Shown piece after piece: positions 1 through 64,000 of a stretch of 64,000 bases of DNA; position 1 is the stretch's first letter, and each line of letters opens with the position of its first letter. The notes under the pieces are model-generated. The model was not told the DNA's origin. It did not search any database and saw only the letters and a list, made by a program, of their open reading frames with translations. Origin of the DNA: an uncultured Bacteroides sp. (GTDB taxonomy: Bacteria > Bacteroidota > Bacteroidia > Cytophagales > Cyclobacteriaceae); assembly GCA_902168185.1 (NCBI GenBank), contig CABHOV010000047.1:62001-126000 (forward strand), given 5' to 3'. Position numbers and translations under genes: made by a program.

Positions 1-148
1 GGCTTAAAAGGAACAAGTTTAGTTAAGAGGCCATTTATCTACATTACTTACAGACAAAATCTGTCTTTCATGTTACAAACGAATCTGCTTCGTATTTATT
101 AGGCTTCTTACAAAGATTATCTATAAATATACACAACTGTGTGCGTTT

Positions 149-175
149 GGCATAATGATAGAACATCATTATGCC
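149..175. terminator. Perfect 11-bp hairpin downstream of the MEDS gene
   Basis: GGCATAATGAT, a five-base loop, then ATCATTATGCC form a perfect stem. It lies about 75 bases past the stop of the minus-strand sensor gene at 249. The short T-run (CCTTTAT) is on the plus-strand side only, so it would be a weak terminator for the minus-strand operon. It could instead be a dyad operator or an mRNA 3'-end stabiliser. Bases 1-248 otherwise hold no gene I can support. Confidence 0.4.
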
Positions 176-248
176 TTTATATCAAGCCGGTATTAAAAGC
201 CGGAACATATGTAGTATAGCTTCGGAGGCTACAACGCCAACCTATATA

Positions 249-905
249 TTAGCCAACTGTTTTTTGCGTAATCGTCCTGTACGAAATGTTACCGGTTCCC
301 TCTTCGCTGGTTGTAATCATTTTAGAGTGAGTGCCGCAGATATGCATTACCGATTCAGTTGCATCCTGCGTAAAACCGTTTTGCGGATAGGCACAGAACA
401 AGCAGAATGCCTGTGTCTCGCAGAACTTATTCCAGAGCTGCTCCAGTCTTACCGTTGCCCCCACATGCCCCCTCGCCCAAAGAACTGCTACCATTTCGCC
501 AAAGGCGCGAACCGGACGTCCTCCAAGTCTAGCGTTGGTAATGATATCGGAAACCAAATGCAGAAAAAGCGTTTCGTCAGGCCAGTCGTTCACCATGAAC
601 TTGGAAAGCGTTGCCTCTGCGTCCAGCGGAATATACAACTCGTTTTCAGATGTAACATCAAATCCGGCGAGCTCCAATTTATAGTTTAAGGCCCGCAAGT
701 GGGACGGCGTGGCAATAACAATTACACATTCTCCCGCATTTATACCACTCGCCACAAACCCCAGTAACAACTCTAAAAAGCTATCATCTGTTTCATAGAT
801 TTGAACCACATGGTCGCAAGGCGCTATCTCAGCCCAGAAGACATCGCTGTTTTTTTTCTGCCAATCATTATTCGCTTGAAGTGCTCCCATAATTTTAAAA
901 TTCAT
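249..905 (-). CDS. MEDS domain-containing sensor protein
   Basis: A protein of about 218 residues, nearly all of it a MEDS domain (the DcmR-type sensory domain). Visible hallmarks are HVVQIYETDDSFLELLLGFV near the N-terminus, GECVIVIATPSHLRAL, then GGRPVRAFGEMVAVLW and LEQLWNKFCETQAFCLFCAY. The family is thought to bind hydrocarbon-like or other small ligands and is often found beside or fused to histidine kinases. There is no membrane segment or DNA-binding domain, so it is probably a cytosolic accessory to the kinase encoded just upstream. The ATG at 905 sits inside the kinase stop region (11-nt overlap), implying translational coupling. A longer reading to 971 would run deep into the kinase gene, and an internal ATG at 890 is also possible. 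The family assignment is firm; ligand and partner are inference. Confidence 0.85.
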   Translation of the reverse strand: MNFKIMGALQANNDWQKKNSDVFWAEIAPCDHVVQIYETDDSFLELLLGFVASGINAGECVIVIATPSHLRALNYKLELAGFDVTSENELYIPLDAEATLSKFMVNDWPDETLFLHLVSDIITNARLGGRPVRAFGEMVAVLWARGHVGATVRLEQLWNKFCETQAFCLFCAYPQNGFTQDATESVMHICGTHSKMITTSEEGTGNISYRTITQKTVG

Positions 906-2880
906 TAGATGTGCGATGACTATACTCTTGCTTGTGAACAGGAAGGTATATATGAAAGATAGCGCCCTCATTTATTTTACTTTCAGCAGTCATTCTTCCA
1001 TGATGTCCTTCAATGATTTTTTTACAGATCGCAAGACCTATACCTGTTCCTTCAACTTGAGATTTACTGTGAAGTCTGTTAAATATTTCAAAAATCTTTT
1101 CAGCGTACTCGGCTTGGAAACCAATTCCATTGTCTGAAACGGAAATGTCGTAGAAGTCCTGTGGATCGTGTATGCCTGGGAGCTGCATATTCGGTACTAT
1201 ACTGCATTGAAACACAATGTGCGGAGTAGAGAATTCTTTGGAAAACTTAAGTGCATTACTGATCAGGTTTAAAAATACCTGGTGAAACTGGAAACGGGTC
1301 ACCGGTAAGGTAGGCAATCCATTATTTTCAATGCGGGCACCGGTTTGTTCAATCTTTACTTCGAACTCAGTTATTACTTCCTCGAGGAGTTGATTCAAGT
1401 CCGTTAACTCAAGGCCACTCTCAGCGTTTGTTGTTTTTGAATATAAAAGTATATCCTTGATAAGCACGCGCATTCTGTTGGAGGCAGACTGAATCTTATC
1501 GATATACTCTTTACTTCGGGATGAAAGCTTATCTCCGTCTGAATATACTACACGATCAATAAATGTCTGAATCTTGCGCAAAGGCTCCTGCAAATCATGA
1601 CTGGCTATATGTGCAAAAGACGAAAGCTCGTTATTGATTTTTTCTAATTCATGATTTTTAAGGATGAGTGCTTTCTCTGCCTTTCGTAATTCCAGGTTTC
1701 TTTTCCGCAAGTCATCGGTTCGATTAAGCACCATCTTTTCAAGTGAAGACTTTATTTCTTCCTGAACAGATATATCTTGAATAATTCCGGTATATCCGGT
1801 AAACTGATTATTAATGTCAAACTGCGGAATGGAGTTGGCATAAACAACGATAGCCCTACCGGTTGAGTTTTCTATTCTGAATTTAGCTTCAAAAGTCTTT
1901 TTTTCAGACAGCGATTTTCTCCAGGCAGTTTCTATATTTCTCCTATCGTCCGGATGAATAATGTTGAGCCATAGGCTGCCTAGACCATCTTCATTTTTTT
2001 TCCCGGTCAGCTCGCTCCACTTACTATTTAGAAAAGTACATAAACCGTTCTCATCTGTAGTCCATATAATTACCGGGACCAAGTTACTCATCACTTTAAA
2101 GCGCTCTTGATTTTCACGCATTGCCTTCGCAGCAAGTTTTTGAGCCGTGATATCAATTGTAAAACAACGGGTATGGACAAATTCGCCATCCTTCCATAGT
2201 ACGCTTGAATTAATGGTGACAAAGCGAGAAGACCCATCTTTACAGAGTAGCTCAGCTTCACTGTTTTTAATTATTTCTTTGTTGCGAAGCTTATACAAGA
2301 TTTCTTGTATTACTTGTTGATTCTTATGAAAGCGTGTAATGGGCTGCCCTATATATTCGTCGGGCTCATATCCCAACATCGTTAGTTCTTCGCGATTAGC
2401 CCAGATGATAATTCCATCTTCATTTACCCAATGTAAGCCTATCGTAGCATTTTCAAAGTAGTCATGCAGCGATCGCTCAACATCAAGCTTTGAAGTAATG
2501 TCGGTCGCATAGAAAATAAATCCTTTAACTTTTTGATTGTAATCAAACTCCGGCAGAATGTTTACTTCCATACAGCGATACTCACCGCCGTGTGGAAAGG
2601 AGATGGTTAGGTGTGCAGGTTCACCAACCAAAGTTTTACCTAGATACCGTTGAATTTGATTAAAGATTTGTCTGCCTATAATTACTGGAAAGGAGTTGCA
2701 AGAGGGATCTTCGATACGGGAAAACCATTTTCTAAAACTTCGATTGGCGTATTGCACAGCCATGTTGCAATCAACGCGGACAACAAGCGCTGGTATTAAG
2801 TCTATAAGATTGTCGAAAGACACCGACTGCTCCGAGAGATTTTGCTCTGATAAGGAAACGTTATTTACTTCTAATCTCAT
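895..2880 (-). CDS. PAS-domain sensor histidine kinase
   Basis: A 661-residue kinase with no membrane segment. It has three PAS domains at roughly residues 20-130, 135-255 and 258-380 (the last ends in a PAC segment, FTGYTGIIQDIS), a coiled-coil linker at 380-420, a HisKA dimerisation domain with phospho-acceptor His428 in the SHDLQEPLR motif, and an HATPase_c domain with N box (FLNLISNALKFS), G1 box (DNGIGF) and G2 box (GTGIGLAICKKI). It should autophosphorylate in response to a cytosolic cue sensed by the PAS modules, but no receiver domain or response regulator gene is nearby, so the target is unknown. The SHDLQEPLR type resembles phytochrome-like soluble kinases. It overlaps the MEDS gene by 11 nt, so the two likely form one sensory unit. 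The upstream region to 3464 gives no convincing promoter. Confidence 0.93.
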   Translation of the reverse strand: MRLEVNNVSLSEQNLSEQSVSFDNLIDLIPALVVRVDCNMAVQYANRSFRKWFSRIEDPSCNSFPVIIGRQIFNQIQRYLGKTLVGEPAHLTISFPHGGEYRCMEVNILPEFDYNQKVKGFIFYATDITSKLDVERSLHDYFENATIGLHWVNEDGIIIWANREELTMLGYEPDEYIGQPITRFHKNQQVIQEILYKLRNKEIIKNSEAELLCKDGSSRFVTINSSVLWKDGEFVHTRCFTIDITAQKLAAKAMRENQERFKVMSNLVPVIIWTTDENGLCTFLNSKWSELTGKKNEDGLGSLWLNIIHPDDRRNIETAWRKSLSEKKTFEAKFRIENSTGRAIVVYANSIPQFDINNQFTGYTGIIQDISVQEEIKSSLEKMVLNRTDDLRKRNLELRKAEKALILKNHELEKINNELSSFAHIASHDLQEPLRKIQTFIDRVVYSDGDKLSSRSKEYIDKIQSASNRMRVLIKDILLYSKTTNAESGLELTDLNQLLEEVITEFEVKIEQTGARIENNGLPTLPVTRFQFHQVFLNLISNALKFSKEFSTPHIVFQCSIVPNMQLPGIHDPQDFYDISVSDNGIGFQAEYAEKIFEIFNRLHSKSQVEGTGIGLAICKKIIEGHHGRMTAESKINEGAIFHIYLPVHKQEYSHRTSNEF

Positions 2881-3464
2881 CTACAGGGTATTTCATTCCC
2901 TATAAAAAGTGCTGGACAGTCGAGTACTTCAAGGGCTAACTGTTACAACTCTTAATAAATCATGCCAACAAAGAAATATGCCCCTAAGCGCACATCGAAA
3001 TTTAAGCCTATAGTAGTTTGTGGAACAGTTTACTCAATTAGTAGCCTCAATGACGGAAACAAATGCAGGGCACGACTGCATCCTTACCAGCCATTTATAC
3101 GAGACAACAATATATAGTTAAACCTAACTGCGACTATACGGATGAAGAAATGTATCTTGACAAAAGCTGTTTAAACTCACGCTTCCTCCTATCGACTACA
3201 GGTTTGAGCTTCTTGTTTTTAATCTTGCGAAAGACACCCATAAGTATTAAACTCGAATGTGCTAAATATTAATAATCAGCACGGGCAATCGATGCATGTT
3301 GCCATTGCTGTATAGCAGTTATTTATATACCGTTAGTTTGTGAGAGAACAGACCTATTGATTGTTCATTTCCGTTTACATTCATCGGTAGCGTGCAATAA
3401 GACTTGGCAGTCGAACTTGGTTGAAACAAGGAACAAGAACGTATTAAACTATAAATATCTCACC
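2881..3464. other. Intergenic region between divergent genes
   Basis: About 580 bases separate the kinase start (minus) from the start of the T9SS protein (plus), so both promoters must lie here. A plus-strand open frame at 3063-3272 has no recognisable features or plausible start context and I do not call it. I see no strong hairpin and no clean TAnnTTTG element with a matching -33 box. Confidence 0.4.
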
Positions 3465-6400
3465 ATGAAAATACGGGCTGGCCTGTTGTTCTTCCTTTTG
3501 TTATGCAGCACTTGTATATATAGCCAGCGCTACTGGGTGGCTTCTACTTCTTCGAACTGGAATAATACGGCTAATTGGTCTGCAACTTCAGGTGGTATAG
3601 GGGGAGCTTCTGTTCCGGGCGCATCAGACGCCGTTGTATTTAATGGAGCTGGTGGCCTGCAGGGGAACTGTATACTGGACATAGCACCTACAGTATCCTC
3701 GATTACTGTAAATGGATATAGTGGCACTATTGACTTGAACGGATTCAACCTGATAAACTCAGGAACGACAGCAGCTACTTTTACAACGGGTATAATTACT
3801 AACGGAGGCGCACCAGCAACGATTACCATAAGTACTACGGGTACTGCAACTTTTAATGGCACCCGCTTTGGTATAAGTACCGTTATAGCACCCAACGTAA
3901 CCTGTATGGCTAGTCAGCTATATCTCAACGGATCTATATTTTACGGCACAACGCATCTCGAGAAAACGGGAGGTACAAGTAATTTAGGATCCGGAGGTAA
4001 TACATTTCATGGCACCACCACCCTGGCAAATTCCGGAAGCGCATACCTGGCAACTGGATTTAATTCTCCCGATGTTTTTAATGCTGATCTTACCATAACG
4101 AATACAGGTTCATCCTTCATTGGTGTTGCTGACAACACACTCAATAACATGTTTAATGGCAACATCATCGTTAACTCTTCCAGTGGTTCAGGAATATTCT
4201 TCGCCAACGGTCCTGGCGCAGCCGGCACAAAATCCTCTTACCTGGCTAGCGGAAAAACAATTACCGTAGGTACAGGGTATACAGCCGGTACGCTTTCATT
4301 GGCGGGGTTTCATCAGGCAGATGCTGCTACAGCGCAAAGTTTAACCACCACAGGTTCAAGTATACTATATATCGGTCCTTCTGCCACGTTCGCTGGCAAC
4401 GTAATGTTTAAAGCTCCACAGCTATATATGCAGGGATGCATCTATAGTGGCGCGGCTTATCTTGAAAAAAGTGGCGGCACCAATAATCTGGGTGCAGGAG
4501 GAAATACATTTCAGTCTACAGCGACCATTGTCAATTCGGGAAGCGCATACCTGGCAACAGGATATAACAATGCGGATACTTTCAACGGCGATCTTACCGT
4601 TACGAATACCGGAACAGGATGGGTTGCCATGGCCGATAATGCAAGCGGAAGTATATTCAATGGGAATATCACGGTTAACTCTACTAATGCGGGTGCCAAT
4701 GCCGGCATTACATTCGGCAATGGTCCAGGCACTAGTGTAGTGGCTACCCTTGCCAGTGGTAAGACTATTACTGTAGGCACCGGCTTCTCTGCTGGTAAAC
4801 TTTTACTGAGGCGATTTGTACAATCTGGCAGCACTGCACAAAACCTCACGTTCACAGGAACAGCAGCTTTATACCTTGGACCGTACTCTACATTTAATGG
4901 CGCTGTTACCTTCGTGACACCACAGGTATATCTGCAAGGTGCCACCTATAATAACACCAGCTATATACAGAAGAATGGCGGCACCAATAACGCAGGTGCA
5001 GGTGGAAATATTTTCAATAGCACTACTACACTGGTAAATTCAGGAAGTGGTTGGCTGGAAACTGCTACCACAACAGCCGATACTTTCAATGGAGACGTAA
5101 CGCTGACCAATACAGGTTCTTCAATTATTTCAATGGCTTCGGCCACTGCAGGAAATATGTTCAATGGAAACATCGTTGTAAACAGTACCGCTGGTATAGG
5201 AATCAGATTTGCCAACAACACCGCCTTGGGAGCGGCAACATTGGCAAGCGGAAAAACGATTACTGTAGGAAGTACTGGTTTTAGCACGGGGACATTAACG
5301 TTGCAAAAATTCACACAATCCGGCACCACTTCACAGAGTATAGCACTTACCGGAACGGCAACGTTAACCTCAGGGCCGTCTTCCGTTTTTAATGGTAATG
5401 TTATTTTTACAGCACCTCGTATTCTTTTGAATGGAAGTATATATAATGGAACCGCTTCCATCACGAAGAACGGAACGACAACCAATACTTGTGATGGCGG
5501 CAATGTATTTAACGCTACCACGAGCCTGATCAACAGCAGCGATGCAACATGGCTTTTTGCCAATACTACTGGTGATACCTATAACGGTCCGGTTACATTC
5601 TCACAGACCTCGACTGGTGCATTGCAACCTGCCTATAATGGCACCAATTCTTTTTACGACAACATCACGGTAAGCAGTGCCAGCGTTGTGACACTTGGAT
5701 CAGGTACAGGTGTTGTTCAATTTGCAGGAAGCAACAATCAAACAATTACTTCTGCAAGTTCAATTCCGGTGATCCAGCGATTGACGATGAGCAAAGCATT
5801 GGGCACCAATACAATTACACTAAACACGCCTATAAATATAGGGACAACAGCAACACTTACTACAGGTATAATTAACACAACGACTTCCAACTACCTTAAT
5901 TTCCTAGCAGGTAGTACGGTTACCGGAGCGAACAATGCAAGCTATATCAATGGACCCGTGCGAAAGACGGGCAACACAGCGTTTACATTCCCGACTGGAA
6001 ATGCGTCTACATATCGCTCCATTGCTATATCTGCGCCCTCGGTTGGCAGTGATGTTTTCACTGCTCAATATTTTAAAACCAGTCAGGCCTTTGGTGATCA
6101 AAGTGCATTCACGGTTCCATTGGTGAGAGTGAGCGGCTGCGAGTATTGGACACTTGACAGAACCGTTGGAACTTCCAATGTAAATGTTACCCTTAGTTGG
6201 AACAGTTCGGACTGCACCGGTCCCTATATAACGGACCTGTCTGCATTGCTTGTAGCGCGGTGGAATGGAAGCGCATGGGTTGCGCAAGGTAATGGAGGAA
6301 CGAGTGGAGATGCTACAGCTGGAACGATCATTACGACTCCGGCAGTAACAGCGTTTAGTCCCTTTGCACTGGGTTCATCTTCTCCCAATAATCCCCTACC

Positions 6401-6953
6401 TGTAAAGCTACTCTCATTTACCGCTGATCAAGAAGGAGACAAAGTATTGCTGGAGTGGAAAACTGCGTGGGAGAAGGACAATGATTTCTTTGTCATTGAG
6501 CGATCTTCTGACGGATTGAATTATCATACTGTAGGTAAACAGCCCGCTTCAGGTAACAGTAATATCATACAACATTATACCATGGAAGATCATACACCTT
6601 ACCTGGGAAGATCTTACTATCGAATTAAGCAAACGGACCTGAATGGTACTACTGAATATTTGGACACAAAAGCGATTACCATACAAGAAGAAGAGAACAT
6701 CTCTATGTTTCCCAATCCGTTTGATGGCCAGAATATGAATTTTCTTTTTGCCGGCTTTAAAGAAGGTACATGTAATTATAGAATTCTTGATATCTCGGGA
6801 GTTCAGAGGCTACGCGGAGAGGTCTTCATTAGCGGAAAAGAAAATGATCCTTACAAAGAAAAATTGTCGGAAGCACTCGCTTCGGGTATATATTATCTTC
6901 AACTATATAAAGATAATTTTTCAAAAACCATAAAACTGATTGTCCGTCCATAG
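3465..6953 (+). CDS. Repetitive surface protein with T9SS type A sorting domain
   Basis: The start at 3465 gives 1162 residues beginning with a signal peptide (MKIRAGLLFFLLLCSTCIYS, cleaved near SQ); the frame stays open upstream to 3357 but that stretch is not signal-like. The body is very rich in Gly, Thr, Ser and Asn and contains four repeats of about 167 residues with recurring elements NLGAGGNTF, TFNGDLTVTNTG and LASGKTITVG, as expected of a parallel beta-helix adhesin or surface filament. A last region of about 80 residues, starting at MFPNPFDGQ and ending ASGIYYLQLYKDNFSKTIKL, is a typical type A C-terminal sorting domain, so the product should cross the outer membrane by T9SS and be attached or released. 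The monocistronic gene is followed directly by a hairpin. Role (adhesion, matrix, gliding) is inferred only from architecture. Confidence 0.9.
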   Translation: MKIRAGLLFFLLLCSTCIYSQRYWVASTSSNWNNTANWSATSGGIGGASVPGASDAVVFNGAGGLQGNCILDIAPTVSSITVNGYSGTIDLNGFNLINSGTTAATFTTGIITNGGAPATITISTTGTATFNGTRFGISTVIAPNVTCMASQLYLNGSIFYGTTHLEKTGGTSNLGSGGNTFHGTTTLANSGSAYLATGFNSPDVFNADLTITNTGSSFIGVADNTLNNMFNGNIIVNSSSGSGIFFANGPGAAGTKSSYLASGKTITVGTGYTAGTLSLAGFHQADAATAQSLTTTGSSILYIGPSATFAGNVMFKAPQLYMQGCIYSGAAYLEKSGGTNNLGAGGNTFQSTATIVNSGSAYLATGYNNADTFNGDLTVTNTGTGWVAMADNASGSIFNGNITVNSTNAGANAGITFGNGPGTSVVATLASGKTITVGTGFSAGKLLLRRFVQSGSTAQNLTFTGTAALYLGPYSTFNGAVTFVTPQVYLQGATYNNTSYIQKNGGTNNAGAGGNIFNSTTTLVNSGSGWLETATTTADTFNGDVTLTNTGSSIISMASATAGNMFNGNIVVNSTAGIGIRFANNTALGAATLASGKTITVGSTGFSTGTLTLQKFTQSGTTSQSIALTGTATLTSGPSSVFNGNVIFTAPRILLNGSIYNGTASITKNGTTTNTCDGGNVFNATTSLINSSDATWLFANTTGDTYNGPVTFSQTSTGALQPAYNGTNSFYDNITVSSASVVTLGSGTGVVQFAGSNNQTITSASSIPVIQRLTMSKALGTNTITLNTPINIGTTATLTTGIINTTTSNYLNFLAGSTVTGANNASYINGPVRKTGNTAFTFPTGNASTYRSIAISAPSVGSDVFTAQYFKTSQAFGDQSAFTVPLVRVSGCEYWTLDRTVGTSNVNVTLSWNSSDCTGPYITDLSALLVARWNGSAWVAQGNGGTSGDATAGTIITTPAVTAFSPFALGSSSPNNPLPVKLLSFTADQEGDKVLLEWKTAWEKDNDFFVIERSSDGLNYHTVGKQPASGNSNIIQHYTMEDHTPYLGRSYYRIKQTDLNGTTEYLDTKAITIQEEENISMFPNPFDGQNMNFLFAGFKEGTCNYRILDISGVQRLRGEVFISGKENDPYKEKLSEALASGIYYLQLYKDNFSKTIKLIVRP
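3916..5800 (+). repeat. Four tandem ~500-bp coding repeats
   Basis: Repeat starts, marked by QLYLNGSIF, QLYMQGCIY, QVYLQGATY and RILLNGSIY, fall near 3916, 4418, 4921 and 5418, a period of about 497-503 bp. The copies are clearly diverged at DNA level. The fourth is the most divergent and its end merges into non-repeat sequence. Such in-frame repeats can expand or contract by recombination. Confidence 0.8.
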
Positions 6954-6987
6954 CACGGTTGATGTCTATAGAAGACGAGACACCGTG
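6954..6987 (+). terminator. Hairpin directly after the T9SS gene stop
   Basis: CACGG pairs with CCGTG, and inside it TGTCT pairs with AGACA around a ten-base loop, beginning at the stop codon. A U-rich tail is lacking, so termination is possible but not certain. Confidence 0.35.
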
Positions 6988-7203
6988 CACTCCGTGTCTT
7001 TATACAACGTCTCCCCTAGAGCATGCAGCGCGTCAACATAAAGAGTATGTATTGTGTGATTTTTCCATTGTGTCTTGAATATAGCAAGCTATGTTTCTCT
7101 TTGTATATAGCTTGAATTTCTATACGTTATAAGTCCGCTGTGTTATCATTGAGTAAAGAAATTTTCATGGATAATAATAGGAAAATATAGCCACTGATGT
7201 TCT

Positions 7204-7211
7204 TATATTTG
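7204..7211 (+). promoter_or_regulatory. Bacteroidota -7 element (TATATTTG)
   Basis: TATATTTG matches the Bacteroidota TAnnTTTG element and lies 32 bases before the ATG of the SPFH gene, the right distance for a short leader. I could not find a matching -33 TTTG at 17-21 bases upstream, so support is partial. Confidence 0.4.
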
Positions 7212-7242
7212 GGCAATTGTCTCAAAGACTCGATTATTAAAA

Positions 7243-8187
7243 ATGAATATGAATTCACCATTTATTGAAATAATAGAAGCTACCACACCTGATCCAAATC
7301 TTTTGATGTGGAAATTTGCAGATGAAGATAAAGAAATCAAGAATGGTGCAAAGCTTACTGTTCGAGAATCTCAGGTAGCAGTTTTTCTAAATGAAGGTAA
7401 ACTTGCAGATGTTTTTCAGCCGGGGCTTCATACGTTAAGCACGGAGAACATTCCTGTCATAACTCGTTTGAAAGGTTGGAAATATGGATTCAGCAGTCCG
7501 TTTAAAGCAGATGTATATTTTGTAAATACCCGACAGTTTGTTAATAACAAATGGGGAACACCTGCACCCATTATGATGAGGGATCCGGAGTTTGGTCAAG
7601 TTAGAGTTCGTGCCTTCGGTACATTTGATATTCAAGTAAAGGACCTTGCTATATTCTTTCGTCAATATGCAGGCTCATACCAGACCTTTAATATTTTCGA
7701 ATTGCAACATGAGCTTCGGGATTTTATTGCACCAAAATTTGGAGAGGTGTTGGCTCAGCAAAATATATCCGTTAAAGATATAGCCGGAAGTGTTACAGAG
7801 TTAGGTAAGAAAATAGAGCCATTTCTAAAACCTTATTTCTCTCAATTCGGAATTGAGTTGATCTCATTTACCATCACAAGTGTTACACTACCCGATGAAG
7901 TTTCGGCTCACTATGACAAGATAACCAATATGAATATGGTATCTGACATGGACAAGTTTACCAAGTTCAATACTGCCCAAGCTATAGGTGAAAAAGGAAC
8001 GGCCTTAAATGAAGCCACAACAAATGCTATCGCAATGGGAATGATGATGAATAAAGTACAACACGTTAATCAACCACCGGACGACATTACCGCCAAACTA
8101 CAAAAATTAAAAACGCTTTTTGAATCTGGCTTGATAGACGAAGCAGAGTATAAAGCAAAAAAAGCGGACCTGATTGATAAACTATAA
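7243..8187 (+). CDS. SPFH domain protein with C-terminal SHOCT motif (YdjI-like)
   Basis: 314 residues. The N-terminal two thirds carry the SPFH (band-7) fold of the YdjI/virion-core-like branch: an early LMWKFADEDKEIKNGAKLTV, VAVFLNEGKLADVFQPG, then FGQVRVRAFGTFDIQVKD and a helical region to about residue 230. The last 35 residues, DDITAKLQKLKTLFESGLID onward, form a SHOCT oligomerisation or tethering motif. There is no transmembrane helix, so membrane association would depend on partners, as known for B. subtilis YdjI, which needs zinc-ribbon YdjG. It is the first gene of a four-gene operon with gaps of 3-14 nt. A membrane-stress or scaffold role is inferred from the family; none is proven for this locus. 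Confidence 0.85.
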   Translation: MNMNSPFIEIIEATTPDPNLLMWKFADEDKEIKNGAKLTVRESQVAVFLNEGKLADVFQPGLHTLSTENIPVITRLKGWKYGFSSPFKADVYFVNTRQFVNNKWGTPAPIMMRDPEFGQVRVRAFGTFDIQVKDLAIFFRQYAGSYQTFNIFELQHELRDFIAPKFGEVLAQQNISVKDIAGSVTELGKKIEPFLKPYFSQFGIELISFTITSVTLPDEVSAHYDKITNMNMVSDMDKFTKFNTAQAIGEKGTALNEATTNAIAMGMMMNKVQHVNQPPDDITAKLQKLKTLFESGLIDEAEYKAKKADLIDKL

Positions 8188-8195
8188 AAACTGAG

Positions 8196-8447
8196 ATGGA
8201 AGAAAATAAAAAAACTCTTTCACTGCTGGAACGAATGAAGCAAAAGGCCGTGGAGCAAAAATCGTATGGAGGAGAATTTACTGAAGAACCTGCAAAAGTA
8301 AATGCAAGGACCTGCCAGAATTGTGGTGCAGGAAGATCTCAACAAGATGGATTGACACATTGTGCTTACTGTGGATTTGAATTTCTGTCGGTAAAACTTA
8401 CCGATGGTATCAACATTAAAAAAGAAGATAATACTCAAAACATTTAA
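8196..8447 (+). CDS. Small zinc-ribbon protein
   Basis: 83 residues. Two CxxC knuckles (CQNC and CAYC, about residues 40 and 57) give a single four-cysteine zinc ribbon; the rest is charged and helical. It has no signal peptide or membrane helix. It lies 8 nt after the SPFH gene and 3 nt before the next, so co-translation is likely. By analogy with zinc ribbons that partner SPFH proteins it may be an adaptor, but this is inference. I do not recognise a named family. Confidence 0.75.
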   Translation: MEENKKTLSLLERMKQKAVEQKSYGGEFTEEPAKVNARTCQNCGAGRSQQDGLTHCAYCGFEFLSVKLTDGINIKKEDNTQNI

Positions 8448-8450
8448 ACT

Positions 8451-9377
8451 GTGTCAGGATTTTTTAATAACGAATTTGAAAACAGCCGAATACCAGTTGT
8501 AAAAAAAGAAATGCAAGAGACCAAAGAACGTTTCTTTACGTTCATCGGCAAATTGGAAGATAAGCTAAGAGAATTTACAGCAGCATCTATCCCAGAATTA
8601 GTAGAGCTGAATAATACTGATACAGATCAATTCAAGCGAGGATATCACCGAATGAAATCTGCCGTGCTCGGGCAATTGGACAGCATTCAAAAAAAAGCGC
8701 TCGATGTCAAAGAAGAAAAAATCACTTGCTTCCCTTTTCCAAGTGACGATCATGAAATTTCAAAGATATATCACCAGTTTAGGAATGAATGTTACGATCG
8801 CTTTTTTCAGTTAGACGAATTATATAGTAAATGCCGTGAGGAAGTTGAAGGTACTCACCAGGAAGACTTTGAATCCAAGTATCAAAAAATCCTGGATGAG
8901 TATGAGACTCTCAAAGATAAGTTTCGGTGCGAGCAATGTGGAAGCCCCGTGACCATTGACAAAATATATTTTACAACAACCTATATTACCTGCCCCTCCT
9001 GCCAAACGCGAAATACTTTTGAACCGAGCTCGCAAGCCAAAATGCTGGAGCACATTGGAAGAAGTCTCGCCGAACAACGAACAAGTCATCTTCTCGAAGA
9101 ACATGATGAGATTCCTCAAAAAACGCAAGCCCTATACCTGCAACGACATGAGATTGAATTGAGCCTCATCCACGAAAGTGACAAAAGGATCATCGAACAA
9201 AAGAGAGCACAGATGCAGGAGTTGGAAAAACAGAAAGTCGAACTTGAAAGTAAACGTCCTGCTTTATACCAAACCTATTTGCGTGCAATGTTTGATGAAT
9301 GGAATAAAATTAATCCGGCATTGACTGATGAACACGAGAAATTTTACAACCGATTACTAAACGATTATCAGAAATAA
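8451..9377 (+). CDS. Coiled-coil zinc-ribbon protein of unknown function
   Basis: 308 residues starting at a GTG only 3 nt after the previous stop; no nearby ATG gives a comparable frame. It has an N-terminal helical, coiled-coil-prone segment (about 1-150), a central four-cysteine zinc ribbon (CEQC and CPSC, about residues 163 and 182), and a long C-terminal charged coiled coil (KRIIEQKRAQMQELEKQ). No signal peptide or membrane segment. The second zinc-ribbon protein in the operon, it looks like a cytosolic scaffold or nucleic-acid/protein adaptor. Function unknown. Confidence 0.75.
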   Translation: MSGFFNNEFENSRIPVVKKEMQETKERFFTFIGKLEDKLREFTAASIPELVELNNTDTDQFKRGYHRMKSAVLGQLDSIQKKALDVKEEKITCFPFPSDDHEISKIYHQFRNECYDRFFQLDELYSKCREEVEGTHQEDFESKYQKILDEYETLKDKFRCEQCGSPVTIDKIYFTTTYITCPSCQTRNTFEPSSQAKMLEHIGRSLAEQRTSHLLEEHDEIPQKTQALYLQRHEIELSLIHESDKRIIEQKRAQMQELEKQKVELESKRPALYQTYLRAMFDEWNKINPALTDEHEKFYNRLLNDYQK

Positions 9378-9391
9378 ATTAAAATTCAATT

Positions 9392-9970
9392 ATGAGTAAT
9401 TCTCTATTAGAACCTGTTCACGGAGTATCATTGTACGACTATGCAGCCGCGGCCGCAAAAATGGCTACAGGCATTGATCAAAAAGAAATTTGTAAAACAT
9501 TGGGAATCGAACTTGCTGTATTTGAAGAAGCATCTGCCTTGTGGGTGGCGCGAATGCAAGAGGACAGTACTTTCGAAGTATCTATACTTTTCGGACAATA
9601 TTTTAGTGAGGCTGACAAACATCCCAAACTAAGCGGACTTCAAGCTCAGGTGAGTGAAGAAGGGAAAGCCAATCTCGAGAAAATGAAAACCGATCGATAT
9701 TTTTATGAAGAGTTGAACGGAGCCCGACAAGCTGCTTATGATTATGGTTATGATGGCGCGCAGTGGATACAAGATAACTTTGGAATTTCGCTTGGGGACT
9801 TTCAATCTGTAGCCATGAAATGGTCAGAAGTACAAAATGAAGAAGTGAGAAATAACAACACCGATAATGTTCATCATTTCATTGATTATCAGCAAAAGAA
9901 ACAAGAGGAGTATGCTGCAAAATTCGCCTCTGAACAAGGAGGCAATGTTGCCGATGATGTAGAATTCTAA
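9392..9970 (+). CDS. Conserved hypothetical protein, internally duplicated (DUF6620-like)
   Basis: 192 acidic residues. Two related helical units are visible: YDYAAAAAKMATGIDQ with LGIELAVFEEASALW, and again YDYGYDGAQWIQDN with FGISLGDFQSVAMKW, suggesting internal duplication. From memory it resembles DUF6620 proteins of Bacteroidota, but I could not check. It is the last gene of the SPFH operon, 14 nt after the coiled-coil gene and followed by a strong terminator. No signal peptide. Function unknown; its place suggests it works with the SPFH and zinc-ribbon proteins. Confidence 0.75.
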   Translation: MSNSLLEPVHGVSLYDYAAAAAKMATGIDQKEICKTLGIELAVFEEASALWVARMQEDSTFEVSILFGQYFSEADKHPKLSGLQAQVSEEGKANLEKMKTDRYFYEELNGARQAAYDYGYDGAQWIQDNFGISLGDFQSVAMKWSEVQNEEVRNNNTDNVHHFIDYQQKKQEEYAAKFASEQGGNVADDVEF

Positions 9971-10397
9971 ACGCGCTATACTCCTATAGTATATCAAGCT
10001 TTTGGCTCAAAAACACGTAACCTGGCAATTTTGAGGACGGTGAAAATCGTCCTCTTTTTTTTTACATTGCACCTTGAACACAGTTCATCAGAAAGGCATA
10101 ACTTTCAGAGTATTAAACGCAAAGAAATCGAATAGGTGCAATGTAAACGGATTCGATCATTGCCATATATACTATATATATCCATGACGTATGCAATAGA
10201 AGTACAGGCATAGTCCGTCAAAGCCAAACCGAAAATTGATTCATTCGTTACGGGCATCACGCATTCGCATCCGACCAACCATGACTCAATATCGGACAGC
10301 CGATATTCGCTCATCATCAAAATCACGTCAAATAGCGCACTTTTTTCTGGCAAGCAATTGGAATGTATACCAGCACTAAACAATCCGGAACCTATAT
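9971..10397. other. Intergenic region
   Basis: It contains the SPFH-operon terminator and the presumed promoter of the permease gene. A minus-strand frame at 10105-10383 has a composition and sequence unlike any protein I know and is not called. No other structure is seen. Confidence 0.4.
10033..10063 (+). terminator. Rho-independent terminator of the SPFH operon
   Basis: GAGGACG, an eight-base loop, CGTCCTC and then nine T residues: a perfect 7-bp GC-rich stem with U-tract, about 60 nt after the last stop of the operon. Confidence 0.9.
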
Positions 10398-12902
10398 ATG
10401 CTCAGGTCGTATTTTCTTGTAGCCTGGAGAAATCTTCTCCGCAACAAGGTATTTTCAATTATCAATATCACGGGGCTCACCACCGGCATGGCCGCCGTGT
10501 CGCTGATTTATTTATATGTATATACCGAGCATAGCTTTGATTCTTTTCATTCAAATAGTGAACGCATTTATCGTATTCCTATCAGCTATGAACAGAACGG
10601 AGTGGCGCATAGAGCGGGCGCTGGAAATCATCCGGCACTGGCACCTGCCCTGAAGGCAAACTTTCCGGAAATAGAAATGATCGCACGTCTCTCTTCCTCG
10701 ACTATATCTGTTCCGGCCACTACGGTTTCATATGAACCTGCCGGAGGATCCGCTATCAACTTTGACGAAACAAAGCTCTTCTACGGTGATCCTGAAGTCC
10801 TGGATATATTTGACTTTCCATTACTGGAAGGTGACAAAACCAATTGCCTGAAAGAACCATTCTCTCTGGTGATGACCAGGAAAACTGCTACCAAATATTT
10901 TGGTACTACATCGGGCGTTGGCAAGACTGTGCGCTTAAATGGAGTTGCCTATACCATTACGGGTGTGCTGAAAGATTTGCCTCCCAATACCCACGTAAAC
11001 TTCGACCTGCTGGCTTCGTATCCGGAAAGAAATTTTGGAGCCGAATTCTGGGCGTGGCCGGAGTTTCTCACCTATGTGCGACTTGCTCCCGGCGTTGACC
11101 CTCGTGAACTGGAGAAGAAATTTAAAGTGTTCCTACAACCTTACTTCGCGCGGCAAAAGGCGGAATACGGTTATGGAACGTTGATCGATCTGCAGCCCAT
11201 TACTGAAATTCATTTGAAGTCGAATCTGGAAGATGAAATGGTTGGAAACGGAAGTGAGCGCACGGTATACTTTGTGGGCCTGCTGGGTATTTTTATTCTT
11301 GCTATAGCCTGGATTAATTATATAAATCTTTCCACAGCCAAATCTATAGATCGTGCCAAGGAAGTGGGAATGAGAAAAGTTTCAGGCGCTACACGCAGTC
11401 AGTTAATTATGCAATTCTTGCTCGATGCAGTCCTGATAAATATAGTTGCTGCGTTGCTGGCTATAGCACTCGTGATGACGTTGCTCCCTGCCTTTGAACA
11501 ACTAACCGGCTCTCCTATAGGCAGCATTCTTATCGCTACAAATGAACTACTCAATCCATCCTTCTGGATTTTGCCTGTGGCTGTCTTGTTGACGGGTGTC
11601 ATCGTCGTAGGACTTTATCCATCGCTGTTACTTTCATCCTTCCGGCCGGTGAGTGTTCTTAAAGGTAAATTCACGAAGTCGGCAACGGGAATAATTCTCA
11701 GACGAGGTCTGGTCGGATTTCAGTATGCTCTCTCTATAGTGCTCATTGCCGGCACACTGACCATCTCACGACAGATCGACTTCATGAAGCAGCAGGATTT
11801 AGGATATCACTCTGAAAAGATGCTCATCGTCAAAGGTCCTTCAAATGTTGACTCTACTCTTGCCGGAAGGTTTATGCATTTCAAAGATCTTCAAGGTAAG
11901 TTACCCGAAGTGGTGAAGATGGCGCGTTCCACCAATGTACCCGGCCGCACCTTACCGTATGTAAACTCGGTCAGGTTGTTTGGACATGGTATACTTGACA
12001 GAGTTTCGGCTTATACTCAGACGGTGGATGATCGGTTTTTTTCAACCTATGAAATTCCGCTTCTGGCCGGAAGGAATTTCACAGAAGACGATCGATTCTC
12101 TTTTCCCAATCTTCCCAATGCCTCGTCTTTAATACCACCCCGCGACCGCACGTTCCGGCCGGAGAAAAACAAAATCATCATCAACGAGCTGCTCGCTAAA
12201 AACCTGGGTTTCAAAAATCCAGAGGATGCTATACATCAGCGTGTTCGTTTTTCGCTGTGGGATGAATTTACAGGCGAGATCATCGGTGTTGTTAAGAATT
12301 ACCATCAGACTTCATTAAAGGACAACTATGACCCGATCTTGTTCTTCTTTGGGTCTTATGAACAATGGCCCAGCATCTCCTTGCGCATCAGTTCCAATGA
12401 TCTTCCTGCAACGCTGGATAAAATAAAATCCAATTACGCAACAGCCTTCCCAGGCAACCCATTTGACTATTTCTTTCTCGATGATTATTTTAATCAACAG
12501 TATGCACCTGAACATCAATTCCAGCAGGTCTTTTCTGTTTTAACAACCTTAGCCATTATAATCTCCTGCCTGGGTCTTGTTGGTCTGGGTATCTTTTCAG
12601 TTTCACAACGCGTAAAAGAAATCGGCATTCGAAAAGTATTGGGTGCATCGCTATACTCTATACTTTCGCTTTTTACACGCGACTCTATGAAGCTTGTTGG
12701 TATAGCATACGGCATGGCACTTCCTTTAGTATGGCTGGGTGTACGGTGGTGGCTTGAGACGTTTGCGTTTCACATTGATATGGAGTGGATAATCTTTCTT
12801 GCTCCCCCTATACTGCTGCTGTTTATTTCTTTTGCCGTAATCACGGCAATAACTTTTAAAACTGCATTAGCCAATCCTGTCGGTTCTCTGCGAAGTGAGT
12901 AG
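10398..12902 (+). CDS. ABC transporter permease, MacB/FtsX type
   Basis: 834 residues. An N-terminal membrane helix (about 20-42, in the typical opening MLRSYFLVAWRNLLRNKVFS) is followed by a MacB periplasmic core domain (about 45-245), an FtsX-type block of three helices (about 285-420), a second periplasmic core (about 440-670) and a final three-helix FtsX block with the motif QRVKEIGIRKVLGAS. This duplicated eight-helix form is the usual Bacteroidota type, which acts as a mechanotransmitting export permease for peptides or lipoproteins with a separate MacB-like ATPase. No ATPase gene is adjacent, so the partner must be encoded elsewhere. Substrate unknown. The gene stands alone. Confidence 0.92.
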   Translation: MLRSYFLVAWRNLLRNKVFSIINITGLTTGMAAVSLIYLYVYTEHSFDSFHSNSERIYRIPISYEQNGVAHRAGAGNHPALAPALKANFPEIEMIARLSSSTISVPATTVSYEPAGGSAINFDETKLFYGDPEVLDIFDFPLLEGDKTNCLKEPFSLVMTRKTATKYFGTTSGVGKTVRLNGVAYTITGVLKDLPPNTHVNFDLLASYPERNFGAEFWAWPEFLTYVRLAPGVDPRELEKKFKVFLQPYFARQKAEYGYGTLIDLQPITEIHLKSNLEDEMVGNGSERTVYFVGLLGIFILAIAWINYINLSTAKSIDRAKEVGMRKVSGATRSQLIMQFLLDAVLINIVAALLAIALVMTLLPAFEQLTGSPIGSILIATNELLNPSFWILPVAVLLTGVIVVGLYPSLLLSSFRPVSVLKGKFTKSATGIILRRGLVGFQYALSIVLIAGTLTISRQIDFMKQQDLGYHSEKMLIVKGPSNVDSTLAGRFMHFKDLQGKLPEVVKMARSTNVPGRTLPYVNSVRLFGHGILDRVSAYTQTVDDRFFSTYEIPLLAGRNFTEDDRFSFPNLPNASSLIPPRDRTFRPEKNKIIINELLAKNLGFKNPEDAIHQRVRFSLWDEFTGEIIGVVKNYHQTSLKDNYDPILFFFGSYEQWPSISLRISSNDLPATLDKIKSNYATAFPGNPFDYFFLDDYFNQQYAPEHQFQQVFSVLTTLAIIISCLGLVGLGIFSVSQRVKEIGIRKVLGASLYSILSLFTRDSMKLVGIAYGMALPLVWLGVRWWLETFAFHIDMEWIIFLAPPILLLFISFAVITAITFKTALANPVGSLRSE

Positions 12903-13600
12903 AGAAGTATAGACGAATAAATAATTCGAAGCAGTAATACCATCACCGATAGCAAGCCGTGATGTAAACAACTGTATACCGTTTTGAAAATAGCATGTAT
13001 GCCAATGAAATATCATTGATAAGAAATACACTATGCTTTCATAGCCTTCTTATGATGTCCTCGCCCATCCAGGAAGCACTACCCTACCGTTGACAAGTGC
13101 AAGATTTAATTACTCCATAAAGCTTCTCATCCTCTCCTGTGACTACCGAATACTAATGTCTCGTATAGTGTCCTATATCTAAAAGGTATCGGGGTCAATT
13201 TTCACCAATTCAGAGTGACTACTATTTGAACAAAAAAAATATTTATCGTGAACCACCGGGACTTCGATTCTGTTCTCTGGTCATTAATGACGTGAGTTCT
13301 CCTATAGTGTATTTCAAACATCAACAGATGTGTTACTTCGGAACATTTTTTAAAATGTCGCTGTTCGAGTAACAGTATATACTAAAGGAAAAAACTAAAC
13401 GTTTTTGTAACACCACGCTGAAAAGTCTGGTGTGTTTAGGTCCTATTATAACCTTGCGAATAAAGAGTCGTTGGCCGTAGGGTTCGACAGCTTGCTGTGC
13501 CCTTCGTTCACAAAAAAACCGGTGCCTTCCGGTCATAAGGCAAGTGTCGATCATTATAGTTCGGCTAAATAAACTTTCAAAATAATAATTAGTACAACCG
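12903..13600. other. Intergenic region of about 700 bases
   Basis: No gene is supported. The minus-strand frame at 13333-13554 looks random. It must hold the promoter of the DUF4397 gene, but no clean TAnnTTTG element with -33 box was found. The only dyad noticed is a short ACCGG/CCGGT near 13520. Confidence 0.4.
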
Positions 13601-14305
13601 ATGAACAGTAAACAATTGTTTCGTGTGGGAATGGCGTGTGTAATCGTCTGTGCTTCCCTTGTATTGGCGAGTTGTGACCTGGATGACGATTCCGATGGTA
13701 TACAACCCGTGCCAGTTGCCTATGTTTCGCTCTACAACGCGTCTCCAAACGCGCCAGCTCTGGATGTTGTCGTTGATAACCGGCAGATCACTTCATACCC
13801 TTTTGAGTATGCTGACCGTACGGCCTATCTCCGATTTTATACAGGTACCCGTAATATCAAGCTTACGCCCCGGGGTGCCAGCAATGTTGCTGTTGACACA
13901 ACGGTAACGCTAGAGGCGGATAAAGCTTACTCGTTATTTATCGCTGACGAATACGATAAGGCTAGCCTGCTTGTGTTTACCGATACCGCTGCCGCACCTG
14001 CGGCGGGTAAAGCCCTGGTGCGCGTGATCAACTTGTCACCCGATGCGTCCGCTGTTAGCCTTGGTGAAAAGGGAGCCTCCGGTGTTATTGCTTCTAACTT
14101 AGGTTTCAAGCAAGGATCAGGGTTTACGCAGGTGGACGCCAAAACGTATGATCTGGAAATCACTTCCGCAGGTAACGCAAAAGTACTTGAGCTTCCGGAT
14201 ATTGAATTCCACGAAGGAGCAGTTTATACCGTTGTGGTGCGAGGATACAGCACACCGCCATCCGGTAATAATAATGTACTTAGTGCAGAAGTAGTACGTG
14301 GTTAG
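13601..14305 (+). CDS. DUF4397 domain-containing lipoprotein
   Basis: 234 residues. A signal peptide ends in a lipobox (VLASC, Cys25), followed by a run of Asp that in Bacteroidota can act as a lipoprotein export signal towards the surface. The mature part is a DUF4397 protein: AYVSLYNASPNAPALDVVVD, YLRFYTGTRNIKLTP, and a second unit ALVRVINLSPDASAVSLG. DUF4397 proteins are secreted, all-beta and uncharacterised. The gene is monocistronic with its own terminator. Family firm, function unknown. Confidence 0.88.
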   Translation: MNSKQLFRVGMACVIVCASLVLASCDLDDDSDGIQPVPVAYVSLYNASPNAPALDVVVDNRQITSYPFEYADRTAYLRFYTGTRNIKLTPRGASNVAVDTTVTLEADKAYSLFIADEYDKASLLVFTDTAAAPAAGKALVRVINLSPDASAVSLGEKGASGVIASNLGFKQGSGFTQVDAKTYDLEITSAGNAKVLELPDIEFHEGAVYTVVVRGYSTPPSGNNNVLSAEVVRG

Positions 14306-14333
14306 TGCTCAAAGTATAGTAGTAGTTGTTGTG

Positions 14334-14374
14334 AACCCCGGTCTCAATGTCCTTGAGCCGGGGTTATTTTTTTT
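14334..14374 (+). terminator. Rho-independent terminator after the DUF4397 gene
   Basis: AACCCCGG then CTCAA pairs with TTGAG then CCGGGGTT (one bulged T) around a five-base loop, followed by A and eight T residues. Confidence 0.92.
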
Positions 14375-14533
14375 GTATACCGATCCAGATATACCGCCTT
14401 CTCCCACAGACATTAAATCGATTTATAAAATAACAAGCCAATAAAATTTAATCTGAACGTAAAAATATAGAGCTCCTTATGTTGTTTGAAACTGGAAGAT
14501 ATAGGTAATGTTTCTGTAGATTTTCTGGCACAT

Positions 14534-14605
14534 TTATGAGAAGAGAATGAAGTAATATACTATCAGCGCCATATACATCAATGTTAATATTAGTTTTTTA
14601 TTCAT
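14534..14605 (-). CDS. Putative 23-residue membrane peptide
   Basis: MNKKLILTLMYMALIVYYFI then LFS and stop: a lysine-bearing start followed by one hydrophobic helix, the form of a single-pass micropeptide. It lies downstream of the 52-residue small gene on the same strand. Such a short frame can occur by chance, so confidence is low. If real, it would be an inner-membrane accessory peptide. Confidence 0.3.
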   Translation of the reverse strand: MNKKLILTLMYMALIVYYFILFS

Positions 14606-14664
14606 AACCGTTTCTATTTCGTTGCATACCATCTCCTTTCTATATACCGCCTTTGCTTCATACT

Positions 14665-14692
14665 GCTTACCTGTGAATATTCTCAGGTAAGC
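14665..14692 (-). terminator. Hairpin between two small minus-strand frames
   Basis: GCTTACCTG and CAGGTAAGC form a perfect 9-bp stem around a ten-base loop, three bases after the stop of the 52-residue frame. There is no U-tract, so this may be an mRNA stabiliser rather than an efficient terminator. Confidence 0.45.
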
Positions 14693-14694
14693 AA

Positions 14695-14853
14695 TCACGG
14701 TTTACTGTCCTCACTATAGATAACCTCGCTAGAATCTTTACCTCTTTTATTAGGTTCCATCAAGGCTTTCTTCTCCTGGATCGTCATCCACCAGACGAAC
14801 AATACTCCGATGATAATGACTACTGTGATAATGATTTGTGTTCTCGTTTTCAT
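14695..14853 (-). CDS. Small single-pass membrane protein (52 aa)
   Basis: The frame starts MKTRTQIIITVVIIIGVLFV and continues WWMTIQEKKALMEPNKRGKD to a polar tail ending SEDSKP. It has one N-terminal transmembrane helix (about 7-24) with aromatic boundary residues and a charged C-terminal tail, a layout expected of a real small membrane protein and not of random sequence. A hairpin follows the stop. It is divergent from the histone-H1-like gene. No family recognised; it could be a regulator or assembly subunit of a membrane complex. Confidence 0.55.
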   Translation of the reverse strand: MKTRTQIIITVVIIIGVLFVWWMTIQEKKALMEPNKRGKDSSEVIYSEDSKP

Positions 14854-15085
14854 AATAACACGTTTACCTAAAATGGTAATAAATTATTCCTTGCGGGGCT
14901 TGGCATTATTTGGGAAGAAATTCTCACGGATAGTTTTGGGTTTGCAGAAATAAATGCGCACAGGCTTGCTATCCTGCATGTTATCTGGTGGTTAGGTGCG
15001 TTCAATGCCTATGAGAACTTCATTTATCATTTTAGTGTGATAATTGCCGGCCATTTTGCAGATTTGTGTGCTAAAAAATAACGAA

Positions 15086-15265
15086 ATGAAGAAATTTGAA
15101 GAATTGAAAACACTGGTATCTTCTTTGGAAGAGGATATGGACAAGTTTTATAATAAGCAAAATGGCGCAGCGGGAACGCGCTTGAGAAAGGCCATGCAGG
15201 ACATGAAAAACCTGGCGCAAGAAATTAGAACAGAAGTGCAGGAAACAAAAAACAAAGAGGCTTAG
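15086..15265 (+). CDS. Histone H1-like protein
   Basis: 59 residues from the ATG at 15086: MKKFEELKTLVSSLEEDMDK, then FYNKQNGAAGTRLRKAMQDM and a helical Lys/Glu tail. This matches the short histone-H1-like proteins annotated across Bacteroidota, which carry the conserved AAGTRLRKAMQ segment and are thought to bind DNA or act as nucleoid accessories. The tail is not strongly basic, so DNA binding is uncertain. Upstream reading to 15044 adds an unconserved stretch and is rejected. A strong terminator follows 27 nt downstream, consistent with a highly expressed single gene. Confidence 0.88.
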   Translation: MKKFEELKTLVSSLEEDMDKFYNKQNGAAGTRLRKAMQDMKNLAQEIRTEVQETKNKEA

Positions 15266-15286
15266 TCATCACTTCATTTCTGACTT

Positions 15287-15329
15287 AAAAAATAGAGAGA
15301 TAAATCAATCTTTATCTCTCTATTTTTTT
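15287..15329 (+). terminator. Strong terminator after the histone H1-like gene
   Basis: TAGAGAGATAAA pairs perfectly with TTTATCTCTCTA (12 bp) around a six-base loop, preceded by six A and followed by seven T, so it can work on both strands. Confidence 0.92.
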
Positions 15330-18048
<2,719 letters not shown>

Positions 18049-18158
18049 TCGTTTCGTTAGATTGATCAAGACAAGTTTTACAAAAAGCAATCAACAAACA
18101 GATTGCTATACCTATATATAATACACTTTTAAATCATTCACCAAACCCCAATCTTATC

Positions 18159-19109
18159 ATGTTTAACTCCGTAAACAAGCTGACTAAAATTGTCATGCTA
18201 GCCACCTTGCTCTTCGTCAACACATTTGCCATGGCGCAGGATGGCACTATATATCCTCTCGCAACACCTGCTGAGCCAAACGCCATTCCACTCGGCACGG
18301 GTGGTGTTCAAGGACAACCCGCGCCCGAAACGTGGTTTCGCCAGTGGGGCGACCCGATGGCGCGAAACATTTCCAAGGCAACGCTCACTGCATTCCTTCC
18401 TAAACCCGGCAAAGCCAACGGTGCCGCTGTGATCGTTGCGCCTGGTGGTGGCTTCAGATGGTTATCACTGAGTAATGAAGGCTGGGAAGTGGCCCAGGCT
18501 CTTGCTGATCAAGGCATCGCTGCCTTCGTGCTCAAGTATAGGCTCTTCCCTACTCCGGAATCACTTGATGGCTTCAAAGAGTCGATGAACAGAACTTTCG
18601 CTTCCGTGACACCCGCTGCAGGTGACAGTAAAAAAGAAACAGCACCCGCCAGACCACCGATGGATTTATCGAACCAACTTCAGGATGCTGAAGCAGCCTA
18701 TAAGATGATTGTAAGCCGCGCTTCTGAATGGGGCGTTGACACGGCTCGCCTGGGTATGATCGGCTTTTCTGCGGGCGCAGGACTTACGATGCACTGCACA
18801 CTCAATTCGAAGTTGATGAAACTACATTTCATCGGTCCTATCTATGGCGGCATGGGTGCCGTAGATGTACCCAAGAATGCGCCTCCGATGTTTAGTGTTA
18901 TCGCCAGCGATGACTTTCTCTTCCGCGGACAGTTTGGAGTAATTGATTCCTGGTATAAAGCAGGCCGGCCTGTAGAGTTTCATCTATACCAAAATGGTGG
19001 ACATGGCTTTGGGCTCGGCAATCCTGACCGAACCAGTAATCGCTGGTTTGATGCATTCATTCACTGGCTGAATGTGAACAACTTCCTGGCAGCTAAGCCG
19101 AAGAAATAG
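18159..19109 (+). CDS. Secreted alpha/beta hydrolase (BD-FAE/acetyl-xylan esterase-like)
   Basis: 316 residues with a signal peptide (TKIVMLATLLFVNTFAMAQ). An oxyanion segment APGGGFRWLS is followed by nucleophile Ser204 in GFSAG, an Asp in VIASDDFLF and His in NGGHGFG, giving a complete triad. It resembles the BD-FAE/endo-xylanase-B-like esterases of Bacteroidota, which deacylate polysaccharide side chains in the periplasm. With the preceding two-domain esterase it forms a small hemicellulose-deacylation pair without a glycoside hydrolase. A hairpin follows. Confidence 0.88.
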   Translation: MFNSVNKLTKIVMLATLLFVNTFAMAQDGTIYPLATPAEPNAIPLGTGGVQGQPAPETWFRQWGDPMARNISKATLTAFLPKPGKANGAAVIVAPGGGFRWLSLSNEGWEVAQALADQGIAAFVLKYRLFPTPESLDGFKESMNRTFASVTPAAGDSKKETAPARPPMDLSNQLQDAEAAYKMIVSRASEWGVDTARLGMIGFSAGAGLTMHCTLNSKLMKLHFIGPIYGGMGAVDVPKNAPPMFSVIASDDFLFRGQFGVIDSWYKAGRPVEFHLYQNGGHGFGLGNPDRTSNRWFDAFIHWLNVNNFLAAKPKK

Positions 19110-19134
19110 AAATATAGCGTAACACTTTAGTATC

Positions 19135-19165
19135 AACTGGTCGGCACGTTAAATGTCGGCCAGTT
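19135..19165 (+). terminator. Hairpin after the esterase pair
   Basis: AACTGGTCGGCA pairs with TGTCGGCCAGTT (12 bp with two G-U pairs) around a seven-base loop, followed by TCATTTT. It lies between convergent genes. Confidence 0.6.
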
Positions 19166-19237
19166 TCATTTTATAGATGAACCAGCAAGTATATTTCTTA
19201 ACGAGCTTCGAAAGACCCAACAAGGCTTAACGTGATG

Positions 19238-21526
19238 TTATTTACACAGAGAAATTTCAGCAGCCGAATCCGATGTATAAGACATCTTATATGAATGCCG
19301 GTGCAAGTGATTAGTATCGAACCGAATGGCTTTCATCGGCATGCGTTCTATTTCATTGCTGCCTTCTACAATGCGAAGAAATTGATTCGGTTGAATATTC
19401 TGAAAAACCTGTTTGTTACCCGGATGCCATTGAATTTCGATTTCGTCAATCATCTTTGCACGACCAATGCCGATTTCTCTTCGAAGCGGAGAAGCTCCGA
19501 AGCTTCCACCTGAATTAACATCACGATATATACTACGCTTTATTCCGTCTTCTGTAATGGTAATCTTGATGCGAGCTCCTATAGCACAACGATTTGCTTT
19601 GGTACCCTCCAGATCGAGTATGATCCATCGGTTTCGTTCGTCCTGATTCGGATTGAGGTAAAAAGCATTATGAAAAGCATCTCCCTTGTAGGCACCTCCC
19701 AACTCGATGTATATATCCTGATCGCCATCATTGTCTACATCTGCAAATGAAATGGCATGACCCTTCTGAAGGTGTCCTACTCTTGCTGGTGAAGTAACAT
19801 CCACAAATCTTTTTCCTCCTATATTTTTGAATAGCTTATTCGGAACGATCGATTCGAGTTCAGGATTACCCGTGCCCAAATACATATCGAGGTACCCGTC
19901 ATTGTCTATGTCACCAAAGTTTGCGCCCATGGCAAATGCTTTCTTCACCAATCCCATCTCGTGAGACACATTGGTAAATGTTCCGTCCTGGTTGTTCTTA
20001 TATACTATACCTGCACCTGACGTTCCTGTTGAGATGCTTAAAGCTTCGGCGGCTGAATATGCAGCGATCGGCCTATCGAATGTAAAGTCTCCAACAAAGA
20101 TGTCGAGCCAGCCATCATTGTTATAGTCCCAGAACCATGTCGGAAATGTTCTGCTAATTCCATCGGCGGCAACACCTGCATGTTTCGTTTCATCTTCAAA
20201 CATGGGTATATTTCCGGAAGCACCTTTATTCTTCAACAAAAAGCGCTCACCTGATAGTGATGTCACAAATATATCTTTCCAGCCATCATTATTATAGTCG
20301 CCCGAGGTAACACCCTTCACAAATCCGGTTACATCAACGTGAGACTGCGCAGCAACATTGGTAAACGTGCCATCCTGATTACTTAGAAATAACTCGGCAG
20401 GATGTGGGCCTGAGATCGCATTACCTTCCCATGATTCATTGCCGATGAACACATCTAACCAACCATCATTGTTGAAGTCATTCCACGTTGCCGTTTGTGT
20501 TGGATGAAGTGACAGGAGTCCACTCATGATCGTAACATCGGTGAACGTACCGTCACCATTATTTTTGAGAAGCGAATTGGGTTGTTTGCCATAGTTGCCG
20601 CGAAGCCATGCTCCTCGTAAAACAAATATATCTTTGAAGCCATCATTGTTATAGTCCATCTGCATCAGGTTCAAGCCACCGGTTAATTGGTTTAATCTTG
20701 TCGCTTCACTTCGATCGGTAAAAGATCTATCTCCGTTATTTTTGAAATAATGCATCTGCTCATCCACACCCCATGCTGACGTTACGATGTCCAGTAATCC
20801 ATCGTTATCAAAATCGTCCAGGATACATCCTCCGGCCATGTTGTTTATATCCAGCGAAAGCGGAGAGGCTATATCTTGAAAAGGTTTTATAAAAACGCCC
20901 GAATCAATCTCTGCTATTGAAACGTCGAGACCCGGGACGAGCATCGACTGTGAAACGCTTGCAGGATATTCGCCAAGAGTCATATAGGCTATATTGAGAA
21001 GCCAGCGATACTCCAGGTTCTGTGGATTGTCCTGGAGTAGCTCTTCATACAGGCGAACGGCATTGCGTGAACCATCCGGTAATTGATGAATGCCTCCATC
21101 TTGAATGGGTAAGATGCACGTCTCAGGTGAATGATTTCGGATGCAATTCATTCTTTCTCCACCGCGCAAATACGCCAACGCCAAAAGTACTTTCATGCGA
21201 TCCATACCCTGAATGTTTTCAGTGATGATCTTTTGTACCTGTGGCTCGAGGATCTGCACGGCTTCATCTTCGCGTCCCAACGCAATTAATGCTCTTGCTT
21301 TGCTGTGCGTGAAGAACATAATGTCTTGTGCGCTACCCGAAGCATTGATCAACGAATCATAGTACTGGACATGTGCCTCGGAAGCATAGTAATTATCAAA
21401 TTGACTGTAGGTTGTCTGTAACTGCTTCAGGATGTTCAACATCTCCTTGTGAGAAGCCTCTTCCCTGCCGCATGAAATAATCAGGCAATGGAGAAGTATA
21501 TATCCGATGCCTGTAATTTTTCTCAT
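19238..21526 (-). CDS. CRTAC1 family lipoprotein (FG-GAP repeats, ASPIC/UnbV)
   Basis: 762 residues. A signal peptide ends in a lipobox (LIISC, Cys19). Residues about 30-190 are helical and TPR-like (SKARALIALGREDEAVQIL). Residues about 200-590 contain repeated VCBS/FG-GAP blades with Ca-binding loops such as DNDGLLDI and NNDGWKDIF, forming a predicted seven-bladed propeller. About 600-720 is an ASPIC/UnbV domain (NRCAIGARIKI to ILDLEGTKAN region). It is likely an outer-membrane or surface lipoprotein. It lies 28 nt downstream of another such gene behind a SusC/SusD pair, suggesting a role in capture of the same substrate. The family's biochemical role is not settled. Confidence 0.88.
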   Translation of the reverse strand: MRKITGIGYILLHCLIISCGREEASHKEMLNILKQLQTTYSQFDNYYASEAHVQYYDSLINASGSAQDIMFFTHSKARALIALGREDEAVQILEPQVQKIITENIQGMDRMKVLLALAYLRGGERMNCIRNHSPETCILPIQDGGIHQLPDGSRNAVRLYEELLQDNPQNLEYRWLLNIAYMTLGEYPASVSQSMLVPGLDVSIAEIDSGVFIKPFQDIASPLSLDINNMAGGCILDDFDNDGLLDIVTSAWGVDEQMHYFKNNGDRSFTDRSEATRLNQLTGGLNLMQMDYNNDGFKDIFVLRGAWLRGNYGKQPNSLLKNNGDGTFTDVTIMSGLLSLHPTQTATWNDFNNDGWLDVFIGNESWEGNAISGPHPAELFLSNQDGTFTNVAAQSHVDVTGFVKGVTSGDYNNDGWKDIFVTSLSGERFLLKNKGASGNIPMFEDETKHAGVAADGISRTFPTWFWDYNNDGWLDIFVGDFTFDRPIAAYSAAEALSISTGTSGAGIVYKNNQDGTFTNVSHEMGLVKKAFAMGANFGDIDNDGYLDMYLGTGNPELESIVPNKLFKNIGGKRFVDVTSPARVGHLQKGHAISFADVDNDGDQDIYIELGGAYKGDAFHNAFYLNPNQDERNRWIILDLEGTKANRCAIGARIKITITEDGIKRSIYRDVNSGGSFGASPLRREIGIGRAKMIDEIEIQWHPGNKQVFQNIQPNQFLRIVEGSNEIERMPMKAIRFDTNHLHRHSYKMSYTSDSAAEISLCK

Positions 21527-21554
21527 AGCGTATTTTTACTGTTCGTACAATTGA

Positions 21555-24500
21555 TCAACGCTTTTCAGTTGTCCCTGGCGAAGTCGTCACCTTGGAAACA
21601 TTTCTATTCTTAACGAACGCTCTGCTCGAAGATGAAAGATACCCATTACCTATATATAGTTCTTCCTTTCTCCTTTTTCCATTGGCAAGTTCAACGATAA
21701 CATACTCGTCATCCGGTTTAAATCGCACAACAGACTCAGCACCACTTGTTATTTTACCAGGCTTCATATATACTTTAAGGCTATCTCTGTTTTGCGTGAC
21801 CAAGAACAATTCTCTCCCTTCTTTGGAAATCAACTTTGCTATAGCTTTAGCATCGCCATCAACAAAAAAACCAGATTGTGTAACGGGAATAGCTTTGAAA
21901 TTACCTTTACCATCACCCTGAAGATAGTTGCCGATACCCGCATCATAGTAACCGGATAAGACTTCTGACGCGTATGAATTACCGACTGAAAGTATATCGA
22001 GATTGCCATCTTCATCCAGATCGGTTATTAACATTCCGAACATGGGTGAGAACTGCGCTTGAGGGGGCAGTGGTTTTATTTCAAAACGATTGCTGCTGTT
22101 ATTTTGAATATATACTGATGAGAACATTGTACTCTTCAATACCATCGAATTCTCCAATTTCTCTTTGGAGAGCAGATCATGTATACCCATGCCGCCATAT
22201 AGCGAATAACGAAGTGCAACACCGCGCAAGCCTGGGATCTGGCCGGTGAGCGCCTCCCGCGGATGAACAGGATGTTCCTTGCCCTGGATATACCGGCAAA
22301 GAATAGGGTCAACAGACCCGTTGTTGTCAAAGTCTTTCGCATACACCGTAACAGGTTCATCAACGGATGCTTTATAGATCGAATTGCGTCCGAGGTTACC
22401 AGCTATATAATCTATATCACCATCGTTATCAAAGTCTCCACCGGATATACTGTTCCACCACCCGGCTGAATTCTCCAGTGCTAGAGGGGTAAACGATTTT
22501 CCTTTTTCATTGATGAAAAACGTAATCGGCATCCACTCTCCCACCACTACCAGATCTGTCCAGTTATCATTATTCACATCAGACCAAATTGCTGAGGTTA
22601 CCATACCAATGCTGCCCAGCACCGAAGAGAACGTTGATGTTTTGTTTTCAAATTTTCCATCTCCGCTATTGACGAGAATATAACTCTCGGGTGCTTCTGG
22701 ATAACGCAGCGGAACAACTCGTCCTCCGACAAAGAGATCAAGATCTCCGTCACGATCAAAATCATTTGCTGCTACACAACTTCCACTACTAGTAAGTTCT
22801 GGTAAAGCGTTGGTATCATGCACGAATTTTCCTTTGCCGGAATTTCTATAGAACCGATCCTGATAATTTACTTTGTCGCGTTTAAATTCAGAGCTTCCAC
22901 TAACACAGTATAAATCCTGGTCTCCATCATGGTCGGCATCAAAAAGAAGAACACCTATATCTTCAGCAACCTTTGCAGGAAGAGAATCTGTTTTGAATGA
23001 ACCATCTACTTGCTGCAGAAAAATTTTAGCGCACTTGCCGGCAGATCCTCCCAGTATAAAATCATCAAGTCCATCACCATTCACATCACCAACCGTGATG
23101 CCAGGTCCGCCCTGTGAGTGCTTATGCGGTAACAAAAACTGGCCTTCAAGGAAATCCACAAATTCTTCTTCCCGATGTTTGTAATGTATACCAACTGCCT
23201 GATTAGATTCTGTTAACATCGTTGCGGAAGGAATACTCTTCTTAGCAGCGGCAACTGCATCGCTCATCTTCACGGTGACGACTTGATTGACGGAAACATT
23301 TCGCAAGGTTTGGCTCTTCCCTCCTGGCCACATTATTTTGATTGAATCAACTTTGCCTGAAGGCACTTTACCAAGACCAACGTGCTCGATGTCTTCAACC
23401 GTAGATTTGTAACCGCGTATAGTCTGGTGTTCGGCATAATGTACTTGTCCGTTAGCGTATAGGCTTATCGTTGTACCGTATCCCGCCAGGTTGCCTTTTT
23501 CTCCCTGCAGTTTGATTCTTAAAAAATGATGATCGCTTTTGGTTTCCGCCGTGATCAGATCATTCCGATATACAAATGCTTCATCGTTGATGTTGTTAGT
23601 AACCAGATCAAGATCGCCATCATTGTCCAAGTCAGCATATGCAGCACCATTTGAATAGGATGGTTGATCGAGTCCCCATTCTTTAGCTTTATCTGTGAAC
23701 GTCAGGTCACCGTTGTTACGGAAAAGAAAATTAGGCTTTCGCACTCCCGGCAGCTTTTCAACCTCCTGGCGAATGTGCTTCATCCTGTTTTTATCGGTGC
23801 TAAACATGGCAAGCTCTTTACCGTATGCGATAAAATCCTGATCTGTAACATCCTTGCGATAGCCGTTGCCTACAAACAGATCGCGGTAACCATCATTGTC
23901 GAAATCGGCAAACAGGCTGCTCCAGCTCCAGTCAGTAGCATATATACCTGAGAAGTATCCTATATCACTGAATGTATTGTTACCGTTGTTAAGCTGCAGT
24001 ACATTTCGGATATACTGATATTGATATCCCTTCTCGCGAAAAAGTCGGAAACGATCATAACCGACTGTTGAGAACATGGTCTTTTGCCTCAGGTTGTCAT
24101 CCGGCAGCATGTCCAACACAACAATATCATTCAATGCATCATTGTTGATGTCTGCTATATCTATTCCCATTCCGTTCTGCTCCTGATGTTTGAGCATTGA
24201 ACCTATGGTATTTTCAAACTTACCATCACCTGTATTAATATATAGATGGTCGTTAGACATAAAATCATTGGCTACATATAGATCAGGGTATCCATCGCGA
24301 TTAATGTCATTCACAACGATACCAAGCCCCCAGCCTTCTGCCTGTACGCCAACCTCTGCCGATACATCTTTGAAAACCGGAAAGCCGTCAACCACTCCGT
24401 CATTGCGATAGAATTTATCTACACTTTTACCGGTACCATCATTTCGCAGCCCCATAATCTGGTTTCGGTTATACGACTCGAGTGCGTTTGTTAACATATA

Positions 24501-25118
24501 CATGTCCAGATCGCCATCCAGATCGTAGTCGAGGAAAGCGGCCTGCGTTGCATAACTGGAATCCGCCAGTCCTACTTTTGCAGCGACTTCTTCAAATACG
24601 GGAATTCCCGCTTGATTGACACCTTTGTTGAGGTATAAAAGATTAGGCACCGGAGGCTTGTTGGTATAGGGTTGAATCGTGGATATATATACATCCAGCA
24701 GTCCATCCTGATTGATATCAACCATCGATACTCCTGTACACCACACCTTGGTTTTTATAGAAGCGATTTCACTGATATCGTCAAATTCAAAATTGCCTTT
24801 GTTCAGATATAGTGCGCTCGACACCATATTTCCCGCAAAGAATATATCGGTTAGCCCATCGTTGTTCACATCGCCAACACCAACACCTGCACCGTTGTAG
24901 ATATACTCGAAACTTAACACGTTAAAACTGTCTGTTTCGGTGAGTTCGTTTTTAAAAGCTATACCTGTATCTGAGGACGGAAGTAACTGAAATAGCGTTT
25001 TCTCATCCCGACCACCACAACCCGGCAATAGCCAGCCAAGCATTACTATAGCAAGAACATATCGAATACGAACGACAATGAAAATCCTTATCGTCTTGCA
25101 CTTTTTTTCTACAGGCAT
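21555..25118 (-). CDS. Large VCBS-repeat lipoprotein with central ASPIC/UnbV domain
   Basis: 1187 residues. A probable lipobox at LLPGC (Cys34) follows a hydrophobic segment. Two propeller regions are built from FG-GAP/VCBS blades with DxNxDGxxD loops (for example DVNNDGLTDI, DLDNDGDLDL, DFDRDGDLDL), about 50-520 and 700-1100, flanking an ASPIC/UnbV domain at about 540-640 (NLAGYGTTISLYANG, IKIMWPGGKSQTL). This double-propeller form is typical of Bacteroidota genes placed behind susCD in loci for complex substrates. The many Asp loops imply strong calcium dependence. It is separated from susD by a hairpin, and followed by a second ASPIC gene. Substrate unknown. Confidence 0.88.
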   Translation of the reverse strand: MPVEKKCKTIRIFIVVRIRYVLAIVMLGWLLPGCGGRDEKTLFQLLPSSDTGIAFKNELTETDSFNVLSFEYIYNGAGVGVGDVNNDGLTDIFFAGNMVSSALYLNKGNFEFDDISEIASIKTKVWCTGVSMVDINQDGLLDVYISTIQPYTNKPPVPNLLYLNKGVNQAGIPVFEEVAAKVGLADSSYATQAAFLDYDLDGDLDMYMLTNALESYNRNQIMGLRNDGTGKSVDKFYRNDGVVDGFPVFKDVSAEVGVQAEGWGLGIVVNDINRDGYPDLYVANDFMSNDHLYINTGDGKFENTIGSMLKHQEQNGMGIDIADINNDALNDIVVLDMLPDDNLRQKTMFSTVGYDRFRLFREKGYQYQYIRNVLQLNNGNNTFSDIGYFSGIYATDWSWSSLFADFDNDGYRDLFVGNGYRKDVTDQDFIAYGKELAMFSTDKNRMKHIRQEVEKLPGVRKPNFLFRNNGDLTFTDKAKEWGLDQPSYSNGAAYADLDNDGDLDLVTNNINDEAFVYRNDLITAETKSDHHFLRIKLQGEKGNLAGYGTTISLYANGQVHYAEHQTIRGYKSTVEDIEHVGLGKVPSGKVDSIKIMWPGGKSQTLRNVSVNQVVTVKMSDAVAAAKKSIPSATMLTESNQAVGIHYKHREEEFVDFLEGQFLLPHKHSQGGPGITVGDVNGDGLDDFILGGSAGKCAKIFLQQVDGSFKTDSLPAKVAEDIGVLLFDADHDGDQDLYCVSGSSEFKRDKVNYQDRFYRNSGKGKFVHDTNALPELTSSGSCVAANDFDRDGDLDLFVGGRVVPLRYPEAPESYILVNSGDGKFENKTSTFSSVLGSIGMVTSAIWSDVNNDNWTDLVVVGEWMPITFFINEKGKSFTPLALENSAGWWNSISGGDFDNDGDIDYIAGNLGRNSIYKASVDEPVTVYAKDFDNNGSVDPILCRYIQGKEHPVHPREALTGQIPGLRGVALRYSLYGGMGIHDLLSKEKLENSMVLKSTMFSSVYIQNNSSNRFEIKPLPPQAQFSPMFGMLITDLDEDGNLDILSVGNSYASEVLSGYYDAGIGNYLQGDGKGNFKAIPVTQSGFFVDGDAKAIAKLISKEGRELFLVTQNRDSLKVYMKPGKITSGAESVVRFKPDDEYVIVELANGKRRKEELYIGNGYLSSSSRAFVKNRNVSKVTTSPGTTEKR

Positions 25119-25158
25119 AATGAGCTAGGGTATCAAGTTTGCACTTACTGTAAATATG

Positions 25159-25189
25159 AAAAGGAGCGAGAAAAATGCTCGCTCCTTTT
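25159..25189 (-). terminator. 12-bp hairpin between susD and the VCBS gene
   Basis: AAAAGGAGCGAG and CTCGCTCCTTTT pair perfectly around a seven-base loop; the minus-strand transcript then reads a run of four U. It lies about 26 nt after the susD stop, so it probably partly terminates transcription or protects the susCD mRNA, giving lower expression of the two downstream lipoprotein genes. Confidence 0.75.
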
Positions 25190-25214
25190 ACAATGTCTAA
25201 CGCTTGGTAACAGA

Positions 25215-26717
25215 TTACCAGCCTGGGTTTTGATCGGCTTGCGTCAACACAGCGTTACTGTTTATTTCCTGCTGTGGTATAGGCGCCAATGCATGTTTTT
25301 CAGCATAGTATGAGAGCGGTTCTGAAGGCAGTTTACCTAATGCTCTCCAGCGAAGTATATCTCTGTTTCGGATCTGTTCGCCTGCCAGTTCAACTCTCCT
25401 TTCGTGAACAATTGCCCTGAAGACTTCCGAGGGAGTGTTCACCGGATAATTGGCCGTTGGGTATGGAGGCATTTCAACACCTTCTCTTGATCTTACTTCG
25501 TTCAAGTAGTCAATAGCGTCATCATCATTACCCAATGCATTCTGAACTTCAGCCATGTTCAGCAACACTTCAGCATAACGCATAACTCTCATATTGATAC
25601 CTGATCGTTGATCTTCGTTATCAGCCTTATAGATTTTTTGATATTTCTTCCATCCCCAGTTTTCAAGCACCTTGGTACCATTGGAGTACTCATCGCCGAT
25701 AAAATAGAACGTATCATTATATCTTGGGTCGTCCTTTGGATCTCCGTCCGCTACCTTTTCATACTCTTCCATCAAAGAGGTTGATGGAATGAGGTTTCTC
25801 CATGCGTTGGGTCCGTACTCTTGGCCACGGAACGTCACTTCTGTGCTCGTTCCTTGTCCGGTGGCATCCCAACTTGATCCTCCATTGGCCTCTGTAAAAG
25901 CAACTTCAAACAGGGATTCGGTATTGAATTCATTTTCTTCTCTGAAGTTCTCTATATAGGGAACATCCGCCCAGTCGTTAAAAGCCCCTCCATTGATGAT
26001 TTCCGCCAGCAATGGTTCTGCCAGGTTATACTGTCCTCGCTGCATGTACACGCGCGCCAGGAGGTTCTGAGCTGCTTCCTTGTTGGCTCTTCCTACATTA
26101 CTGTCATTGTACTCTGCTTTCAAGGGAAGGTTCGCTATCGCGGTTTGAAGATCGGAGATGATCAAGTTATATACTTCATCCGCCGTTGCCCGAGGTTTAT
26201 CTTCACCGATTGCTTTCGCGTACGTTTCCATGAGAGGTACTCCACCCCACACCGTAACCAGATCAAAATAGGCTAATGCTCTCAAAAATTTAGCTTCGCC
26301 TACAACGCGCAATTTCAATTCTTCAGTAACATTTTCGGTAGCCTTCGGAGCGTTATCGATTACCTGGTTGGCCTGATGGATGAGTCTATACCATCCACGC
26401 CAAACTTGCATGAGCACACCGTTGGAAGCATCATGAGTACCGGTTAATAACTGTCCCCGGTGCGTTTCAAGCTGACCTCCACCCGAAGCCACATCGTCAC
26501 CTCTCATGTCGTGCAGGAAAAAATACTCGCGGCAAAAAAGGTCCAGGCTTTGCAGGCTTGAATAAACTGCATTTACACCGCCTACAATCTGATCACCATT
26601 TTTGTAAAATGACTCAGGCGTGAATTCATTGGGATTGGACTTGTCCAGTATATTGTCGTTACACGAGAAGGTGAACGCCAACATCCCTATCAGTGATAAT
26701 ATTAATTTTCTTTTCAT
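25215..26717 (-). CDS. RagB/SusD family nutrient-binding lipoprotein
   Basis: 500 residues. A lipoprotein signal with lipobox TFSC (Cys19) leads into the SusD-like N-terminal motif NPNEFTPESFYKNGDQIVGG and TPR-type helices, then the C-terminal RagB/SusD domain with LRYAEVLLNMAEVQ-type signature (here VMRYAEVLLNMAEVQNALG) and the end ALAPIPQQEINSN. SusD proteins form the surface lid of the SusC pore and bind the glycan or peptide. The gene follows susC by 34 nt. Ligand unknown; the locus holds no glycosidase. Confidence 0.95.
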   Translation of the reverse strand: MKRKLILSLIGMLAFTFSCNDNILDKSNPNEFTPESFYKNGDQIVGGVNAVYSSLQSLDLFCREYFFLHDMRGDDVASGGGQLETHRGQLLTGTHDASNGVLMQVWRGWYRLIHQANQVIDNAPKATENVTEELKLRVVGEAKFLRALAYFDLVTVWGGVPLMETYAKAIGEDKPRATADEVYNLIISDLQTAIANLPLKAEYNDSNVGRANKEAAQNLLARVYMQRGQYNLAEPLLAEIINGGAFNDWADVPYIENFREENEFNTESLFEVAFTEANGGSSWDATGQGTSTEVTFRGQEYGPNAWRNLIPSTSLMEEYEKVADGDPKDDPRYNDTFYFIGDEYSNGTKVLENWGWKKYQKIYKADNEDQRSGINMRVMRYAEVLLNMAEVQNALGNDDDAIDYLNEVRSREGVEMPPYPTANYPVNTPSEVFRAIVHERRVELAGEQIRNRDILRWRALGKLPSEPLSYYAEKHALAPIPQQEINSNAVLTQADQNPGW

Positions 26718-26751
26718 TGCAATGCTTAATTAATGATCAAATGAAAACCCG

Positions 26752-29700
26752 TTAAAACCCTACTTGTAATCCAACTACGATACTCCTTGCCTGCGGAAAC
26801 TGACCGTAGTCAATTCCTGTGGTAAGTCCGTTGGTGCTTACATTTCGGTTACCAATCTCAGGGTCATAACCGCTTTTATATTTGGTGAGGGTAAGCAAGT
26901 TTTGCATGGTGGTATAGATTCTCAGTCTTGTGACAGCACCTGCAGTAAAAGAACCTGGGGACGAAAAGTTATAGCCCAGCGTCAGGTTCTTGATTCTGAA
27001 ATAGGAACCATCTTCTACGAAGCGGTCCGAAGCCCTGGCATTTTGATTAGGGTCACCAGATATAGCGCGGGGAACATTCGTGTTAGGGTTTTCAGGAGTC
27101 CATCGGTTTAACACCGCTGTTCCGGCATTAAATAATCTGGTCATACCTTCCAGGTCATATTTTACGATGCTATAAATTTCATTTCCGGAAACGCCCTGTA
27201 AAAACAGCGACGCATCAAATCCTTTCCAGTTGGCAGAGAAATTAACACCGTATGAAAAATCCGGAAGAAAGTGTCCAACGTTAGTTTTATCTTCTGCATT
27301 CAATACACCATCACCGGTAACATCTTTAAAGCGGATATCGCCTGCTCTGGCATTGGGTTGCAACGGATGTGGTTCTCCTTCCTGAAAAATACCATCTACT
27401 ACGTATCCATTGAAATAGCCGATAGGCTCTCCCACTTCTGTGAGTGTCAGGTTATCACCATACCAGTCGCCTTGCGCGATTGTAGTGCCTTCCTCTCCCA
27501 GGCTGAGTACCTCATTTTTTATGAACGAGATATTTCCGGAAGCGCCGAAAGTAAAATCACCGGAGGATTTTTCGTAACCGAGTTCAAATTCATAGCCTTT
27601 ATTTTCAACCTCACCAACGTTGTCAAACGGATTTACATCATAGCCAAAGGAAAGCGGAACGGGACGTGAAATAATCATGTCTTTTGTCCTGTTGTTGAAA
27701 TACTCAACTGACAGCGTCAACTGATTATTGAGAATACCTACATCCAAGCCGATGTTTGTCATATACGTGGACTCCCAGGTCAGGTCAGTATTGGCGAGAG
27801 CCCGGATGGTATAGCCCGTTACAGCAGCACCACCAAATTGATAGATCTGATTGCTGGATATGGTTGTCATCCATGCATAATCTCCACTGCTGTTATTACC
27901 GGTTACTCCATAGCTGGCGCGAAGTTTCAGGTCACTGACTATATCATTGTTTGCCAAAAACGATTCTTCACTGATACGCCATCCGGCAGATACAGCCGGG
28001 AAGTTACCCCACCGGTTAGCAGGACTGAATCGTGAAGATCCATCGCGTCTGAAAGAAGCCCCTAGCAAATATTTGCCATTATATTCATAGTTCACTCTTC
28101 CGATATAGGAGATCAAAGCCGACTCGGACCTGTCGCCATTAAAACTTAACTTGGACAAGCCCACCGGTTGGGTTATGTCATTCGATATTGGATTTTCACC
28201 GGCTCCCGTAATCTGTGAAAAATTGTTAGTCTGCTGTTCGGCAACAACTGTTGCGTTGATCGAATGCTTTCCAAAAGTTTTATCGAACGTTAACTGATTG
28301 GTAAGCAGTACTGATGTAAAGTCTTGTCTGTTCTGATTTACCAATGCAGCTGCGCGGTTTGAGTATCCGCCGGTACTATAGGCAGCCGAGTGGCTTCGTT
28401 GAGTATACGCAACGTAGTCAACACCCGCTTTGAACCGGTAGGTCAGGAAATCAAAAATCTTAACATCAACATAGGCATTACCTAAAAGCTTTAGTCGCTG
28501 CTGATTTTGTTTATCCTGTAAAGCTATCCGCACGGGATTTTCTGGATCTGAACCATCTACACTCTGAGCACCAAAAAATCCGCCGAAGTTGTCAGGATTA
28601 TATACCGGGAAATAAGGAGAGCTTCGGAACATATGCTGTAGTTGTGTTCGACCGCCGGCCTGTTGCTCTACTTTACGTTCGTCATACGCTACATAAAAGT
28701 TTTGTCCAACGGTTACTCTTTTAGATACGTTGTGATCTGTATTTAACCGCACATCACCTCGTTGATAACCTGTACCCAGCATGATCCCCTCCTGTTCAAA
28801 GTATCCGAAGGATGCAAACATTTTAGACGCTGCTGAGCCGCCTGATAATTCAACTTTGTGCTGCTGAATGCGGCCGGTTCTAAACATCTCATCCTGCCAG
28901 TCAGTATTTGTTTGCCTGAAGGTCTGGGATGTTTGTGAGTTGATGGGCTGATCCAAACCACCCAATTCAATTCTGTCGGGAACGCCCGAGCCAACAACTA
29001 CATCCGGATCGGTTCCATTGGTTTCATTCTTATATATATCAGCATTGGTCATTAACTCTGTAGCAAAGTCAATGTACTGATTGGTATTTAACAGATCGAG
29101 CTTTCGCCATGCCTGCTCCACTCCGTAATAGCTGTCAAAGTTTACGGCAAGCTTTTTATTGTGAGAGCCACTTTTTGTAGTGATCAACACCACACCGTTA
29201 GAGGCTCTTGACCCGTAGATCGCAGCAGCACTCGCATCTTTTAATACATCGACCGACTCAATATCTTTAGGGTTGAAGCTGTTCAGATCTGAAGTCGGAA
29301 ATCCATCTACTACAAATAAAGGATTGGCGTTATTAATGGTACCAACGCCTCTCACCCGGATAATCGGAGCTTCACCAGGTGCGCCATTGTTCGTTACGGA
29401 AACACCAGCGATGCGACCTTGTAAAGCCTGACCTACGTTTACAACAGGTTGTGCACTTATCTCTTTAGAGGACAGGGATGAAATAGCTCCCGTGAGAGAT
29501 GCCTTTTTCTGTGTACCATAACCGACAACAACAACTTCACCCAATTGCTGAACATCTGGTTTCAACGTGATATTGATGTCCGTTTGGTTGCCCACGGCAA
29601 CTTCCTGCGACACAAAACCGATAAAGCTTATCACCAGTACAGCATCAGCATTCGGAACATCCAGAGAAAATCTACCATCGGTGTCGGTCGTTGTTCCCAG

Positions 29701-30249
29701 GGCTGTTCCTTTTATCAGAATATTTACGCCCGGGATTGGACTTGCATTATCATCGGTGACGCGTCCCTTCACCACTATATCTATAGGGGAATTTAATACT
29801 GGACTCGTTGCCGGATCAGAATATACTTCCAGAACAGGCTCGTCAGCGCTGCTGTCGGCCTTCAATGCGTCCATTTCCTTTCGGACAGACTGAGAGCCGG
29901 AAGTGGATAAGATCGAGTACGTAGACTTGTTAACCTTTATATACTTTAATCCAACCGGAATCAGCACAGCGTTCAACGTCTTTTCGACATTGTTGCTGTA
30001 AGAAATTTTTCCCACTATCTCTTTGCCGTCTATGACCGCAGACTCATAGACAAAAGAGACTTTAAAGTGAGTCTGGATTTCAGAAAGTACCTCATGCAAA
30101 GAGCGCTTTGCCTGGTGCGAATAACCATTTGTTTTTTTCGCGTCTGCATACAAGTTCGCCTGAGCATTCGTCAAATGCGCAAAACTTAAAAGTGCTATGC
30201 TAAAACAGCACCATCTTAAGTAACGATTAATAAAGTAGTGTCTCATCAT
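26752..30249 (-). CDS. SusC/RagA family TonB-linked outer membrane transporter with STN domain
   Basis: The start at 30249 (ATGATG, signal peptide CCFSIALLSFAHLTNAQ) gives 1165 residues; the longer open frame overlaps fecR and is not signal-like. After the signal is an STN signalling domain (about 45-110, SLHEVLSEIQTHFKVSFVYE), a carboxypeptidase-D-like domain (VKGRVTDDNASPIPGVNILI), a plug with VVVGYGTQKKASLTGAIS and the SusC signature region (SVDVLKDASAAAIYGSRASN), and a large barrel ending IVVGLQVGF. The STN domain fits with the adjacent FecR and sigma factor: substrate binding is signalled through FecR to turn on the operon. It lies 40 nt after fecR. Confidence 0.95.
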   Translation of the reverse strand: MMRHYFINRYLRWCCFSIALLSFAHLTNAQANLYADAKKTNGYSHQAKRSLHEVLSEIQTHFKVSFVYESAVIDGKEIVGKISYSNNVEKTLNAVLIPVGLKYIKVNKSTYSILSTSGSQSVRKEMDALKADSSADEPVLEVYSDPATSPVLNSPIDIVVKGRVTDDNASPIPGVNILIKGTALGTTTDTDGRFSLDVPNADAVLVISFIGFVSQEVAVGNQTDINITLKPDVQQLGEVVVVGYGTQKKASLTGAISSLSSKEISAQPVVNVGQALQGRIAGVSVTNNGAPGEAPIIRVRGVGTINNANPLFVVDGFPTSDLNSFNPKDIESVDVLKDASAAAIYGSRASNGVVLITTKSGSHNKKLAVNFDSYYGVEQAWRKLDLLNTNQYIDFATELMTNADIYKNETNGTDPDVVVGSGVPDRIELGGLDQPINSQTSQTFRQTNTDWQDEMFRTGRIQQHKVELSGGSAASKMFASFGYFEQEGIMLGTGYQRGDVRLNTDHNVSKRVTVGQNFYVAYDERKVEQQAGGRTQLQHMFRSSPYFPVYNPDNFGGFFGAQSVDGSDPENPVRIALQDKQNQQRLKLLGNAYVDVKIFDFLTYRFKAGVDYVAYTQRSHSAAYSTGGYSNRAAALVNQNRQDFTSVLLTNQLTFDKTFGKHSINATVVAEQQTNNFSQITGAGENPISNDITQPVGLSKLSFNGDRSESALISYIGRVNYEYNGKYLLGASFRRDGSSRFSPANRWGNFPAVSAGWRISEESFLANNDIVSDLKLRASYGVTGNNSSGDYAWMTTISSNQIYQFGGAAVTGYTIRALANTDLTWESTYMTNIGLDVGILNNQLTLSVEYFNNRTKDMIISRPVPLSFGYDVNPFDNVGEVENKGYEFELGYEKSSGDFTFGASGNISFIKNEVLSLGEEGTTIAQGDWYGDNLTLTEVGEPIGYFNGYVVDGIFQEGEPHPLQPNARAGDIRFKDVTGDGVLNAEDKTNVGHFLPDFSYGVNFSANWKGFDASLFLQGVSGNEIYSIVKYDLEGMTRLFNAGTAVLNRWTPENPNTNVPRAISGDPNQNARASDRFVEDGSYFRIKNLTLGYNFSSPGSFTAGAVTRLRIYTTMQNLLTLTKYKSGYDPEIGNRNVSTNGLTTGIDYGQFPQARSIVVGLQVGF

Positions 30250-30289
30250 GATTTGGTTTGGGTTGTTAGTGTTCAATAGATATATACTA

Positions 30290-31249
30290 CTAATGGTGTT
30301 TTGAGTATATCGTAACCAATTGTCCCTCTCGCTCAACTTTGAGATCAAGAGTTTCACCAATTGCATACAATATCTCATCGACCGAAGCGGCTGATATTTC
30401 ACCGGAGAGTTCTCTGGTTTCAAGGGCGGGATCTGAAAATGTAACATTCAGACCATAGGTGTCTTTCAATAAAATGGATATTTCGCGCAATGGAGTCCGT
30501 TCAAAAAATAGTTTATTCTCGACCCACGAAGTATAGCGTTGCTTGTTGACACTCTGCGCAGACAATTCTTTATTCTTTACAGTGGCCAGTTCACCCGGCT
30601 TTAAAAAGAGTGCACGGTTATTATCGGCTCCATCGAGTTCAAGCTTTACCTTTCCTTCTGTAAGCATAACTTCAGATGAGGCATGCCGCGTGTTTACATT
30701 GAATTTTGTACCTAAGACTTCAACGTTGAGTTGGTTAAGACCATGCACAACAAACTTCTGATGATTCTTCGTATGGGTTACAGAGAAAAATCCTTCGCCT
30801 TCTATCCATACTTCTCTTGAAGTATTTTCATCCCAATTCGATGCATATTTAAGTACCGAGTTGCCGTTGAGTATGACCTTTGATTGATCAGGAAGTGTAA
30901 TGGTGCGCTGTTCACCAAAGGCCGTGCGGATTTCATGCAGGCGATCCGATGAAGTATACCACCAAAGGGAAATCCCTATAACAAGCAGCACCGTAGCGGC
31001 AATTTTATAGAATAATGGTATATATGAAATGGATTTACTTCGATCGTGTTCTTTCTTATGAATCTTATTCTTAATGGCGGAAAAAATCTGGGTCTCTATA
31101 TCTTGCAGTTGCTCTTCAGTGTGGTCCCTTGTAACAGAAGTATCTTTCTGAGCATCAGACCAAATTTTATCCAGCAGGGCAATCTCCTCAGGAGTCGCGG
31201 TTCCGGATTTATAGCGCTTAATCAGTTCGGCTAATTTTTCGTAATTCAT
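30290..31249 (-). CDS. FecR family anti-sigma regulator
   Basis: 319 residues. An N-terminal cytosolic anti-sigma part (about 1-90) is followed by one membrane helix (IAATVLLVIGISLWWY, about 83-100), a FecR domain (LPDQSKVILNGNSVLKYAS, VLGTKFNVNTRH) and a C-terminal DUF4974 domain (FERTPLREISILLKDTYGLN). It would hold the ECF sigma factor inactive until the STN domain of SusC signals through its periplasmic part. It has its own ECF-type promoter 31 nt upstream of the start. The order sigma-fecR-susC-susD is the standard one. Confidence 0.94.
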   Translation of the reverse strand: MNYEKLAELIKRYKSGTATPEEIALLDKIWSDAQKDTSVTRDHTEEQLQDIETQIFSAIKNKIHKKEHDRSKSISYIPLFYKIAATVLLVIGISLWWYTSSDRLHEIRTAFGEQRTITLPDQSKVILNGNSVLKYASNWDENTSREVWIEGEGFFSVTHTKNHQKFVVHGLNQLNVEVLGTKFNVNTRHASSEVMLTEGKVKLELDGADNNRALFLKPGELATVKNKELSAQSVNKQRYTSWVENKLFFERTPLREISILLKDTYGLNVTFSDPALETRELSGEISAASVDEILYAIGETLDLKVEREGQLVTIYSKHH

Positions 31250-31279
31250 AGGCTGGTCGAGAGAATGGCTCTCGAAGTG

Positions 31280-31305
31280 AAGACGGCCGCCATGTAGGGT
31301 AACCC
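31280..31305 (-). promoter_or_regulatory. ECF-type promoter upstream of fecR
   Basis: On the minus strand GGGTTA (-35-like) and CGTCTT (-10-like) are separated by 14 bases and end 31 bases before the fecR ATG. From memory, GGGT plus CGTC pairs are characteristic of autoregulated FecI-like ECF promoters in Bacteroidota, so this is the likely target of the sigma factor encoded just upstream. Confidence 0.6.
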
Positions 31306-31314
31306 TAAAACTGA

Positions 31315-31339
31315 TTTGTCAAAAATGATTTTGTCAAAA
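31315..31339 (-). promoter_or_regulatory. Direct repeat of TTTGTCAAAA upstream of the fecR promoter
   Basis: TTTGTCAAAA occurs at 31315 and again at 31330, a period of 15 bases, just upstream of the -35 box. Each copy is a near palindrome. It may be an activator site or an A/T-rich UP-like element. Confidence 0.35.
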
Positions 31340-31406
31340 TAAATGTGAGGCAGAAGCCACAAAGAAATTTTAAAGGCATTGAGCCTTGATGGCAGGTGTT
31401 GTGCTG

Positions 31407-31967
31407 TTACAGAACAGCTAAGCAGAAAATAAGGACCTCCGAGAGAAACATCGCCAGGCGTATGCGCAGTTTTTTCATGGCTTGGGTGATGTGATATTCA
31501 ACAGCTTTCGAAGACAACTGTGTTTTTTCGGCGATCTCATCATTTGAATATCTATGGAATTTACTCAGTCGAAAAACAGCCTGTGTTTTTTCTGGCATTT
31601 TGTCCAACTCATCATTGATGACACTCATTCCCTCATTGAATACAACAACGTCTTCCACTGCATTTAGCTCTTCAGAAAAATCTTCTAACGCTAATTTGTA
31701 ATGTCTTTTCCTGCATGCTACACTATCAAAGTGATCGTAAATTTTATTCCGGATCGCTGTTAACAAGTAAGCCTCGGGATTCTCTACATGCTTGACGTTA
31801 TTTCTATTTAACCACAACTTTACAAATACATCCTGCACAAGCTCCTGGGCAATCGTTTTATCCCGCAGGTGATTATACGCTACGCTATACAGCTTCTTCC
31901 ATAGCGCATGGTAGATTTCTGCAAACCTTTCTTCGGATAGAATTTCGAATGACCTTATCTCCCCCAT
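31407..31967 (-). CDS. ECF RNA polymerase sigma-70 factor
   Basis: 186 residues. Sigma region 2 (FAEIYHALWKKLYSVAYNHL, RDKTIAQELVQDVFVKLW, AIRNKIYDHF) and region 4 (MPEKTQAVFRLSKFHRYSND, IAEKTQLSSKAVEYHITQAM) are complete, as in Bacteroidota sigma-70 family 1 factors. It ends with a hydrophobic tail. It should drive the fecR-susC-susD promoter. The 157-nt gap before fecR contains that promoter, so the operon may be expressed from both places. Confidence 0.94.
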   Translation of the reverse strand: MGEIRSFEILSEERFAEIYHALWKKLYSVAYNHLRDKTIAQELVQDVFVKLWLNRNNVKHVENPEAYLLTAIRNKIYDHFDSVACRKRHYKLALEDFSEELNAVEDVVVFNEGMSVINDELDKMPEKTQAVFRLSKFHRYSNDEIAEKTQLSSKAVEYHITQAMKKLRIRLAMFLSEVLIFCLAVL

Positions 31968-31968
31968 A

Positions 31969-31997
31969 CAAACCTATAAATGCGGAAGTAGAACAAA
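31969..31997 (-). promoter_or_regulatory. Possible housekeeping promoter of the sigma gene
   Basis: On the minus strand TTTG, 17 bases, then TAGGTTTG match the Bacteroidota -33/-7 elements. The -7 element ends one base before the ATG, so the transcript would be leaderless or the true start lies elsewhere; this makes the match doubtful. Confidence 0.35.
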
Positions 31998-32229
31998 TTC
32001 AGGCGTGTGTTTCACGCCTTTTGACAAGTCCAAAGCTGAACGGATTTAACTGCTTGTTACCAATCTTCTTCGAACCGCTGGCACTTGAAATAAGCGTACT
32101 TTATACAATTCTATATTATTGCAAGTAAAAAAGCAAGTAACGTTTGCACATTCGTTTGTTTCAGAGATGAGATGATCGAAATCGGCTACTTGTTGCGGCT
32201 CGGCTTTCGACCCTGAGCAATTACTGCTC

Positions 32230-33573
32230 CTACAGGTTATAAAGTTTTTTTGAACGAATGAATGCCCAACTATAAAATACCATGATTATGACTGTCAAAG
32301 GAGTCGCCATCAAAAGCCAATTCACTCCTTTCCGTGGCTGCAGAAATTCCGGTTTAAATTGTGTCCAGTCTTCTTTTTTGGGATTTGAGCTGGTAAAGAT
32401 TTTTGGATAGAAATATAGCCTGGTACGCTCATGAAAATCTCCGGCATTGTCGAGAAGACGCAAGTAGTCGATTAAGCTGGTCTGTGCAAGATCGTTCAAT
32501 TGCATTTGCGCATGCATCGTTGGAATCGCTAATGCGATAGCCCTGCTGGTTTTATCGCGTTGCAATAGTTTCTCACGCATCGCCTTGCTTTCATTGAGTG
32601 ATTCATCATCACCCATCTGCTGCATGGCATAATACCAAATCCAAAAATTTTCGTCAGGATCTCCATACTGCTTTAGCTGCGGGTAGTGCGCATAGAACTT
32701 ATCCATCGTGACCTTCTTATCTACGTCCCACTTTTTGTGATAACTATCACGCTGCTTGATAATATTGCTGAAGGCCTCTGGAACCGGATAGGCCGAAGCG
32801 ACAAAGTTGTTAACAACCGCTGGAGCAAGAATCGTAAGGGCTACCCATATAGTAAGCAACGCAAGAACGTTAAATCCTGAGCTGTGCTTAAACATTGAAA
32901 GCCAAAACGAGAGAGCAAACCAAAAAGTGATATATAGTGTGCTCAATATAACAAACGCACTCAATGCCTCACTCATGGGAAGCCGCAAGACTATAATAGC
33001 CATTAGAAATAATAACAAGAGCATGCCATAGACAAAAAGCATTCTTGTCAAAACTTTCGAGAGTATATATCGGAGAGCAGATCGGGATTGTACGGCAAGC
33101 AGCTTCCAGGTTCCCGATTCATTGTCTTCTGAGAAGACATTAAACGTGAAGGCTATAATGATTAGTGGAAATAAGTATATAATAACAAAACCAAAATCCA
33201 GGTTTCCCGATTGTAGTTGAACAGGATTGGTAAGATCCGTATCATACTTTTGAGCTTCCAGTGTACGAATCGTTATACTCTGTATTCCCGGATTAATGTC
33301 CCGTTGTCCAATAGAAATCGCGGCAAGCTTATCAGGTTTGCTTATCAAGGAAAACCTGAGGTAATATAGTAAAAGTCCCATCTCGTCATTGGCGGCAACG
33401 TTGCGTTCGATGTGAGTTCGCTGGTGCTCGGTTACCTTGGCTATAGCTTCCTGTTGCCTGAAAAGAAATTGTCTCCCTATAAATATGGAAATGATTCCTA
33501 TAATTAAAAGCAGCATCAATGCAACCACGTTTATGCGCGAGCGCAGGAATTGTTTTATAAGCAATACATACAT
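32230..33573 (-). CDS. ABC-2 type permease (DUF3526, NosY-like), second of pair
   Basis: 447 residues from the ATG at 33573, which lies 2 nt after the stop of the preceding permease; the longer reading to 33636 would overlap that gene. One N-terminal helix (about 14-34) is followed by a large extracytoplasmic loop with a conserved YxxRF-type segment (LLLYYLRFSLISKPDK), four central helices with the ABC-2 motif (FNVFSEDNESGTWKLLAVQS), a second long loop and a final helix. This is the DUF3526 architecture seen in NosY-like and GldG-neighbour systems. It should form a heterodimeric channel with the upstream permease, energised by the ATPase at 37540. Confidence 0.87.
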   Translation of the reverse strand: MYVLLIKQFLRSRINVVALMLLLIIGIISIFIGRQFLFRQQEAIAKVTEHQRTHIERNVAANDEMGLLLYYLRFSLISKPDKLAAISIGQRDINPGIQSITIRTLEAQKYDTDLTNPVQLQSGNLDFGFVIIYLFPLIIIAFTFNVFSEDNESGTWKLLAVQSRSALRYILSKVLTRMLFVYGMLLLLFLMAIIVLRLPMSEALSAFVILSTLYITFWFALSFWLSMFKHSSGFNVLALLTIWVALTILAPAVVNNFVASAYPVPEAFSNIIKQRDSYHKKWDVDKKVTMDKFYAHYPQLKQYGDPDENFWIWYYAMQQMGDDESLNESKAMREKLLQRDKTSRAIALAIPTMHAQMQLNDLAQTSLIDYLRLLDNAGDFHERTRLYFYPKIFTSSNPKKEDWTQFKPEFLQPRKGVNWLLMATPLTVIIMVFYSWAFIRSKKLYNL

Positions 33574-33575
33574 AG

Positions 33576-35018
33576 TTAAATCGCTTTTAAAGTTTTTGAG
33601 ATCCGGTTTATTATACCAAGTGCAACAACGCACCAAAGAATGAGCGCTAGAAAAGATATCCCTTCGTCATTTATGGAGGTGGTCCATTCTGGAGATGTCG
33701 GCTTGAAATCCGGCACTTCCCTCCAGTGATCACTGCTAATGGCATGCGGTTTATCATGGGGGGCTTTCTCATTACTGATAAGCTCCATTTGTAATTCATT
33801 CATTTTCTGCGCAAGCAAATACCTATACTCTTCTGTCTGATGTTGAAATATCTTGTAAGACTCAAAGTCCGTTCCTGATAAGGCCATTGAAACATTACGA
33901 ATTGCGCTGAACGGATTCAGGATGGCTGTCATTTTCGTGATGCTGTTTTGTTTATCATATACAGTGAGTAACTTTCTTAAATGTGCCTGGTATATATTGG
34001 CACTTATCTTTTCACCTTCACGCATAACAAAACCGCTATAGTTGAAAGGCAACTTCTCGACAGAGTCCACCTGGTGGACCATAAGCACTGAATCGCGAAG
34101 ATGTTTATAGTGAGGGTCATCGGGATTATGGCTATCGCCTTCTTTGAGGACATCTTCTTCGATTGCCGTTTCAAACTCTATCTTCGAAGGCGCGGGATAA
34201 AAATAACTACCAAGTGCCTGCATTGTTCTGGGAAGAATCACAGCCAGTAGTAACCAGAGCGCGAGTAACTTCAGTAAAGCACTCTTGGATGTTCCACTGA
34301 CAGCAGACACCACTATAGTAATAAGACAAATTACAGCAAGGAAAATGACGTAGCTAAATATAGTCGCCGTATAGCGAGGGAATAGTTCAACAGCATGTGA
34401 GTTTTTAGTATCGATCATAAACGCGAGCGTCATCACAAAAGCGGGAACGATGATTAACATGGCTAGTCCCATCAATCCCAGGGATTTTCCTATTAAGATT
34501 TCCTTCCATCCTGCACCTTGTGTAAGCATTACTTTCAGCGTACCGTTTTCGCGATCAGCAGAGACAGCACTGAATCCCAGAAACACGATTGCCAATGGCA
34601 GAATGATTTGAAGCAGCATAGCCACACTGATTTCACCGAATCTTAAAAGCCCGGTGGAGAAGCTCGCTTCAGAAAAATTGATTGTGTTTTGTTTGTGCGC
34701 TTCCAGGTATATAGCATTTCCCGTATAGCTTTCCAATCCAAAATCAAAAACGCTCAGCGGATACTTTACCCGAAAAGCAAACGACCCAAAGTGCGCCATG
34801 CGGTGAGGATGCTTGTCAGGATTGTTTTCCCAACTTTCCCTTACAACGCGTTGGTAATGCTCACGAATGTCATCTTGAACGGTATAGGTTCGCCATCCCG
34901 TATAGGCTGCAAAGCATACCAGCAACATGATAACAGTGAGGATTCCATAGGCGGCCTTCGAATGAAAAGTGCTGCTCCAGAATTGCCTGGCAATCAGCAT
35001 GACAATTTTTGACCTCAT
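33576..35018 (-). CDS. ABC-2 type permease (DUF3526, NosY-like), first of pair
   Basis: 480 residues with the same plan as its downstream neighbour: helix at about 23-42, long loop, central helices around FSAVSADRENGTLKVMLTQG, a second loop rich in charged residues and a last helix (FLALILWCVVALGIIN). The two permeases look like paralogues. It starts 6 nt after the TonB receptor stop. NosY-type transporters export a metal-sulfur or metal-handling component for copper centres; whether that holds here is inference. Confidence 0.87.
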   Translation of the reverse strand: MRSKIVMLIARQFWSSTFHSKAAYGILTVIMLLVCFAAYTGWRTYTVQDDIREHYQRVVRESWENNPDKHPHRMAHFGSFAFRVKYPLSVFDFGLESYTGNAIYLEAHKQNTINFSEASFSTGLLRFGEISVAMLLQIILPLAIVFLGFSAVSADRENGTLKVMLTQGAGWKEILIGKSLGLMGLAMLIIVPAFVMTLAFMIDTKNSHAVELFPRYTATIFSYVIFLAVICLITIVVSAVSGTSKSALLKLLALWLLLAVILPRTMQALGSYFYPAPSKIEFETAIEEDVLKEGDSHNPDDPHYKHLRDSVLMVHQVDSVEKLPFNYSGFVMREGEKISANIYQAHLRKLLTVYDKQNSITKMTAILNPFSAIRNVSMALSGTDFESYKIFQHQTEEYRYLLAQKMNELQMELISNEKAPHDKPHAISSDHWREVPDFKPTSPEWTTSINDEGISFLALILWCVVALGIINRISKTLKAI

Positions 35019-35024
35019 CGTTTT

Positions 35025-37529
35025 TCAGAATTTATAGGTTGCCGTAAGCATGAAGTTTCTCGGAGCCCCGGGAAACAGGCGCAAGTAATTTTGTGCGCCT
35101 AGCCAATACGTTGTATTAAAAACATTATTGATGTTCAAGGCCAGTTGCATGTTTGCTTTTGAGGGCGTGTAATAGAGGGCCAGGTCCATTATTGTATAGC
35201 CGGGAACTTCAAAGGCCCGGGTAAACCACGGTACTTTGCTGCCGCTATATTGTGCGCCAAGACCAACACCTAAATCGCGAAGAGCGCGTTGTGGAAAATT
35301 ATAACGCATCCAGATGTTTGCGCTATTGACAGGCGTATTCTCCTTGCGCTTGCCATTGAGCTCGGCGTTACTATCCTCAACGATCCTTGCGTCAATGTGA
35401 CTATAGGAAGCATTGACCTGCAGATCTGGCAAAATATAGCCGGAGAGCTCCCACTCGATCCCACGGCTTCGGTCAGCTCCACGTTGAATGAGTGAGTCAG
35501 GATATGCAGGAAGATTCGCGTTGATGAGAATATTTTCCTGGTTGATTTCATATGCTGCTATACTCATCATGATTCTTCCTTCAAAGAATTCACCTTTTGC
35601 ACCGACCTCTTTGAGATCACTGATCAACGGTTTAAATCTGGCGGCCGACTGCGCAGACCAAAAGAAAGCTCCCGTACTTGGCATTAATGATACCGTATTC
35701 GACTGAGGTTGATATCCTTGTAAGTATGTAGCGTAGACGTTGACCTGTCTAACGATTTCATAGGTCATTCCAATTCTGGGTATCAAAGCGGAGTTATCGA
35801 AAGACGCTTCACCCGGAGCTTTATAGTTTGTAATATCTTCAAACCATTCATTTCTTAAGCTCAGTAGTGCTGACCACTTTCCGATCTTCACCTGCTCCTG
35901 GATGTACACAGCATTTGTACTGGTCATGGCTGATGGAATTGCCGTTCGGGAGTTCAATATATAGTCATCGACATTACGAATCGTATAGGAAGGGTTGCTC
36001 AGATTGAAATGGTTGACATTGGGTTTAGGTAATGTTCTTCCCTCAACGGTTATCGTTTGGTAGTTGGCGGCATTGGCAGGAATGAATGCGTTAGCAACGG
36101 TTCCATCATTAAGCAAATATCCACGCGCAGCATTTTGTCCACCACCTTTTGTTTTATTCCATTGGCTCAGGTCATAGCCGCCTAACAACTTATGTTTAAC
36201 GATACCGGTATTGAAATTAAAATTGAAATACGCTGTAAGATTATCTATGTTCCAGTACTGCTGTCGCTGAACGAACTGCATTGCTGCAAGATTTGTCACA
36301 GGCTGATTATTGATGTCAACTGCGAACGCATTGGTAGTACGATGTTCCTGCAGATCTTCTGTCCATGTCTGTTTCATATACGATGCATTGAATCCAATCT
36401 TATCAGAGAACTTATGAGAGACACTGGTCATGATGATCATCTCTTTCGATTTGAAGTAGTCATTGGCAGCACCAAGATTCAGGCTGGTTGACGTACTCTT
36501 TAAATTCGTTACGCCTGCGGTTGCACCAAAGATCGGCTGACCGCGGTCCAGTGTACCGGTATTGTTACTATAGATCATCTCGGCATTGATTGCAGTTTTG
36601 TCGTTCGGTATATAGCTTATCGAGGGAGATACTAGCAATGCATTATTCTTTACCAGGTCGCGGTACGAACGCCCCTGCTGCACACCACCGTTGATCCGAT
36701 AGAGCAAAGTTTTTGACTCATTTAGCGGACCCGTAAAATCTATAGTGGCTCGCATGGTACTAAAGCTGCCCACGCCCATACTGACTTCTCTGCGTTCGGT
36801 AGCCAGTGGTTTCTTAGTGACCATGTTGATACTGCCCCCCGGATCAACACTTGAAAACGTAACGGACGCTGGCCCCTTCAATACTTCAATACGCTCAATG
36901 TTAGAGGTGATGGGTTGTAAGAAATAATATTGGCGTGTACGCATACCGTTGACGATCTGTCCTTCTTCATTCTGACTTATTCCTCTTATATTATATTGAT
37001 TGTAAAAACTGGCTGGCGCCACGCCGCTGACGATCTTTACAGCATCTGCCAATTGAAAAGCTTGTCTGTCGGAGATCAGTTCCTTTGTTATAGTGGAAAG
37101 TGATTGTGGAAGTTCTTTATTCTCGATTGCCGATTTTGTCGCAGAGAAAGAATAATTACTTTGATAATCGCGATCAATTCTTCCGACCACTTCAACGGTC
37201 TGAAGCTCCTGTGTATATTCGGTTAGAGTAATCGTTCCTAGATCATATACCTTCAGCACATTAAATGTGTATGACCTGCTATACGGGTCGAAACCAACAG
37301 AGCTGATCTCAATATCATAAACTCCTATACCCGGCAGTTGAACCTCGAAAGATCCGTCCTGTGCTGTTGTTACTCCGCTGACATCGTTGCCCATTCTCAT
37401 GGCTACGTTGGCCCCCGGCACAGCTGATTGTGATTGACTAACAACTTTCCCGATGACAACGAGTTGAGCGAGTGCTGTGGAGTTCAGTATTGCAACCAGT
37501 ATAGATAATACTAGTAAAATTCTTTTCAT
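35025..37529 (-). CDS. TonB-dependent siderophore-type receptor
   Basis: The start at 37529 gives 834 residues with signal peptide MKRILLVLSILVAILNSTAL(A). It has a carboxypeptidase-like regulatory domain (VIGKVVSQSQSAVPGANVAM, about 22-105), a plug (about 130-245: IENKELPQSLSTITKELISD, ASFYNQYNIRGISQ, IERIEVLKGPASVTF) and a barrel ending NINNVFNTTYWLGAQNYLRL and NFMLTATYKF. The plug is of the FhuA/FpvA-like siderophore type. It sits inside an ABC transporter operon, between the ATPase and the two permeases, and behind a His/Cys-rich protein, which points to metal or metallophore traffic. Metal identity is not shown by sequence. Confidence 0.92.
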   Translation of the reverse strand: MKRILLVLSILVAILNSTALAQLVVIGKVVSQSQSAVPGANVAMRMGNDVSGVTTAQDGSFEVQLPGIGVYDIEISSVGFDPYSRSYTFNVLKVYDLGTITLTEYTQELQTVEVVGRIDRDYQSNYSFSATKSAIENKELPQSLSTITKELISDRQAFQLADAVKIVSGVAPASFYNQYNIRGISQNEEGQIVNGMRTRQYYFLQPITSNIERIEVLKGPASVTFSSVDPGGSINMVTKKPLATERREVSMGVGSFSTMRATIDFTGPLNESKTLLYRINGGVQQGRSYRDLVKNNALLVSPSISYIPNDKTAINAEMIYSNNTGTLDRGQPIFGATAGVTNLKSTSTSLNLGAANDYFKSKEMIIMTSVSHKFSDKIGFNASYMKQTWTEDLQEHRTTNAFAVDINNQPVTNLAAMQFVQRQQYWNIDNLTAYFNFNFNTGIVKHKLLGGYDLSQWNKTKGGGQNAARGYLLNDGTVANAFIPANAANYQTITVEGRTLPKPNVNHFNLSNPSYTIRNVDDYILNSRTAIPSAMTSTNAVYIQEQVKIGKWSALLSLRNEWFEDITNYKAPGEASFDNSALIPRIGMTYEIVRQVNVYATYLQGYQPQSNTVSLMPSTGAFFWSAQSAARFKPLISDLKEVGAKGEFFEGRIMMSIAAYEINQENILINANLPAYPDSLIQRGADRSRGIEWELSGYILPDLQVNASYSHIDARIVEDSNAELNGKRKENTPVNSANIWMRYNFPQRALRDLGVGLGAQYSGSKVPWFTRAFEVPGYTIMDLALYYTPSKANMQLALNINNVFNTTYWLGAQNYLRLFPGAPRNFMLTATYKF

Positions 37530-37539
37530 GCTGATGGTG

Positions 37540-38235
37540 TTAGATTGTTTCCAGATATAGTTGTTGAAGTTCACTTGCGTTGATATCGCGCGTAGCTAAT
37601 TCGTGCACCAGCGACCCTTCGCGCATAATGCCTATTCGCGTGCCCACGTTCACAGCGTTAAAAATGTCATGGGTAGCCATAAGTATAGATCTTCCTTCAG
37701 CCACAAACTCCTTACAAAGTATTGCAAACTCGGCAGTAGCTTTTGGATCCAATCCTGAAGTAGGTTCGTCCATGAAAATGATGTCTGCTTTTTTAGAAAG
37801 CGCTATAGCAATTCCTACCTTCTGACGCATACCCTTCGAATACGTTGATAGCCGCATACTCTGCGCTGCCTCCTGCAGCCCGCCCTTGATAAGAAATTGT
37901 TTCAGCTCTTGCACAGTATATTTGAAGCCCGCAAGCCGACTGAAGAAATCAAGATTTTCGATACCTGAAAGATTTCCATACAACTGCACCACCTCCGGTA
38001 TATATGCAATCCTCTTATTGGTCTTATCTCTGTTTGATTTTACTTCTTCTCCGTTGATAAGCGCCTCCCCCGTTGTGGCATCCATGAAGCCTAAGAAAAT
38101 GTTGATCGTTGTCGTTTTGCCAGCTCCATTCTGACCCAGCAAGCAATAGATTTCTCCTTTGCCCACGGAAAGATTAAGCCCGTTCAATGCTTTTCTTCCA
38201 TTGAATTCTTTTGTGAGGCTTTTAGCCTGTAGCAT
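37540..38235 (-). CDS. ABC transporter ATP-binding protein (NosF/CcmA-like)
   Basis: The start at 38235 gives 231 residues. Walker A is GQNGAGKTTT (about 37-46), the Q-loop lies near IAYIPEV, the signature is YSKGMRQ, Walker B is IIFMDEP, and the switch His is in ATHDI. The subfamily is that of ATPases paired with ABC-2 permeases (DUF3526 type), which fits the two permease genes further down the same operon. It ends 10 nt before the TonB receptor start. The upstream extension to 38322 is not conserved-looking and is left out. Confidence 0.92.
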   Translation of the reverse strand: MLQAKSLTKEFNGRKALNGLNLSVGKGEIYCLLGQNGAGKTTTINIFLGFMDATTGEALINGEEVKSNRDKTNKRIAYIPEVVQLYGNLSGIENLDFFSRLAGFKYTVQELKQFLIKGGLQEAAQSMRLSTYSKGMRQKVGIAIALSKKADIIFMDEPTSGLDPKATAEFAILCKEFVAEGRSILMATHDIFNAVNVGTRIGIMREGSLVHELATRDINASELQQLYLETI

Positions 38236-38426
38236 AGTGTCTTGTTTTCGTTTGAATAATTTTCCTGATAGCAAATAGAAACTATATATATACCTCATAC
38301 TCCCGCACAGCAATGCATACATGCAAAGCCGGCGGCAGCAGAACTGTCTCTTTTAGCAGGAAATAAATTGGATAATAATGAATGAGTGCCGTAAATGGCA
38401 AAAGGCTTAGAGGCCCTTGAGTATAG

Positions 38427-38837
38427 CTATGCTAGCCCCGGAGGAGCTCGGGACGATGATAATACGGCTTTGTAGCTTTCGAGATTTAGTTTATAAAATT
38501 CGAAATACTCTGCAGAAAATCCGCCAAGGGAAAATTCAATGTGGGGTAGTATAGTTTGATCGCCACCAAAGGCAAGATCACACATTTGGCATTTAGTAGA
38601 AACAATTAAGTGAGCGTCATGCTCACAGCCTTCCTCTGTCTCGTTGTGATATACTGATCGATGGCAAGGGTCTTTTTCCTGATCTTGTGAATGCGTAATA
38701 ACAAGCTCATGACGATGTATAAAAGAATGAAGTAACTCAAACTGTAAAGAACCAGCTATATAAAGAATCAACAAAAGAAGCATGAGCACTTGAACGTGTT
38801 CACGTCTTTCTCTCCTCAGAATTCCTTTGCTCATCAT
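38427..38837 (-). CDS. His/Cys-rich membrane-anchored protein (DUF2946-like)
   Basis: 136 residues. One N-terminal helix (VLMLLLLILYIAGSLQF, about 17-33) acts as signal or anchor. The exported part is rich in metal ligands: FIHRHELVITH, DPCHRSVYHNETEEGCEHDA, KCQMCDLAF. It ends SSSRAPPGLA; a terminal R[AG]PP motif together with a CxxC is, as I recall, a mark of DUF2946-type proteins often found beside copper or TonB receptor genes. It is the first gene of the metal-type operon, 191 nt before the ATPase start, with a long palindrome 34 nt upstream of its start. Likely a periplasmic metal-binding or metal-transfer protein (inference). Confidence 0.7.
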   Translation of the reverse strand: MMSKGILRRERREHVQVLMLLLLILYIAGSLQFELLHSFIHRHELVITHSQDQEKDPCHRSVYHNETEEGCEHDAHLIVSTKCQMCDLAFGGDQTILPHIEFSLGGFSAEYFEFYKLNLESYKAVLSSSRAPPGLA

Positions 38838-38870
38838 TTTTAATTGCCCGCAATATAGATCCTGCTTTCA

Positions 38871-38895
38871 TTAAATGCAACAACATTGCATTTAA
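38871..38895. promoter_or_regulatory. 25-bp perfect palindrome, probable metalloregulator operator
   Basis: TTAAATGCAA, a five-base centre, TTGCATTTAA: ten-base perfect arms, lying 34 bases upstream of the His/Cys-rich gene. TTG from the right arm (read on the minus strand) followed 20 bases later by TATATTG gives a plausible overlapping promoter. The TGCAA-N-TTGCA core and size fit a Fur-family (Zur-like) site. Confidence 0.65.
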
Positions 38896-38998
38896 ACATT
38901 ATAGCTTTTATGTAAGCTTTGATAGGATAACAGGAATATAAATTGATGGACAAGTAAACAGACTGCGCATTATGACAGCAACCTGATCAACCCTGAAG

Positions 38999-39739
38999 TC
39001 ATCTAAGCGCATTTAATTTTTTAAAGGCAAATGCAGGCGCCAGACGCGATAGTACATATAGCAATCTCACCTTCCCTACCCTGATTTCATTTTTGCAGGC
39101 TTCCAGTTGCTGAACCATTTCATGCACCGCCCTTTCCGGAGTAATTGCAATACTGGGCGGGTTGCCATTATGCCACGGAGTGGCTACTGCCGGGAACAAT
39201 ACTTCGGTCACCTTAATGTGCCTGTCTTTGAGTTGCTGACGTAATACCTGGGTGAACGCATGCAAGGCTGCTTTTGTAGAATTATAGAACGGATATACCG
39301 TGCGCGGTATATATACCAATCCGGTTGTCACATTTATAATGTGGGCATGCGTTTGCCTGACTAAAAGCGGATATAGTAATTTGATGAGCATTACGGGCGC
39401 CAGGAAATTGGTGGATACTTCCTGGTATAGCTTTTCAATCATCGACTCACCTTGAACAAAATCTTCTTTATGTACAATTGCTGCATTGTTGATGAGTATG
39501 TTGAGTGATGGATATTGACGCGTGAGCCAGGCTACCATTTCTTCGCAAGCTATGCGGTCTGCAATATCGCATTGATAGGTGATTAACTTTGGGAGTGCCA
39601 GCTTCGCCTGCTTTAATTTTTCTGTCGAGCGCGAACAAATGATTACGGTATTGCCACGTTCCAAAAAAACCTTTGCCATTTGCAATCCTAACCCGGAGCT
39701 GCCACCGGTAATTAAAATAGTATTGTTTTGTTTTGTCAT
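38999..39739 (-). CDS. SDR family oxidoreductase
   Basis: 246 residues, classical short-chain dehydrogenase. The cofactor loop GGSSGLG (TGxxxGxG-type, residues about 12-18) is followed by CDIAD, the structural NNAA, catalytic Ser region (HIINVTTGLV) and Tyr-x-x-x-Lys (YNSTK). It is of the DltE-like group, probably NAD(P)H-dependent; the Arg-rich CSRSTEKLKQ after beta-2 favours NADPH. It follows the Crp-type regulator gene by 60 nt on the same strand, so co-regulation is likely. Substrate unknown. Confidence 0.9.
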   Translation of the reverse strand: MTKQNNTILITGGSSGLGLQMAKVFLERGNTVIICSRSTEKLKQAKLALPKLITYQCDIADRIACEEMVAWLTRQYPSLNILINNAAIVHKEDFVQGESMIEKLYQEVSTNFLAPVMLIKLLYPLLVRQTHAHIINVTTGLVYIPRTVYPFYNSTKAALHAFTQVLRQQLKDRHIKVTEVLFPAVATPWHNGNPPSIAITPERAVHEMVQQLEACKNEIRVGKVRLLYVLSRLAPAFAFKKLNALR

Positions 39740-39799
39740 AATTATATAGTCTTATGACTCAAAACTAACCAGGTCCTATACTGTAAAAATTGATATAGG

Positions 39800-40375
39800 T
39801 TAACCCGCCATCTTTTTTCGGATGCGGCTTAACGATTCCGGTTTTATACCCAAATAAGAAGCTACAATCTGCCAGGTGAGACGATGCTCAAGCCCTGGAA
39901 ACTCTATTAGAAAATTCTTATATCGTGTCTCTGCGTCAAGTAGTAACAAGTCACGCTCACGTTTTTCTTTGACACAAAAACCTTTCTCAAGCATCCGGAT
40001 CAAAAACAAATCCCAGAATCGGTTGGTCTCTTTCAGCTTCAACCACTCCTGGTAAGGCACTTCGAGCACTTGAGAATCTTCCAGCGCTTGTATGGCGAAA
40101 TAAGACGGTGTCTGGTAAAGCATGGCCGAGTATGAAGCCAGTACATTATACTCCAGAATTACACTCTTGGTAAATTCATTGCCTTTTGCATCAAGATATA
40201 CATATCGAAATAATCCTTTCAGATTGAACGCCATCTTCTTGGGAATTTGTCCGCTTGCCAGATAATATTCATCACGTTCAACGCTTACTAATCTGGAAAT
40301 CGCTAATAAATCCGCGGCCTCTGTCGCAGGGATTCCATAGCCGAAGAGAACCTCAGTCAGTTGTACGTTAGTCAT
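39800..40375 (-). CDS. Crp/Fnr family transcriptional regulator
   Basis: 191 residues. The N-terminal cyclic-nucleotide-binding-like beta roll (about 20-125, YYLASGQIPKKMAFNLKGLF) is followed by a dimer helix and a C-terminal HTH ending WQIVASYLGIKPESLSRIRK. The last recognition helix (PESLSRIRK) is typical of Bacteroidota Crp-like regulators. No cysteine cluster, so not an oxygen-sensing Fnr. Probably controls the downstream SDR and itself. Confidence 0.9.
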   Translation of the reverse strand: MTNVQLTEVLFGYGIPATEAADLLAISRLVSVERDEYYLASGQIPKKMAFNLKGLFRYVYLDAKGNEFTKSVILEYNVLASYSAMLYQTPSYFAIQALEDSQVLEVPYQEWLKLKETNRFWDLFLIRMLEKGFCVKEKRERDLLLLDAETRYKNFLIEFPGLEHRLTWQIVASYLGIKPESLSRIRKKMAG

Positions 40376-40735
40376 AGTAGGTTAACTATTTAATGCTTAA
40401 ATATATAATGATCCCAACTAGATGTCTATAACGTATTATCTTATTTAATCAAACCAGCAATCATACCGGAGTTGCTCGCGCGTCAGGTCTATAACAACAG
40501 TATCTGTAGCAAGAACATTTCAAGATCTCACATGATAATTATTACCCTTATTGCCAATGAGTACTGATAATAGAGTATCTAAATCATAACGCATAAGAGC
40601 CGATGTCTTAACTGTTTAATCGATGTCTATAGATATAATCCCTTACAAAACCGTCGTAGATATATAGTAGTCAAAGTTCACGAATAACTTACATAGCGTC
40701 TTGGAATATTGCCAGCGTTTCATCATGCTTTCATT
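40376..40735. other. Intergenic region
   Basis: About 360 AT-rich bases between the methyltransferase 3' end and the Crp-type gene start. Nothing recognisable apart from the expected regulator promoter. Confidence 0.4.
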
Positions 40736-41650
40736 TCATCTTTTCCGGAGCCATACACATAGCTGCATACCCGTGTTGGTCCATTCCATATAGGGTTTCA
40801 AAAAATAATCTATGACCTTAGGCATGGATGTCTGGCATACATAGTATTCATGCCATGCTACCTCATAGCCATGTAATTTGGCATGCTCGTGAAAAGATTT
40901 AAGCCCAAACTCATAAAGATGATAGGGCTCATGCATGGGGCTAATGTTGCTCACATAATCCGTCCCTTTTAATTTATAGAACAGGTTTAACAACTTATTG
41001 ATAAGCCAAGCTGACGAAGGAACTTCAATATGAATAACACCATTCGGTTTTAGCCATTTCAAGGCCTTTTCAATCGAGTCCGATGGATTATAAAGGTGTT
41101 CCAAGACTGCTCCAAAAGAGATGAAATCAAAATACCCTGCAGGATAGCTCATGTTTTCAATCATTCCCAACATTAGCTTATCGCGACCAACTCCCATTTG
41201 TGAAACAGCTCTTTCATAAAACTGCTCAGAAGCTTCAAAGCCGTGAGCGTCAAATCCAGCTTTGGATAACGCCAACATTGCCTTGCCCAAACCAGCTCCT
41301 ATATCCAAAGACTTCATGCCATCCTTAAAAGCTATAAGCTCCTTGGCACGAGTTATTTCGTTCTTAAAGTAGCTGTCCTCTACTGTAAAGTATTCTTTAG
41401 TCCAATAGGCTTCTGGCAATACTCCGTAGTGATCCTGCAGGTCGTGTGGTATTGGTTGAGGGTTTGAATATATCAGCTCACAATTTGAACACTTAACAAT
41501 TGTGGTGGTTATACCGATTTTACTCCTGGGATTTTTTCCCTGAGACTGGTTCAACCTCTTGCCTAAAACTTTATGACGCCTTGTTGGCGAACCACACATG
41601 TTGCAGGTATCAATATAGCTAAAGGTATAACGGAGTTGTTGCCTATTCAT
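40736..41650 (-). CDS. Class I SAM-dependent methyltransferase with N-terminal zinc knuckles
   Basis: 304 residues. An N-terminal zinc-binding part has CNMC and CSNC (about 17 and 53) like the sugar/C-methyltransferase and Methyltransf_23 families. The SAM motif I is LDIGAGLGKAMLAL (about 121), followed by HGFEAS (acidic residue of motif II) and FDFISFGAVLEHLYNPSD. The C-terminal part is helical. The type is common in surface polysaccharide or lipid modification, but no such genes are adjacent, so the substrate is unknown. It appears monocistronic. Confidence 0.85.
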   Translation of the reverse strand: MNRQQLRYTFSYIDTCNMCGSPTRRHKVLGKRLNQSQGKNPRSKIGITTTIVKCSNCELIYSNPQPIPHDLQDHYGVLPEAYWTKEYFTVEDSYFKNEITRAKELIAFKDGMKSLDIGAGLGKAMLALSKAGFDAHGFEASEQFYERAVSQMGVGRDKLMLGMIENMSYPAGYFDFISFGAVLEHLYNPSDSIEKALKWLKPNGVIHIEVPSSAWLINKLLNLFYKLKGTDYVSNISPMHEPYHLYEFGLKSFHEHAKLHGYEVAWHEYYVCQTSMPKVIDYFLKPYMEWTNTGMQLCVWLRKR

Positions 41651-42094
41651 GTCAGCGCTGATCTATCTGATTTTAAACTGCAAATTAATGTTTAATGCTA
41701 ACATCTCGCTCATGAAGTAATATTTGAAGCATTGTAAAAGAAACCAGCCCAACCAACAAAGGTCCGGAGACGCTACCATAGAAATCAAAGGCATTAAGTT
41801 GTTGATGAGCGTCCTCACTTACCTGCGCCCAACACCAACAACGGCACTGAACTAAATACCTGTATTATTACACAGGACAGCGACCCATTAGATAGCAGAA
41901 TAAGTTTCTTCACAAAGCTTACGATATAGATCTAAATTAAAATTCACTACTTGGTAAAATCCAAAAAATCCTTTTCAAAAGAGTACATCAATCTTGTGTT
42001 TGATTGGATAAGTATACCAATGGCCCGGGCTCCCGTGTCTACTTTGTCTATTCTCCAATCAATATCCAACTTCTCTGTCCCGGATAACAATCAC
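41651..42094. other. Intergenic region
   Basis: About 440 bases between the methyltransferase start and the end of the eight-gene locus. A plus-strand frame at 41951-42157 is not credible. No clear terminator for the large operon was seen. Confidence 0.4.
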
Positions 42095-43825
42095 TCACCC
42101 GCCAAGTATAAAATTATACCCCATTGTAACTGTAACGTCATTTGTATTGGCTTCTGAGGTGCTGCGCCATTGATTAAGCACATTCAGATTGAAGGTATGT
42201 TTTCGCTGTACTTTATATACTGCATGACACCTTACATTGAAGACATGATTGTCCCATTCATTCACACTACGGCTTGCGTTATAGGAGAGATTGGCTCCGG
42301 TTGTGATTCTCTTCTGTAATATACTTGCACTTATGCTGGCTATAGGCCCAACGGTTATAAAATCATCTCGACCAATTGTATTATAGGATACATTAAACCC
42401 AGCGGAAAAATTTCGCCCGGCGGTCATGCGTGATAGTGTATACATAACCGATGCGTTGTAAAACTGCGACAGATTTCCATTGCGTACCACACCGCCTTGC
42501 TCATCGGCAGTCTCCTGAAAACTAAGGTCTACACTTATACCTTTCATTTCATCTTCTGACTGCGAAAGCATATAGCTTGCTGACGCACTTGCATTCTGAG
42601 AAACTTGCGTATAGTCAAGCGTGTCGAGATTCTGGAAATTATCCAGCCTGTTTATGCTTAAAAACTGCGGACGAATACGCATGAAGGTCTGAAAGTTTGA
42701 ATATGTAAATGCTGAGGTCAGTTTATCAGACGGAGTATAGGATACATTTACGGAACCAATGAACCGTGTGGATGAACCTGACTTGGTGTTGTCGAGGTTA
42801 TCACGCTGGAAGCCCATGTTCATAGCCAGTTGCACTTTACTTTTGAACAACGGCTGGGCTGCGTTCACAGTAATATTTTCCAAGTCATTATTGAGATAGT
42901 ATGCACCCAGTGTTCTATATCCTGGATCAATACGCTCATACCCAACACCCAGTATTGTACTGGTAAATGTATACTGCAGCGATGACTTGAAAGCATGAAA
43001 ATAACCGGTGGATTCTTTTGAATCGATCGCGCGGCTAAAAAGATTACTGCCCTCAGAATCCGCTGCCCGCACATCTTCTGTTAAAGCACTCGTGGCATAT
43101 TCAACGGCTATATCCATATGCTGCCATACACGTGTTCCGGCATTAAAACTGATTACCGTATTGGCCATCGGGTATATCTGTAAACTATCAGGCTTCTTCT
43201 GAATTGAATTCACATCATCCCAAGCATGAAACGCAATCATACCCAACCTGTAATTATTCTTTTGATACTCTATTTTGCTCCCCCACCCCATGCGCTCATA
43301 AGCAGCCTGTGTAATACGGTTGGTTGTGTCATATTCAACAGCCTTCTGCAAACGACCATATATACCACTAACCTTTAATCCGCTGTCCTTTGGTTCTACA
43401 TCAACCCCGGCCCCAGTAAATAGATAGCCATTTACAGTATAGGGAGAATAAGTTGCTGCTATATTTCCAATATGTGCTGTTACTGATTTATAGGACGGAT
43501 GTATACTGAAACGGTTTGGCGGCACCGGGTACGAATAATCGCCACCAAAGCTGGTAAGTGTAAACGAAAACGGCAGGTTCACGAGCCCATATAGATTAAG
43601 ATTCATACTGCCATTAACAAAATAAGAAAACGGATCACGGCCGTAACCCCCATTGCCATTATAATAGATACCATTGGCAGACAAAGCTCCGTTAAATTTA
43701 AAGGGCTTGCCTTTGCCAAACTGATCACGCAGATTATCCAGACGTATAGATTGCCCATATGAAAACGACCCTACGAAGAGCGCCAACAGAACTAACAAGC
43801 AACGGTAAGAGTAGAGAGGATTCAT
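42095..43825 (-). CDS. Outer-membrane beta-barrel-like protein
   Basis: 576 residues with a signal peptide (CLLVLLALFVGSFSYGQ). The mature chain is a run of alternating amphipathic segments with aromatic girdle residues and ends in NDVTVTMGYNFILGG, as in barrel proteins. An N-terminal segment GNGGYGRDPFSYFVNGSMNL and FTGAGVDVEPKDSGLKVSGI are notable but I do not recognise a family. It is the last gene of the eight-gene locus and overlaps the PKD gene by 4 nt. It could be the outer-membrane anchor or channel for the surface proteins made upstream (inference). Confidence 0.75.
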   Translation of the reverse strand: MNPLYSYRCLLVLLALFVGSFSYGQSIRLDNLRDQFGKGKPFKFNGALSANGIYYNGNGGYGRDPFSYFVNGSMNLNLYGLVNLPFSFTLTSFGGDYSYPVPPNRFSIHPSYKSVTAHIGNIAATYSPYTVNGYLFTGAGVDVEPKDSGLKVSGIYGRLQKAVEYDTTNRITQAAYERMGWGSKIEYQKNNYRLGMIAFHAWDDVNSIQKKPDSLQIYPMANTVISFNAGTRVWQHMDIAVEYATSALTEDVRAADSEGSNLFSRAIDSKESTGYFHAFKSSLQYTFTSTILGVGYERIDPGYRTLGAYYLNNDLENITVNAAQPLFKSKVQLAMNMGFQRDNLDNTKSGSSTRFIGSVNVSYTPSDKLTSAFTYSNFQTFMRIRPQFLSINRLDNFQNLDTLDYTQVSQNASASASYMLSQSEDEMKGISVDLSFQETADEQGGVVRNGNLSQFYNASVMYTLSRMTAGRNFSAGFNVSYNTIGRDDFITVGPIASISASILQKRITTGANLSYNASRSVNEWDNHVFNVRCHAVYKVQRKHTFNLNVLNQWRSTSEANTNDVTVTMGYNFILGG

Positions 43826-45204
43826 TTTTTCTGAACTTTTATATCCACAAGTATATAGGACTGCAACCCATCATCATGGAATGACTTGATCTTGATAGCG
43901 CCCTTACGATTGTCCTGTGTTTTGAATAGTATGATGCGCGGCACCTGCACATCATCAAAAGGTTGAAGTCCTTTAGCCGTTGATGTAATGTTGAGCGCTT
44001 GCAAAGGAGCGTCTGTAATCATCTGGTCAAAATCACTTTCTGAAAACGTAATTCCGCATGCGCATTTATCGAGGGAGTTAACGAAATGCGTTATCTGCGC
44101 CTGCGGTATAGGGTCGAAGGTATATTCTTCCACAGAATCCGGGGAAGTAAATTTGTTAAAGGTGAACGTAGCGTTAAGTCCGAAGTATGCTATATCTACA
44201 TATTTAAACAAAGAATCCGGATCATTTTTATTGACGACTCTCCGCAAGCTTGTGGAGTAAAAACTGCCAATAGAAGCATGCGCTGTGTTGATACCCAGTT
44301 TAATATCGGTAAAGGTTCGAAGGCCCGTATTGGGCTTAACTACGATATCTTTGGTTATAGTCTTGGTCTCTTTACCATTGGAAGCTTGCAGCGTAATACT
44401 GTACGTACCGGCCTGCGAGAAATATATACTGGGTTGCTGCGCTGTTGTGTTACTGATCTGCCCACCACTGGATGACCATTGCCATTGCAGACCTCCTGAC
44501 GTTTTGTTCTTTAATACGACGCGCAGCGGGGCCTGGTAGTCATCATCTTCAAAGTCAGGAATGATTTCAAAGTCAGGAGATAATGCAGGACTTACTGATA
44601 TAGTTTGCACCAGCGAGTCGACAGCAGGGCCGTTCTCTACAATGAGTATAATTTTATGGTCACCCGATTCAACAAACTGGATATCCGGAGGATTCTCTCC
44701 TGTATATTCAGCAGGATTACCTTGTTCAAAGACCCAGCGGAATCCAGTACCGCCATTGGTTTTATTGGTGATCCGAACCGTTACCGGTGCTATATTGTTT
44801 GTTAAAACTTCTGTAGAAAAATCTGGTGTTACGCCATTATATACTGTAAGCGATACCGTTTTACTCTGGCGATCATCTTCACTCCACGCTTCAAGGGTAA
44901 TGGCGTGTGCACCGGCTTCAGTAAAGGTAATGATACCAGGGTCGCGCAAGGAAGACGTTGTTGGCTGTCCGCCTTCAAATGTCCAGGAATACTTTTCAGC
45001 GCCGGTGGTATTGTTCGCAATGGTGATACGAGCCGGTGTAGTATAATTTTCATTCCCGATGGTATAGGTAAAATCAATCGTAACAGGCACCGTCTCTTCC
45101 TGAAAGCACGCATATAAACCAAACGCGATCATCGTCATGCATACCTGCACCAACAACTTTCTCCAATCTATACCTATCAATTTTTTCTTCATATAGCGCA
45201 CCAT
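43822..45204 (-). CDS. PKD-domain lipoprotein
   Basis: 460 residues from ATG 45204 (an alternative ATG at 45192 gives a more usual signal). The lipobox is LYAC (Cys33). Three PKD-like domains follow, each with the pattern FxxxGxHxIxL: ITFTEAGAHAITLEAWSEDD, IQFVESGDHKIILIVEN and IYFSQAGTYSITLQASNG. The C-terminal third (about 300-460) is different, with CACGITFSESDFDQM. It lies 4 nt after the HEAT-like gene and overlaps the barrel gene by 4 nt, so it is co-translated. Probably a surface or periplasmic lipoprotein that packs with the barrel protein. Confidence 0.83.
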   Translation of the reverse strand: MVRYMKKKLIGIDWRKLLVQVCMTMIAFGLYACFQEETVPVTIDFTYTIGNENYTTPARITIANNTTGAEKYSWTFEGGQPTTSSLRDPGIITFTEAGAHAITLEAWSEDDRQSKTVSLTVYNGVTPDFSTEVLTNNIAPVTVRITNKTNGGTGFRWVFEQGNPAEYTGENPPDIQFVESGDHKIILIVENGPAVDSLVQTISVSPALSPDFEIIPDFEDDDYQAPLRVVLKNKTSGGLQWQWSSSGGQISNTTAQQPSIYFSQAGTYSITLQASNGKETKTITKDIVVKPNTGLRTFTDIKLGINTAHASIGSFYSTSLRRVVNKNDPDSLFKYVDIAYFGLNATFTFNKFTSPDSVEEYTFDPIPQAQITHFVNSLDKCACGITFSESDFDQMITDAPLQALNITSTAKGLQPFDDVQVPRIILFKTQDNRKGAIKIKSFHDDGLQSYILVDIKVQKK

Positions 45205-45208
45205 AACA

Positions 45209-46135
45209 TCATCGCTTCACAATAGTATAGTTCCCATTACGCTCGTTGAACCACGCCCGGATCGTTGCCAATGCTTTTGGATAGTCTTTCTCTACCAGGT
45301 CTCCGCTCGCACTAACAGCCACCGGATAATCTTTAATGACAGGTGCGAGCATCTCCATTATACGGTATGCACAATTGATTGATCGCTCCGATTCTGCATC
45401 TGGTGATGAACAATTATTTTCTTCACTGTATAATTCTTTTATCAGAAAGTCAATCGTTGTACGTGAACCTATATATACCAGGTCCGGGTACAACTCATAT
45501 ATAGTATCATCGTTGGAACCCAGCTTATTGGCTTTATCCATAATAGTTTGCTCAGACAGCACATCACCCATACGCGCCATCGCTACATATGCTGACCACG
45601 CATCTTGTCTTGACAAAGGAGTTTGCTGGTTTTGAAGATGCGTCTTTATAACACTCAACTGATCACGTATGTCGAGTTTGCCAATGAGTTTGAATAGTTT
45701 TCCGTTATAAGGAATTATAGAGTGATTCAACTCGCGGATATCTTCCAATGCAGTTTTATCAAAATCTTCTTTATTGAACCTGAACAACGCATTGGCTACC
45801 TGCCCGTTTATGCCCGTGTCTTTATCTCGCCAGCCTTTCAAAAGTATTTTTACTACTTCTTTATGTGTTTTCGTCTGCATACTGCTTTGTCCTAAACGAC
45901 TCACTAAATGATATGCTTCCGACCGCACGGCAAGCAATGTATCCTTCAGATAAGGAGACAATACCTGTATATAGCGGTTCTCTCCTATAGCTTGATCAAA
46001 TGTGAATGGGCTTGTAGATTCTTCTTTGGCTATGGCAGAGAAATAAGTCTGAATGTATTGCTGACCAAGGCATTCAATACCCGATAAAACCAGAATGATA
46101 ATTATATATTTTTTCAATGCTCTATTACTTTTCAA
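45209..46135 (-). CDS. Exported alpha-helical repeat protein (HEAT-like)
   Basis: 308 residues. The frame starts at a TTG (46135) within the end of the 131-aa gene (11-nt overlap); another TTG at 46117 would give the same signal peptide, and no ATG is available near the start. The hydrophobic segment KKYIIIILVLSGIECLGQ is a signal peptide. The mature part is helical with HEAT-like pairs (LAVRSEAYHLVSRLG, INGQVANALFRFNKED, SRQDAWSAYVAMARMGD). Lying between the toxin-immunity pair and the PKD lipoprotein, it may be a periplasmic scaffold or chaperone, or a second immunity factor. Family not recognised. Confidence 0.7.
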   Translation of the reverse strand: MKSNRALKKYIIIILVLSGIECLGQQYIQTYFSAIAKEESTSPFTFDQAIGENRYIQVLSPYLKDTLLAVRSEAYHLVSRLGQSSMQTKTHKEVVKILLKGWRDKDTGINGQVANALFRFNKEDFDKTALEDIRELNHSIIPYNGKLFKLIGKLDIRDQLSVIKTHLQNQQTPLSRQDAWSAYVAMARMGDVLSEQTIMDKANKLGSNDDTIYELYPDLVYIGSRTTIDFLIKELYSEENNCSSPDAESERSINCAYRIMEMLAPVIKDYPVAVSASGDLVEKDYPKALATIRAWFNERNGNYTIVKR

Positions 46136-46520
46136 ATCCCTTATCCTTTAGAATAGTATACACTTTCAGATTATGCTCTTTGATTCGTTGATGCTCGCGT
46201 TCAGTTTCAACTTTATCTGCGTATACTGGCCAGCCAAATTGTCCTTCAAAATTATCCAGTTCAATTATGTTACCGTCTTCATTAATGCGTTTATGCGTGG
46301 AATAGTTATCCGTTTTCAAATAATAGTCCAAAGCAAAATGATCGCTCAGATCTTTTACGAGCTTAAACTTAAGATCTCTACAACCACGGTGTCCTTCTCG
46401 ATAATAAATAGACTCGTATACCTTGTTCACTTCAAGTATCTCTGGTATTAACTGCCTATCATCGCTCAAGGCATGCTTGAGTCGCTCTTTAAAAATTTGT
46501 TTAGCATCCCAGAACTCCAT
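46125..46520 (-). CDS. Putative immunity protein
   Basis: 131 residues, cytosolic (no signal), charged, beginning MEFWDAKQIFKERLKHALSD. It starts 3 nt after the stop of the gene whose product ends in an ADP-ribosyltransferase-like domain; size, acidity, cytosolic location and position are those of polymorphic-toxin immunity proteins. I do not recognise a named Imm family. It is called by context only. It overlaps the next gene by 11 nt. Confidence 0.55.
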   Translation of the reverse strand: MEFWDAKQIFKERLKHALSDDRQLIPEILEVNKVYESIYYREGHRGCRDLKFKLVKDLSDHFALDYYLKTDNYSTHKRINEDGNIIELDNFEGQFGWPVYADKVETEREHQRIKEHNLKVYTILKDKGFEK

Positions 46521-46523
46521 ATA

Positions 46524-49500
46524 CTAAAGAATTTGCTGAACTTTAATTACCCATTTTTTCAGTGCTTTATCAAAAAGAGGAGCCGACACTACTTTAAATT
46601 GACTACCTGCTTTGATTAGTATTTCAGGCCTAGGCATGCCACCATAAATAACGCCATCAGCTAAATCTGATATTTCTTTACCTGTGGTATGTGCAATTTC
46701 AAAAATTACGTTTACTTCTGGTCGACCGCTAAAGGATGAACTGATTGAACCGCCACAAGAAGTGAAATCATTCCACAGTTTAGTATTCCCTAGACTATAG
46801 TCAGCAATAAAAGACGACAATGCCGAAGGGTCTATCTGAATTCCTCTATACACCAAAGCACCATTATAATTCGGCAATTTCTTAAGCGCAGCTTTTAACA
46901 GTTCAGAAAGCTCTTTCGTCTTATCTGCATTTATGCCGTTTCTCAGATCAGCGTTCAGGTCCCTATAAAAAAGCTTCGTTGTATATCCCCATAATGCGAA
47001 TGCTTCATCTGAAGTTAGCTTAAAGGCATTTTTATTAGCCAGAAAAAATTCCATGTCGGTCAAAAATTTTTGCCCCGCTCTGGAATAATGATATTCTGTA
47101 AAGTATGTAGCGATTTCACCTTCAGATTTCCCAAATTTCCTCATGGCAGTCATAAAGCCAGAAGGGATTCGTTTCCTTATTAAAAGATAATCAACCAGTT
47201 TTTTAGCATCCTTTGTCCAATCCTTTACACCAAGTCGAGCCTCTATCTTATCTAACAACGCTCTATACTTTGGACTCGCAGCAATCCAGGTTGCAGTCCC
47301 GGTAATCAGTCCGCTCGCTGCTGAATTTTGAATAACAGGCTTCCAGTCCATGGTTGTTATGACATCAGTCATGCCTGGATCTTTTCCTTGTTGCTTTATC
47401 TTGGTATATGCTATCTCATATTGTTTAGTTGTTTCCGTGACAAAGCTTGTTGCAGCCCCACCCAGTGCGGATAATCCAGCCTTAAATTTTCTACTCGCAT
47501 TAGGTGATATAAAAGCAGGCAGGTTGGCCGTTGCACAAGATATAGTGGCAGACACAAAGGCTTCTGTCTTACTAAACTCTTTATAGCTTGTAACACTGGA
47601 GAAGTCTGCGAAGGCAGGTTTACTTGCTTCCGGTATAGCATCATCGAACTGCATGGTTATCCACGTAGCAGTATAGTACATAGATAAGTCAAGACTTGCT
47701 CCTGTTAAACATTGCACGACTTGTGCGAGCAATTCATTGTCTTCATCATTCTCTAGTATTGGAATGACAAGTGCAGGATCGTGAATGAGATCCCATTGAT
47801 ACTTATGCAACACTATACCATCCGGACGAGTGTCCATCAGGTTGTCGGTTGTACCGGTCGCTAATGATGCATAGGTTTTATAGGTGTGTTCAAGTCGGAA
47901 GGCTCCGTGCCCTAATTCGTGAGCGATTGTTTTTATCAATGACCCGCCCCGCGCCAGATCCATGTAGATGAACCCTGCTGTTTTCTTTCTCGGCATATAC
48001 CCGAGCTTTGTTTTGCTCTCCGAACCGGATACGAGGAAAAGATAATACGTATCTTCCTCCAATGCTTTCTTCTGCTCATACTCGCTGATGAGTGTTTCCA
48101 TCTCAGCAGTATAATTGGACAGAAATTCGCTATCGCCATCATCGAGTCCATTATCGTCTACATCATATGTACTGGCAAACGGTTGATCTTTCTGTACCTG
48201 CCACTGCACAACTGCCTTGCCATATATAGCGTTTAGCTGCGATTGTATCTCTTGTGGCGACACATCCAATGTTGTTGCGTTCACCGGGACGAGCACCAAC
48301 TTGCGTATCACTTTGCTATAGCTGACCACATTCAGACTTCCGGCTTCCGTTAAAATCTCCTTGCCGTCAACACCGGTTTTCCGTATATAGGCTGTAACTT
48401 CATTCTTGTCACCGGTTCCATAACCGTGCACGCGAACATTTACTTCCTGTGGATTGGCACCGCGTTGGGCCTGTAGAGCTCCCGTTGTAGAACGGAATAC
48501 AAGGTCCTGCGGCAGAGGACTACCCTGCTGAGTGGAATATGCTTTTACCAGGTCGAATGAACCGGTTGCTACAGCTTTCCATGGACTATAGTATAGCTGC
48601 TTACCTTTTTGCTTTGCATCATAATTCGACTCATGATACGGCCTATATCGCAAGCGATCGAAACCATATACTGCATTGTCGGCCTGCGCAAAATCTATGG
48701 TATACGCTACGCTATCTATAGCATCAGGAGACTTGCCTTCAAACTTTTTCTGAATCTCATTAAATGTTTTCTCAGCCTCATCTCGTTTCTTTTTGGCGGC
48801 TTCTTTTTCTTCAGCAGATGTTGCCGTGGTATAGGCGGCACTGGCTTTATCGTATGCCTGCTTGCTCTCTTTTAGTTTTGTAACATCCTGATGGATTTCA
48901 TTGGAAAGCTCCGATGGCAATTCTTCGTTTGCCTCTTTTACAACCTTGTCCGTAAGACTGCTCAATGCAGCAGAGTCCATGGTAATGGTGAGATCTTTCA
49001 ATCGTGATACCAGTCCTTCATAGCCGCGGAATTGATCGAGTGTCTCATCAATATCTTTTATGCCCTCACCTTTCCCTCCATATTTCGTTACTACCTCTCC
49101 TGCTATAAGTTGATAGCCGGTATTTACCTGTATACCACTGAAGGTTACACTCACTTTTGCCTTTCCTAAAAACGGCACCGTCACATAGCCTTTACCGGTA
49201 TAGGTACCTGTGCCGCTTACTTCTTGTATCTTCACAGGGAAATCACCCGCGCGAAAAATATCACCAACCTTGAGGTTTTGTATCGGCTCTTTGTTGGATA
49301 TATCCGGATCGGGTACAATACTACAGTTGACAAATGTTTCTGAATTTCTCGCAGGTACCTCAACGGTTTTGATTTCACTGAATGTTGGCTGATCAGTATT
49401 GCAAAATGCGCCCACGCGATATTCATATACCAGTCCTGGTTGCATATCGTATACCAGCGCCATCGCCTGCTCTGTTTTCTGATCGAACCATGTAGCATTA

Positions 49501-50495
49501 TCTTTACCCTTCTCTCTATAGGTAACAACATAGGATCTATGATTACGATCGGCCGCCCAGTTAAACTCCAGGTTACCAAATGTACCGGGTGTCGCTGCTA
49601 TACCTGCCGGAGGCGGACACGTATCCTGATATGTGAACCAGTATATTTCGCTATAGCCTTGGTTTCGAAATACATCTACATCCTCTATACCACTGCGTGC
49701 ACGCGCGCGTACACGCCAGCCATAGCGTTTACCAACGATTAACAACGGTTGTGACGGACCATAGAGAAGTGTTGTAGTGCGTGTAGTCGTTTCATATAGC
49801 GGAGCTGCCGATTGAAAAACAATTTCCGGTGCCAGTGATGTGTCCCATAACTCGACCAGTTGGAAATCATATTCGGTTTGAAAAGCAGAGTTCGGAGAAT
49901 TCAGGTGACGCGGTGTCCATTGGAAGATAATGTTCTGCGGTTCCTTATAAGCAATCGCTTCACCTTTACGTGGTACATTTAGTAATGGAGGATCGCTCAA
50001 ACTTATCCATGCCATTGCACATCCTTTACCACTGGCTACCTGCCCGGAAGACACTTCTATAGCTTCGAAACAAAATTGATAAAATCCTTCGGGAAGGCGA
50101 GCTTGCTGCATATACTGTTGCCGCGTGATGCCCGAGAAGTCCATGTTCTCGGGATTAAAATACGGAGCGAGATCTGACAATGAGAGGCGCACCGGCACAC
50201 CCGCATCCAACGCTATCACTGGTAAATCTGCATATGCCTTTGTTCGCAGTTGTACGGTCTGACTTTCAATGATCATTCGAAGCCGCACATTCAGAATTGG
50301 TTTATTCAGATCGCGGTTCGTAAGAATCACTACGAGCTTCTCCCGACCGGAGGCATAGTATTCACTTAACTGAAGTGTATAGGGCGGACGAAGTTGTGTA
50401 TTTACCTGCACAGGAAATTGTGCCCATGCAGATTGGCACAACAACAACATGACTATACTTTTGAAAAGTATATTCCGTGTAAAAGCACCTGGCAT
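46524..50495 (-). CDS. Polymorphic toxin-like surface protein: Fn3, zincin, ADP-ribosyltransferase
   Basis: The ATG at 50495 gives 1323 residues with a good signal peptide (RNILFKSIVMLLLCQSAWAQ); the frame is open to 50540. In order: an N-terminal exported region (about 25-235, LVVILTNRDLNKPILNVRLR); fibronectin III around 290-380; a beta region; a coiled coil (about 530-610, rich in Lys/Glu/Ala); a zincin with HELGHGAFRLEH (His859, Glu860, His863, His870) and NLMD turn; a hydrophobic, Gly/Ala-rich pretoxin segment (SALGGAATSFVTETT, AASGLITGTATWIAA); and a C-terminal ADP-ribosyltransferase-like domain with LTSDEAFALWGYT, Arg1217 (VYRG), FTSCGGS (STS-like, near 1244) and Glu1291 (PEILIKAGSQFKVV). 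The likely role is export to the surface, proteolytic release, and attack on a neighbouring cell by NAD-dependent modification. The acidic/Gln residue two before the catalytic Glu is replaced by Arg. Confidence 0.75.
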   Translation of the reverse strand: MPGAFTRNILFKSIVMLLLCQSAWAQFPVQVNTQLRPPYTLQLSEYYASGREKLVVILTNRDLNKPILNVRLRMIIESQTVQLRTKAYADLPVIALDAGVPVRLSLSDLAPYFNPENMDFSGITRQQYMQQARLPEGFYQFCFEAIEVSSGQVASGKGCAMAWISLSDPPLLNVPRKGEAIAYKEPQNIIFQWTPRHLNSPNSAFQTEYDFQLVELWDTSLAPEIVFQSAAPLYETTTRTTTLLYGPSQPLLIVGKRYGWRVRARARSGIEDVDVFRNQGYSEIYWFTYQDTCPPPAGIAATPGTFGNLEFNWAADRNHRSYVVTYREKGKDNATWFDQKTEQAMALVYDMQPGLVYEYRVGAFCNTDQPTFSEIKTVEVPARNSETFVNCSIVPDPDISNKEPIQNLKVGDIFRAGDFPVKIQEVSGTGTYTGKGYVTVPFLGKAKVSVTFSGIQVNTGYQLIAGEVVTKYGGKGEGIKDIDETLDQFRGYEGLVSRLKDLTITMDSAALSSLTDKVVKEANEELPSELSNEIHQDVTKLKESKQAYDKASAAYTTATSAEEKEAAKKKRDEAEKTFNEIQKKFEGKSPDAIDSVAYTIDFAQADNAVYGFDRLRYRPYHESNYDAKQKGKQLYYSPWKAVATGSFDLVKAYSTQQGSPLPQDLVFRSTTGALQAQRGANPQEVNVRVHGYGTGDKNEVTAYIRKTGVDGKEILTEAGSLNVVSYSKVIRKLVLVPVNATTLDVSPQEIQSQLNAIYGKAVVQWQVQKDQPFASTYDVDDNGLDDGDSEFLSNYTAEMETLISEYEQKKALEEDTYYLFLVSGSESKTKLGYMPRKKTAGFIYMDLARGGSLIKTIAHELGHGAFRLEHTYKTYASLATGTTDNLMDTRPDGIVLHKYQWDLIHDPALVIPILENDEDNELLAQVVQCLTGASLDLSMYYTATWITMQFDDAIPEASKPAFADFSSVTSYKEFSKTEAFVSATISCATANLPAFISPNASRKFKAGLSALGGAATSFVTETTKQYEIAYTKIKQQGKDPGMTDVITTMDWKPVIQNSAASGLITGTATWIAASPKYRALLDKIEARLGVKDWTKDAKKLVDYLLIRKRIPSGFMTAMRKFGKSEGEIATYFTEYHYSRAGQKFLTDMEFFLANKNAFKLTSDEAFALWGYTTKLFYRDLNADLRNGINADKTKELSELLKAALKKLPNYNGALVYRGIQIDPSALSSFIADYSLGNTKLWNDFTSCGGSISSSFSGRPEVNVIFEIAHTTGKEISDLADGVIYGGMPRPEILIKAGSQFKVVSAPLFDKALKKWVIKVQQIL

Positions 50496-50556
50496 AACGT
50501 TAATGATTTTCAGTATATATAGCATGGACATCCAATTCATCGACAGAGAAAATTTA

Positions 50557-53500
50557 CTAGTAGATCGTTACGCGAAGTATATAATTTCCTTTGGCAGTTT
50601 CCAGCAGCAGGAAATATACTCCTGAAGCAAGGTTCAGATCGTACGGTACCTCATAGCGCTGACTACCGAGTGCCTGACGATCATCTACAATAACATTGCT
50701 TGCTACCGAAATCATGCGCAAGCGAATCGGAGTTTGTTCGCGTAACCCAACGATGACCGAAAATTTACCATCGGATGGATTCGGGGAAACGGTAAGCTCT
50801 TCCAGGAATGGTGATTCATTCTTTGTATCCTCATCGAATGTACCGGCCACAACCACAATTGCCTTGGTGAAATCCTTTTCACACCCCTGTAAGTAGGCGC
50901 GCATATATATATTGTACGTTCCTGTATCGGCGAAGGTGAGTTCGGCTTTGTTGATCAACGAAGCTGTAAATTCAACTTCACCTTCTGAAGCCCACCACGT
51001 GACACTGTCGGGTTGAGGATCGCTGATGTTAACCAGAGTAACCAGTTTATCTTTAAAGGCCTGCGTGGTAACAATAAACTCTGCGCCTATAATTACTTCT
51101 ATACGTCTTATGGCAATATCATCTTGACCGCGGCAATCATGTGAATCCACTACCTGTACGGCATAGGTTCCATTTTCTGAAAGTGTGACCGCGCTGGTCT
51201 GCGCAGTAAAGCCGTTCGGGCCACTCCACTGGTATTGTGCTGCGGGGTCATCAATCGATGCATCCGCTATATATACCTGATCGGTGCATAATGTGCGGTC
51301 TTTTCCGAGGTCAACATTTACGGGAGCCGGATCCATCAACTCATATCTTCGATAGTTTATGCAATCATTGTCATCCGTAATTCGCACGGTATAGATACCA
51401 GAAGGCAGTTGCTGTATATCTTCCGTCTCTTCACCATTGCTCCAGCTATATTTGTAAGGTGGTGTTCCGTCAACCACGGTAATATCAATGCTTCCGTTTT
51501 CATAGCCAAAACACTGTGGGTTTGTAAGCAAACTATCCACCTGCAGCGGTGAGGGTGAAACAACATTGCCATTGGCTGTAGCGGTACATCCGCGAATATC
51601 TTTCACCAGGACAAAGTAACGTCCTTCGATGAGGTTTATATTCAATGCTGTCGTTGCACCATCCGACCAGCTATAGGTATAGGGCAATGTACCTCCGGTA
51701 GAGGTAACTTCTGCACTGCCATCCGTTCCGGAGCTACAGCTTATCGGCGTAGTCGCAATAGCTGCCGTTAATACATCGGGTTCTACCAATAAAAAGGGAT
51801 CTGATACTTTGGTAATGTTATTCTTATCGAGAATTCGCACCCTATATATACCTGTCTTCAACTGGGTGGCTATGCTATCCTGTTGTGTAATGGACTGAGG
51901 CGTCCCTCCTACATCTTTGAGCCATTCATATCGGTATGGAAGATCATTCTGATATGGCACACCACCTTTTGCATGTGCCACAAGTTCGCCATCGTCATAT
52001 CCATGACAACTTACAAAATGCCATTCGGCTATTGCTACAACCAGAGGTGGCGGTTCAATGAGGCGAAATATATCACTCACCACGGTACATCCTTTGCGAT
52101 GATCGGGATGCGCCAAAGCATATTGACTATCGTATGCGCGCAGTTGATAATATCCATCGCCAAGACTATCGATGTTTGCCTGATAGCCTTGTCCAAGCGG
52201 TGCGTTGTTATAGAGTGAATCGTGCAGCAGGTTAACAGGGTCAAACCACTGCACAGTATAGCTCTGATCCGGAAATGGCGTACCACCTACAAGGATAGTT
52301 TCTATATACCCATCTTTATAGTGATAGGCACGTGGATCGGTAGTTTTAGAAAAACCAACGTGCAGCGAGTCAGTTGGCTGATTTACCAACACCGCTTTGG
52401 CGCGGGCTGCATCAACACACTGATTGCCATCCATCACTTTAAAACCATATATACCGTAACGAAGAAATTCCAGTGTATGCGTTGTTGCCTCAGCAAATGT
52501 TACCAGCACTGAATCAGCAGCACCACCAGGCAAATACTGAAAACGATAATTGCCAACACCGCCATCGGCAACAAGATGAATTTTACCATCACCACCATCG
52601 TGACAATGTACTGCCTCTGGTGTAAGCGTTGATGTAATCGGCCTGGGCCGGATCAACTCAACGTTGCGTGCATGGTTTACCGGATTGTCCGTAAACGTAG
52701 GCACCTCTTTAAATTTACCGAGTAACCTGATCTGATAACTTCTGTCTGAAAAAAGTCTGCGCGGCCAGGTAAAACTGTTATCAGTCTCGAGTGTAACATC
52801 AATAAACTGATCGATCGTTACTGAATTATCTGCTGCATCGGTAACCAGAATCGTGAGACTCTCCGGCTCCCCGAGCCCACTTACGTGCAAAGGTCTGTTG
52901 AAAATTACTTTGAACGATCCGTCCTGTGGTTTATCAAAGCAACGATCGGGATCCGGTGTAACAGACACTATATTCGGTGCAGAGAGTCTTGCGGAAAGTG
53001 TGAGCGTTTCGGATTCAGCGCCGTTACAATCCACAATGATCTTGAAGAATATATTGTTGTTATGATACTTCCAGAACTCATCGCCGAGAATATCATAGCC
53101 GGATATATTTAACCGGCTTTGTCCTTGAAATTTAGCCGGAAGGTTTGTCCAGTTCACGCCATCCAAGCTATATACCCAGTGGTAGAAAGACGCAGGGTTA
53201 CCGCGAGGCCCCAGTAGCACGACTCGATTACTGGTATCGGAGGGCAATATATAGGAAGTGCTTGGCCCATACTTCAATGGGAATTTAATCTTCTTGTATA
53301 CAACTCTGAGGCTACCCGCAGACGCATCCGGAAAGAGATTGAACGGATAGGTAACATCCAGACTATTTGTGAAAGCCGGCAGAGTAAATGTGTTTGAAGT
53401 ATTAAATCCCCTGACGATACGACCGTTGACGGTTTGACCGGAAGTCGTTAGCAAAACAGAACGCACGTCCGATCTTAACAAGATCACGGAATCTTTTCTG

Positions 53501-54105
53501 TTCACCGCGGTGTTTCTGGACCATGAGTCCAGGTAGCCCGCGAAAACACGATCGCTGCCAGTGGTAAACATAGCATCCACTGCATAGGATGTTCTCCTGC
53601 GATTGGTGCCGTTGTTTGGCATTGACAACGTTGTGGTAAGACGATTTGCTGCCGGTTGAATATCTACGGTAAGTTCGCTGCTGTTAAATCCTCTGAAAAC
53701 ATTTCGGTATAGTCTGTTCACACAGGGGTAATCGGTATTGAGGTCCAAAGGCAAGTATATATTTCCTTCATCAATTCTTCTATAGCCACACGAGCGATAT
53801 CGCGGACTTTGCCTGTGAGCTTTACCAAACGCGATAACACGTCTTACGCGGTTATCACTTCGAAATGAAAATTTACGATAGAATGCCACCGTACCACCGC
53901 CACCATGGCCGTTGCTTACAATGGTTTGCGATGTACCATCTTCAAATTCCAGGATGATATCATAGCGGCTTCCACAGCCTGAGCTCAGATCGCCTCCATA
54001 GTTTACACCACCGGATACCGTGATCATGTATTCATTGGAAAAATCAGTCTGCGCGGCAGCCTGATAGAAAACTAAAAACAAACAGAATTGTAAAAGTCTT
54101 TTCAT
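50557..54105 (-). CDS. SprB-repeat protein with T9SS type A sorting domain
   Basis: 1182 residues with a signal peptide (RLLQFCLFLVFYQAAAQ). The N-terminal 480 residues are a beta-rich region (YMITVSGGVNYGGDLSSGC). Then come SprB-type repeats, recognised by CxxxxDGxxxxxxxGGxxPYxYxW patterns: VHCHDGGDGKIHLVADGG, VSCHGYDDGELVAHAKGG, ISCSSGTDGSAEVTSTGG and PQCFGYENGSIDITVVDG, and a PKD-like module before the end. The final 80 residues (VSPNPSDGKFSVIVG ... ASGVYFLLLETAKGNYILRV) are a type A sorting domain. SprB is the main gliding adhesin of Flavobacterium; this shorter relative is probably a surface filament. It lies between the Fn3 protein and the toxin gene with gaps of 25 and 61 nt. Confidence 0.88.
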   Translation of the reverse strand: MKRLLQFCLFLVFYQAAAQTDFSNEYMITVSGGVNYGGDLSSGCGSRYDIILEFEDGTSQTIVSNGHGGGGTVAFYRKFSFRSDNRVRRVIAFGKAHRQSPRYRSCGYRRIDEGNIYLPLDLNTDYPCVNRLYRNVFRGFNSSELTVDIQPAANRLTTTLSMPNNGTNRRRTSYAVDAMFTTGSDRVFAGYLDSWSRNTAVNRKDSVILLRSDVRSVLLTTSGQTVNGRIVRGFNTSNTFTLPAFTNSLDVTYPFNLFPDASAGSLRVVYKKIKFPLKYGPSTSYILPSDTSNRVVLLGPRGNPASFYHWVYSLDGVNWTNLPAKFQGQSRLNISGYDILGDEFWKYHNNNIFFKIIVDCNGAESETLTLSARLSAPNIVSVTPDPDRCFDKPQDGSFKVIFNRPLHVSGLGEPESLTILVTDAADNSVTIDQFIDVTLETDNSFTWPRRLFSDRSYQIRLLGKFKEVPTFTDNPVNHARNVELIRPRPITSTLTPEAVHCHDGGDGKIHLVADGGVGNYRFQYLPGGAADSVLVTFAEATTHTLEFLRYGIYGFKVMDGNQCVDAARAKAVLVNQPTDSLHVGFSKTTDPRAYHYKDGYIETILVGGTPFPDQSYTVQWFDPVNLLHDSLYNNAPLGQGYQANIDSLGDGYYQLRAYDSQYALAHPDHRKGCTVVSDIFRLIEPPPLVVAIAEWHFVSCHGYDDGELVAHAKGGVPYQNDLPYRYEWLKDVGGTPQSITQQDSIATQLKTGIYRVRILDKNNITKVSDPFLLVEPDVLTAAIATTPISCSSGTDGSAEVTSTGGTLPYTYSWSDGATTALNINLIEGRYFVLVKDIRGCTATANGNVVSPSPLQVDSLLTNPQCFGYENGSIDITVVDGTPPYKYSWSNGEETEDIQQLPSGIYTVRITDDNDCINYRRYELMDPAPVNVDLGKDRTLCTDQVYIADASIDDPAAQYQWSGPNGFTAQTSAVTLSENGTYAVQVVDSHDCRGQDDIAIRRIEVIIGAEFIVTTQAFKDKLVTLVNISDPQPDSVTWWASEGEVEFTASLINKAELTFADTGTYNIYMRAYLQGCEKDFTKAIVVVAGTFDEDTKNESPFLEELTVSPNPSDGKFSVIVGLREQTPIRLRMISVASNVIVDDRQALGSQRYEVPYDLNLASGVYFLLLETAKGNYILRVTIY

Positions 54106-54130
54106 AGATCCTTACCCAATAGCGTGTGTA

Positions 54131-56206
54131 CTAATATTTAACCTCCAACCATTTAATCTTGCTCACCTCTCCTTTTCTGGTGACTACCCGTATACCATAG
54201 CTATACTCGGTATTTACGGCTAGCTTCTCGTCTACTGTGCGCTTCTCCTCGCGCTTGAGTACACGCCACAGTGTAGCAGGAGATCCTTTTATAGCTTTAT
54301 AGAGCTGATACTCCTCAACGTTATCCTGCGAATCGCGCCAGAACAATTCGATGTAGCGGTTTTGCCGGTCGATGTACACATCGAAGGCATTCACCGTTAT
54401 ATCACCGGGTCTGCGAATAACTTTTATACTTACCGGTGCTGAAGGTTTTGATTCGAGACCACTGGAATCGCCTGCTACCAATGTATAGGTATATACAGTA
54501 CCGCCTGCTACATCAGCATCCTGATACTCACCACTCGTGTGGGCTCCAAATTTTTTAATCTGCTTCCACTCCTTCTGCTCTTCACTCTTCCTGTAGATAA
54601 CATGTGATGCCACATCATCATCATGGCAATCAGACCAGCGCAGCAATACTTCATTTCCCGTCAGTTCACATTTTGTAAACAGCGGACTGGTTGGAGGAAT
54701 GATATCCGGTTTAACCGCGGCTACCGGTGTTGAGAAAGCTGATTGATTATAGCGTTGATCCAATGCCGTAACCGTATAGTATACTTTGCGATTGGTGATG
54801 CGCATGCTTACGCTATCCGTAAAGGTCGTCCCGATATATACTGTATCGGTGAGCGGTGTGGGCTCCGCTGTCTTTACATACGTACGAAATATCTTATAGC
54901 CATATATATCTTTCTCTGTGTTGGGTGCCCAGGTAATGGTAGCAACGCCGAGTGAATCGATTACAGCCCTTATGCCCTGGGGAGCCTGGGGCGGTATACT
55001 ATCCACGGGCTGCACCAGCACCGACATGGATGTGCGCGAGTCTCCGCTTACAGCATCGGCCGTGATGGTAAAGTAATTGGTTGGAAAAAGCTTCGTATAC
55101 CGAAGGAGACGTTGGGTAGCCGGTATATTTTGCATCACCGGTATATAGGGGCCTTCTTCGTTGGGTGACTGACTGAGTGTAAAGCCGCGAATCAATGCAT
55201 TGCCTGCTCGTTCGAAAGACCAGCTGAGTTCCAGTTCACCGGCTTCATTGATTACTGACTTGGTAATATGAGGCACATACTCGAGTATCTTTTGACCAAC
55301 CCCGGATACTTTCGCAGAAGGCGGGCCTATCTCGCTAAACGAAGTTACTCCCCGCACGCGATAGTAATAGGTAACGTTGTTCATGCCCAATGCATCTACA
55401 TAGTGAATTCTGCCGGAAGGCTTTACAGCATCGCTCTCACTCATTTGCATGATGGGGCGCTCACTGATCCTGTAGAAATTCTTCCCGTCCGAGGAACGCT
55501 CGATATAGTATGAATTATAGTAATCTTTGAGTGAATTATAGTCCCAGCTGATCACTGCAGTTTTGTCACTGAACTGAGCTAACACTTCTGTCGGTTCCGG
55601 GAGTGGCTTGTAATCTTTCAAACCAATGAACACTGCTGCCGAATCGATCGCCAACTGGCCCGATGGAACTTTTGATTTTATCCGATAAAGATACTTTTCG
55701 TTTTCTTTTACATCGGTATCCGTCAGCCCCCAGCCTGCCAGTTGTGCTATGGTAAAATTATGATCGGCCGCATAGAGTGAAAGTGCAAAACGCTGTTCAA
55801 GCTCCTGACCTTTGTTGATGGACGATAGTATAGTCTCTTTATCTGTACTGCTTACTTCAAAATTTTCACCGTACAAGGCCTGTGCTATAATGGCTGCATA
55901 CTCGTTACTGTTGGCAGGCACGATCCATGCACTTTGTTCGGCAGGCTTGAGTATACCTATATTTTTACGTTCCGGTGTTCTCAGAATAACGCTGTCGCGG
56001 ATAACGGTATACCGTACTACCTCAAAACCGTGTTGATTGGACAGCTTCCATGCACGCGGTTGATTTACCGCCCAGCGTATCAGGATCTGCTTTTTCTGCG
56101 CGCGACCAATAGCTTTTACGAAGTTCGTTCGTTGGCTGTACCCGGTCAGGGCCGTGCAGCAAATGATCAGTAGCGTGATGAATATATGGAGGCGATCTTT
56201 TCTCAT
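54131..56206 (-). CDS. Fibronectin type III repeat protein
   Basis: 691 residues with a signal peptide (IFITLLIICCTALTGYSQ). The mature chain starts with a non-Fn3 segment (about 25-200) with IRWAVNQPRAWKLSNQHGFE, and then four or five fibronectin III modules (PLPEPTEVLAQFSDKTAVIS, PQAPQGIRAVIDSLGVATIT, TSPLFTKCELTGNEVLLRWS). No sorting domain is visible at the C-terminus (VVTRKGEVSKIKWLEVKY), so it may stay in the periplasm or be held by its partners. It overlaps the 1550-aa gene by 4 nt (ATGA), so the two products are probably made in equal amounts and work together. Confidence 0.83.
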   Translation of the reverse strand: MRKDRLHIFITLLIICCTALTGYSQRTNFVKAIGRAQKKQILIRWAVNQPRAWKLSNQHGFEVVRYTVIRDSVILRTPERKNIGILKPAEQSAWIVPANSNEYAAIIAQALYGENFEVSSTDKETILSSINKGQELEQRFALSLYAADHNFTIAQLAGWGLTDTDVKENEKYLYRIKSKVPSGQLAIDSAAVFIGLKDYKPLPEPTEVLAQFSDKTAVISWDYNSLKDYYNSYYIERSSDGKNFYRISERPIMQMSESDAVKPSGRIHYVDALGMNNVTYYYRVRGVTSFSEIGPPSAKVSGVGQKILEYVPHITKSVINEAGELELSWSFERAGNALIRGFTLSQSPNEEGPYIPVMQNIPATQRLLRYTKLFPTNYFTITADAVSGDSRTSMSVLVQPVDSIPPQAPQGIRAVIDSLGVATITWAPNTEKDIYGYKIFRTYVKTAEPTPLTDTVYIGTTFTDSVSMRITNRKVYYTVTALDQRYNQSAFSTPVAAVKPDIIPPTSPLFTKCELTGNEVLLRWSDCHDDDVASHVIYRKSEEQKEWKQIKKFGAHTSGEYQDADVAGGTVYTYTLVAGDSSGLESKPSAPVSIKVIRRPGDITVNAFDVYIDRQNRYIELFWRDSQDNVEEYQLYKAIKGSPATLWRVLKREEKRTVDEKLAVNTEYSYGIRVVTRKGEVSKIKWLEVKY

Positions 56207-59200
56207 TTGATCGGATTAGTATACATGAATATTGCTGAAGAACCCTGCTTACCGTTCGGAAGTATATATTGAAACTTCACCGGATAATTACCGGCCCGGA
56301 TCATCGGGTAGCCGCCCATGATAATGGATGCATAACGATTCTGCTGCTCTGTACCCAGGAATGTATTCACCACCTGTGTTTGCAGATCAATGAAATCCTG
56401 ATGGTATACATCCGGCAGGTTGTATATATAGGGAACGCGTGTTGTAGTAATACCGGTTAGTTCGGAAAGCTCTGCCTGCATCTGGTAGAGAGACATAATC
56501 GGCAACGCGCGTGACGGGTAGAATCCGAATGTTGCTGTATCACGGTGCAATCTGATCTGGCCCGCGATCGGGTACTCCTGGTATAATAACGGATATATAT
56601 CTTGTCGATAATAAGCATCCTGCGGCAATGCAGCGACAACGGACAAAGCCTGGCGGCCGCTATATTGTGTACCGATCAGTTCCACCACATCGAACCCTTC
56701 ATAGGTAGCAACCTGTGGCTGAAGGCTGATAACATCGGAAGATATCTTTCCGATCAAAGGCTGAACGATGGTCATGCTCTTGATCTTGTCGCTATACAAT
56801 GCATGCTTGCTGGTGTGGAAAGAATATTCGATCAGGCTCTTACCAAGATCAGTCTGCTGTACTTCAGAGGCTTGGTTTTGACGAATGGTCAGATCGCCTG
56901 CATCGTTTTTGATAACCTGCTCGACAGTACCTTGTTGTGCCGATGAAGAGTCACGTGGTGTAGCAACCATACCAATGGTATAGCTAGCGTTAAGATCCAG
57001 TGCGTCCAGTGTGAAGTCGATTCGCTTTTCAGCAGCGTTATATACCACTTCCTGCTTCTTCGCGGCTTGTCCCGTCTTGCCGTTTACGATCTCGTAACGC
57101 CATGCATCGGAGAAGAGATAGGACTGACCACGTTTCAACTGTATATACCCTTCTTTACTTTCATCGCGATAGTAGTTACGTTGCTCGGCAACGGGATAGG
57201 CATATTCAATATTGGACAGTGGTATATTATCGGGAGCATCACCTGTGGTAAAGGTTATCTCTTTAAACTCCAGTGCCTTTTTACCTTCTTCATATACCGG
57301 CTGCCAGGTGCTGCCTTGCTGTAGTTCGAAGCTAACTTTTACAACGGCCTTAAGCTCTTTGTGCGGTGGCAATGTTTCCGTAGAATAGAATGTAACCAGA
57401 TCGCGGTTTTTATTCCATTCCAATCGTCCAACAATAGCCGTACCGTTGTCGGCTACAGTAAACTCTTCCAGTTTTATGCGGTATGACTTACTGCCCTGAT
57501 CATCTTCTACATAGAACGGATGTTCCATGCGCATATTGAAAGCCGCCTGCGGTGCTGCAAATACATCTACATCTTTGGTCTTATCGATAGGTTTAAGATC
57601 CGCGATAACATTTAACGCCAGCGGACTTCCTGAATCATTTACAATTTCGCAGTCGCTACCCAGTGCAACCTTCAACCGGAAATTACCGCTCACCAATCCA
57701 CCGAGTATATCTACCTTCACCGCCAGATATCCTTTAAACATGGTTGGATTTGGCAGTCGTGCCTGCAGGAGTACCGCCGAACCTCCGCGCAATACAGAGA
57801 ACTTCTTATTGATTCCGAATATCTTGATCTTCACGCCAACTTCTCCCTGCATATAGGCATAGGCTTGACCATTCGCATACCATCCCCCTATACCGATCGG
57901 TTCTGTTTGTCCTGCGCAATGTGCATCTCCATAATCGCGAAGCATGATGTCGAACCCAGCACCCGCCTTGAAGCTGGCATACAGTATAAATGAGCGCATC
58001 TCACCGGTTTCAACCGAGAAATTTGTCCCGAAGGCAAAACCTCTTCCATCCTCCAATGCATTGGCATCGCGCATATAGTCGAGCTTGGCCATCTCTATAC
58101 CTAACATATCAGCAATGATGGTGGGTGGCGGTGGCGAATCGAGGACTTTACTTCCGGCCATGAAATACCCGCCGGTTTTCACACTAAAACTTCCTATACC
58201 GAACTGAATGCCCATGCGATCCACCGGAGTACCCATATAGATATACCAGCTGTCGGAGTCTATATGCATCACCGACCATCCTGCGCGGTTATCATTCCCT
58301 ATACCACGCAACAGACCTCCGGCAACATTCACGTATACATCAAAGGTGGAGTGAAAACTCTTGTTGGTAAAATCCATCATCATCCCTACATGCGCAGAGA
58401 TCATTCCGCTTTCGCCCATTTTCTTGGCATCGCCCAGCAAAGCTGCTGCTGCCTGCGAAGGTTCATTTACTTTGAGTGTCTCCAGTGTTTGCGCCAGTAA
58501 CGGATTATCTTTTACAAATGCATCTTCATACTTGGCGAAGTTGGCTTGCTGTTCGGTAACAAAGCCTTCAATATTTTCAGTACCTGGAATTTTACCTATG
58601 AACTTGGCATCTCCGAAGAAACCTATATAGCTGATACCATAGCTCTTGGTAAATCCTATCTCGAAGGACGCTTCACCGTCTACAACACTTCGTGTCGCTA
58701 CGTTAAAGAGGACAGCAGCTTTGATACCGAAATGTATTTTATCATCCGGTATATAATCCATTACAGTTAAGGATGACCCTGCAACAACACCTTTTGCCTG
58801 ACGCTTCATGTGATAGTATGCACCACCGCCAAAACCATGTATACGCAACGGACCGACTACTGGTATTCCATCGCCATACGAAACAGAACCTTCTACATAC
58901 CAGTATCGATATGTAGTGGAACCAAACATAGCTTTGGCTTTTACTTCTACTTTTACGGGAATGAACTTCGCCTGCAACTGACCGGCTATACCATCGCCAT
59001 AAATAGGATCGTCATCGAGTATACTCAGAGCACCTTCAATTTCGAGGCTTCCGCTGATGGTGGCCTTGATCTGAATTGCACTGATGCCTATACCATCGTA
59101 CTTCCACGACTGCGATCCATCTTCGCGTTTTTCTAATTTACTTTTTACTTCAAGACGCGTAGTAGCTCCGAATTGTCCTGACATCAGGTTAAGCTTAAGG

Positions 59201-60855
59201 TTGAAACCAAGCTTTGCTTTGCCGCCTTGGGCGGTGAGTCCGATGTCGTTGATGGATACGGGGAAGTTTGCAAATTTCAATTCACCCTTATAACCGAAGT
59301 ACTCAACCTCTATATAGGGAGTTTCCGTCATGATGTGAAGCGACTTGAATTCTATACCTTTAAATTCGCCCATGGCATCCGAACCGTCTTCGTTCTTGGA
59401 CACCTTCATACTCATGCGGCCGTGAAGCATAGCCTCCGGCCTGAACTTGTTATCGGTAAGTTTTAATTGCACGTATGAATTCGGATCGATCTCAACGGTA
59501 GCATTGAGTGCCGAGAAACTAAACTTGTTGCGTACACTTACTTTCAACAAGTATTCATCCGGCATCATAACAGCTTCATAGGCAAATGTATCTTTGTCAG
59601 CAATGGGAAGCCCGAGCATACCCTTGAACGATGCACCGGTAAGGTTGTTCGCTTCCAGCTTGATTTGCATTTCGTCCACTGATAATTTCCAGCCGGAGGC
59701 CGTACCTTTTTCTATCGGCAAAAGATTTTTGCCGGTAAAGGATCCTGACAAACCATTGTTATCGATCAACATATCCAACCCGGTGAAAGAAATTCTCTTA
59801 TCAGGCTTCGTCTTATCTTCAAAAGCTTCCGGTAATACAATCTCCACACTCTTTGCATATACACCACGCCACAACTCGGTGTGACCAGCTTCAAGGTATT
59901 CTGCTTCGTAGCCTTCCGGGTATGCAACGGATGGGCTATTGCGTAAGTCACTGAAGTCAAGAACTGCTGTCTCAATACTAAAGCGCATGTCCTTAATCAA
60001 AGGCATTTCAAAATCAGGCAGGGTAAATTCTACCAGTATATCATTCCAATCTGTTACAACCGTTGTGAATGAACCCTTTACACGCTTGTCAGCATTTTCA
60101 TAACGCTTTCCATTGGGATCTACGGGTATGAGAAGAGTTCGTGGAAACTCTATATCGGCTGCCAGTCCCACTTCCTTGAATCCGTTACAATCAAAGCTTA
60201 GATATGTTTTAGAATCCGGAGCAGCAGCTTTGGGATTTGTACTGCCCTTGAGAATCAACACACTGGCTCCACCATTGAAGCGTATAGGTATATCTCCGAG
60301 CAACACAAGTTTGGCATCGCCCACGATACCTCCCTCGTAGGTGAGCTTTATACCTTCCAGTCCGAAATATAGTTCACGTGGTTCCTGTGGAATATCCAGT
60401 TTGGCAAAGGCCGTGAATTCGGCATGACCAGCCTTGAATTTTACTTCACTAATGGCGATGGTAATGGTCGTACTGTTGACAACCTTCTTAAAGCCTATTG
60501 GAAGTTCATGCAGCTTGTCAGCGGTCAATGACGTTACAAAAGTTCCTAACTCATTGAGTTTATCGATCGCAGCTTTTGCCTGTTCACGGCTAAAGGCTGC
60601 CTCGCCATCTTCACCTATATATTGTTTGAGATAAGCTTCTGTTAATTCACTTTCTGAAGAATGAAGAGAAAAATTTCTTTCGGTATACCCCGTACCTACC
60701 GGAAAAATCCGGTATTGTTCAATTGATTTCTGTCCCTTGCTGGTGGCAACCAAAGTAGAATCTTTTTCAAGACCAAAGGCTTGATGGCCGGAAGCAAACA
60801 GCAACAAGACTAAGCAAAGTGCCTGTACAGACACAATAAAGTTCTTACAACACAT
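56203..60855 (-). CDS. Giant beta-rich exported protein of unknown function
   Basis: 1550 residues with a signal peptide (FIVSVQALCLVLLLFASGHQAFG). The body from about 100 to 1130 is a long run of amphipathic beta segments with repeated lines like IEFKSLHIMTETPYIEVEYF and LDMLIDNNGLSGSFTGKNLL, resembling the elongated beta-taco or barrel-like folds of AsmA/TamB or large outer-membrane proteins. Gly-rich stretches (IHGFGGGAYYH, GIGGWYANGQAYAYMQG) occur in the middle. From about 1170 there are Ig-like beta modules (EFTVADNGTAIVGRLEWN, LPPHKELKAVVKVSFE). No sorting domain. It is the first gene of the eight-gene locus. No family recognised; it may be the main structural or conduit part of the complex. 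Confidence 0.75.
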   Translation of the reverse strand: MCCKNFIVSVQALCLVLLLFASGHQAFGLEKDSTLVATSKGQKSIEQYRIFPVGTGYTERNFSLHSSESELTEAYLKQYIGEDGEAAFSREQAKAAIDKLNELGTFVTSLTADKLHELPIGFKKVVNSTTITIAISEVKFKAGHAEFTAFAKLDIPQEPRELYFGLEGIKLTYEGGIVGDAKLVLLGDIPIRFNGGASVLILKGSTNPKAAAPDSKTYLSFDCNGFKEVGLAADIEFPRTLLIPVDPNGKRYENADKRVKGSFTTVVTDWNDILVEFTLPDFEMPLIKDMRFSIETAVLDFSDLRNSPSVAYPEGYEAEYLEAGHTELWRGVYAKSVEIVLPEAFEDKTKPDKRISFTGLDMLIDNNGLSGSFTGKNLLPIEKGTASGWKLSVDEMQIKLEANNLTGASFKGMLGLPIADKDTFAYEAVMMPDEYLLKVSVRNKFSFSALNATVEIDPNSYVQLKLTDNKFRPEAMLHGRMSMKVSKNEDGSDAMGEFKGIEFKSLHIMTETPYIEVEYFGYKGELKFANFPVSINDIGLTAQGGKAKLGFNLKLNLMSGQFGATTRLEVKSKLEKREDGSQSWKYDGIGISAIQIKATISGSLEIEGALSILDDDPIYGDGIAGQLQAKFIPVKVEVKAKAMFGSTTYRYWYVEGSVSYGDGIPVVGPLRIHGFGGGAYYHMKRQAKGVVAGSSLTVMDYIPDDKIHFGIKAAVLFNVATRSVVDGEASFEIGFTKSYGISYIGFFGDAKFIGKIPGTENIEGFVTEQQANFAKYEDAFVKDNPLLAQTLETLKVNEPSQAAAALLGDAKKMGESGMISAHVGMMMDFTNKSFHSTFDVYVNVAGGLLRGIGNDNRAGWSVMHIDSDSWYIYMGTPVDRMGIQFGIGSFSVKTGGYFMAGSKVLDSPPPPTIIADMLGIEMAKLDYMRDANALEDGRGFAFGTNFSVETGEMRSFILYASFKAGAGFDIMLRDYGDAHCAGQTEPIGIGGWYANGQAYAYMQGEVGVKIKIFGINKKFSVLRGGSAVLLQARLPNPTMFKGYLAVKVDILGGLVSGNFRLKVALGSDCEIVNDSGSPLALNVIADLKPIDKTKDVDVFAAPQAAFNMRMEHPFYVEDDQGSKSYRIKLEEFTVADNGTAIVGRLEWNKNRDLVTFYSTETLPPHKELKAVVKVSFELQQGSTWQPVYEEGKKALEFKEITFTTGDAPDNIPLSNIEYAYPVAEQRNYYRDESKEGYIQLKRGQSYLFSDAWRYEIVNGKTGQAAKKQEVVYNAAEKRIDFTLDALDLNASYTIGMVATPRDSSSAQQGTVEQVIKNDAGDLTIRQNQASEVQQTDLGKSLIEYSFHTSKHALYSDKIKSMTIVQPLIGKISSDVISLQPQVATYEGFDVVELIGTQYSGRQALSVVAALPQDAYYRQDIYPLLYQEYPIAGQIRLHRDTATFGFYPSRALPIMSLYQMQAELSELTGITTTRVPYIYNLPDVYHQDFIDLQTQVVNTFLGTEQQNRYASIIMGGYPMIRAGNYPVKFQYILPNGKQGSSAIFMYTNPIK

Positions 60856-61345
60856 GGAAGTGTAATGTTATTGACTAATAAAGGCGTTGTGAATTATAGC
60901 AGCTAGCGATTCAAGAGCAAGTGAGTTGCAATGGAATGATAATGAGGATAGTAGAGTGTAGTCATATGTTGGTCAACGTTTACAGGTTAGGGTATATAAA
61001 CATACTCGTAAATATATATGAAATAGGTTATAACGTGATGAACGGCAGATCGAAAGACGACAAGTATACTAAAACAATCGCCAAGTTGACGTTTTATCTA
61101 CCAACATCTGCGGATGCACTATACCTCAACGGATCTGTGTAATTTTTTCTATGATTTAATAAAAAATTAAAAACAATCCGGTGACATTTAAGCAACTTAT
61201 CACTAAGCTCCAAGCATATTATACACTATCCAAAATTAATATTAATGGGAGTTCAAACAGTTTTATAAGAAAGACAGCGGAAGTACATATGGAGAATTAG
61301 CAATTCCAAAATCTAAAGTAGTCAACATATATAACTGGCATCATT
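60856..61345. other. Intergenic region with promoter of the eight-gene locus
   Basis: About 490 AT-rich bases between the giant-protein start and the end of the MocR-type gene. A plus-strand frame at 60921-61142 has no protein-like features. The operon promoter must lie near 60860-60950, but no exact TAnnTTTG with -33 box was found. Confidence 0.4.
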
Positions 61346-62737
61346 CTATTCGAACCAAGCCTTATAAAGTTTCTCAACTACTTGTCCGACTACTTCCTGG
61401 GGCAGGCTTCCAAATTCAAACAACACTTGAGGCTTACGCGGTATGGAAGCTTTGTTACTATAAAATCCACTGGTAGGCGTTACCTCAATATCACAGGCCT
61501 TCGCGCGCTGTATAATTTCTTTTTCGCTGAGGCGCGTATTAATGTGCAGCAGTATATTTAGCCCCGAAGGAGTTTGATTGTACGCAATACAATTTTCCGG
61601 TAGTCGCTGTAATGCGCCCATACAAGCGTCATATTTTCTTTTATATACCGTGCGCATTTTTTTTAAGTGTCGCTCCCAAAAACCTTTTTCCATAAACAAG
61701 GCCAGTGTTCTCCGTGTAAAATAGGGCACTGTATTGGTAAGGTGCTGATGTGATTCGTACGCAACTCCAAAGTTTTCAGGTAACACCATATAGGCCACCC
61801 GTAGCGAAGGCATTAACGCGCTGCTGAATGTACCTATATAGATAACGCGGTTGGCTTGATCAAGTCCCTGCAGTGAGGGCATGAGATTGGTTTTATAGCG
61901 AAACTCACAATCAAAGTCGTCTTCAATAATATAGGCGTTGTTCTTTTGCGCCCAGTTGAGTAATTGTATGCGATGGTTTACCGGTATAGCCACTCCGGTT
62001 GGATACTGATGCGAAGGGGTGACGTATAGCAGGTCGGCTCGCTCCTTTCTGACCTGCAAAAGATCAATACCCTGTTCGGTTACGCGTATAGGCTTGACGT
62101 TGTATCCAAACTCCTGGAACAATGAACGCGTTCTGGTATAACCAGGTTCTTCCGCGATAATTTTTTTGCAGGTATTACGCAACACAAATGCAAGCCAGAA
62201 GACAAGCGAACTGGCTCCCGATCCGATCAGCAATCGTGCAGGCGTTGCACGCACGCCCCGATATTGAAATAAATATTTAATGAGTTGCTCTTTGAGCGGA
62301 TCATCCTGCTCATACTCCTGGTATTGAAAACTGATTCGATCCAGTGCCCAGTTGCTGCACTTGCGCCACTGCTTTACTGGAAAATGACTCTCATCCACCA
62401 GGCGTACTGAAGTATTGTAAGCTGCAGATCGTTTTTTGTTTTTTGATTCTTTATTCTTGGTTGGCAATGGGTCAACAGAGGGCAATTGCCAATCCGATCG
62501 ATCGATCTTCGTTACATATAGTCCTTTCCGAAATACATTGGTAACATATCCTTCCAGCACCAGTTGTTCATATGCTTTTAGCACCGTGTTGTTGGCTATA
62601 CCCAGCTCTTTGGCCAGTACGCGATAAGAAGGCAATCGCTGGTTGTACGCCAATCGCTTCTGCAGTATCGCAGCTTTGTAGAACTCATAGATCTGTTCAT
62701 ATAAAAGCTTATCCGTATGATGAATAGTTGGGATCAT
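61346..62737 (-). CDS. MocR/GabR-type regulator lacking the PLP lysine
   Basis: The ATG at 62737 gives 463 residues (a TTG at 62785 would extend it). A GntR-type winged helix (about 10-75, LPSYRVLAKELGIANNTVLK, AYEQLVLEGYV) is followed by a class I aminotransferase-like domain (about 110-463) with LIGSGASSLVF, IIEDDFDCEFRY and FTRRTLALFMEKGFWERH. In this family the lysine that binds pyridoxal phosphate is in GTFSK (Lys312 in GabR); here the sequence is IGTFSSALMPSLR, so Ser306 is at that place. PLP, if bound, could not form the internal aldimine. It is divergent from a DUF1579-like gene, with repeat motifs in between. Confidence 0.9.
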   Translation of the reverse strand: MIPTIHHTDKLLYEQIYEFYKAAILQKRLAYNQRLPSYRVLAKELGIANNTVLKAYEQLVLEGYVTNVFRKGLYVTKIDRSDWQLPSVDPLPTKNKESKNKKRSAAYNTSVRLVDESHFPVKQWRKCSNWALDRISFQYQEYEQDDPLKEQLIKYLFQYRGVRATPARLLIGSGASSLVFWLAFVLRNTCKKIIAEEPGYTRTRSLFQEFGYNVKPIRVTEQGIDLLQVRKERADLLYVTPSHQYPTGVAIPVNHRIQLLNWAQKNNAYIIEDDFDCEFRYKTNLMPSLQGLDQANRVIYIGTFSSALMPSLRVAYMVLPENFGVAYESHQHLTNTVPYFTRRTLALFMEKGFWERHLKKMRTVYKRKYDACMGALQRLPENCIAYNQTPSGLNILLHINTRLSEKEIIQRAKACDIEVTPTSGFYSNKASIPRKPQVLFEFGSLPQEVVGQVVEKLYKAWFE

Positions 62738-62739
62738 AT

Positions 62740-62784
62740 CTGCACCCGTCAAAAAGTTAAAATCTGCATCCAGGCATGGGTGCA
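62740..62784. promoter_or_regulatory. Candidate MocR operator repeats
   Basis: CTGCACCC (62740) and CTGCATCC (62764) are direct repeats spaced 24 bases, and an inverted copy GGGTGCA is at 62778. MocR regulators are known to bind direct repeats plus an inverted copy in the region between divergent genes, which is exactly this position. Confidence 0.5.
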
Positions 62785-62857
62785 AAGATAGGCTACTTTT
62801 GATATATCAATATGACAATCGCGCTATAAACAATTACACTATAAACACGATACGGAT

Positions 62858-63490
62858 ATGAACCTTAACAGAACCAACGTGATCCTGTGCCTGAGTACAT
62901 TACTCACCCTCATAACGCTGCCGCTATGCGGGCAAATACCCAAAGACTTTAAAATGATCAACGCCAGCATCGATGCTAAGGGCGAGCTTATGATCACAGC
63001 ATCCAAAACGTCATCAGCAAGCGATTTTGATTTTCTTACCGGTAAATGGACCATGGACAATAAACGTCTGAAGACGCGCCTGGACAATTGCACTGAATGG
63101 ATAGAGTATAAATCGGATGATGAAAACTTTGGCCCCATGCTCAACGGCATTGCCAACATTGATATTTACCGAACCGCGTATAACCAGGTAAAGGACAAAC
63201 CGTACGAGGGTCTCACGTTACGACTCTTCAACCCACAGACAAGGCTATGGAGTTTATATTGGGTGGATAGCAACACCGGTGTACTTGATCCACCTGTAGT
63301 AGGTTCCTTTGAAGGAAATATAGGTACGTTCTATTGTAAAGATGTATTTCAGGGTAAACCCATCATCGTTATGTTTAAGTGGGACAAGACCGATCCCAAT
63401 AATCCGGTGTGGAGCCAGGCTTTCTCAACCGACAATGGAAAGACCTGGGAAATGAACCTCACCAATACGTCACACCGCATAACACCGTGA
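62858..63490 (+). CDS. Secreted DUF1579-like protein
   Basis: 210 residues with a signal peptide (VILCLSTLLTLITLPLCGQ). The mature part has DFDFLTGKWTMDNKRL, then IDIYRTAYNQVKDKPYEGLT and LRLFNPQTRLWSLYWVDSNT, the pattern of lipocalin-like DUF1579 proteins, ending in a strand-rich part with SWSQAFSTDNGKTWE-type sequence (here VWSQAFSTDNGKTWEMNLTN). It may bind a small hydrophobic ligand. It is divergent from the MocR-type regulator and 56 nt upstream of a GNAT gene, so both may be regulated by it. Confidence 0.72.
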   Translation: MNLNRTNVILCLSTLLTLITLPLCGQIPKDFKMINASIDAKGELMITASKTSSASDFDFLTGKWTMDNKRLKTRLDNCTEWIEYKSDDENFGPMLNGIANIDIYRTAYNQVKDKPYEGLTLRLFNPQTRLWSLYWVDSNTGVLDPPVVGSFEGNIGTFYCKDVFQGKPIIVMFKWDKTDPNNPVWSQAFSTDNGKTWEMNLTNTSHRITP

Positions 63491-63546
63491 TTTACCAATA
63501 GGTATATACTTTAACACCGGCTGCCACCCAACTGCATATCAAGACA

Positions 63547-63990
63547 ATGACCATACACCAGGCCACCCCACAAGACATTACACCCCTTGCCCTATTGTTT
63601 GATGAATACCGTGTATTCTATCAATACCCCAGCGATATATCCGGCAGCGAGCTATTTCTCGCTGACCGGTTGTCGTGTAGGGATTCCGTTATTTTTGTAG
63701 CACGCGGTGCAGACCACACGATAATGGGTTTTGTACAGCTATATCCGCTGTTGTCGTCTGTGCGCATGAAAAGACTTTGGCTGCTCAATGATTTGTATGT
63801 GCATCCCTCCTTCCGTGGACAAAAAGTTTCTGTAAAGCTGATCGATCGCGCCAAACAACATACGCGCGAAACACAAGCAGCAGCGCTACTGTTAGAAACA
63901 GCCAAATCAAATATCATCGGCAATAATCTATACCATAGAACGGACTTTGTTCTCGATAACGATCACAATTATTATTCATGGAGCCATTGA
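63547..63990 (+). CDS. GNAT family N-acetyltransferase
   Basis: 147 residues covering a complete GNAT fold: N-terminal MTIHQATPQDITPLALLFDE, a central strand with MGFVQLYPLLSS, LNDLYVHPSFRGQKVSVKLI with the acetyl-CoA pyrophosphate loop (RGQKVS instead of the usual RGxGxG/A), LLLETAKSNIIGNNLYHRTD and a final YYSWSH. It acetylates an unknown amine. The P-loop variant (Lys, Val and Ser at usually small positions) is seen in some family members. It ends 10 nt before the window edge and follows the DUF1579-like gene. Confidence 0.88.
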   Translation: MTIHQATPQDITPLALLFDEYRVFYQYPSDISGSELFLADRLSCRDSVIFVARGADHTIMGFVQLYPLLSSVRMKRLWLLNDLYVHPSFRGQKVSVKLIDRAKQHTRETQAAALLLETAKSNIIGNNLYHRTDFVLDNDHNYYSWSH

Positions 63991-64000
63991 GCATGCTATA

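Follow-up and report, generated by a model that had tools for sequence, protein, structure and literature searches.

The eight-gene block described here is probably an antibacterial polymorphic toxin locus of the TANFOR class that carries its own conserved surface apparatus. Relatives of three of its products (p8, p7 and p1) and, less regularly, of p6 and p2 recur around TANFOR toxins; p8 and TANFOR can be a single polypeptide; and the toxin tail and the small gene p4 form an exchangeable cassette. The toxin class has already been published, while several of the accompanying proteins appear to be undescribed.

The locus and its products

Within the window (the whole stretch of 64,000 nucleotides analyzed) the following features were recognized:

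56203..60855, minus strand: p8, 1550 aa, exported, with a hydrophobic N-terminus; fused to TANFOR in relatives
54131..56206, minus strand: p7, 691 aa, exported Fn3 protein, near p8 in most mapped relatives
50557..54105, minus strand: p6, 1182 aa, SprB repeats (2.2e-28) and a T9SS type A tail (TIGR04183, 2.7e-8)
50566..50790, minus strand: T9SS C-terminal sorting domain of p6, residues 1106-1180 (TIGR04183)
46524..50540, minus strand: p5, 1338 aa, TANFOR polymorphic toxin (Pfam/NCBIfam matches, tail comparison)
50031..50408, minus strand: TANFOR domain of p5, residues 45-170 (TIGR02542, 5.5e-9, below the curated cut-off)
47886..47921, minus strand: zincin motif of p5, HELGHGAFRLEH, residues 874-885 (motif pattern)
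46584..47021, minus strand: ADP-ribosyltransferase-like tail of p5, residues 1174-1319 (PF01129, 2.3e-5, 24.3 bits, cut-off 22.3)
46125..46520, minus strand: p4, 131 aa, without signal peptide; travels with the tail and is the probable immunity protein
45209..46135, minus strand: p3, 308 aa, exported HEAT-like protein, retained when the toxin tail changes except for its first ~24 residues
46064..47266, no strand assigned: exchanged cassette (p5 tail, p4 and start of p3), without match in Ohtaekwangia koreensis and with both flanks 93-94% identical
43822..45204, minus strand: p2, 460 aa, PKD lipoprotein (PKD match; Cys33 followed by FQEE)
42095..43825, minus strand: p1, 576 aa, outer-membrane-barrel-like (C-terminal context in homologues)

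All eight reading frames that an earlier note on this DNA had placed at 42095..60855 were recovered there, packed even more tightly than it had said (junctions of -4, +25, +16, +3, -11, +4 and -4 nt). Its description of the products as almost all exported, with one cytosolic member, agrees with hydropathy, the sole criterion of export used here: every product but p4 (0.64) has a hydrophobic core at its N-terminus (Kyte-Doolittle 1.9-2.8). The names that it gave to the proteins were broadly matched by Pfam and NCBIfam (Fn3 in p7, SprB and T9SS in p6, PKD in p2); the HEAT match of p3 is weak and below its cut-off. No injection-system part was matched by Pfam among the eight proteins, and none of nine proteins fitted the PADLOC anti-phage defence models. 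Scans for sigma-70-like promoters (39 sites versus 44.5 expected) and terminator-like sites (20 versus 13.9) were uninformative, and the Bacteroidota-type promoter pattern was found neither upstream of p8 nor on the operon strand.

The TANFOR toxin and its zincin

TANFOR polymorphic toxins were described by Jana, Salomon and Bosis (2020; PMC7073777), who hypothesized a link with the T9SS and left the export route open. The class as presented there resembles this locus in the N-terminal TANFOR domain, the Sec signal, the variable toxin C terminus and the neighbors with SprB, Fn3, PKD and T9SS-tail domains, and its downstream immunity gene would correspond to p4; the word 'new' that the earlier note used for its possible delivery apparatus is therefore not supported as it stands. 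What goes beyond that description are p8 and the barrel as recurring components, plus the p8-TANFOR fusions. In the parts of the main text of PMC7073777 that were compared we found no p8-like protein, barrel or HExxHG zincin ahead of a variable tail, and the text lacks the words 'barrel', 'protease' and 'peptidase'; the gene maps in its Figure 4 may show such genes unlabelled.

The TIGR02542 match of p5 scores 36.1 bits against a curated cut-off of 67, and is counted here as an N-terminal TANFOR domain; no match above that cut-off was seen in p5 or in any of 148 genomes. By its N-terminal hydrophobicity the start of p5 is Sec-like. Plasmid records gave four partial matches to p5, none reaching 80% coverage.

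The zincin motif reads HE.[GA]HG and is followed by a His, by [LV]M[DSA], which resembles a Met-turn, and by a segment of the type QWDLIHDP. Of the TANFOR proteins, 24 of the 39 long ones have it, against none of the 34 short ones and none of the 11 fused to p8, counts that include duplicates as well as truncated sequences (14 of the long and 13 of the short proteins). The Met-turn-like element was recognized by eye in 20 of 21 copies, 13 with a stricter script pattern. The zincin pattern was also matched by three proteins without a TANFOR label: two look like zincins and are truncated at the start of their contig, the third does not look like one. The toxin metallopeptidase of PVC (eCIS) likewise lies ahead of a variable toxin tail and is thought to process the toxin, with the motif given in PMC3482391 as HExxHxxQ-E, in contrast to the HE.[GA]HG...H of the TANFOR proteins; an assignment of the p5 zincin to that type was rejected on this motif.

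Exchange of the toxin tail

The locus of O. koreensis is 93-94% identical to that of the window throughout its DNA, except for one 1.2-kb block where an EndoU tail and an unrelated 108-aa gene replace the ADP-ribosyltransferase-like tail and p4. The body of p5 is nearly identical up to residue ~1092 and the tail beyond it is variable. These two genomes amount to a natural experiment, the same apparatus with two warheads in close relatives. A Chitinophaga MAG (93% in p8) has kept both the ADP-ribosyltransferase-like tail and a p4 homologue. Because tail and p4 are swapped together, and given its position downstream of the toxin, p4 is likely to be the cognate immunity protein. Neither p4 (Pfam, NCBIfam, PADLOC) nor the 108-aa gene (Pfam, PADLOC) belongs to a family in the collections searched.

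The ADP-ribosyltransferase match of the p5 tail is itself weak. Other TANFOR tails found were Tox-SHH, AHH, EndoU, and HINT accompanied by a sub-threshold AHH. From 22 tails listed 20 were scanned, and 16 of these lacked a toxin-family match (14 without any match, two with HINT only); the 16 include L064 and L065, both of the genome to which the window belongs.

The same exchange bears on a reading, very improbable in our view, that takes the ADP-ribosyltransferase for an effector against eukaryotes and the complex for a means of adhering to eukaryotic microbes or preying on them: PMC7073777 does predict some TANFOR tails that act on eukaryotes, including an ADP-ribosylating one, but the tail is replaced jointly with a small gene that lacks a signal peptide, which fits kin immunity, and the alternative tails that could be named are nuclease families.

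Recurrence of the accompanying genes

A p1 homologue was present in 26 of the 29 genomes with p8 (p = 2e-19, uncorrected for relatedness). Where p8 and p1 share a contig, they are never more than 30 kb apart (32 of 32 p8 places); for TANFOR genes on a contig with p1 the distance stays within 10.5 kb in each of 17 places. For these counts three genomes with weak p1 matches were excluded (33 of 36 kept), roughly ten p1 places that were weak or fragmentary were left out as well, and p8 segments were merged per locus to give 44 places. In the co-occurrence test p8 was not matched in five of the 17 TANFOR genomes; the fusion search picked up weak p8 segments in four of them.

In 40 wide stretches bearing p8, homologues of p5 were found in 35, p7 in 33, p1 in 32, p6 in 29 and p2 in five; six of the eight stretches lacking p1 are on contigs shorter than 24 kb. 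Among the 80 named loci with flanks of up to 10 kb, three of which also belong to groups among the 40 stretches, the figures were 73 for p7, 62 for p6, 34 each for p5 and p2, and 18 for p1. The p2 profile was seeded with two proteins and then rebuilt from its strong matches. Since the general p6 profile also matches PKD proteins, the P6 label required a profile match, a length above 700 aa and no other label; a T9SS-like tail pattern was present in 60 of 82 proteins so labelled with an intact 3' end.

The gene maps and the tail exchange support what the earlier note had predicted, a gene set that is conserved while the effector tail varies, and the scattering of the genes in relatives that would have spoken against it was not seen. 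The co-occurrence that the earlier note had proposed as a check was largely borne out. Gene order and strand differ among the loci of relatives, and p6 is missing from several (five of six full p8-TANFOR fusion loci, and also G063 and G034), which disfavors a fixed machine. Overall, the earlier reading is partly supported.

p8 and its fusion to TANFOR

The window p8 has no confident family match in Pfam or NCBIfam, and a PDB sequence search gave nothing significant (best E 0.22). By profile comparison its two halves are related neither to each other nor to p1. Three cysteines, C223, C980 and C1069, are found in all 77 aligned sequences. Six proteins from four families carry most of p8 and TANFOR in one chain, and there are further cases, one truncated by the contig and four weaker; these fusions were recovered with profiles made solely from unfused proteins. 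A p8 match was found in 45 of 395 Bacteroidota genomes sampled. At most three p8 candidates were scored per genome in the survey, so that p8 counts are lower bounds (the C121 locus of the window's own genome fell outside them). In a species-genome collection, 489 of 496 pattern-matching stretches encode a p8 relative. Given these numbers, this could be a common and overlooked means of competition.

Possible display and export of the toxin

The host has the SprA translocon (SprA_N at 6e-153 and 5e-147 in two long ORFs) and 80 matches to T9SS tails. The sorting domain of p6 (33.7 bits, cut-off 23) marks it as a T9SS substrate; p5, p7 and p8 have none at E <= 0.05 in Pfam or NCBIfam. In one alternative explanation p5 would be one more T9SS cargo, as proposed in 2020, with p6-p8 as independent hitch-hiking adhesins and p1 and p2 as ordinary envelope proteins. 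The tail of p6, the Sec-like start of p5 and the published connection (PMC7073777) agree with this, but p5 itself has no such tail, and the p8-TANFOR fusions and close p1-TANFOR linkage favor a functional unit, so that we consider this explanation unlikely.

Still less likely, in our judgment, is that p1 provides TANFOR proteins with a dedicated channel for export across the outer membrane, two-partner-like and independent of the T9SS. In 26 of 48 stretches containing both genes they lie on the same strand within 400 bp, and the pair persists where no p8 is labelled (e.g., G139 and G024:C13). No known carrier class is favored, since p1 matches no Pfam family: there was no confident family for the window copy, none at E <= 0.01 in the 23 homologues and nothing in a PDB sequence search. 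The lack of a TpsB-like or any other Pfam match also weighs against such a channel, as do the p6-type proteins in the wide stretches and the T9SS tail of p6.

Two-partner secretion and CDI systems combine a large exported toxin with an exchangeable tail and an immunity gene. With p4 as the probable immunity protein, the pair p5/p4 is alike in this respect, but none of the eight proteins matches a toxin or transporter family of such systems in Pfam or NCBIfam, and neither do the p1 homologues in Pfam. The SprB-SprF gliding system, as far as covered in PMC12635249 and PMC9870892, similarly encodes, within a single cluster, an outer-membrane barrel and a surface protein with SprB repeats, with the difference that p1 has no Pfam family or conserved twin-cysteine tail and that the tail of the window p6 is of type A. 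An identification of p1 as a PorP/SprF carrier was rejected: none of the 23 homologues matches a Pfam family, the p1 alignment has no invariant Cys column and nine of the 23 contain no cysteine at all, hence no conserved twin-cysteine tail. Fifteen of the 23 have a C-terminal Phe with the surroundings typical of an outer-membrane beta-signal; the window copy ends in GYNFILGG.

For the antibacterial TANFOR locus with its own surface apparatus, which we prefer, the following course may be envisaged. The toxin p5 would enter the periplasm via Sec and, attached to p8, be presented on the outer face of the outer membrane, presumably with its TANFOR end against p8; the barrel-like p1 and the lipoprotein p2 would hold it or pass it on. 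The Cys33-FQEE of p2 resembles a surface-export signal. The Fn3 protein p7 could act as a linker, and p6, a T9SS export, could be an optional arm rich in repeats that reaches neighbors. On contact, the zincin might cut the chain somewhere past its own domain, freeing the ADP-ribosyltransferase-like tail to act in the cytosol of a competitor, while p4 would shield kin in the cytosol. An accessory role in the periplasm, independent of the tail present, is suggested for p3. A bolder version, which we put forward tentatively and hold to be somewhat less probable than its negation, is that p8, p7, p2 and p1 with the optional p6 would make up a dedicated, undescribed machine of the outer membrane and cell surface of Bacteroidota that both displays and fires TANFOR toxins, a delivery system of its own that borrows the T9SS only for p6. 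In it p8 would be the scaffold onto which the TANFOR end docks, and the warhead would be released by a zincin of a new family. The recurring gene set, the p8-TANFOR fusions and the one apparatus with two warheads name candidate proteins for TANFOR export.

Organization and novelty of the locus

The earlier note had described eight minus-strand genes at 42095..60855, and all were found where it placed them. Their products are numbered in order of transcription, from p8 (1550 aa, transcribed first) through an Fn3 protein (p7), a SprB-repeat protein (p6), the toxin (p5), its probable immunity protein (p4), a HEAT-like protein (p3) and a PKD lipoprotein (p2) to a barrel-like protein of 576 aa (p1, the last). 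The junctions from p8 to p1 measure -4, +25, +16, +3, -11, +4 and -4 nt, and seven of the eight proteins have an N-terminal hydrophobic core, p4 being the exception. Most likely, the locus encodes a T9SS-assisted surface complex displaying a TANFOR toxin whose warhead is exchangeable and self-released. The recurring gene set, the tail cassette and the p8-TANFOR fusions are seen directly in the sequences; by inference, the proteins would assemble at the surface, and p5 would be exported and cleaved, its freed tail killing the target.

Residues 45-170 of p5 match the TANFOR domain (TIGR02542, 5.5e-9, under the curated cut-off), and its C-terminal end is ADP-ribosyltransferase-like (PF01129, 2.3e-5, barely above cut-off). 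This toxin class is already known, since TANFOR proteins were described in 2020 as Bacteroidetes polymorphic toxins; the accessible text of that paper lists SprB, Fn3, PKD and T9SS-tail domains as enriched nearby and proposes the T9SS as export route (PMC7073777). TANFOR is also named among trafficking markers in the accessible part of a second paper. The system, suggested in the earlier note as a possible new delivery apparatus, is partly known: the toxin class is published, and for p8, p1 and the putative p5 zincin no description was found in the open-licence papers searched, p8 and p1 having no names to search by.

Recurrence in related genomes

Gene maps were drawn with profiles built in this analysis for 38 contig stretches in addition to the window, for 80 named loci that p8 had retrieved and for 20 further stretches. 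As the neighbourhood check proposed earlier had anticipated, homologues of p8, p7, p6 and p5 recur together and the p5 tail varies; p1 homologues recur with them. The 40 wide p8-bearing stretches contained p7 in 33 cases, p6 in 29, p5 in 35, p1 in 32 and p2 in five, and the 80 named loci p7 in 73, p6 in 62, p5 and p2 in 34 each and p1 in 18; p8 is present by selection, and both sets of counts are minima because flanks are short and many contigs stop within the locus. A less biased test covered 148 genomes of the order. With genomes treated as independent, p8 occurred in 29, p1 in 33 (three more with weak p1 matches were not counted) and both in 26 (Fisher p 2e-19), and TANFOR in 17, accompanied by p1 in 16 (p 2e-11) and by p8 in 12 (p 1e-6). 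Same-contig p1 was found for 32 of 44 p8 places, always within 30 kb, and for 17 of 24 TANFOR places, always within 10.5 kb. The host genome carries three additional loci of this kind:

Contig C29: gene order p8-p7-p6-p5-p2-p1
Contig C44: short TANFOR protein, with a separate 674-aa gene
Contig C121: p5 ending in Tox-SHH

Many flavobacterial loci (L168, L169, L171, L177, L194, L198 and others) have two to four consecutive proteins of ~380-610 aa between p7 and p6, exported-looking where their starts were inspected. One p8-p7 locus (L200) is assigned to a Phycisphaerales MAG, likely through contamination.

Fusions of p8 with TANFOR

Profiles built solely from unfused proteins identified six long proteins (genomes G072, G021, G146, G029, G028 and G044) in which TANFOR, at about residues 20-465, is followed by most of p8. 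They represent four families, G021/G146 and G028/G044 being same-genus pairs. A seventh, truncated fusion (L233) has TANFOR plus the first half of p8, and weak p8 segments appear in four more proteins (G036, and G003, G023 and G095 of one genus). Such union in one chain is good evidence for p8 and TANFOR working together. Since p6 was not found in five of the six full fused loci (one on an 11-kb contig), nor in G063 and G034, it does not count as a constant component.

A sequence search gave no PDB relative of p8. Its cysteines C223, C980 and C1069 (window numbering) are kept in 77/77 sequences, and this odd number would leave room, speculatively, for a bond to a partner, such as the accessible text of one study reports for SprF and GldK (PMC12635249).

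Exchange of the toxin tail

The p8, p7 and p6 proteins of Ohtaekwangia koreensis DSM 25262 (L142, L221) match those of the window at 90-100% identity in each bin of 60 residues, most bins reaching at least 95%. DNA identity between the two is 93-94% on both flanks of one sharp block, 46064-47266. O. koreensis lacks any counterpart of what this block encodes, namely the end of p5 starting near residue 1092, the complete p4 and the N-terminal ~24 residues of p3. The replacement tail is an EndoU nuclease (PF14436, 9.5e-16), followed by an unrelated 108-aa gene, and p3, p2 and p1 remain in place. A Chitinophaga MAG (L124/L222; p8 93% identical) retains both the ADP-ribosyltransferase-like tail and a clear p4 homologue. 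Being swapped together in O. koreensis and kept together in the MAG, tail and p4 move as one, with p4 as the likely immunity protein; the exchange itself is a single event between two genomes. Adjoining p1, the window has by eye a methyltransferase-looking gene (40736-41650), and the corresponding place in O. koreensis holds a 1037-aa gene on the opposite strand (L221:3039-6152).

Among 20 tails scanned, four matched nuclease toxin families (one below cut-off), two HINT only and 14 nothing. Behind the short TANFOR proteins (759-790 aa) of G056:C3, G040:C1 and G024:C63 lies a separate gene of 982-1430 aa, with EndoU and AHH toxin domain ends in the first two and a weak HINT match in the third; split toxins are likewise recorded in the accessible text of the 2020 paper (PMC7073777).

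A putative zincin in p5

Many p5 proteins have the motif HE.[GA]HG...H ahead of their variable region; a Met-turn-like [LV]M[DSA] comes next, followed by a segment of the QWDLIHDP type. In the window's p5, neither Pfam nor NCBIfam gives the motif a name. Among 84 scored entries, duplicates included, the motif occurs in 24/39 long TANFOR proteins, 0/34 short ones (13 truncated) and 0/11 fused to p8. Met-turn-like residues accompany 20 of 21 distinct motif copies by eye, and 13 by a stricter script pattern. On the analogy of the PVC toxin metallopeptidase, as presented in the accessible text of PMC3482391, the putative zincin probably frees the p5 tail.

Proposed surface export

How p5 would cross the outer membrane is the main uncertainty: either the T9SS takes it without a recognised tail, or it passes via p1. 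The p6 protein ends in a T9SS tail of type A, and the host genome encodes SprA and 80 T9SS-tail matches, 75 above cut-off. Homologues of p1 end in Phe in 15/23 cases, like outer-membrane barrels; no Pfam family was found among the 23, nor any PDB sequence match. In 37/41 homologues of p2, a Cys of lipoprotein type precedes x-[KQRHN]-[ED], resembling the Bacteroidota surface-export signal.

The host has two separate long SprA-like ORFs (G000:C73:361058-365653 and C73:113588-118156; open frames 2410 and 2415 aa). Giant p6-like proteins reach 5431 aa in G015 (C2:280160-296455), 3330 aa in G077 (C112:66977-76969), at least 4224 aa in G130 (C1 from 455001) and at least 3155 aa in L235. Elsewhere in the window, a SusC/SusD-type pair adjoins two FG-GAP/UnbV_ASPIC proteins (19238-30447), a putative nutrient-uptake cluster.
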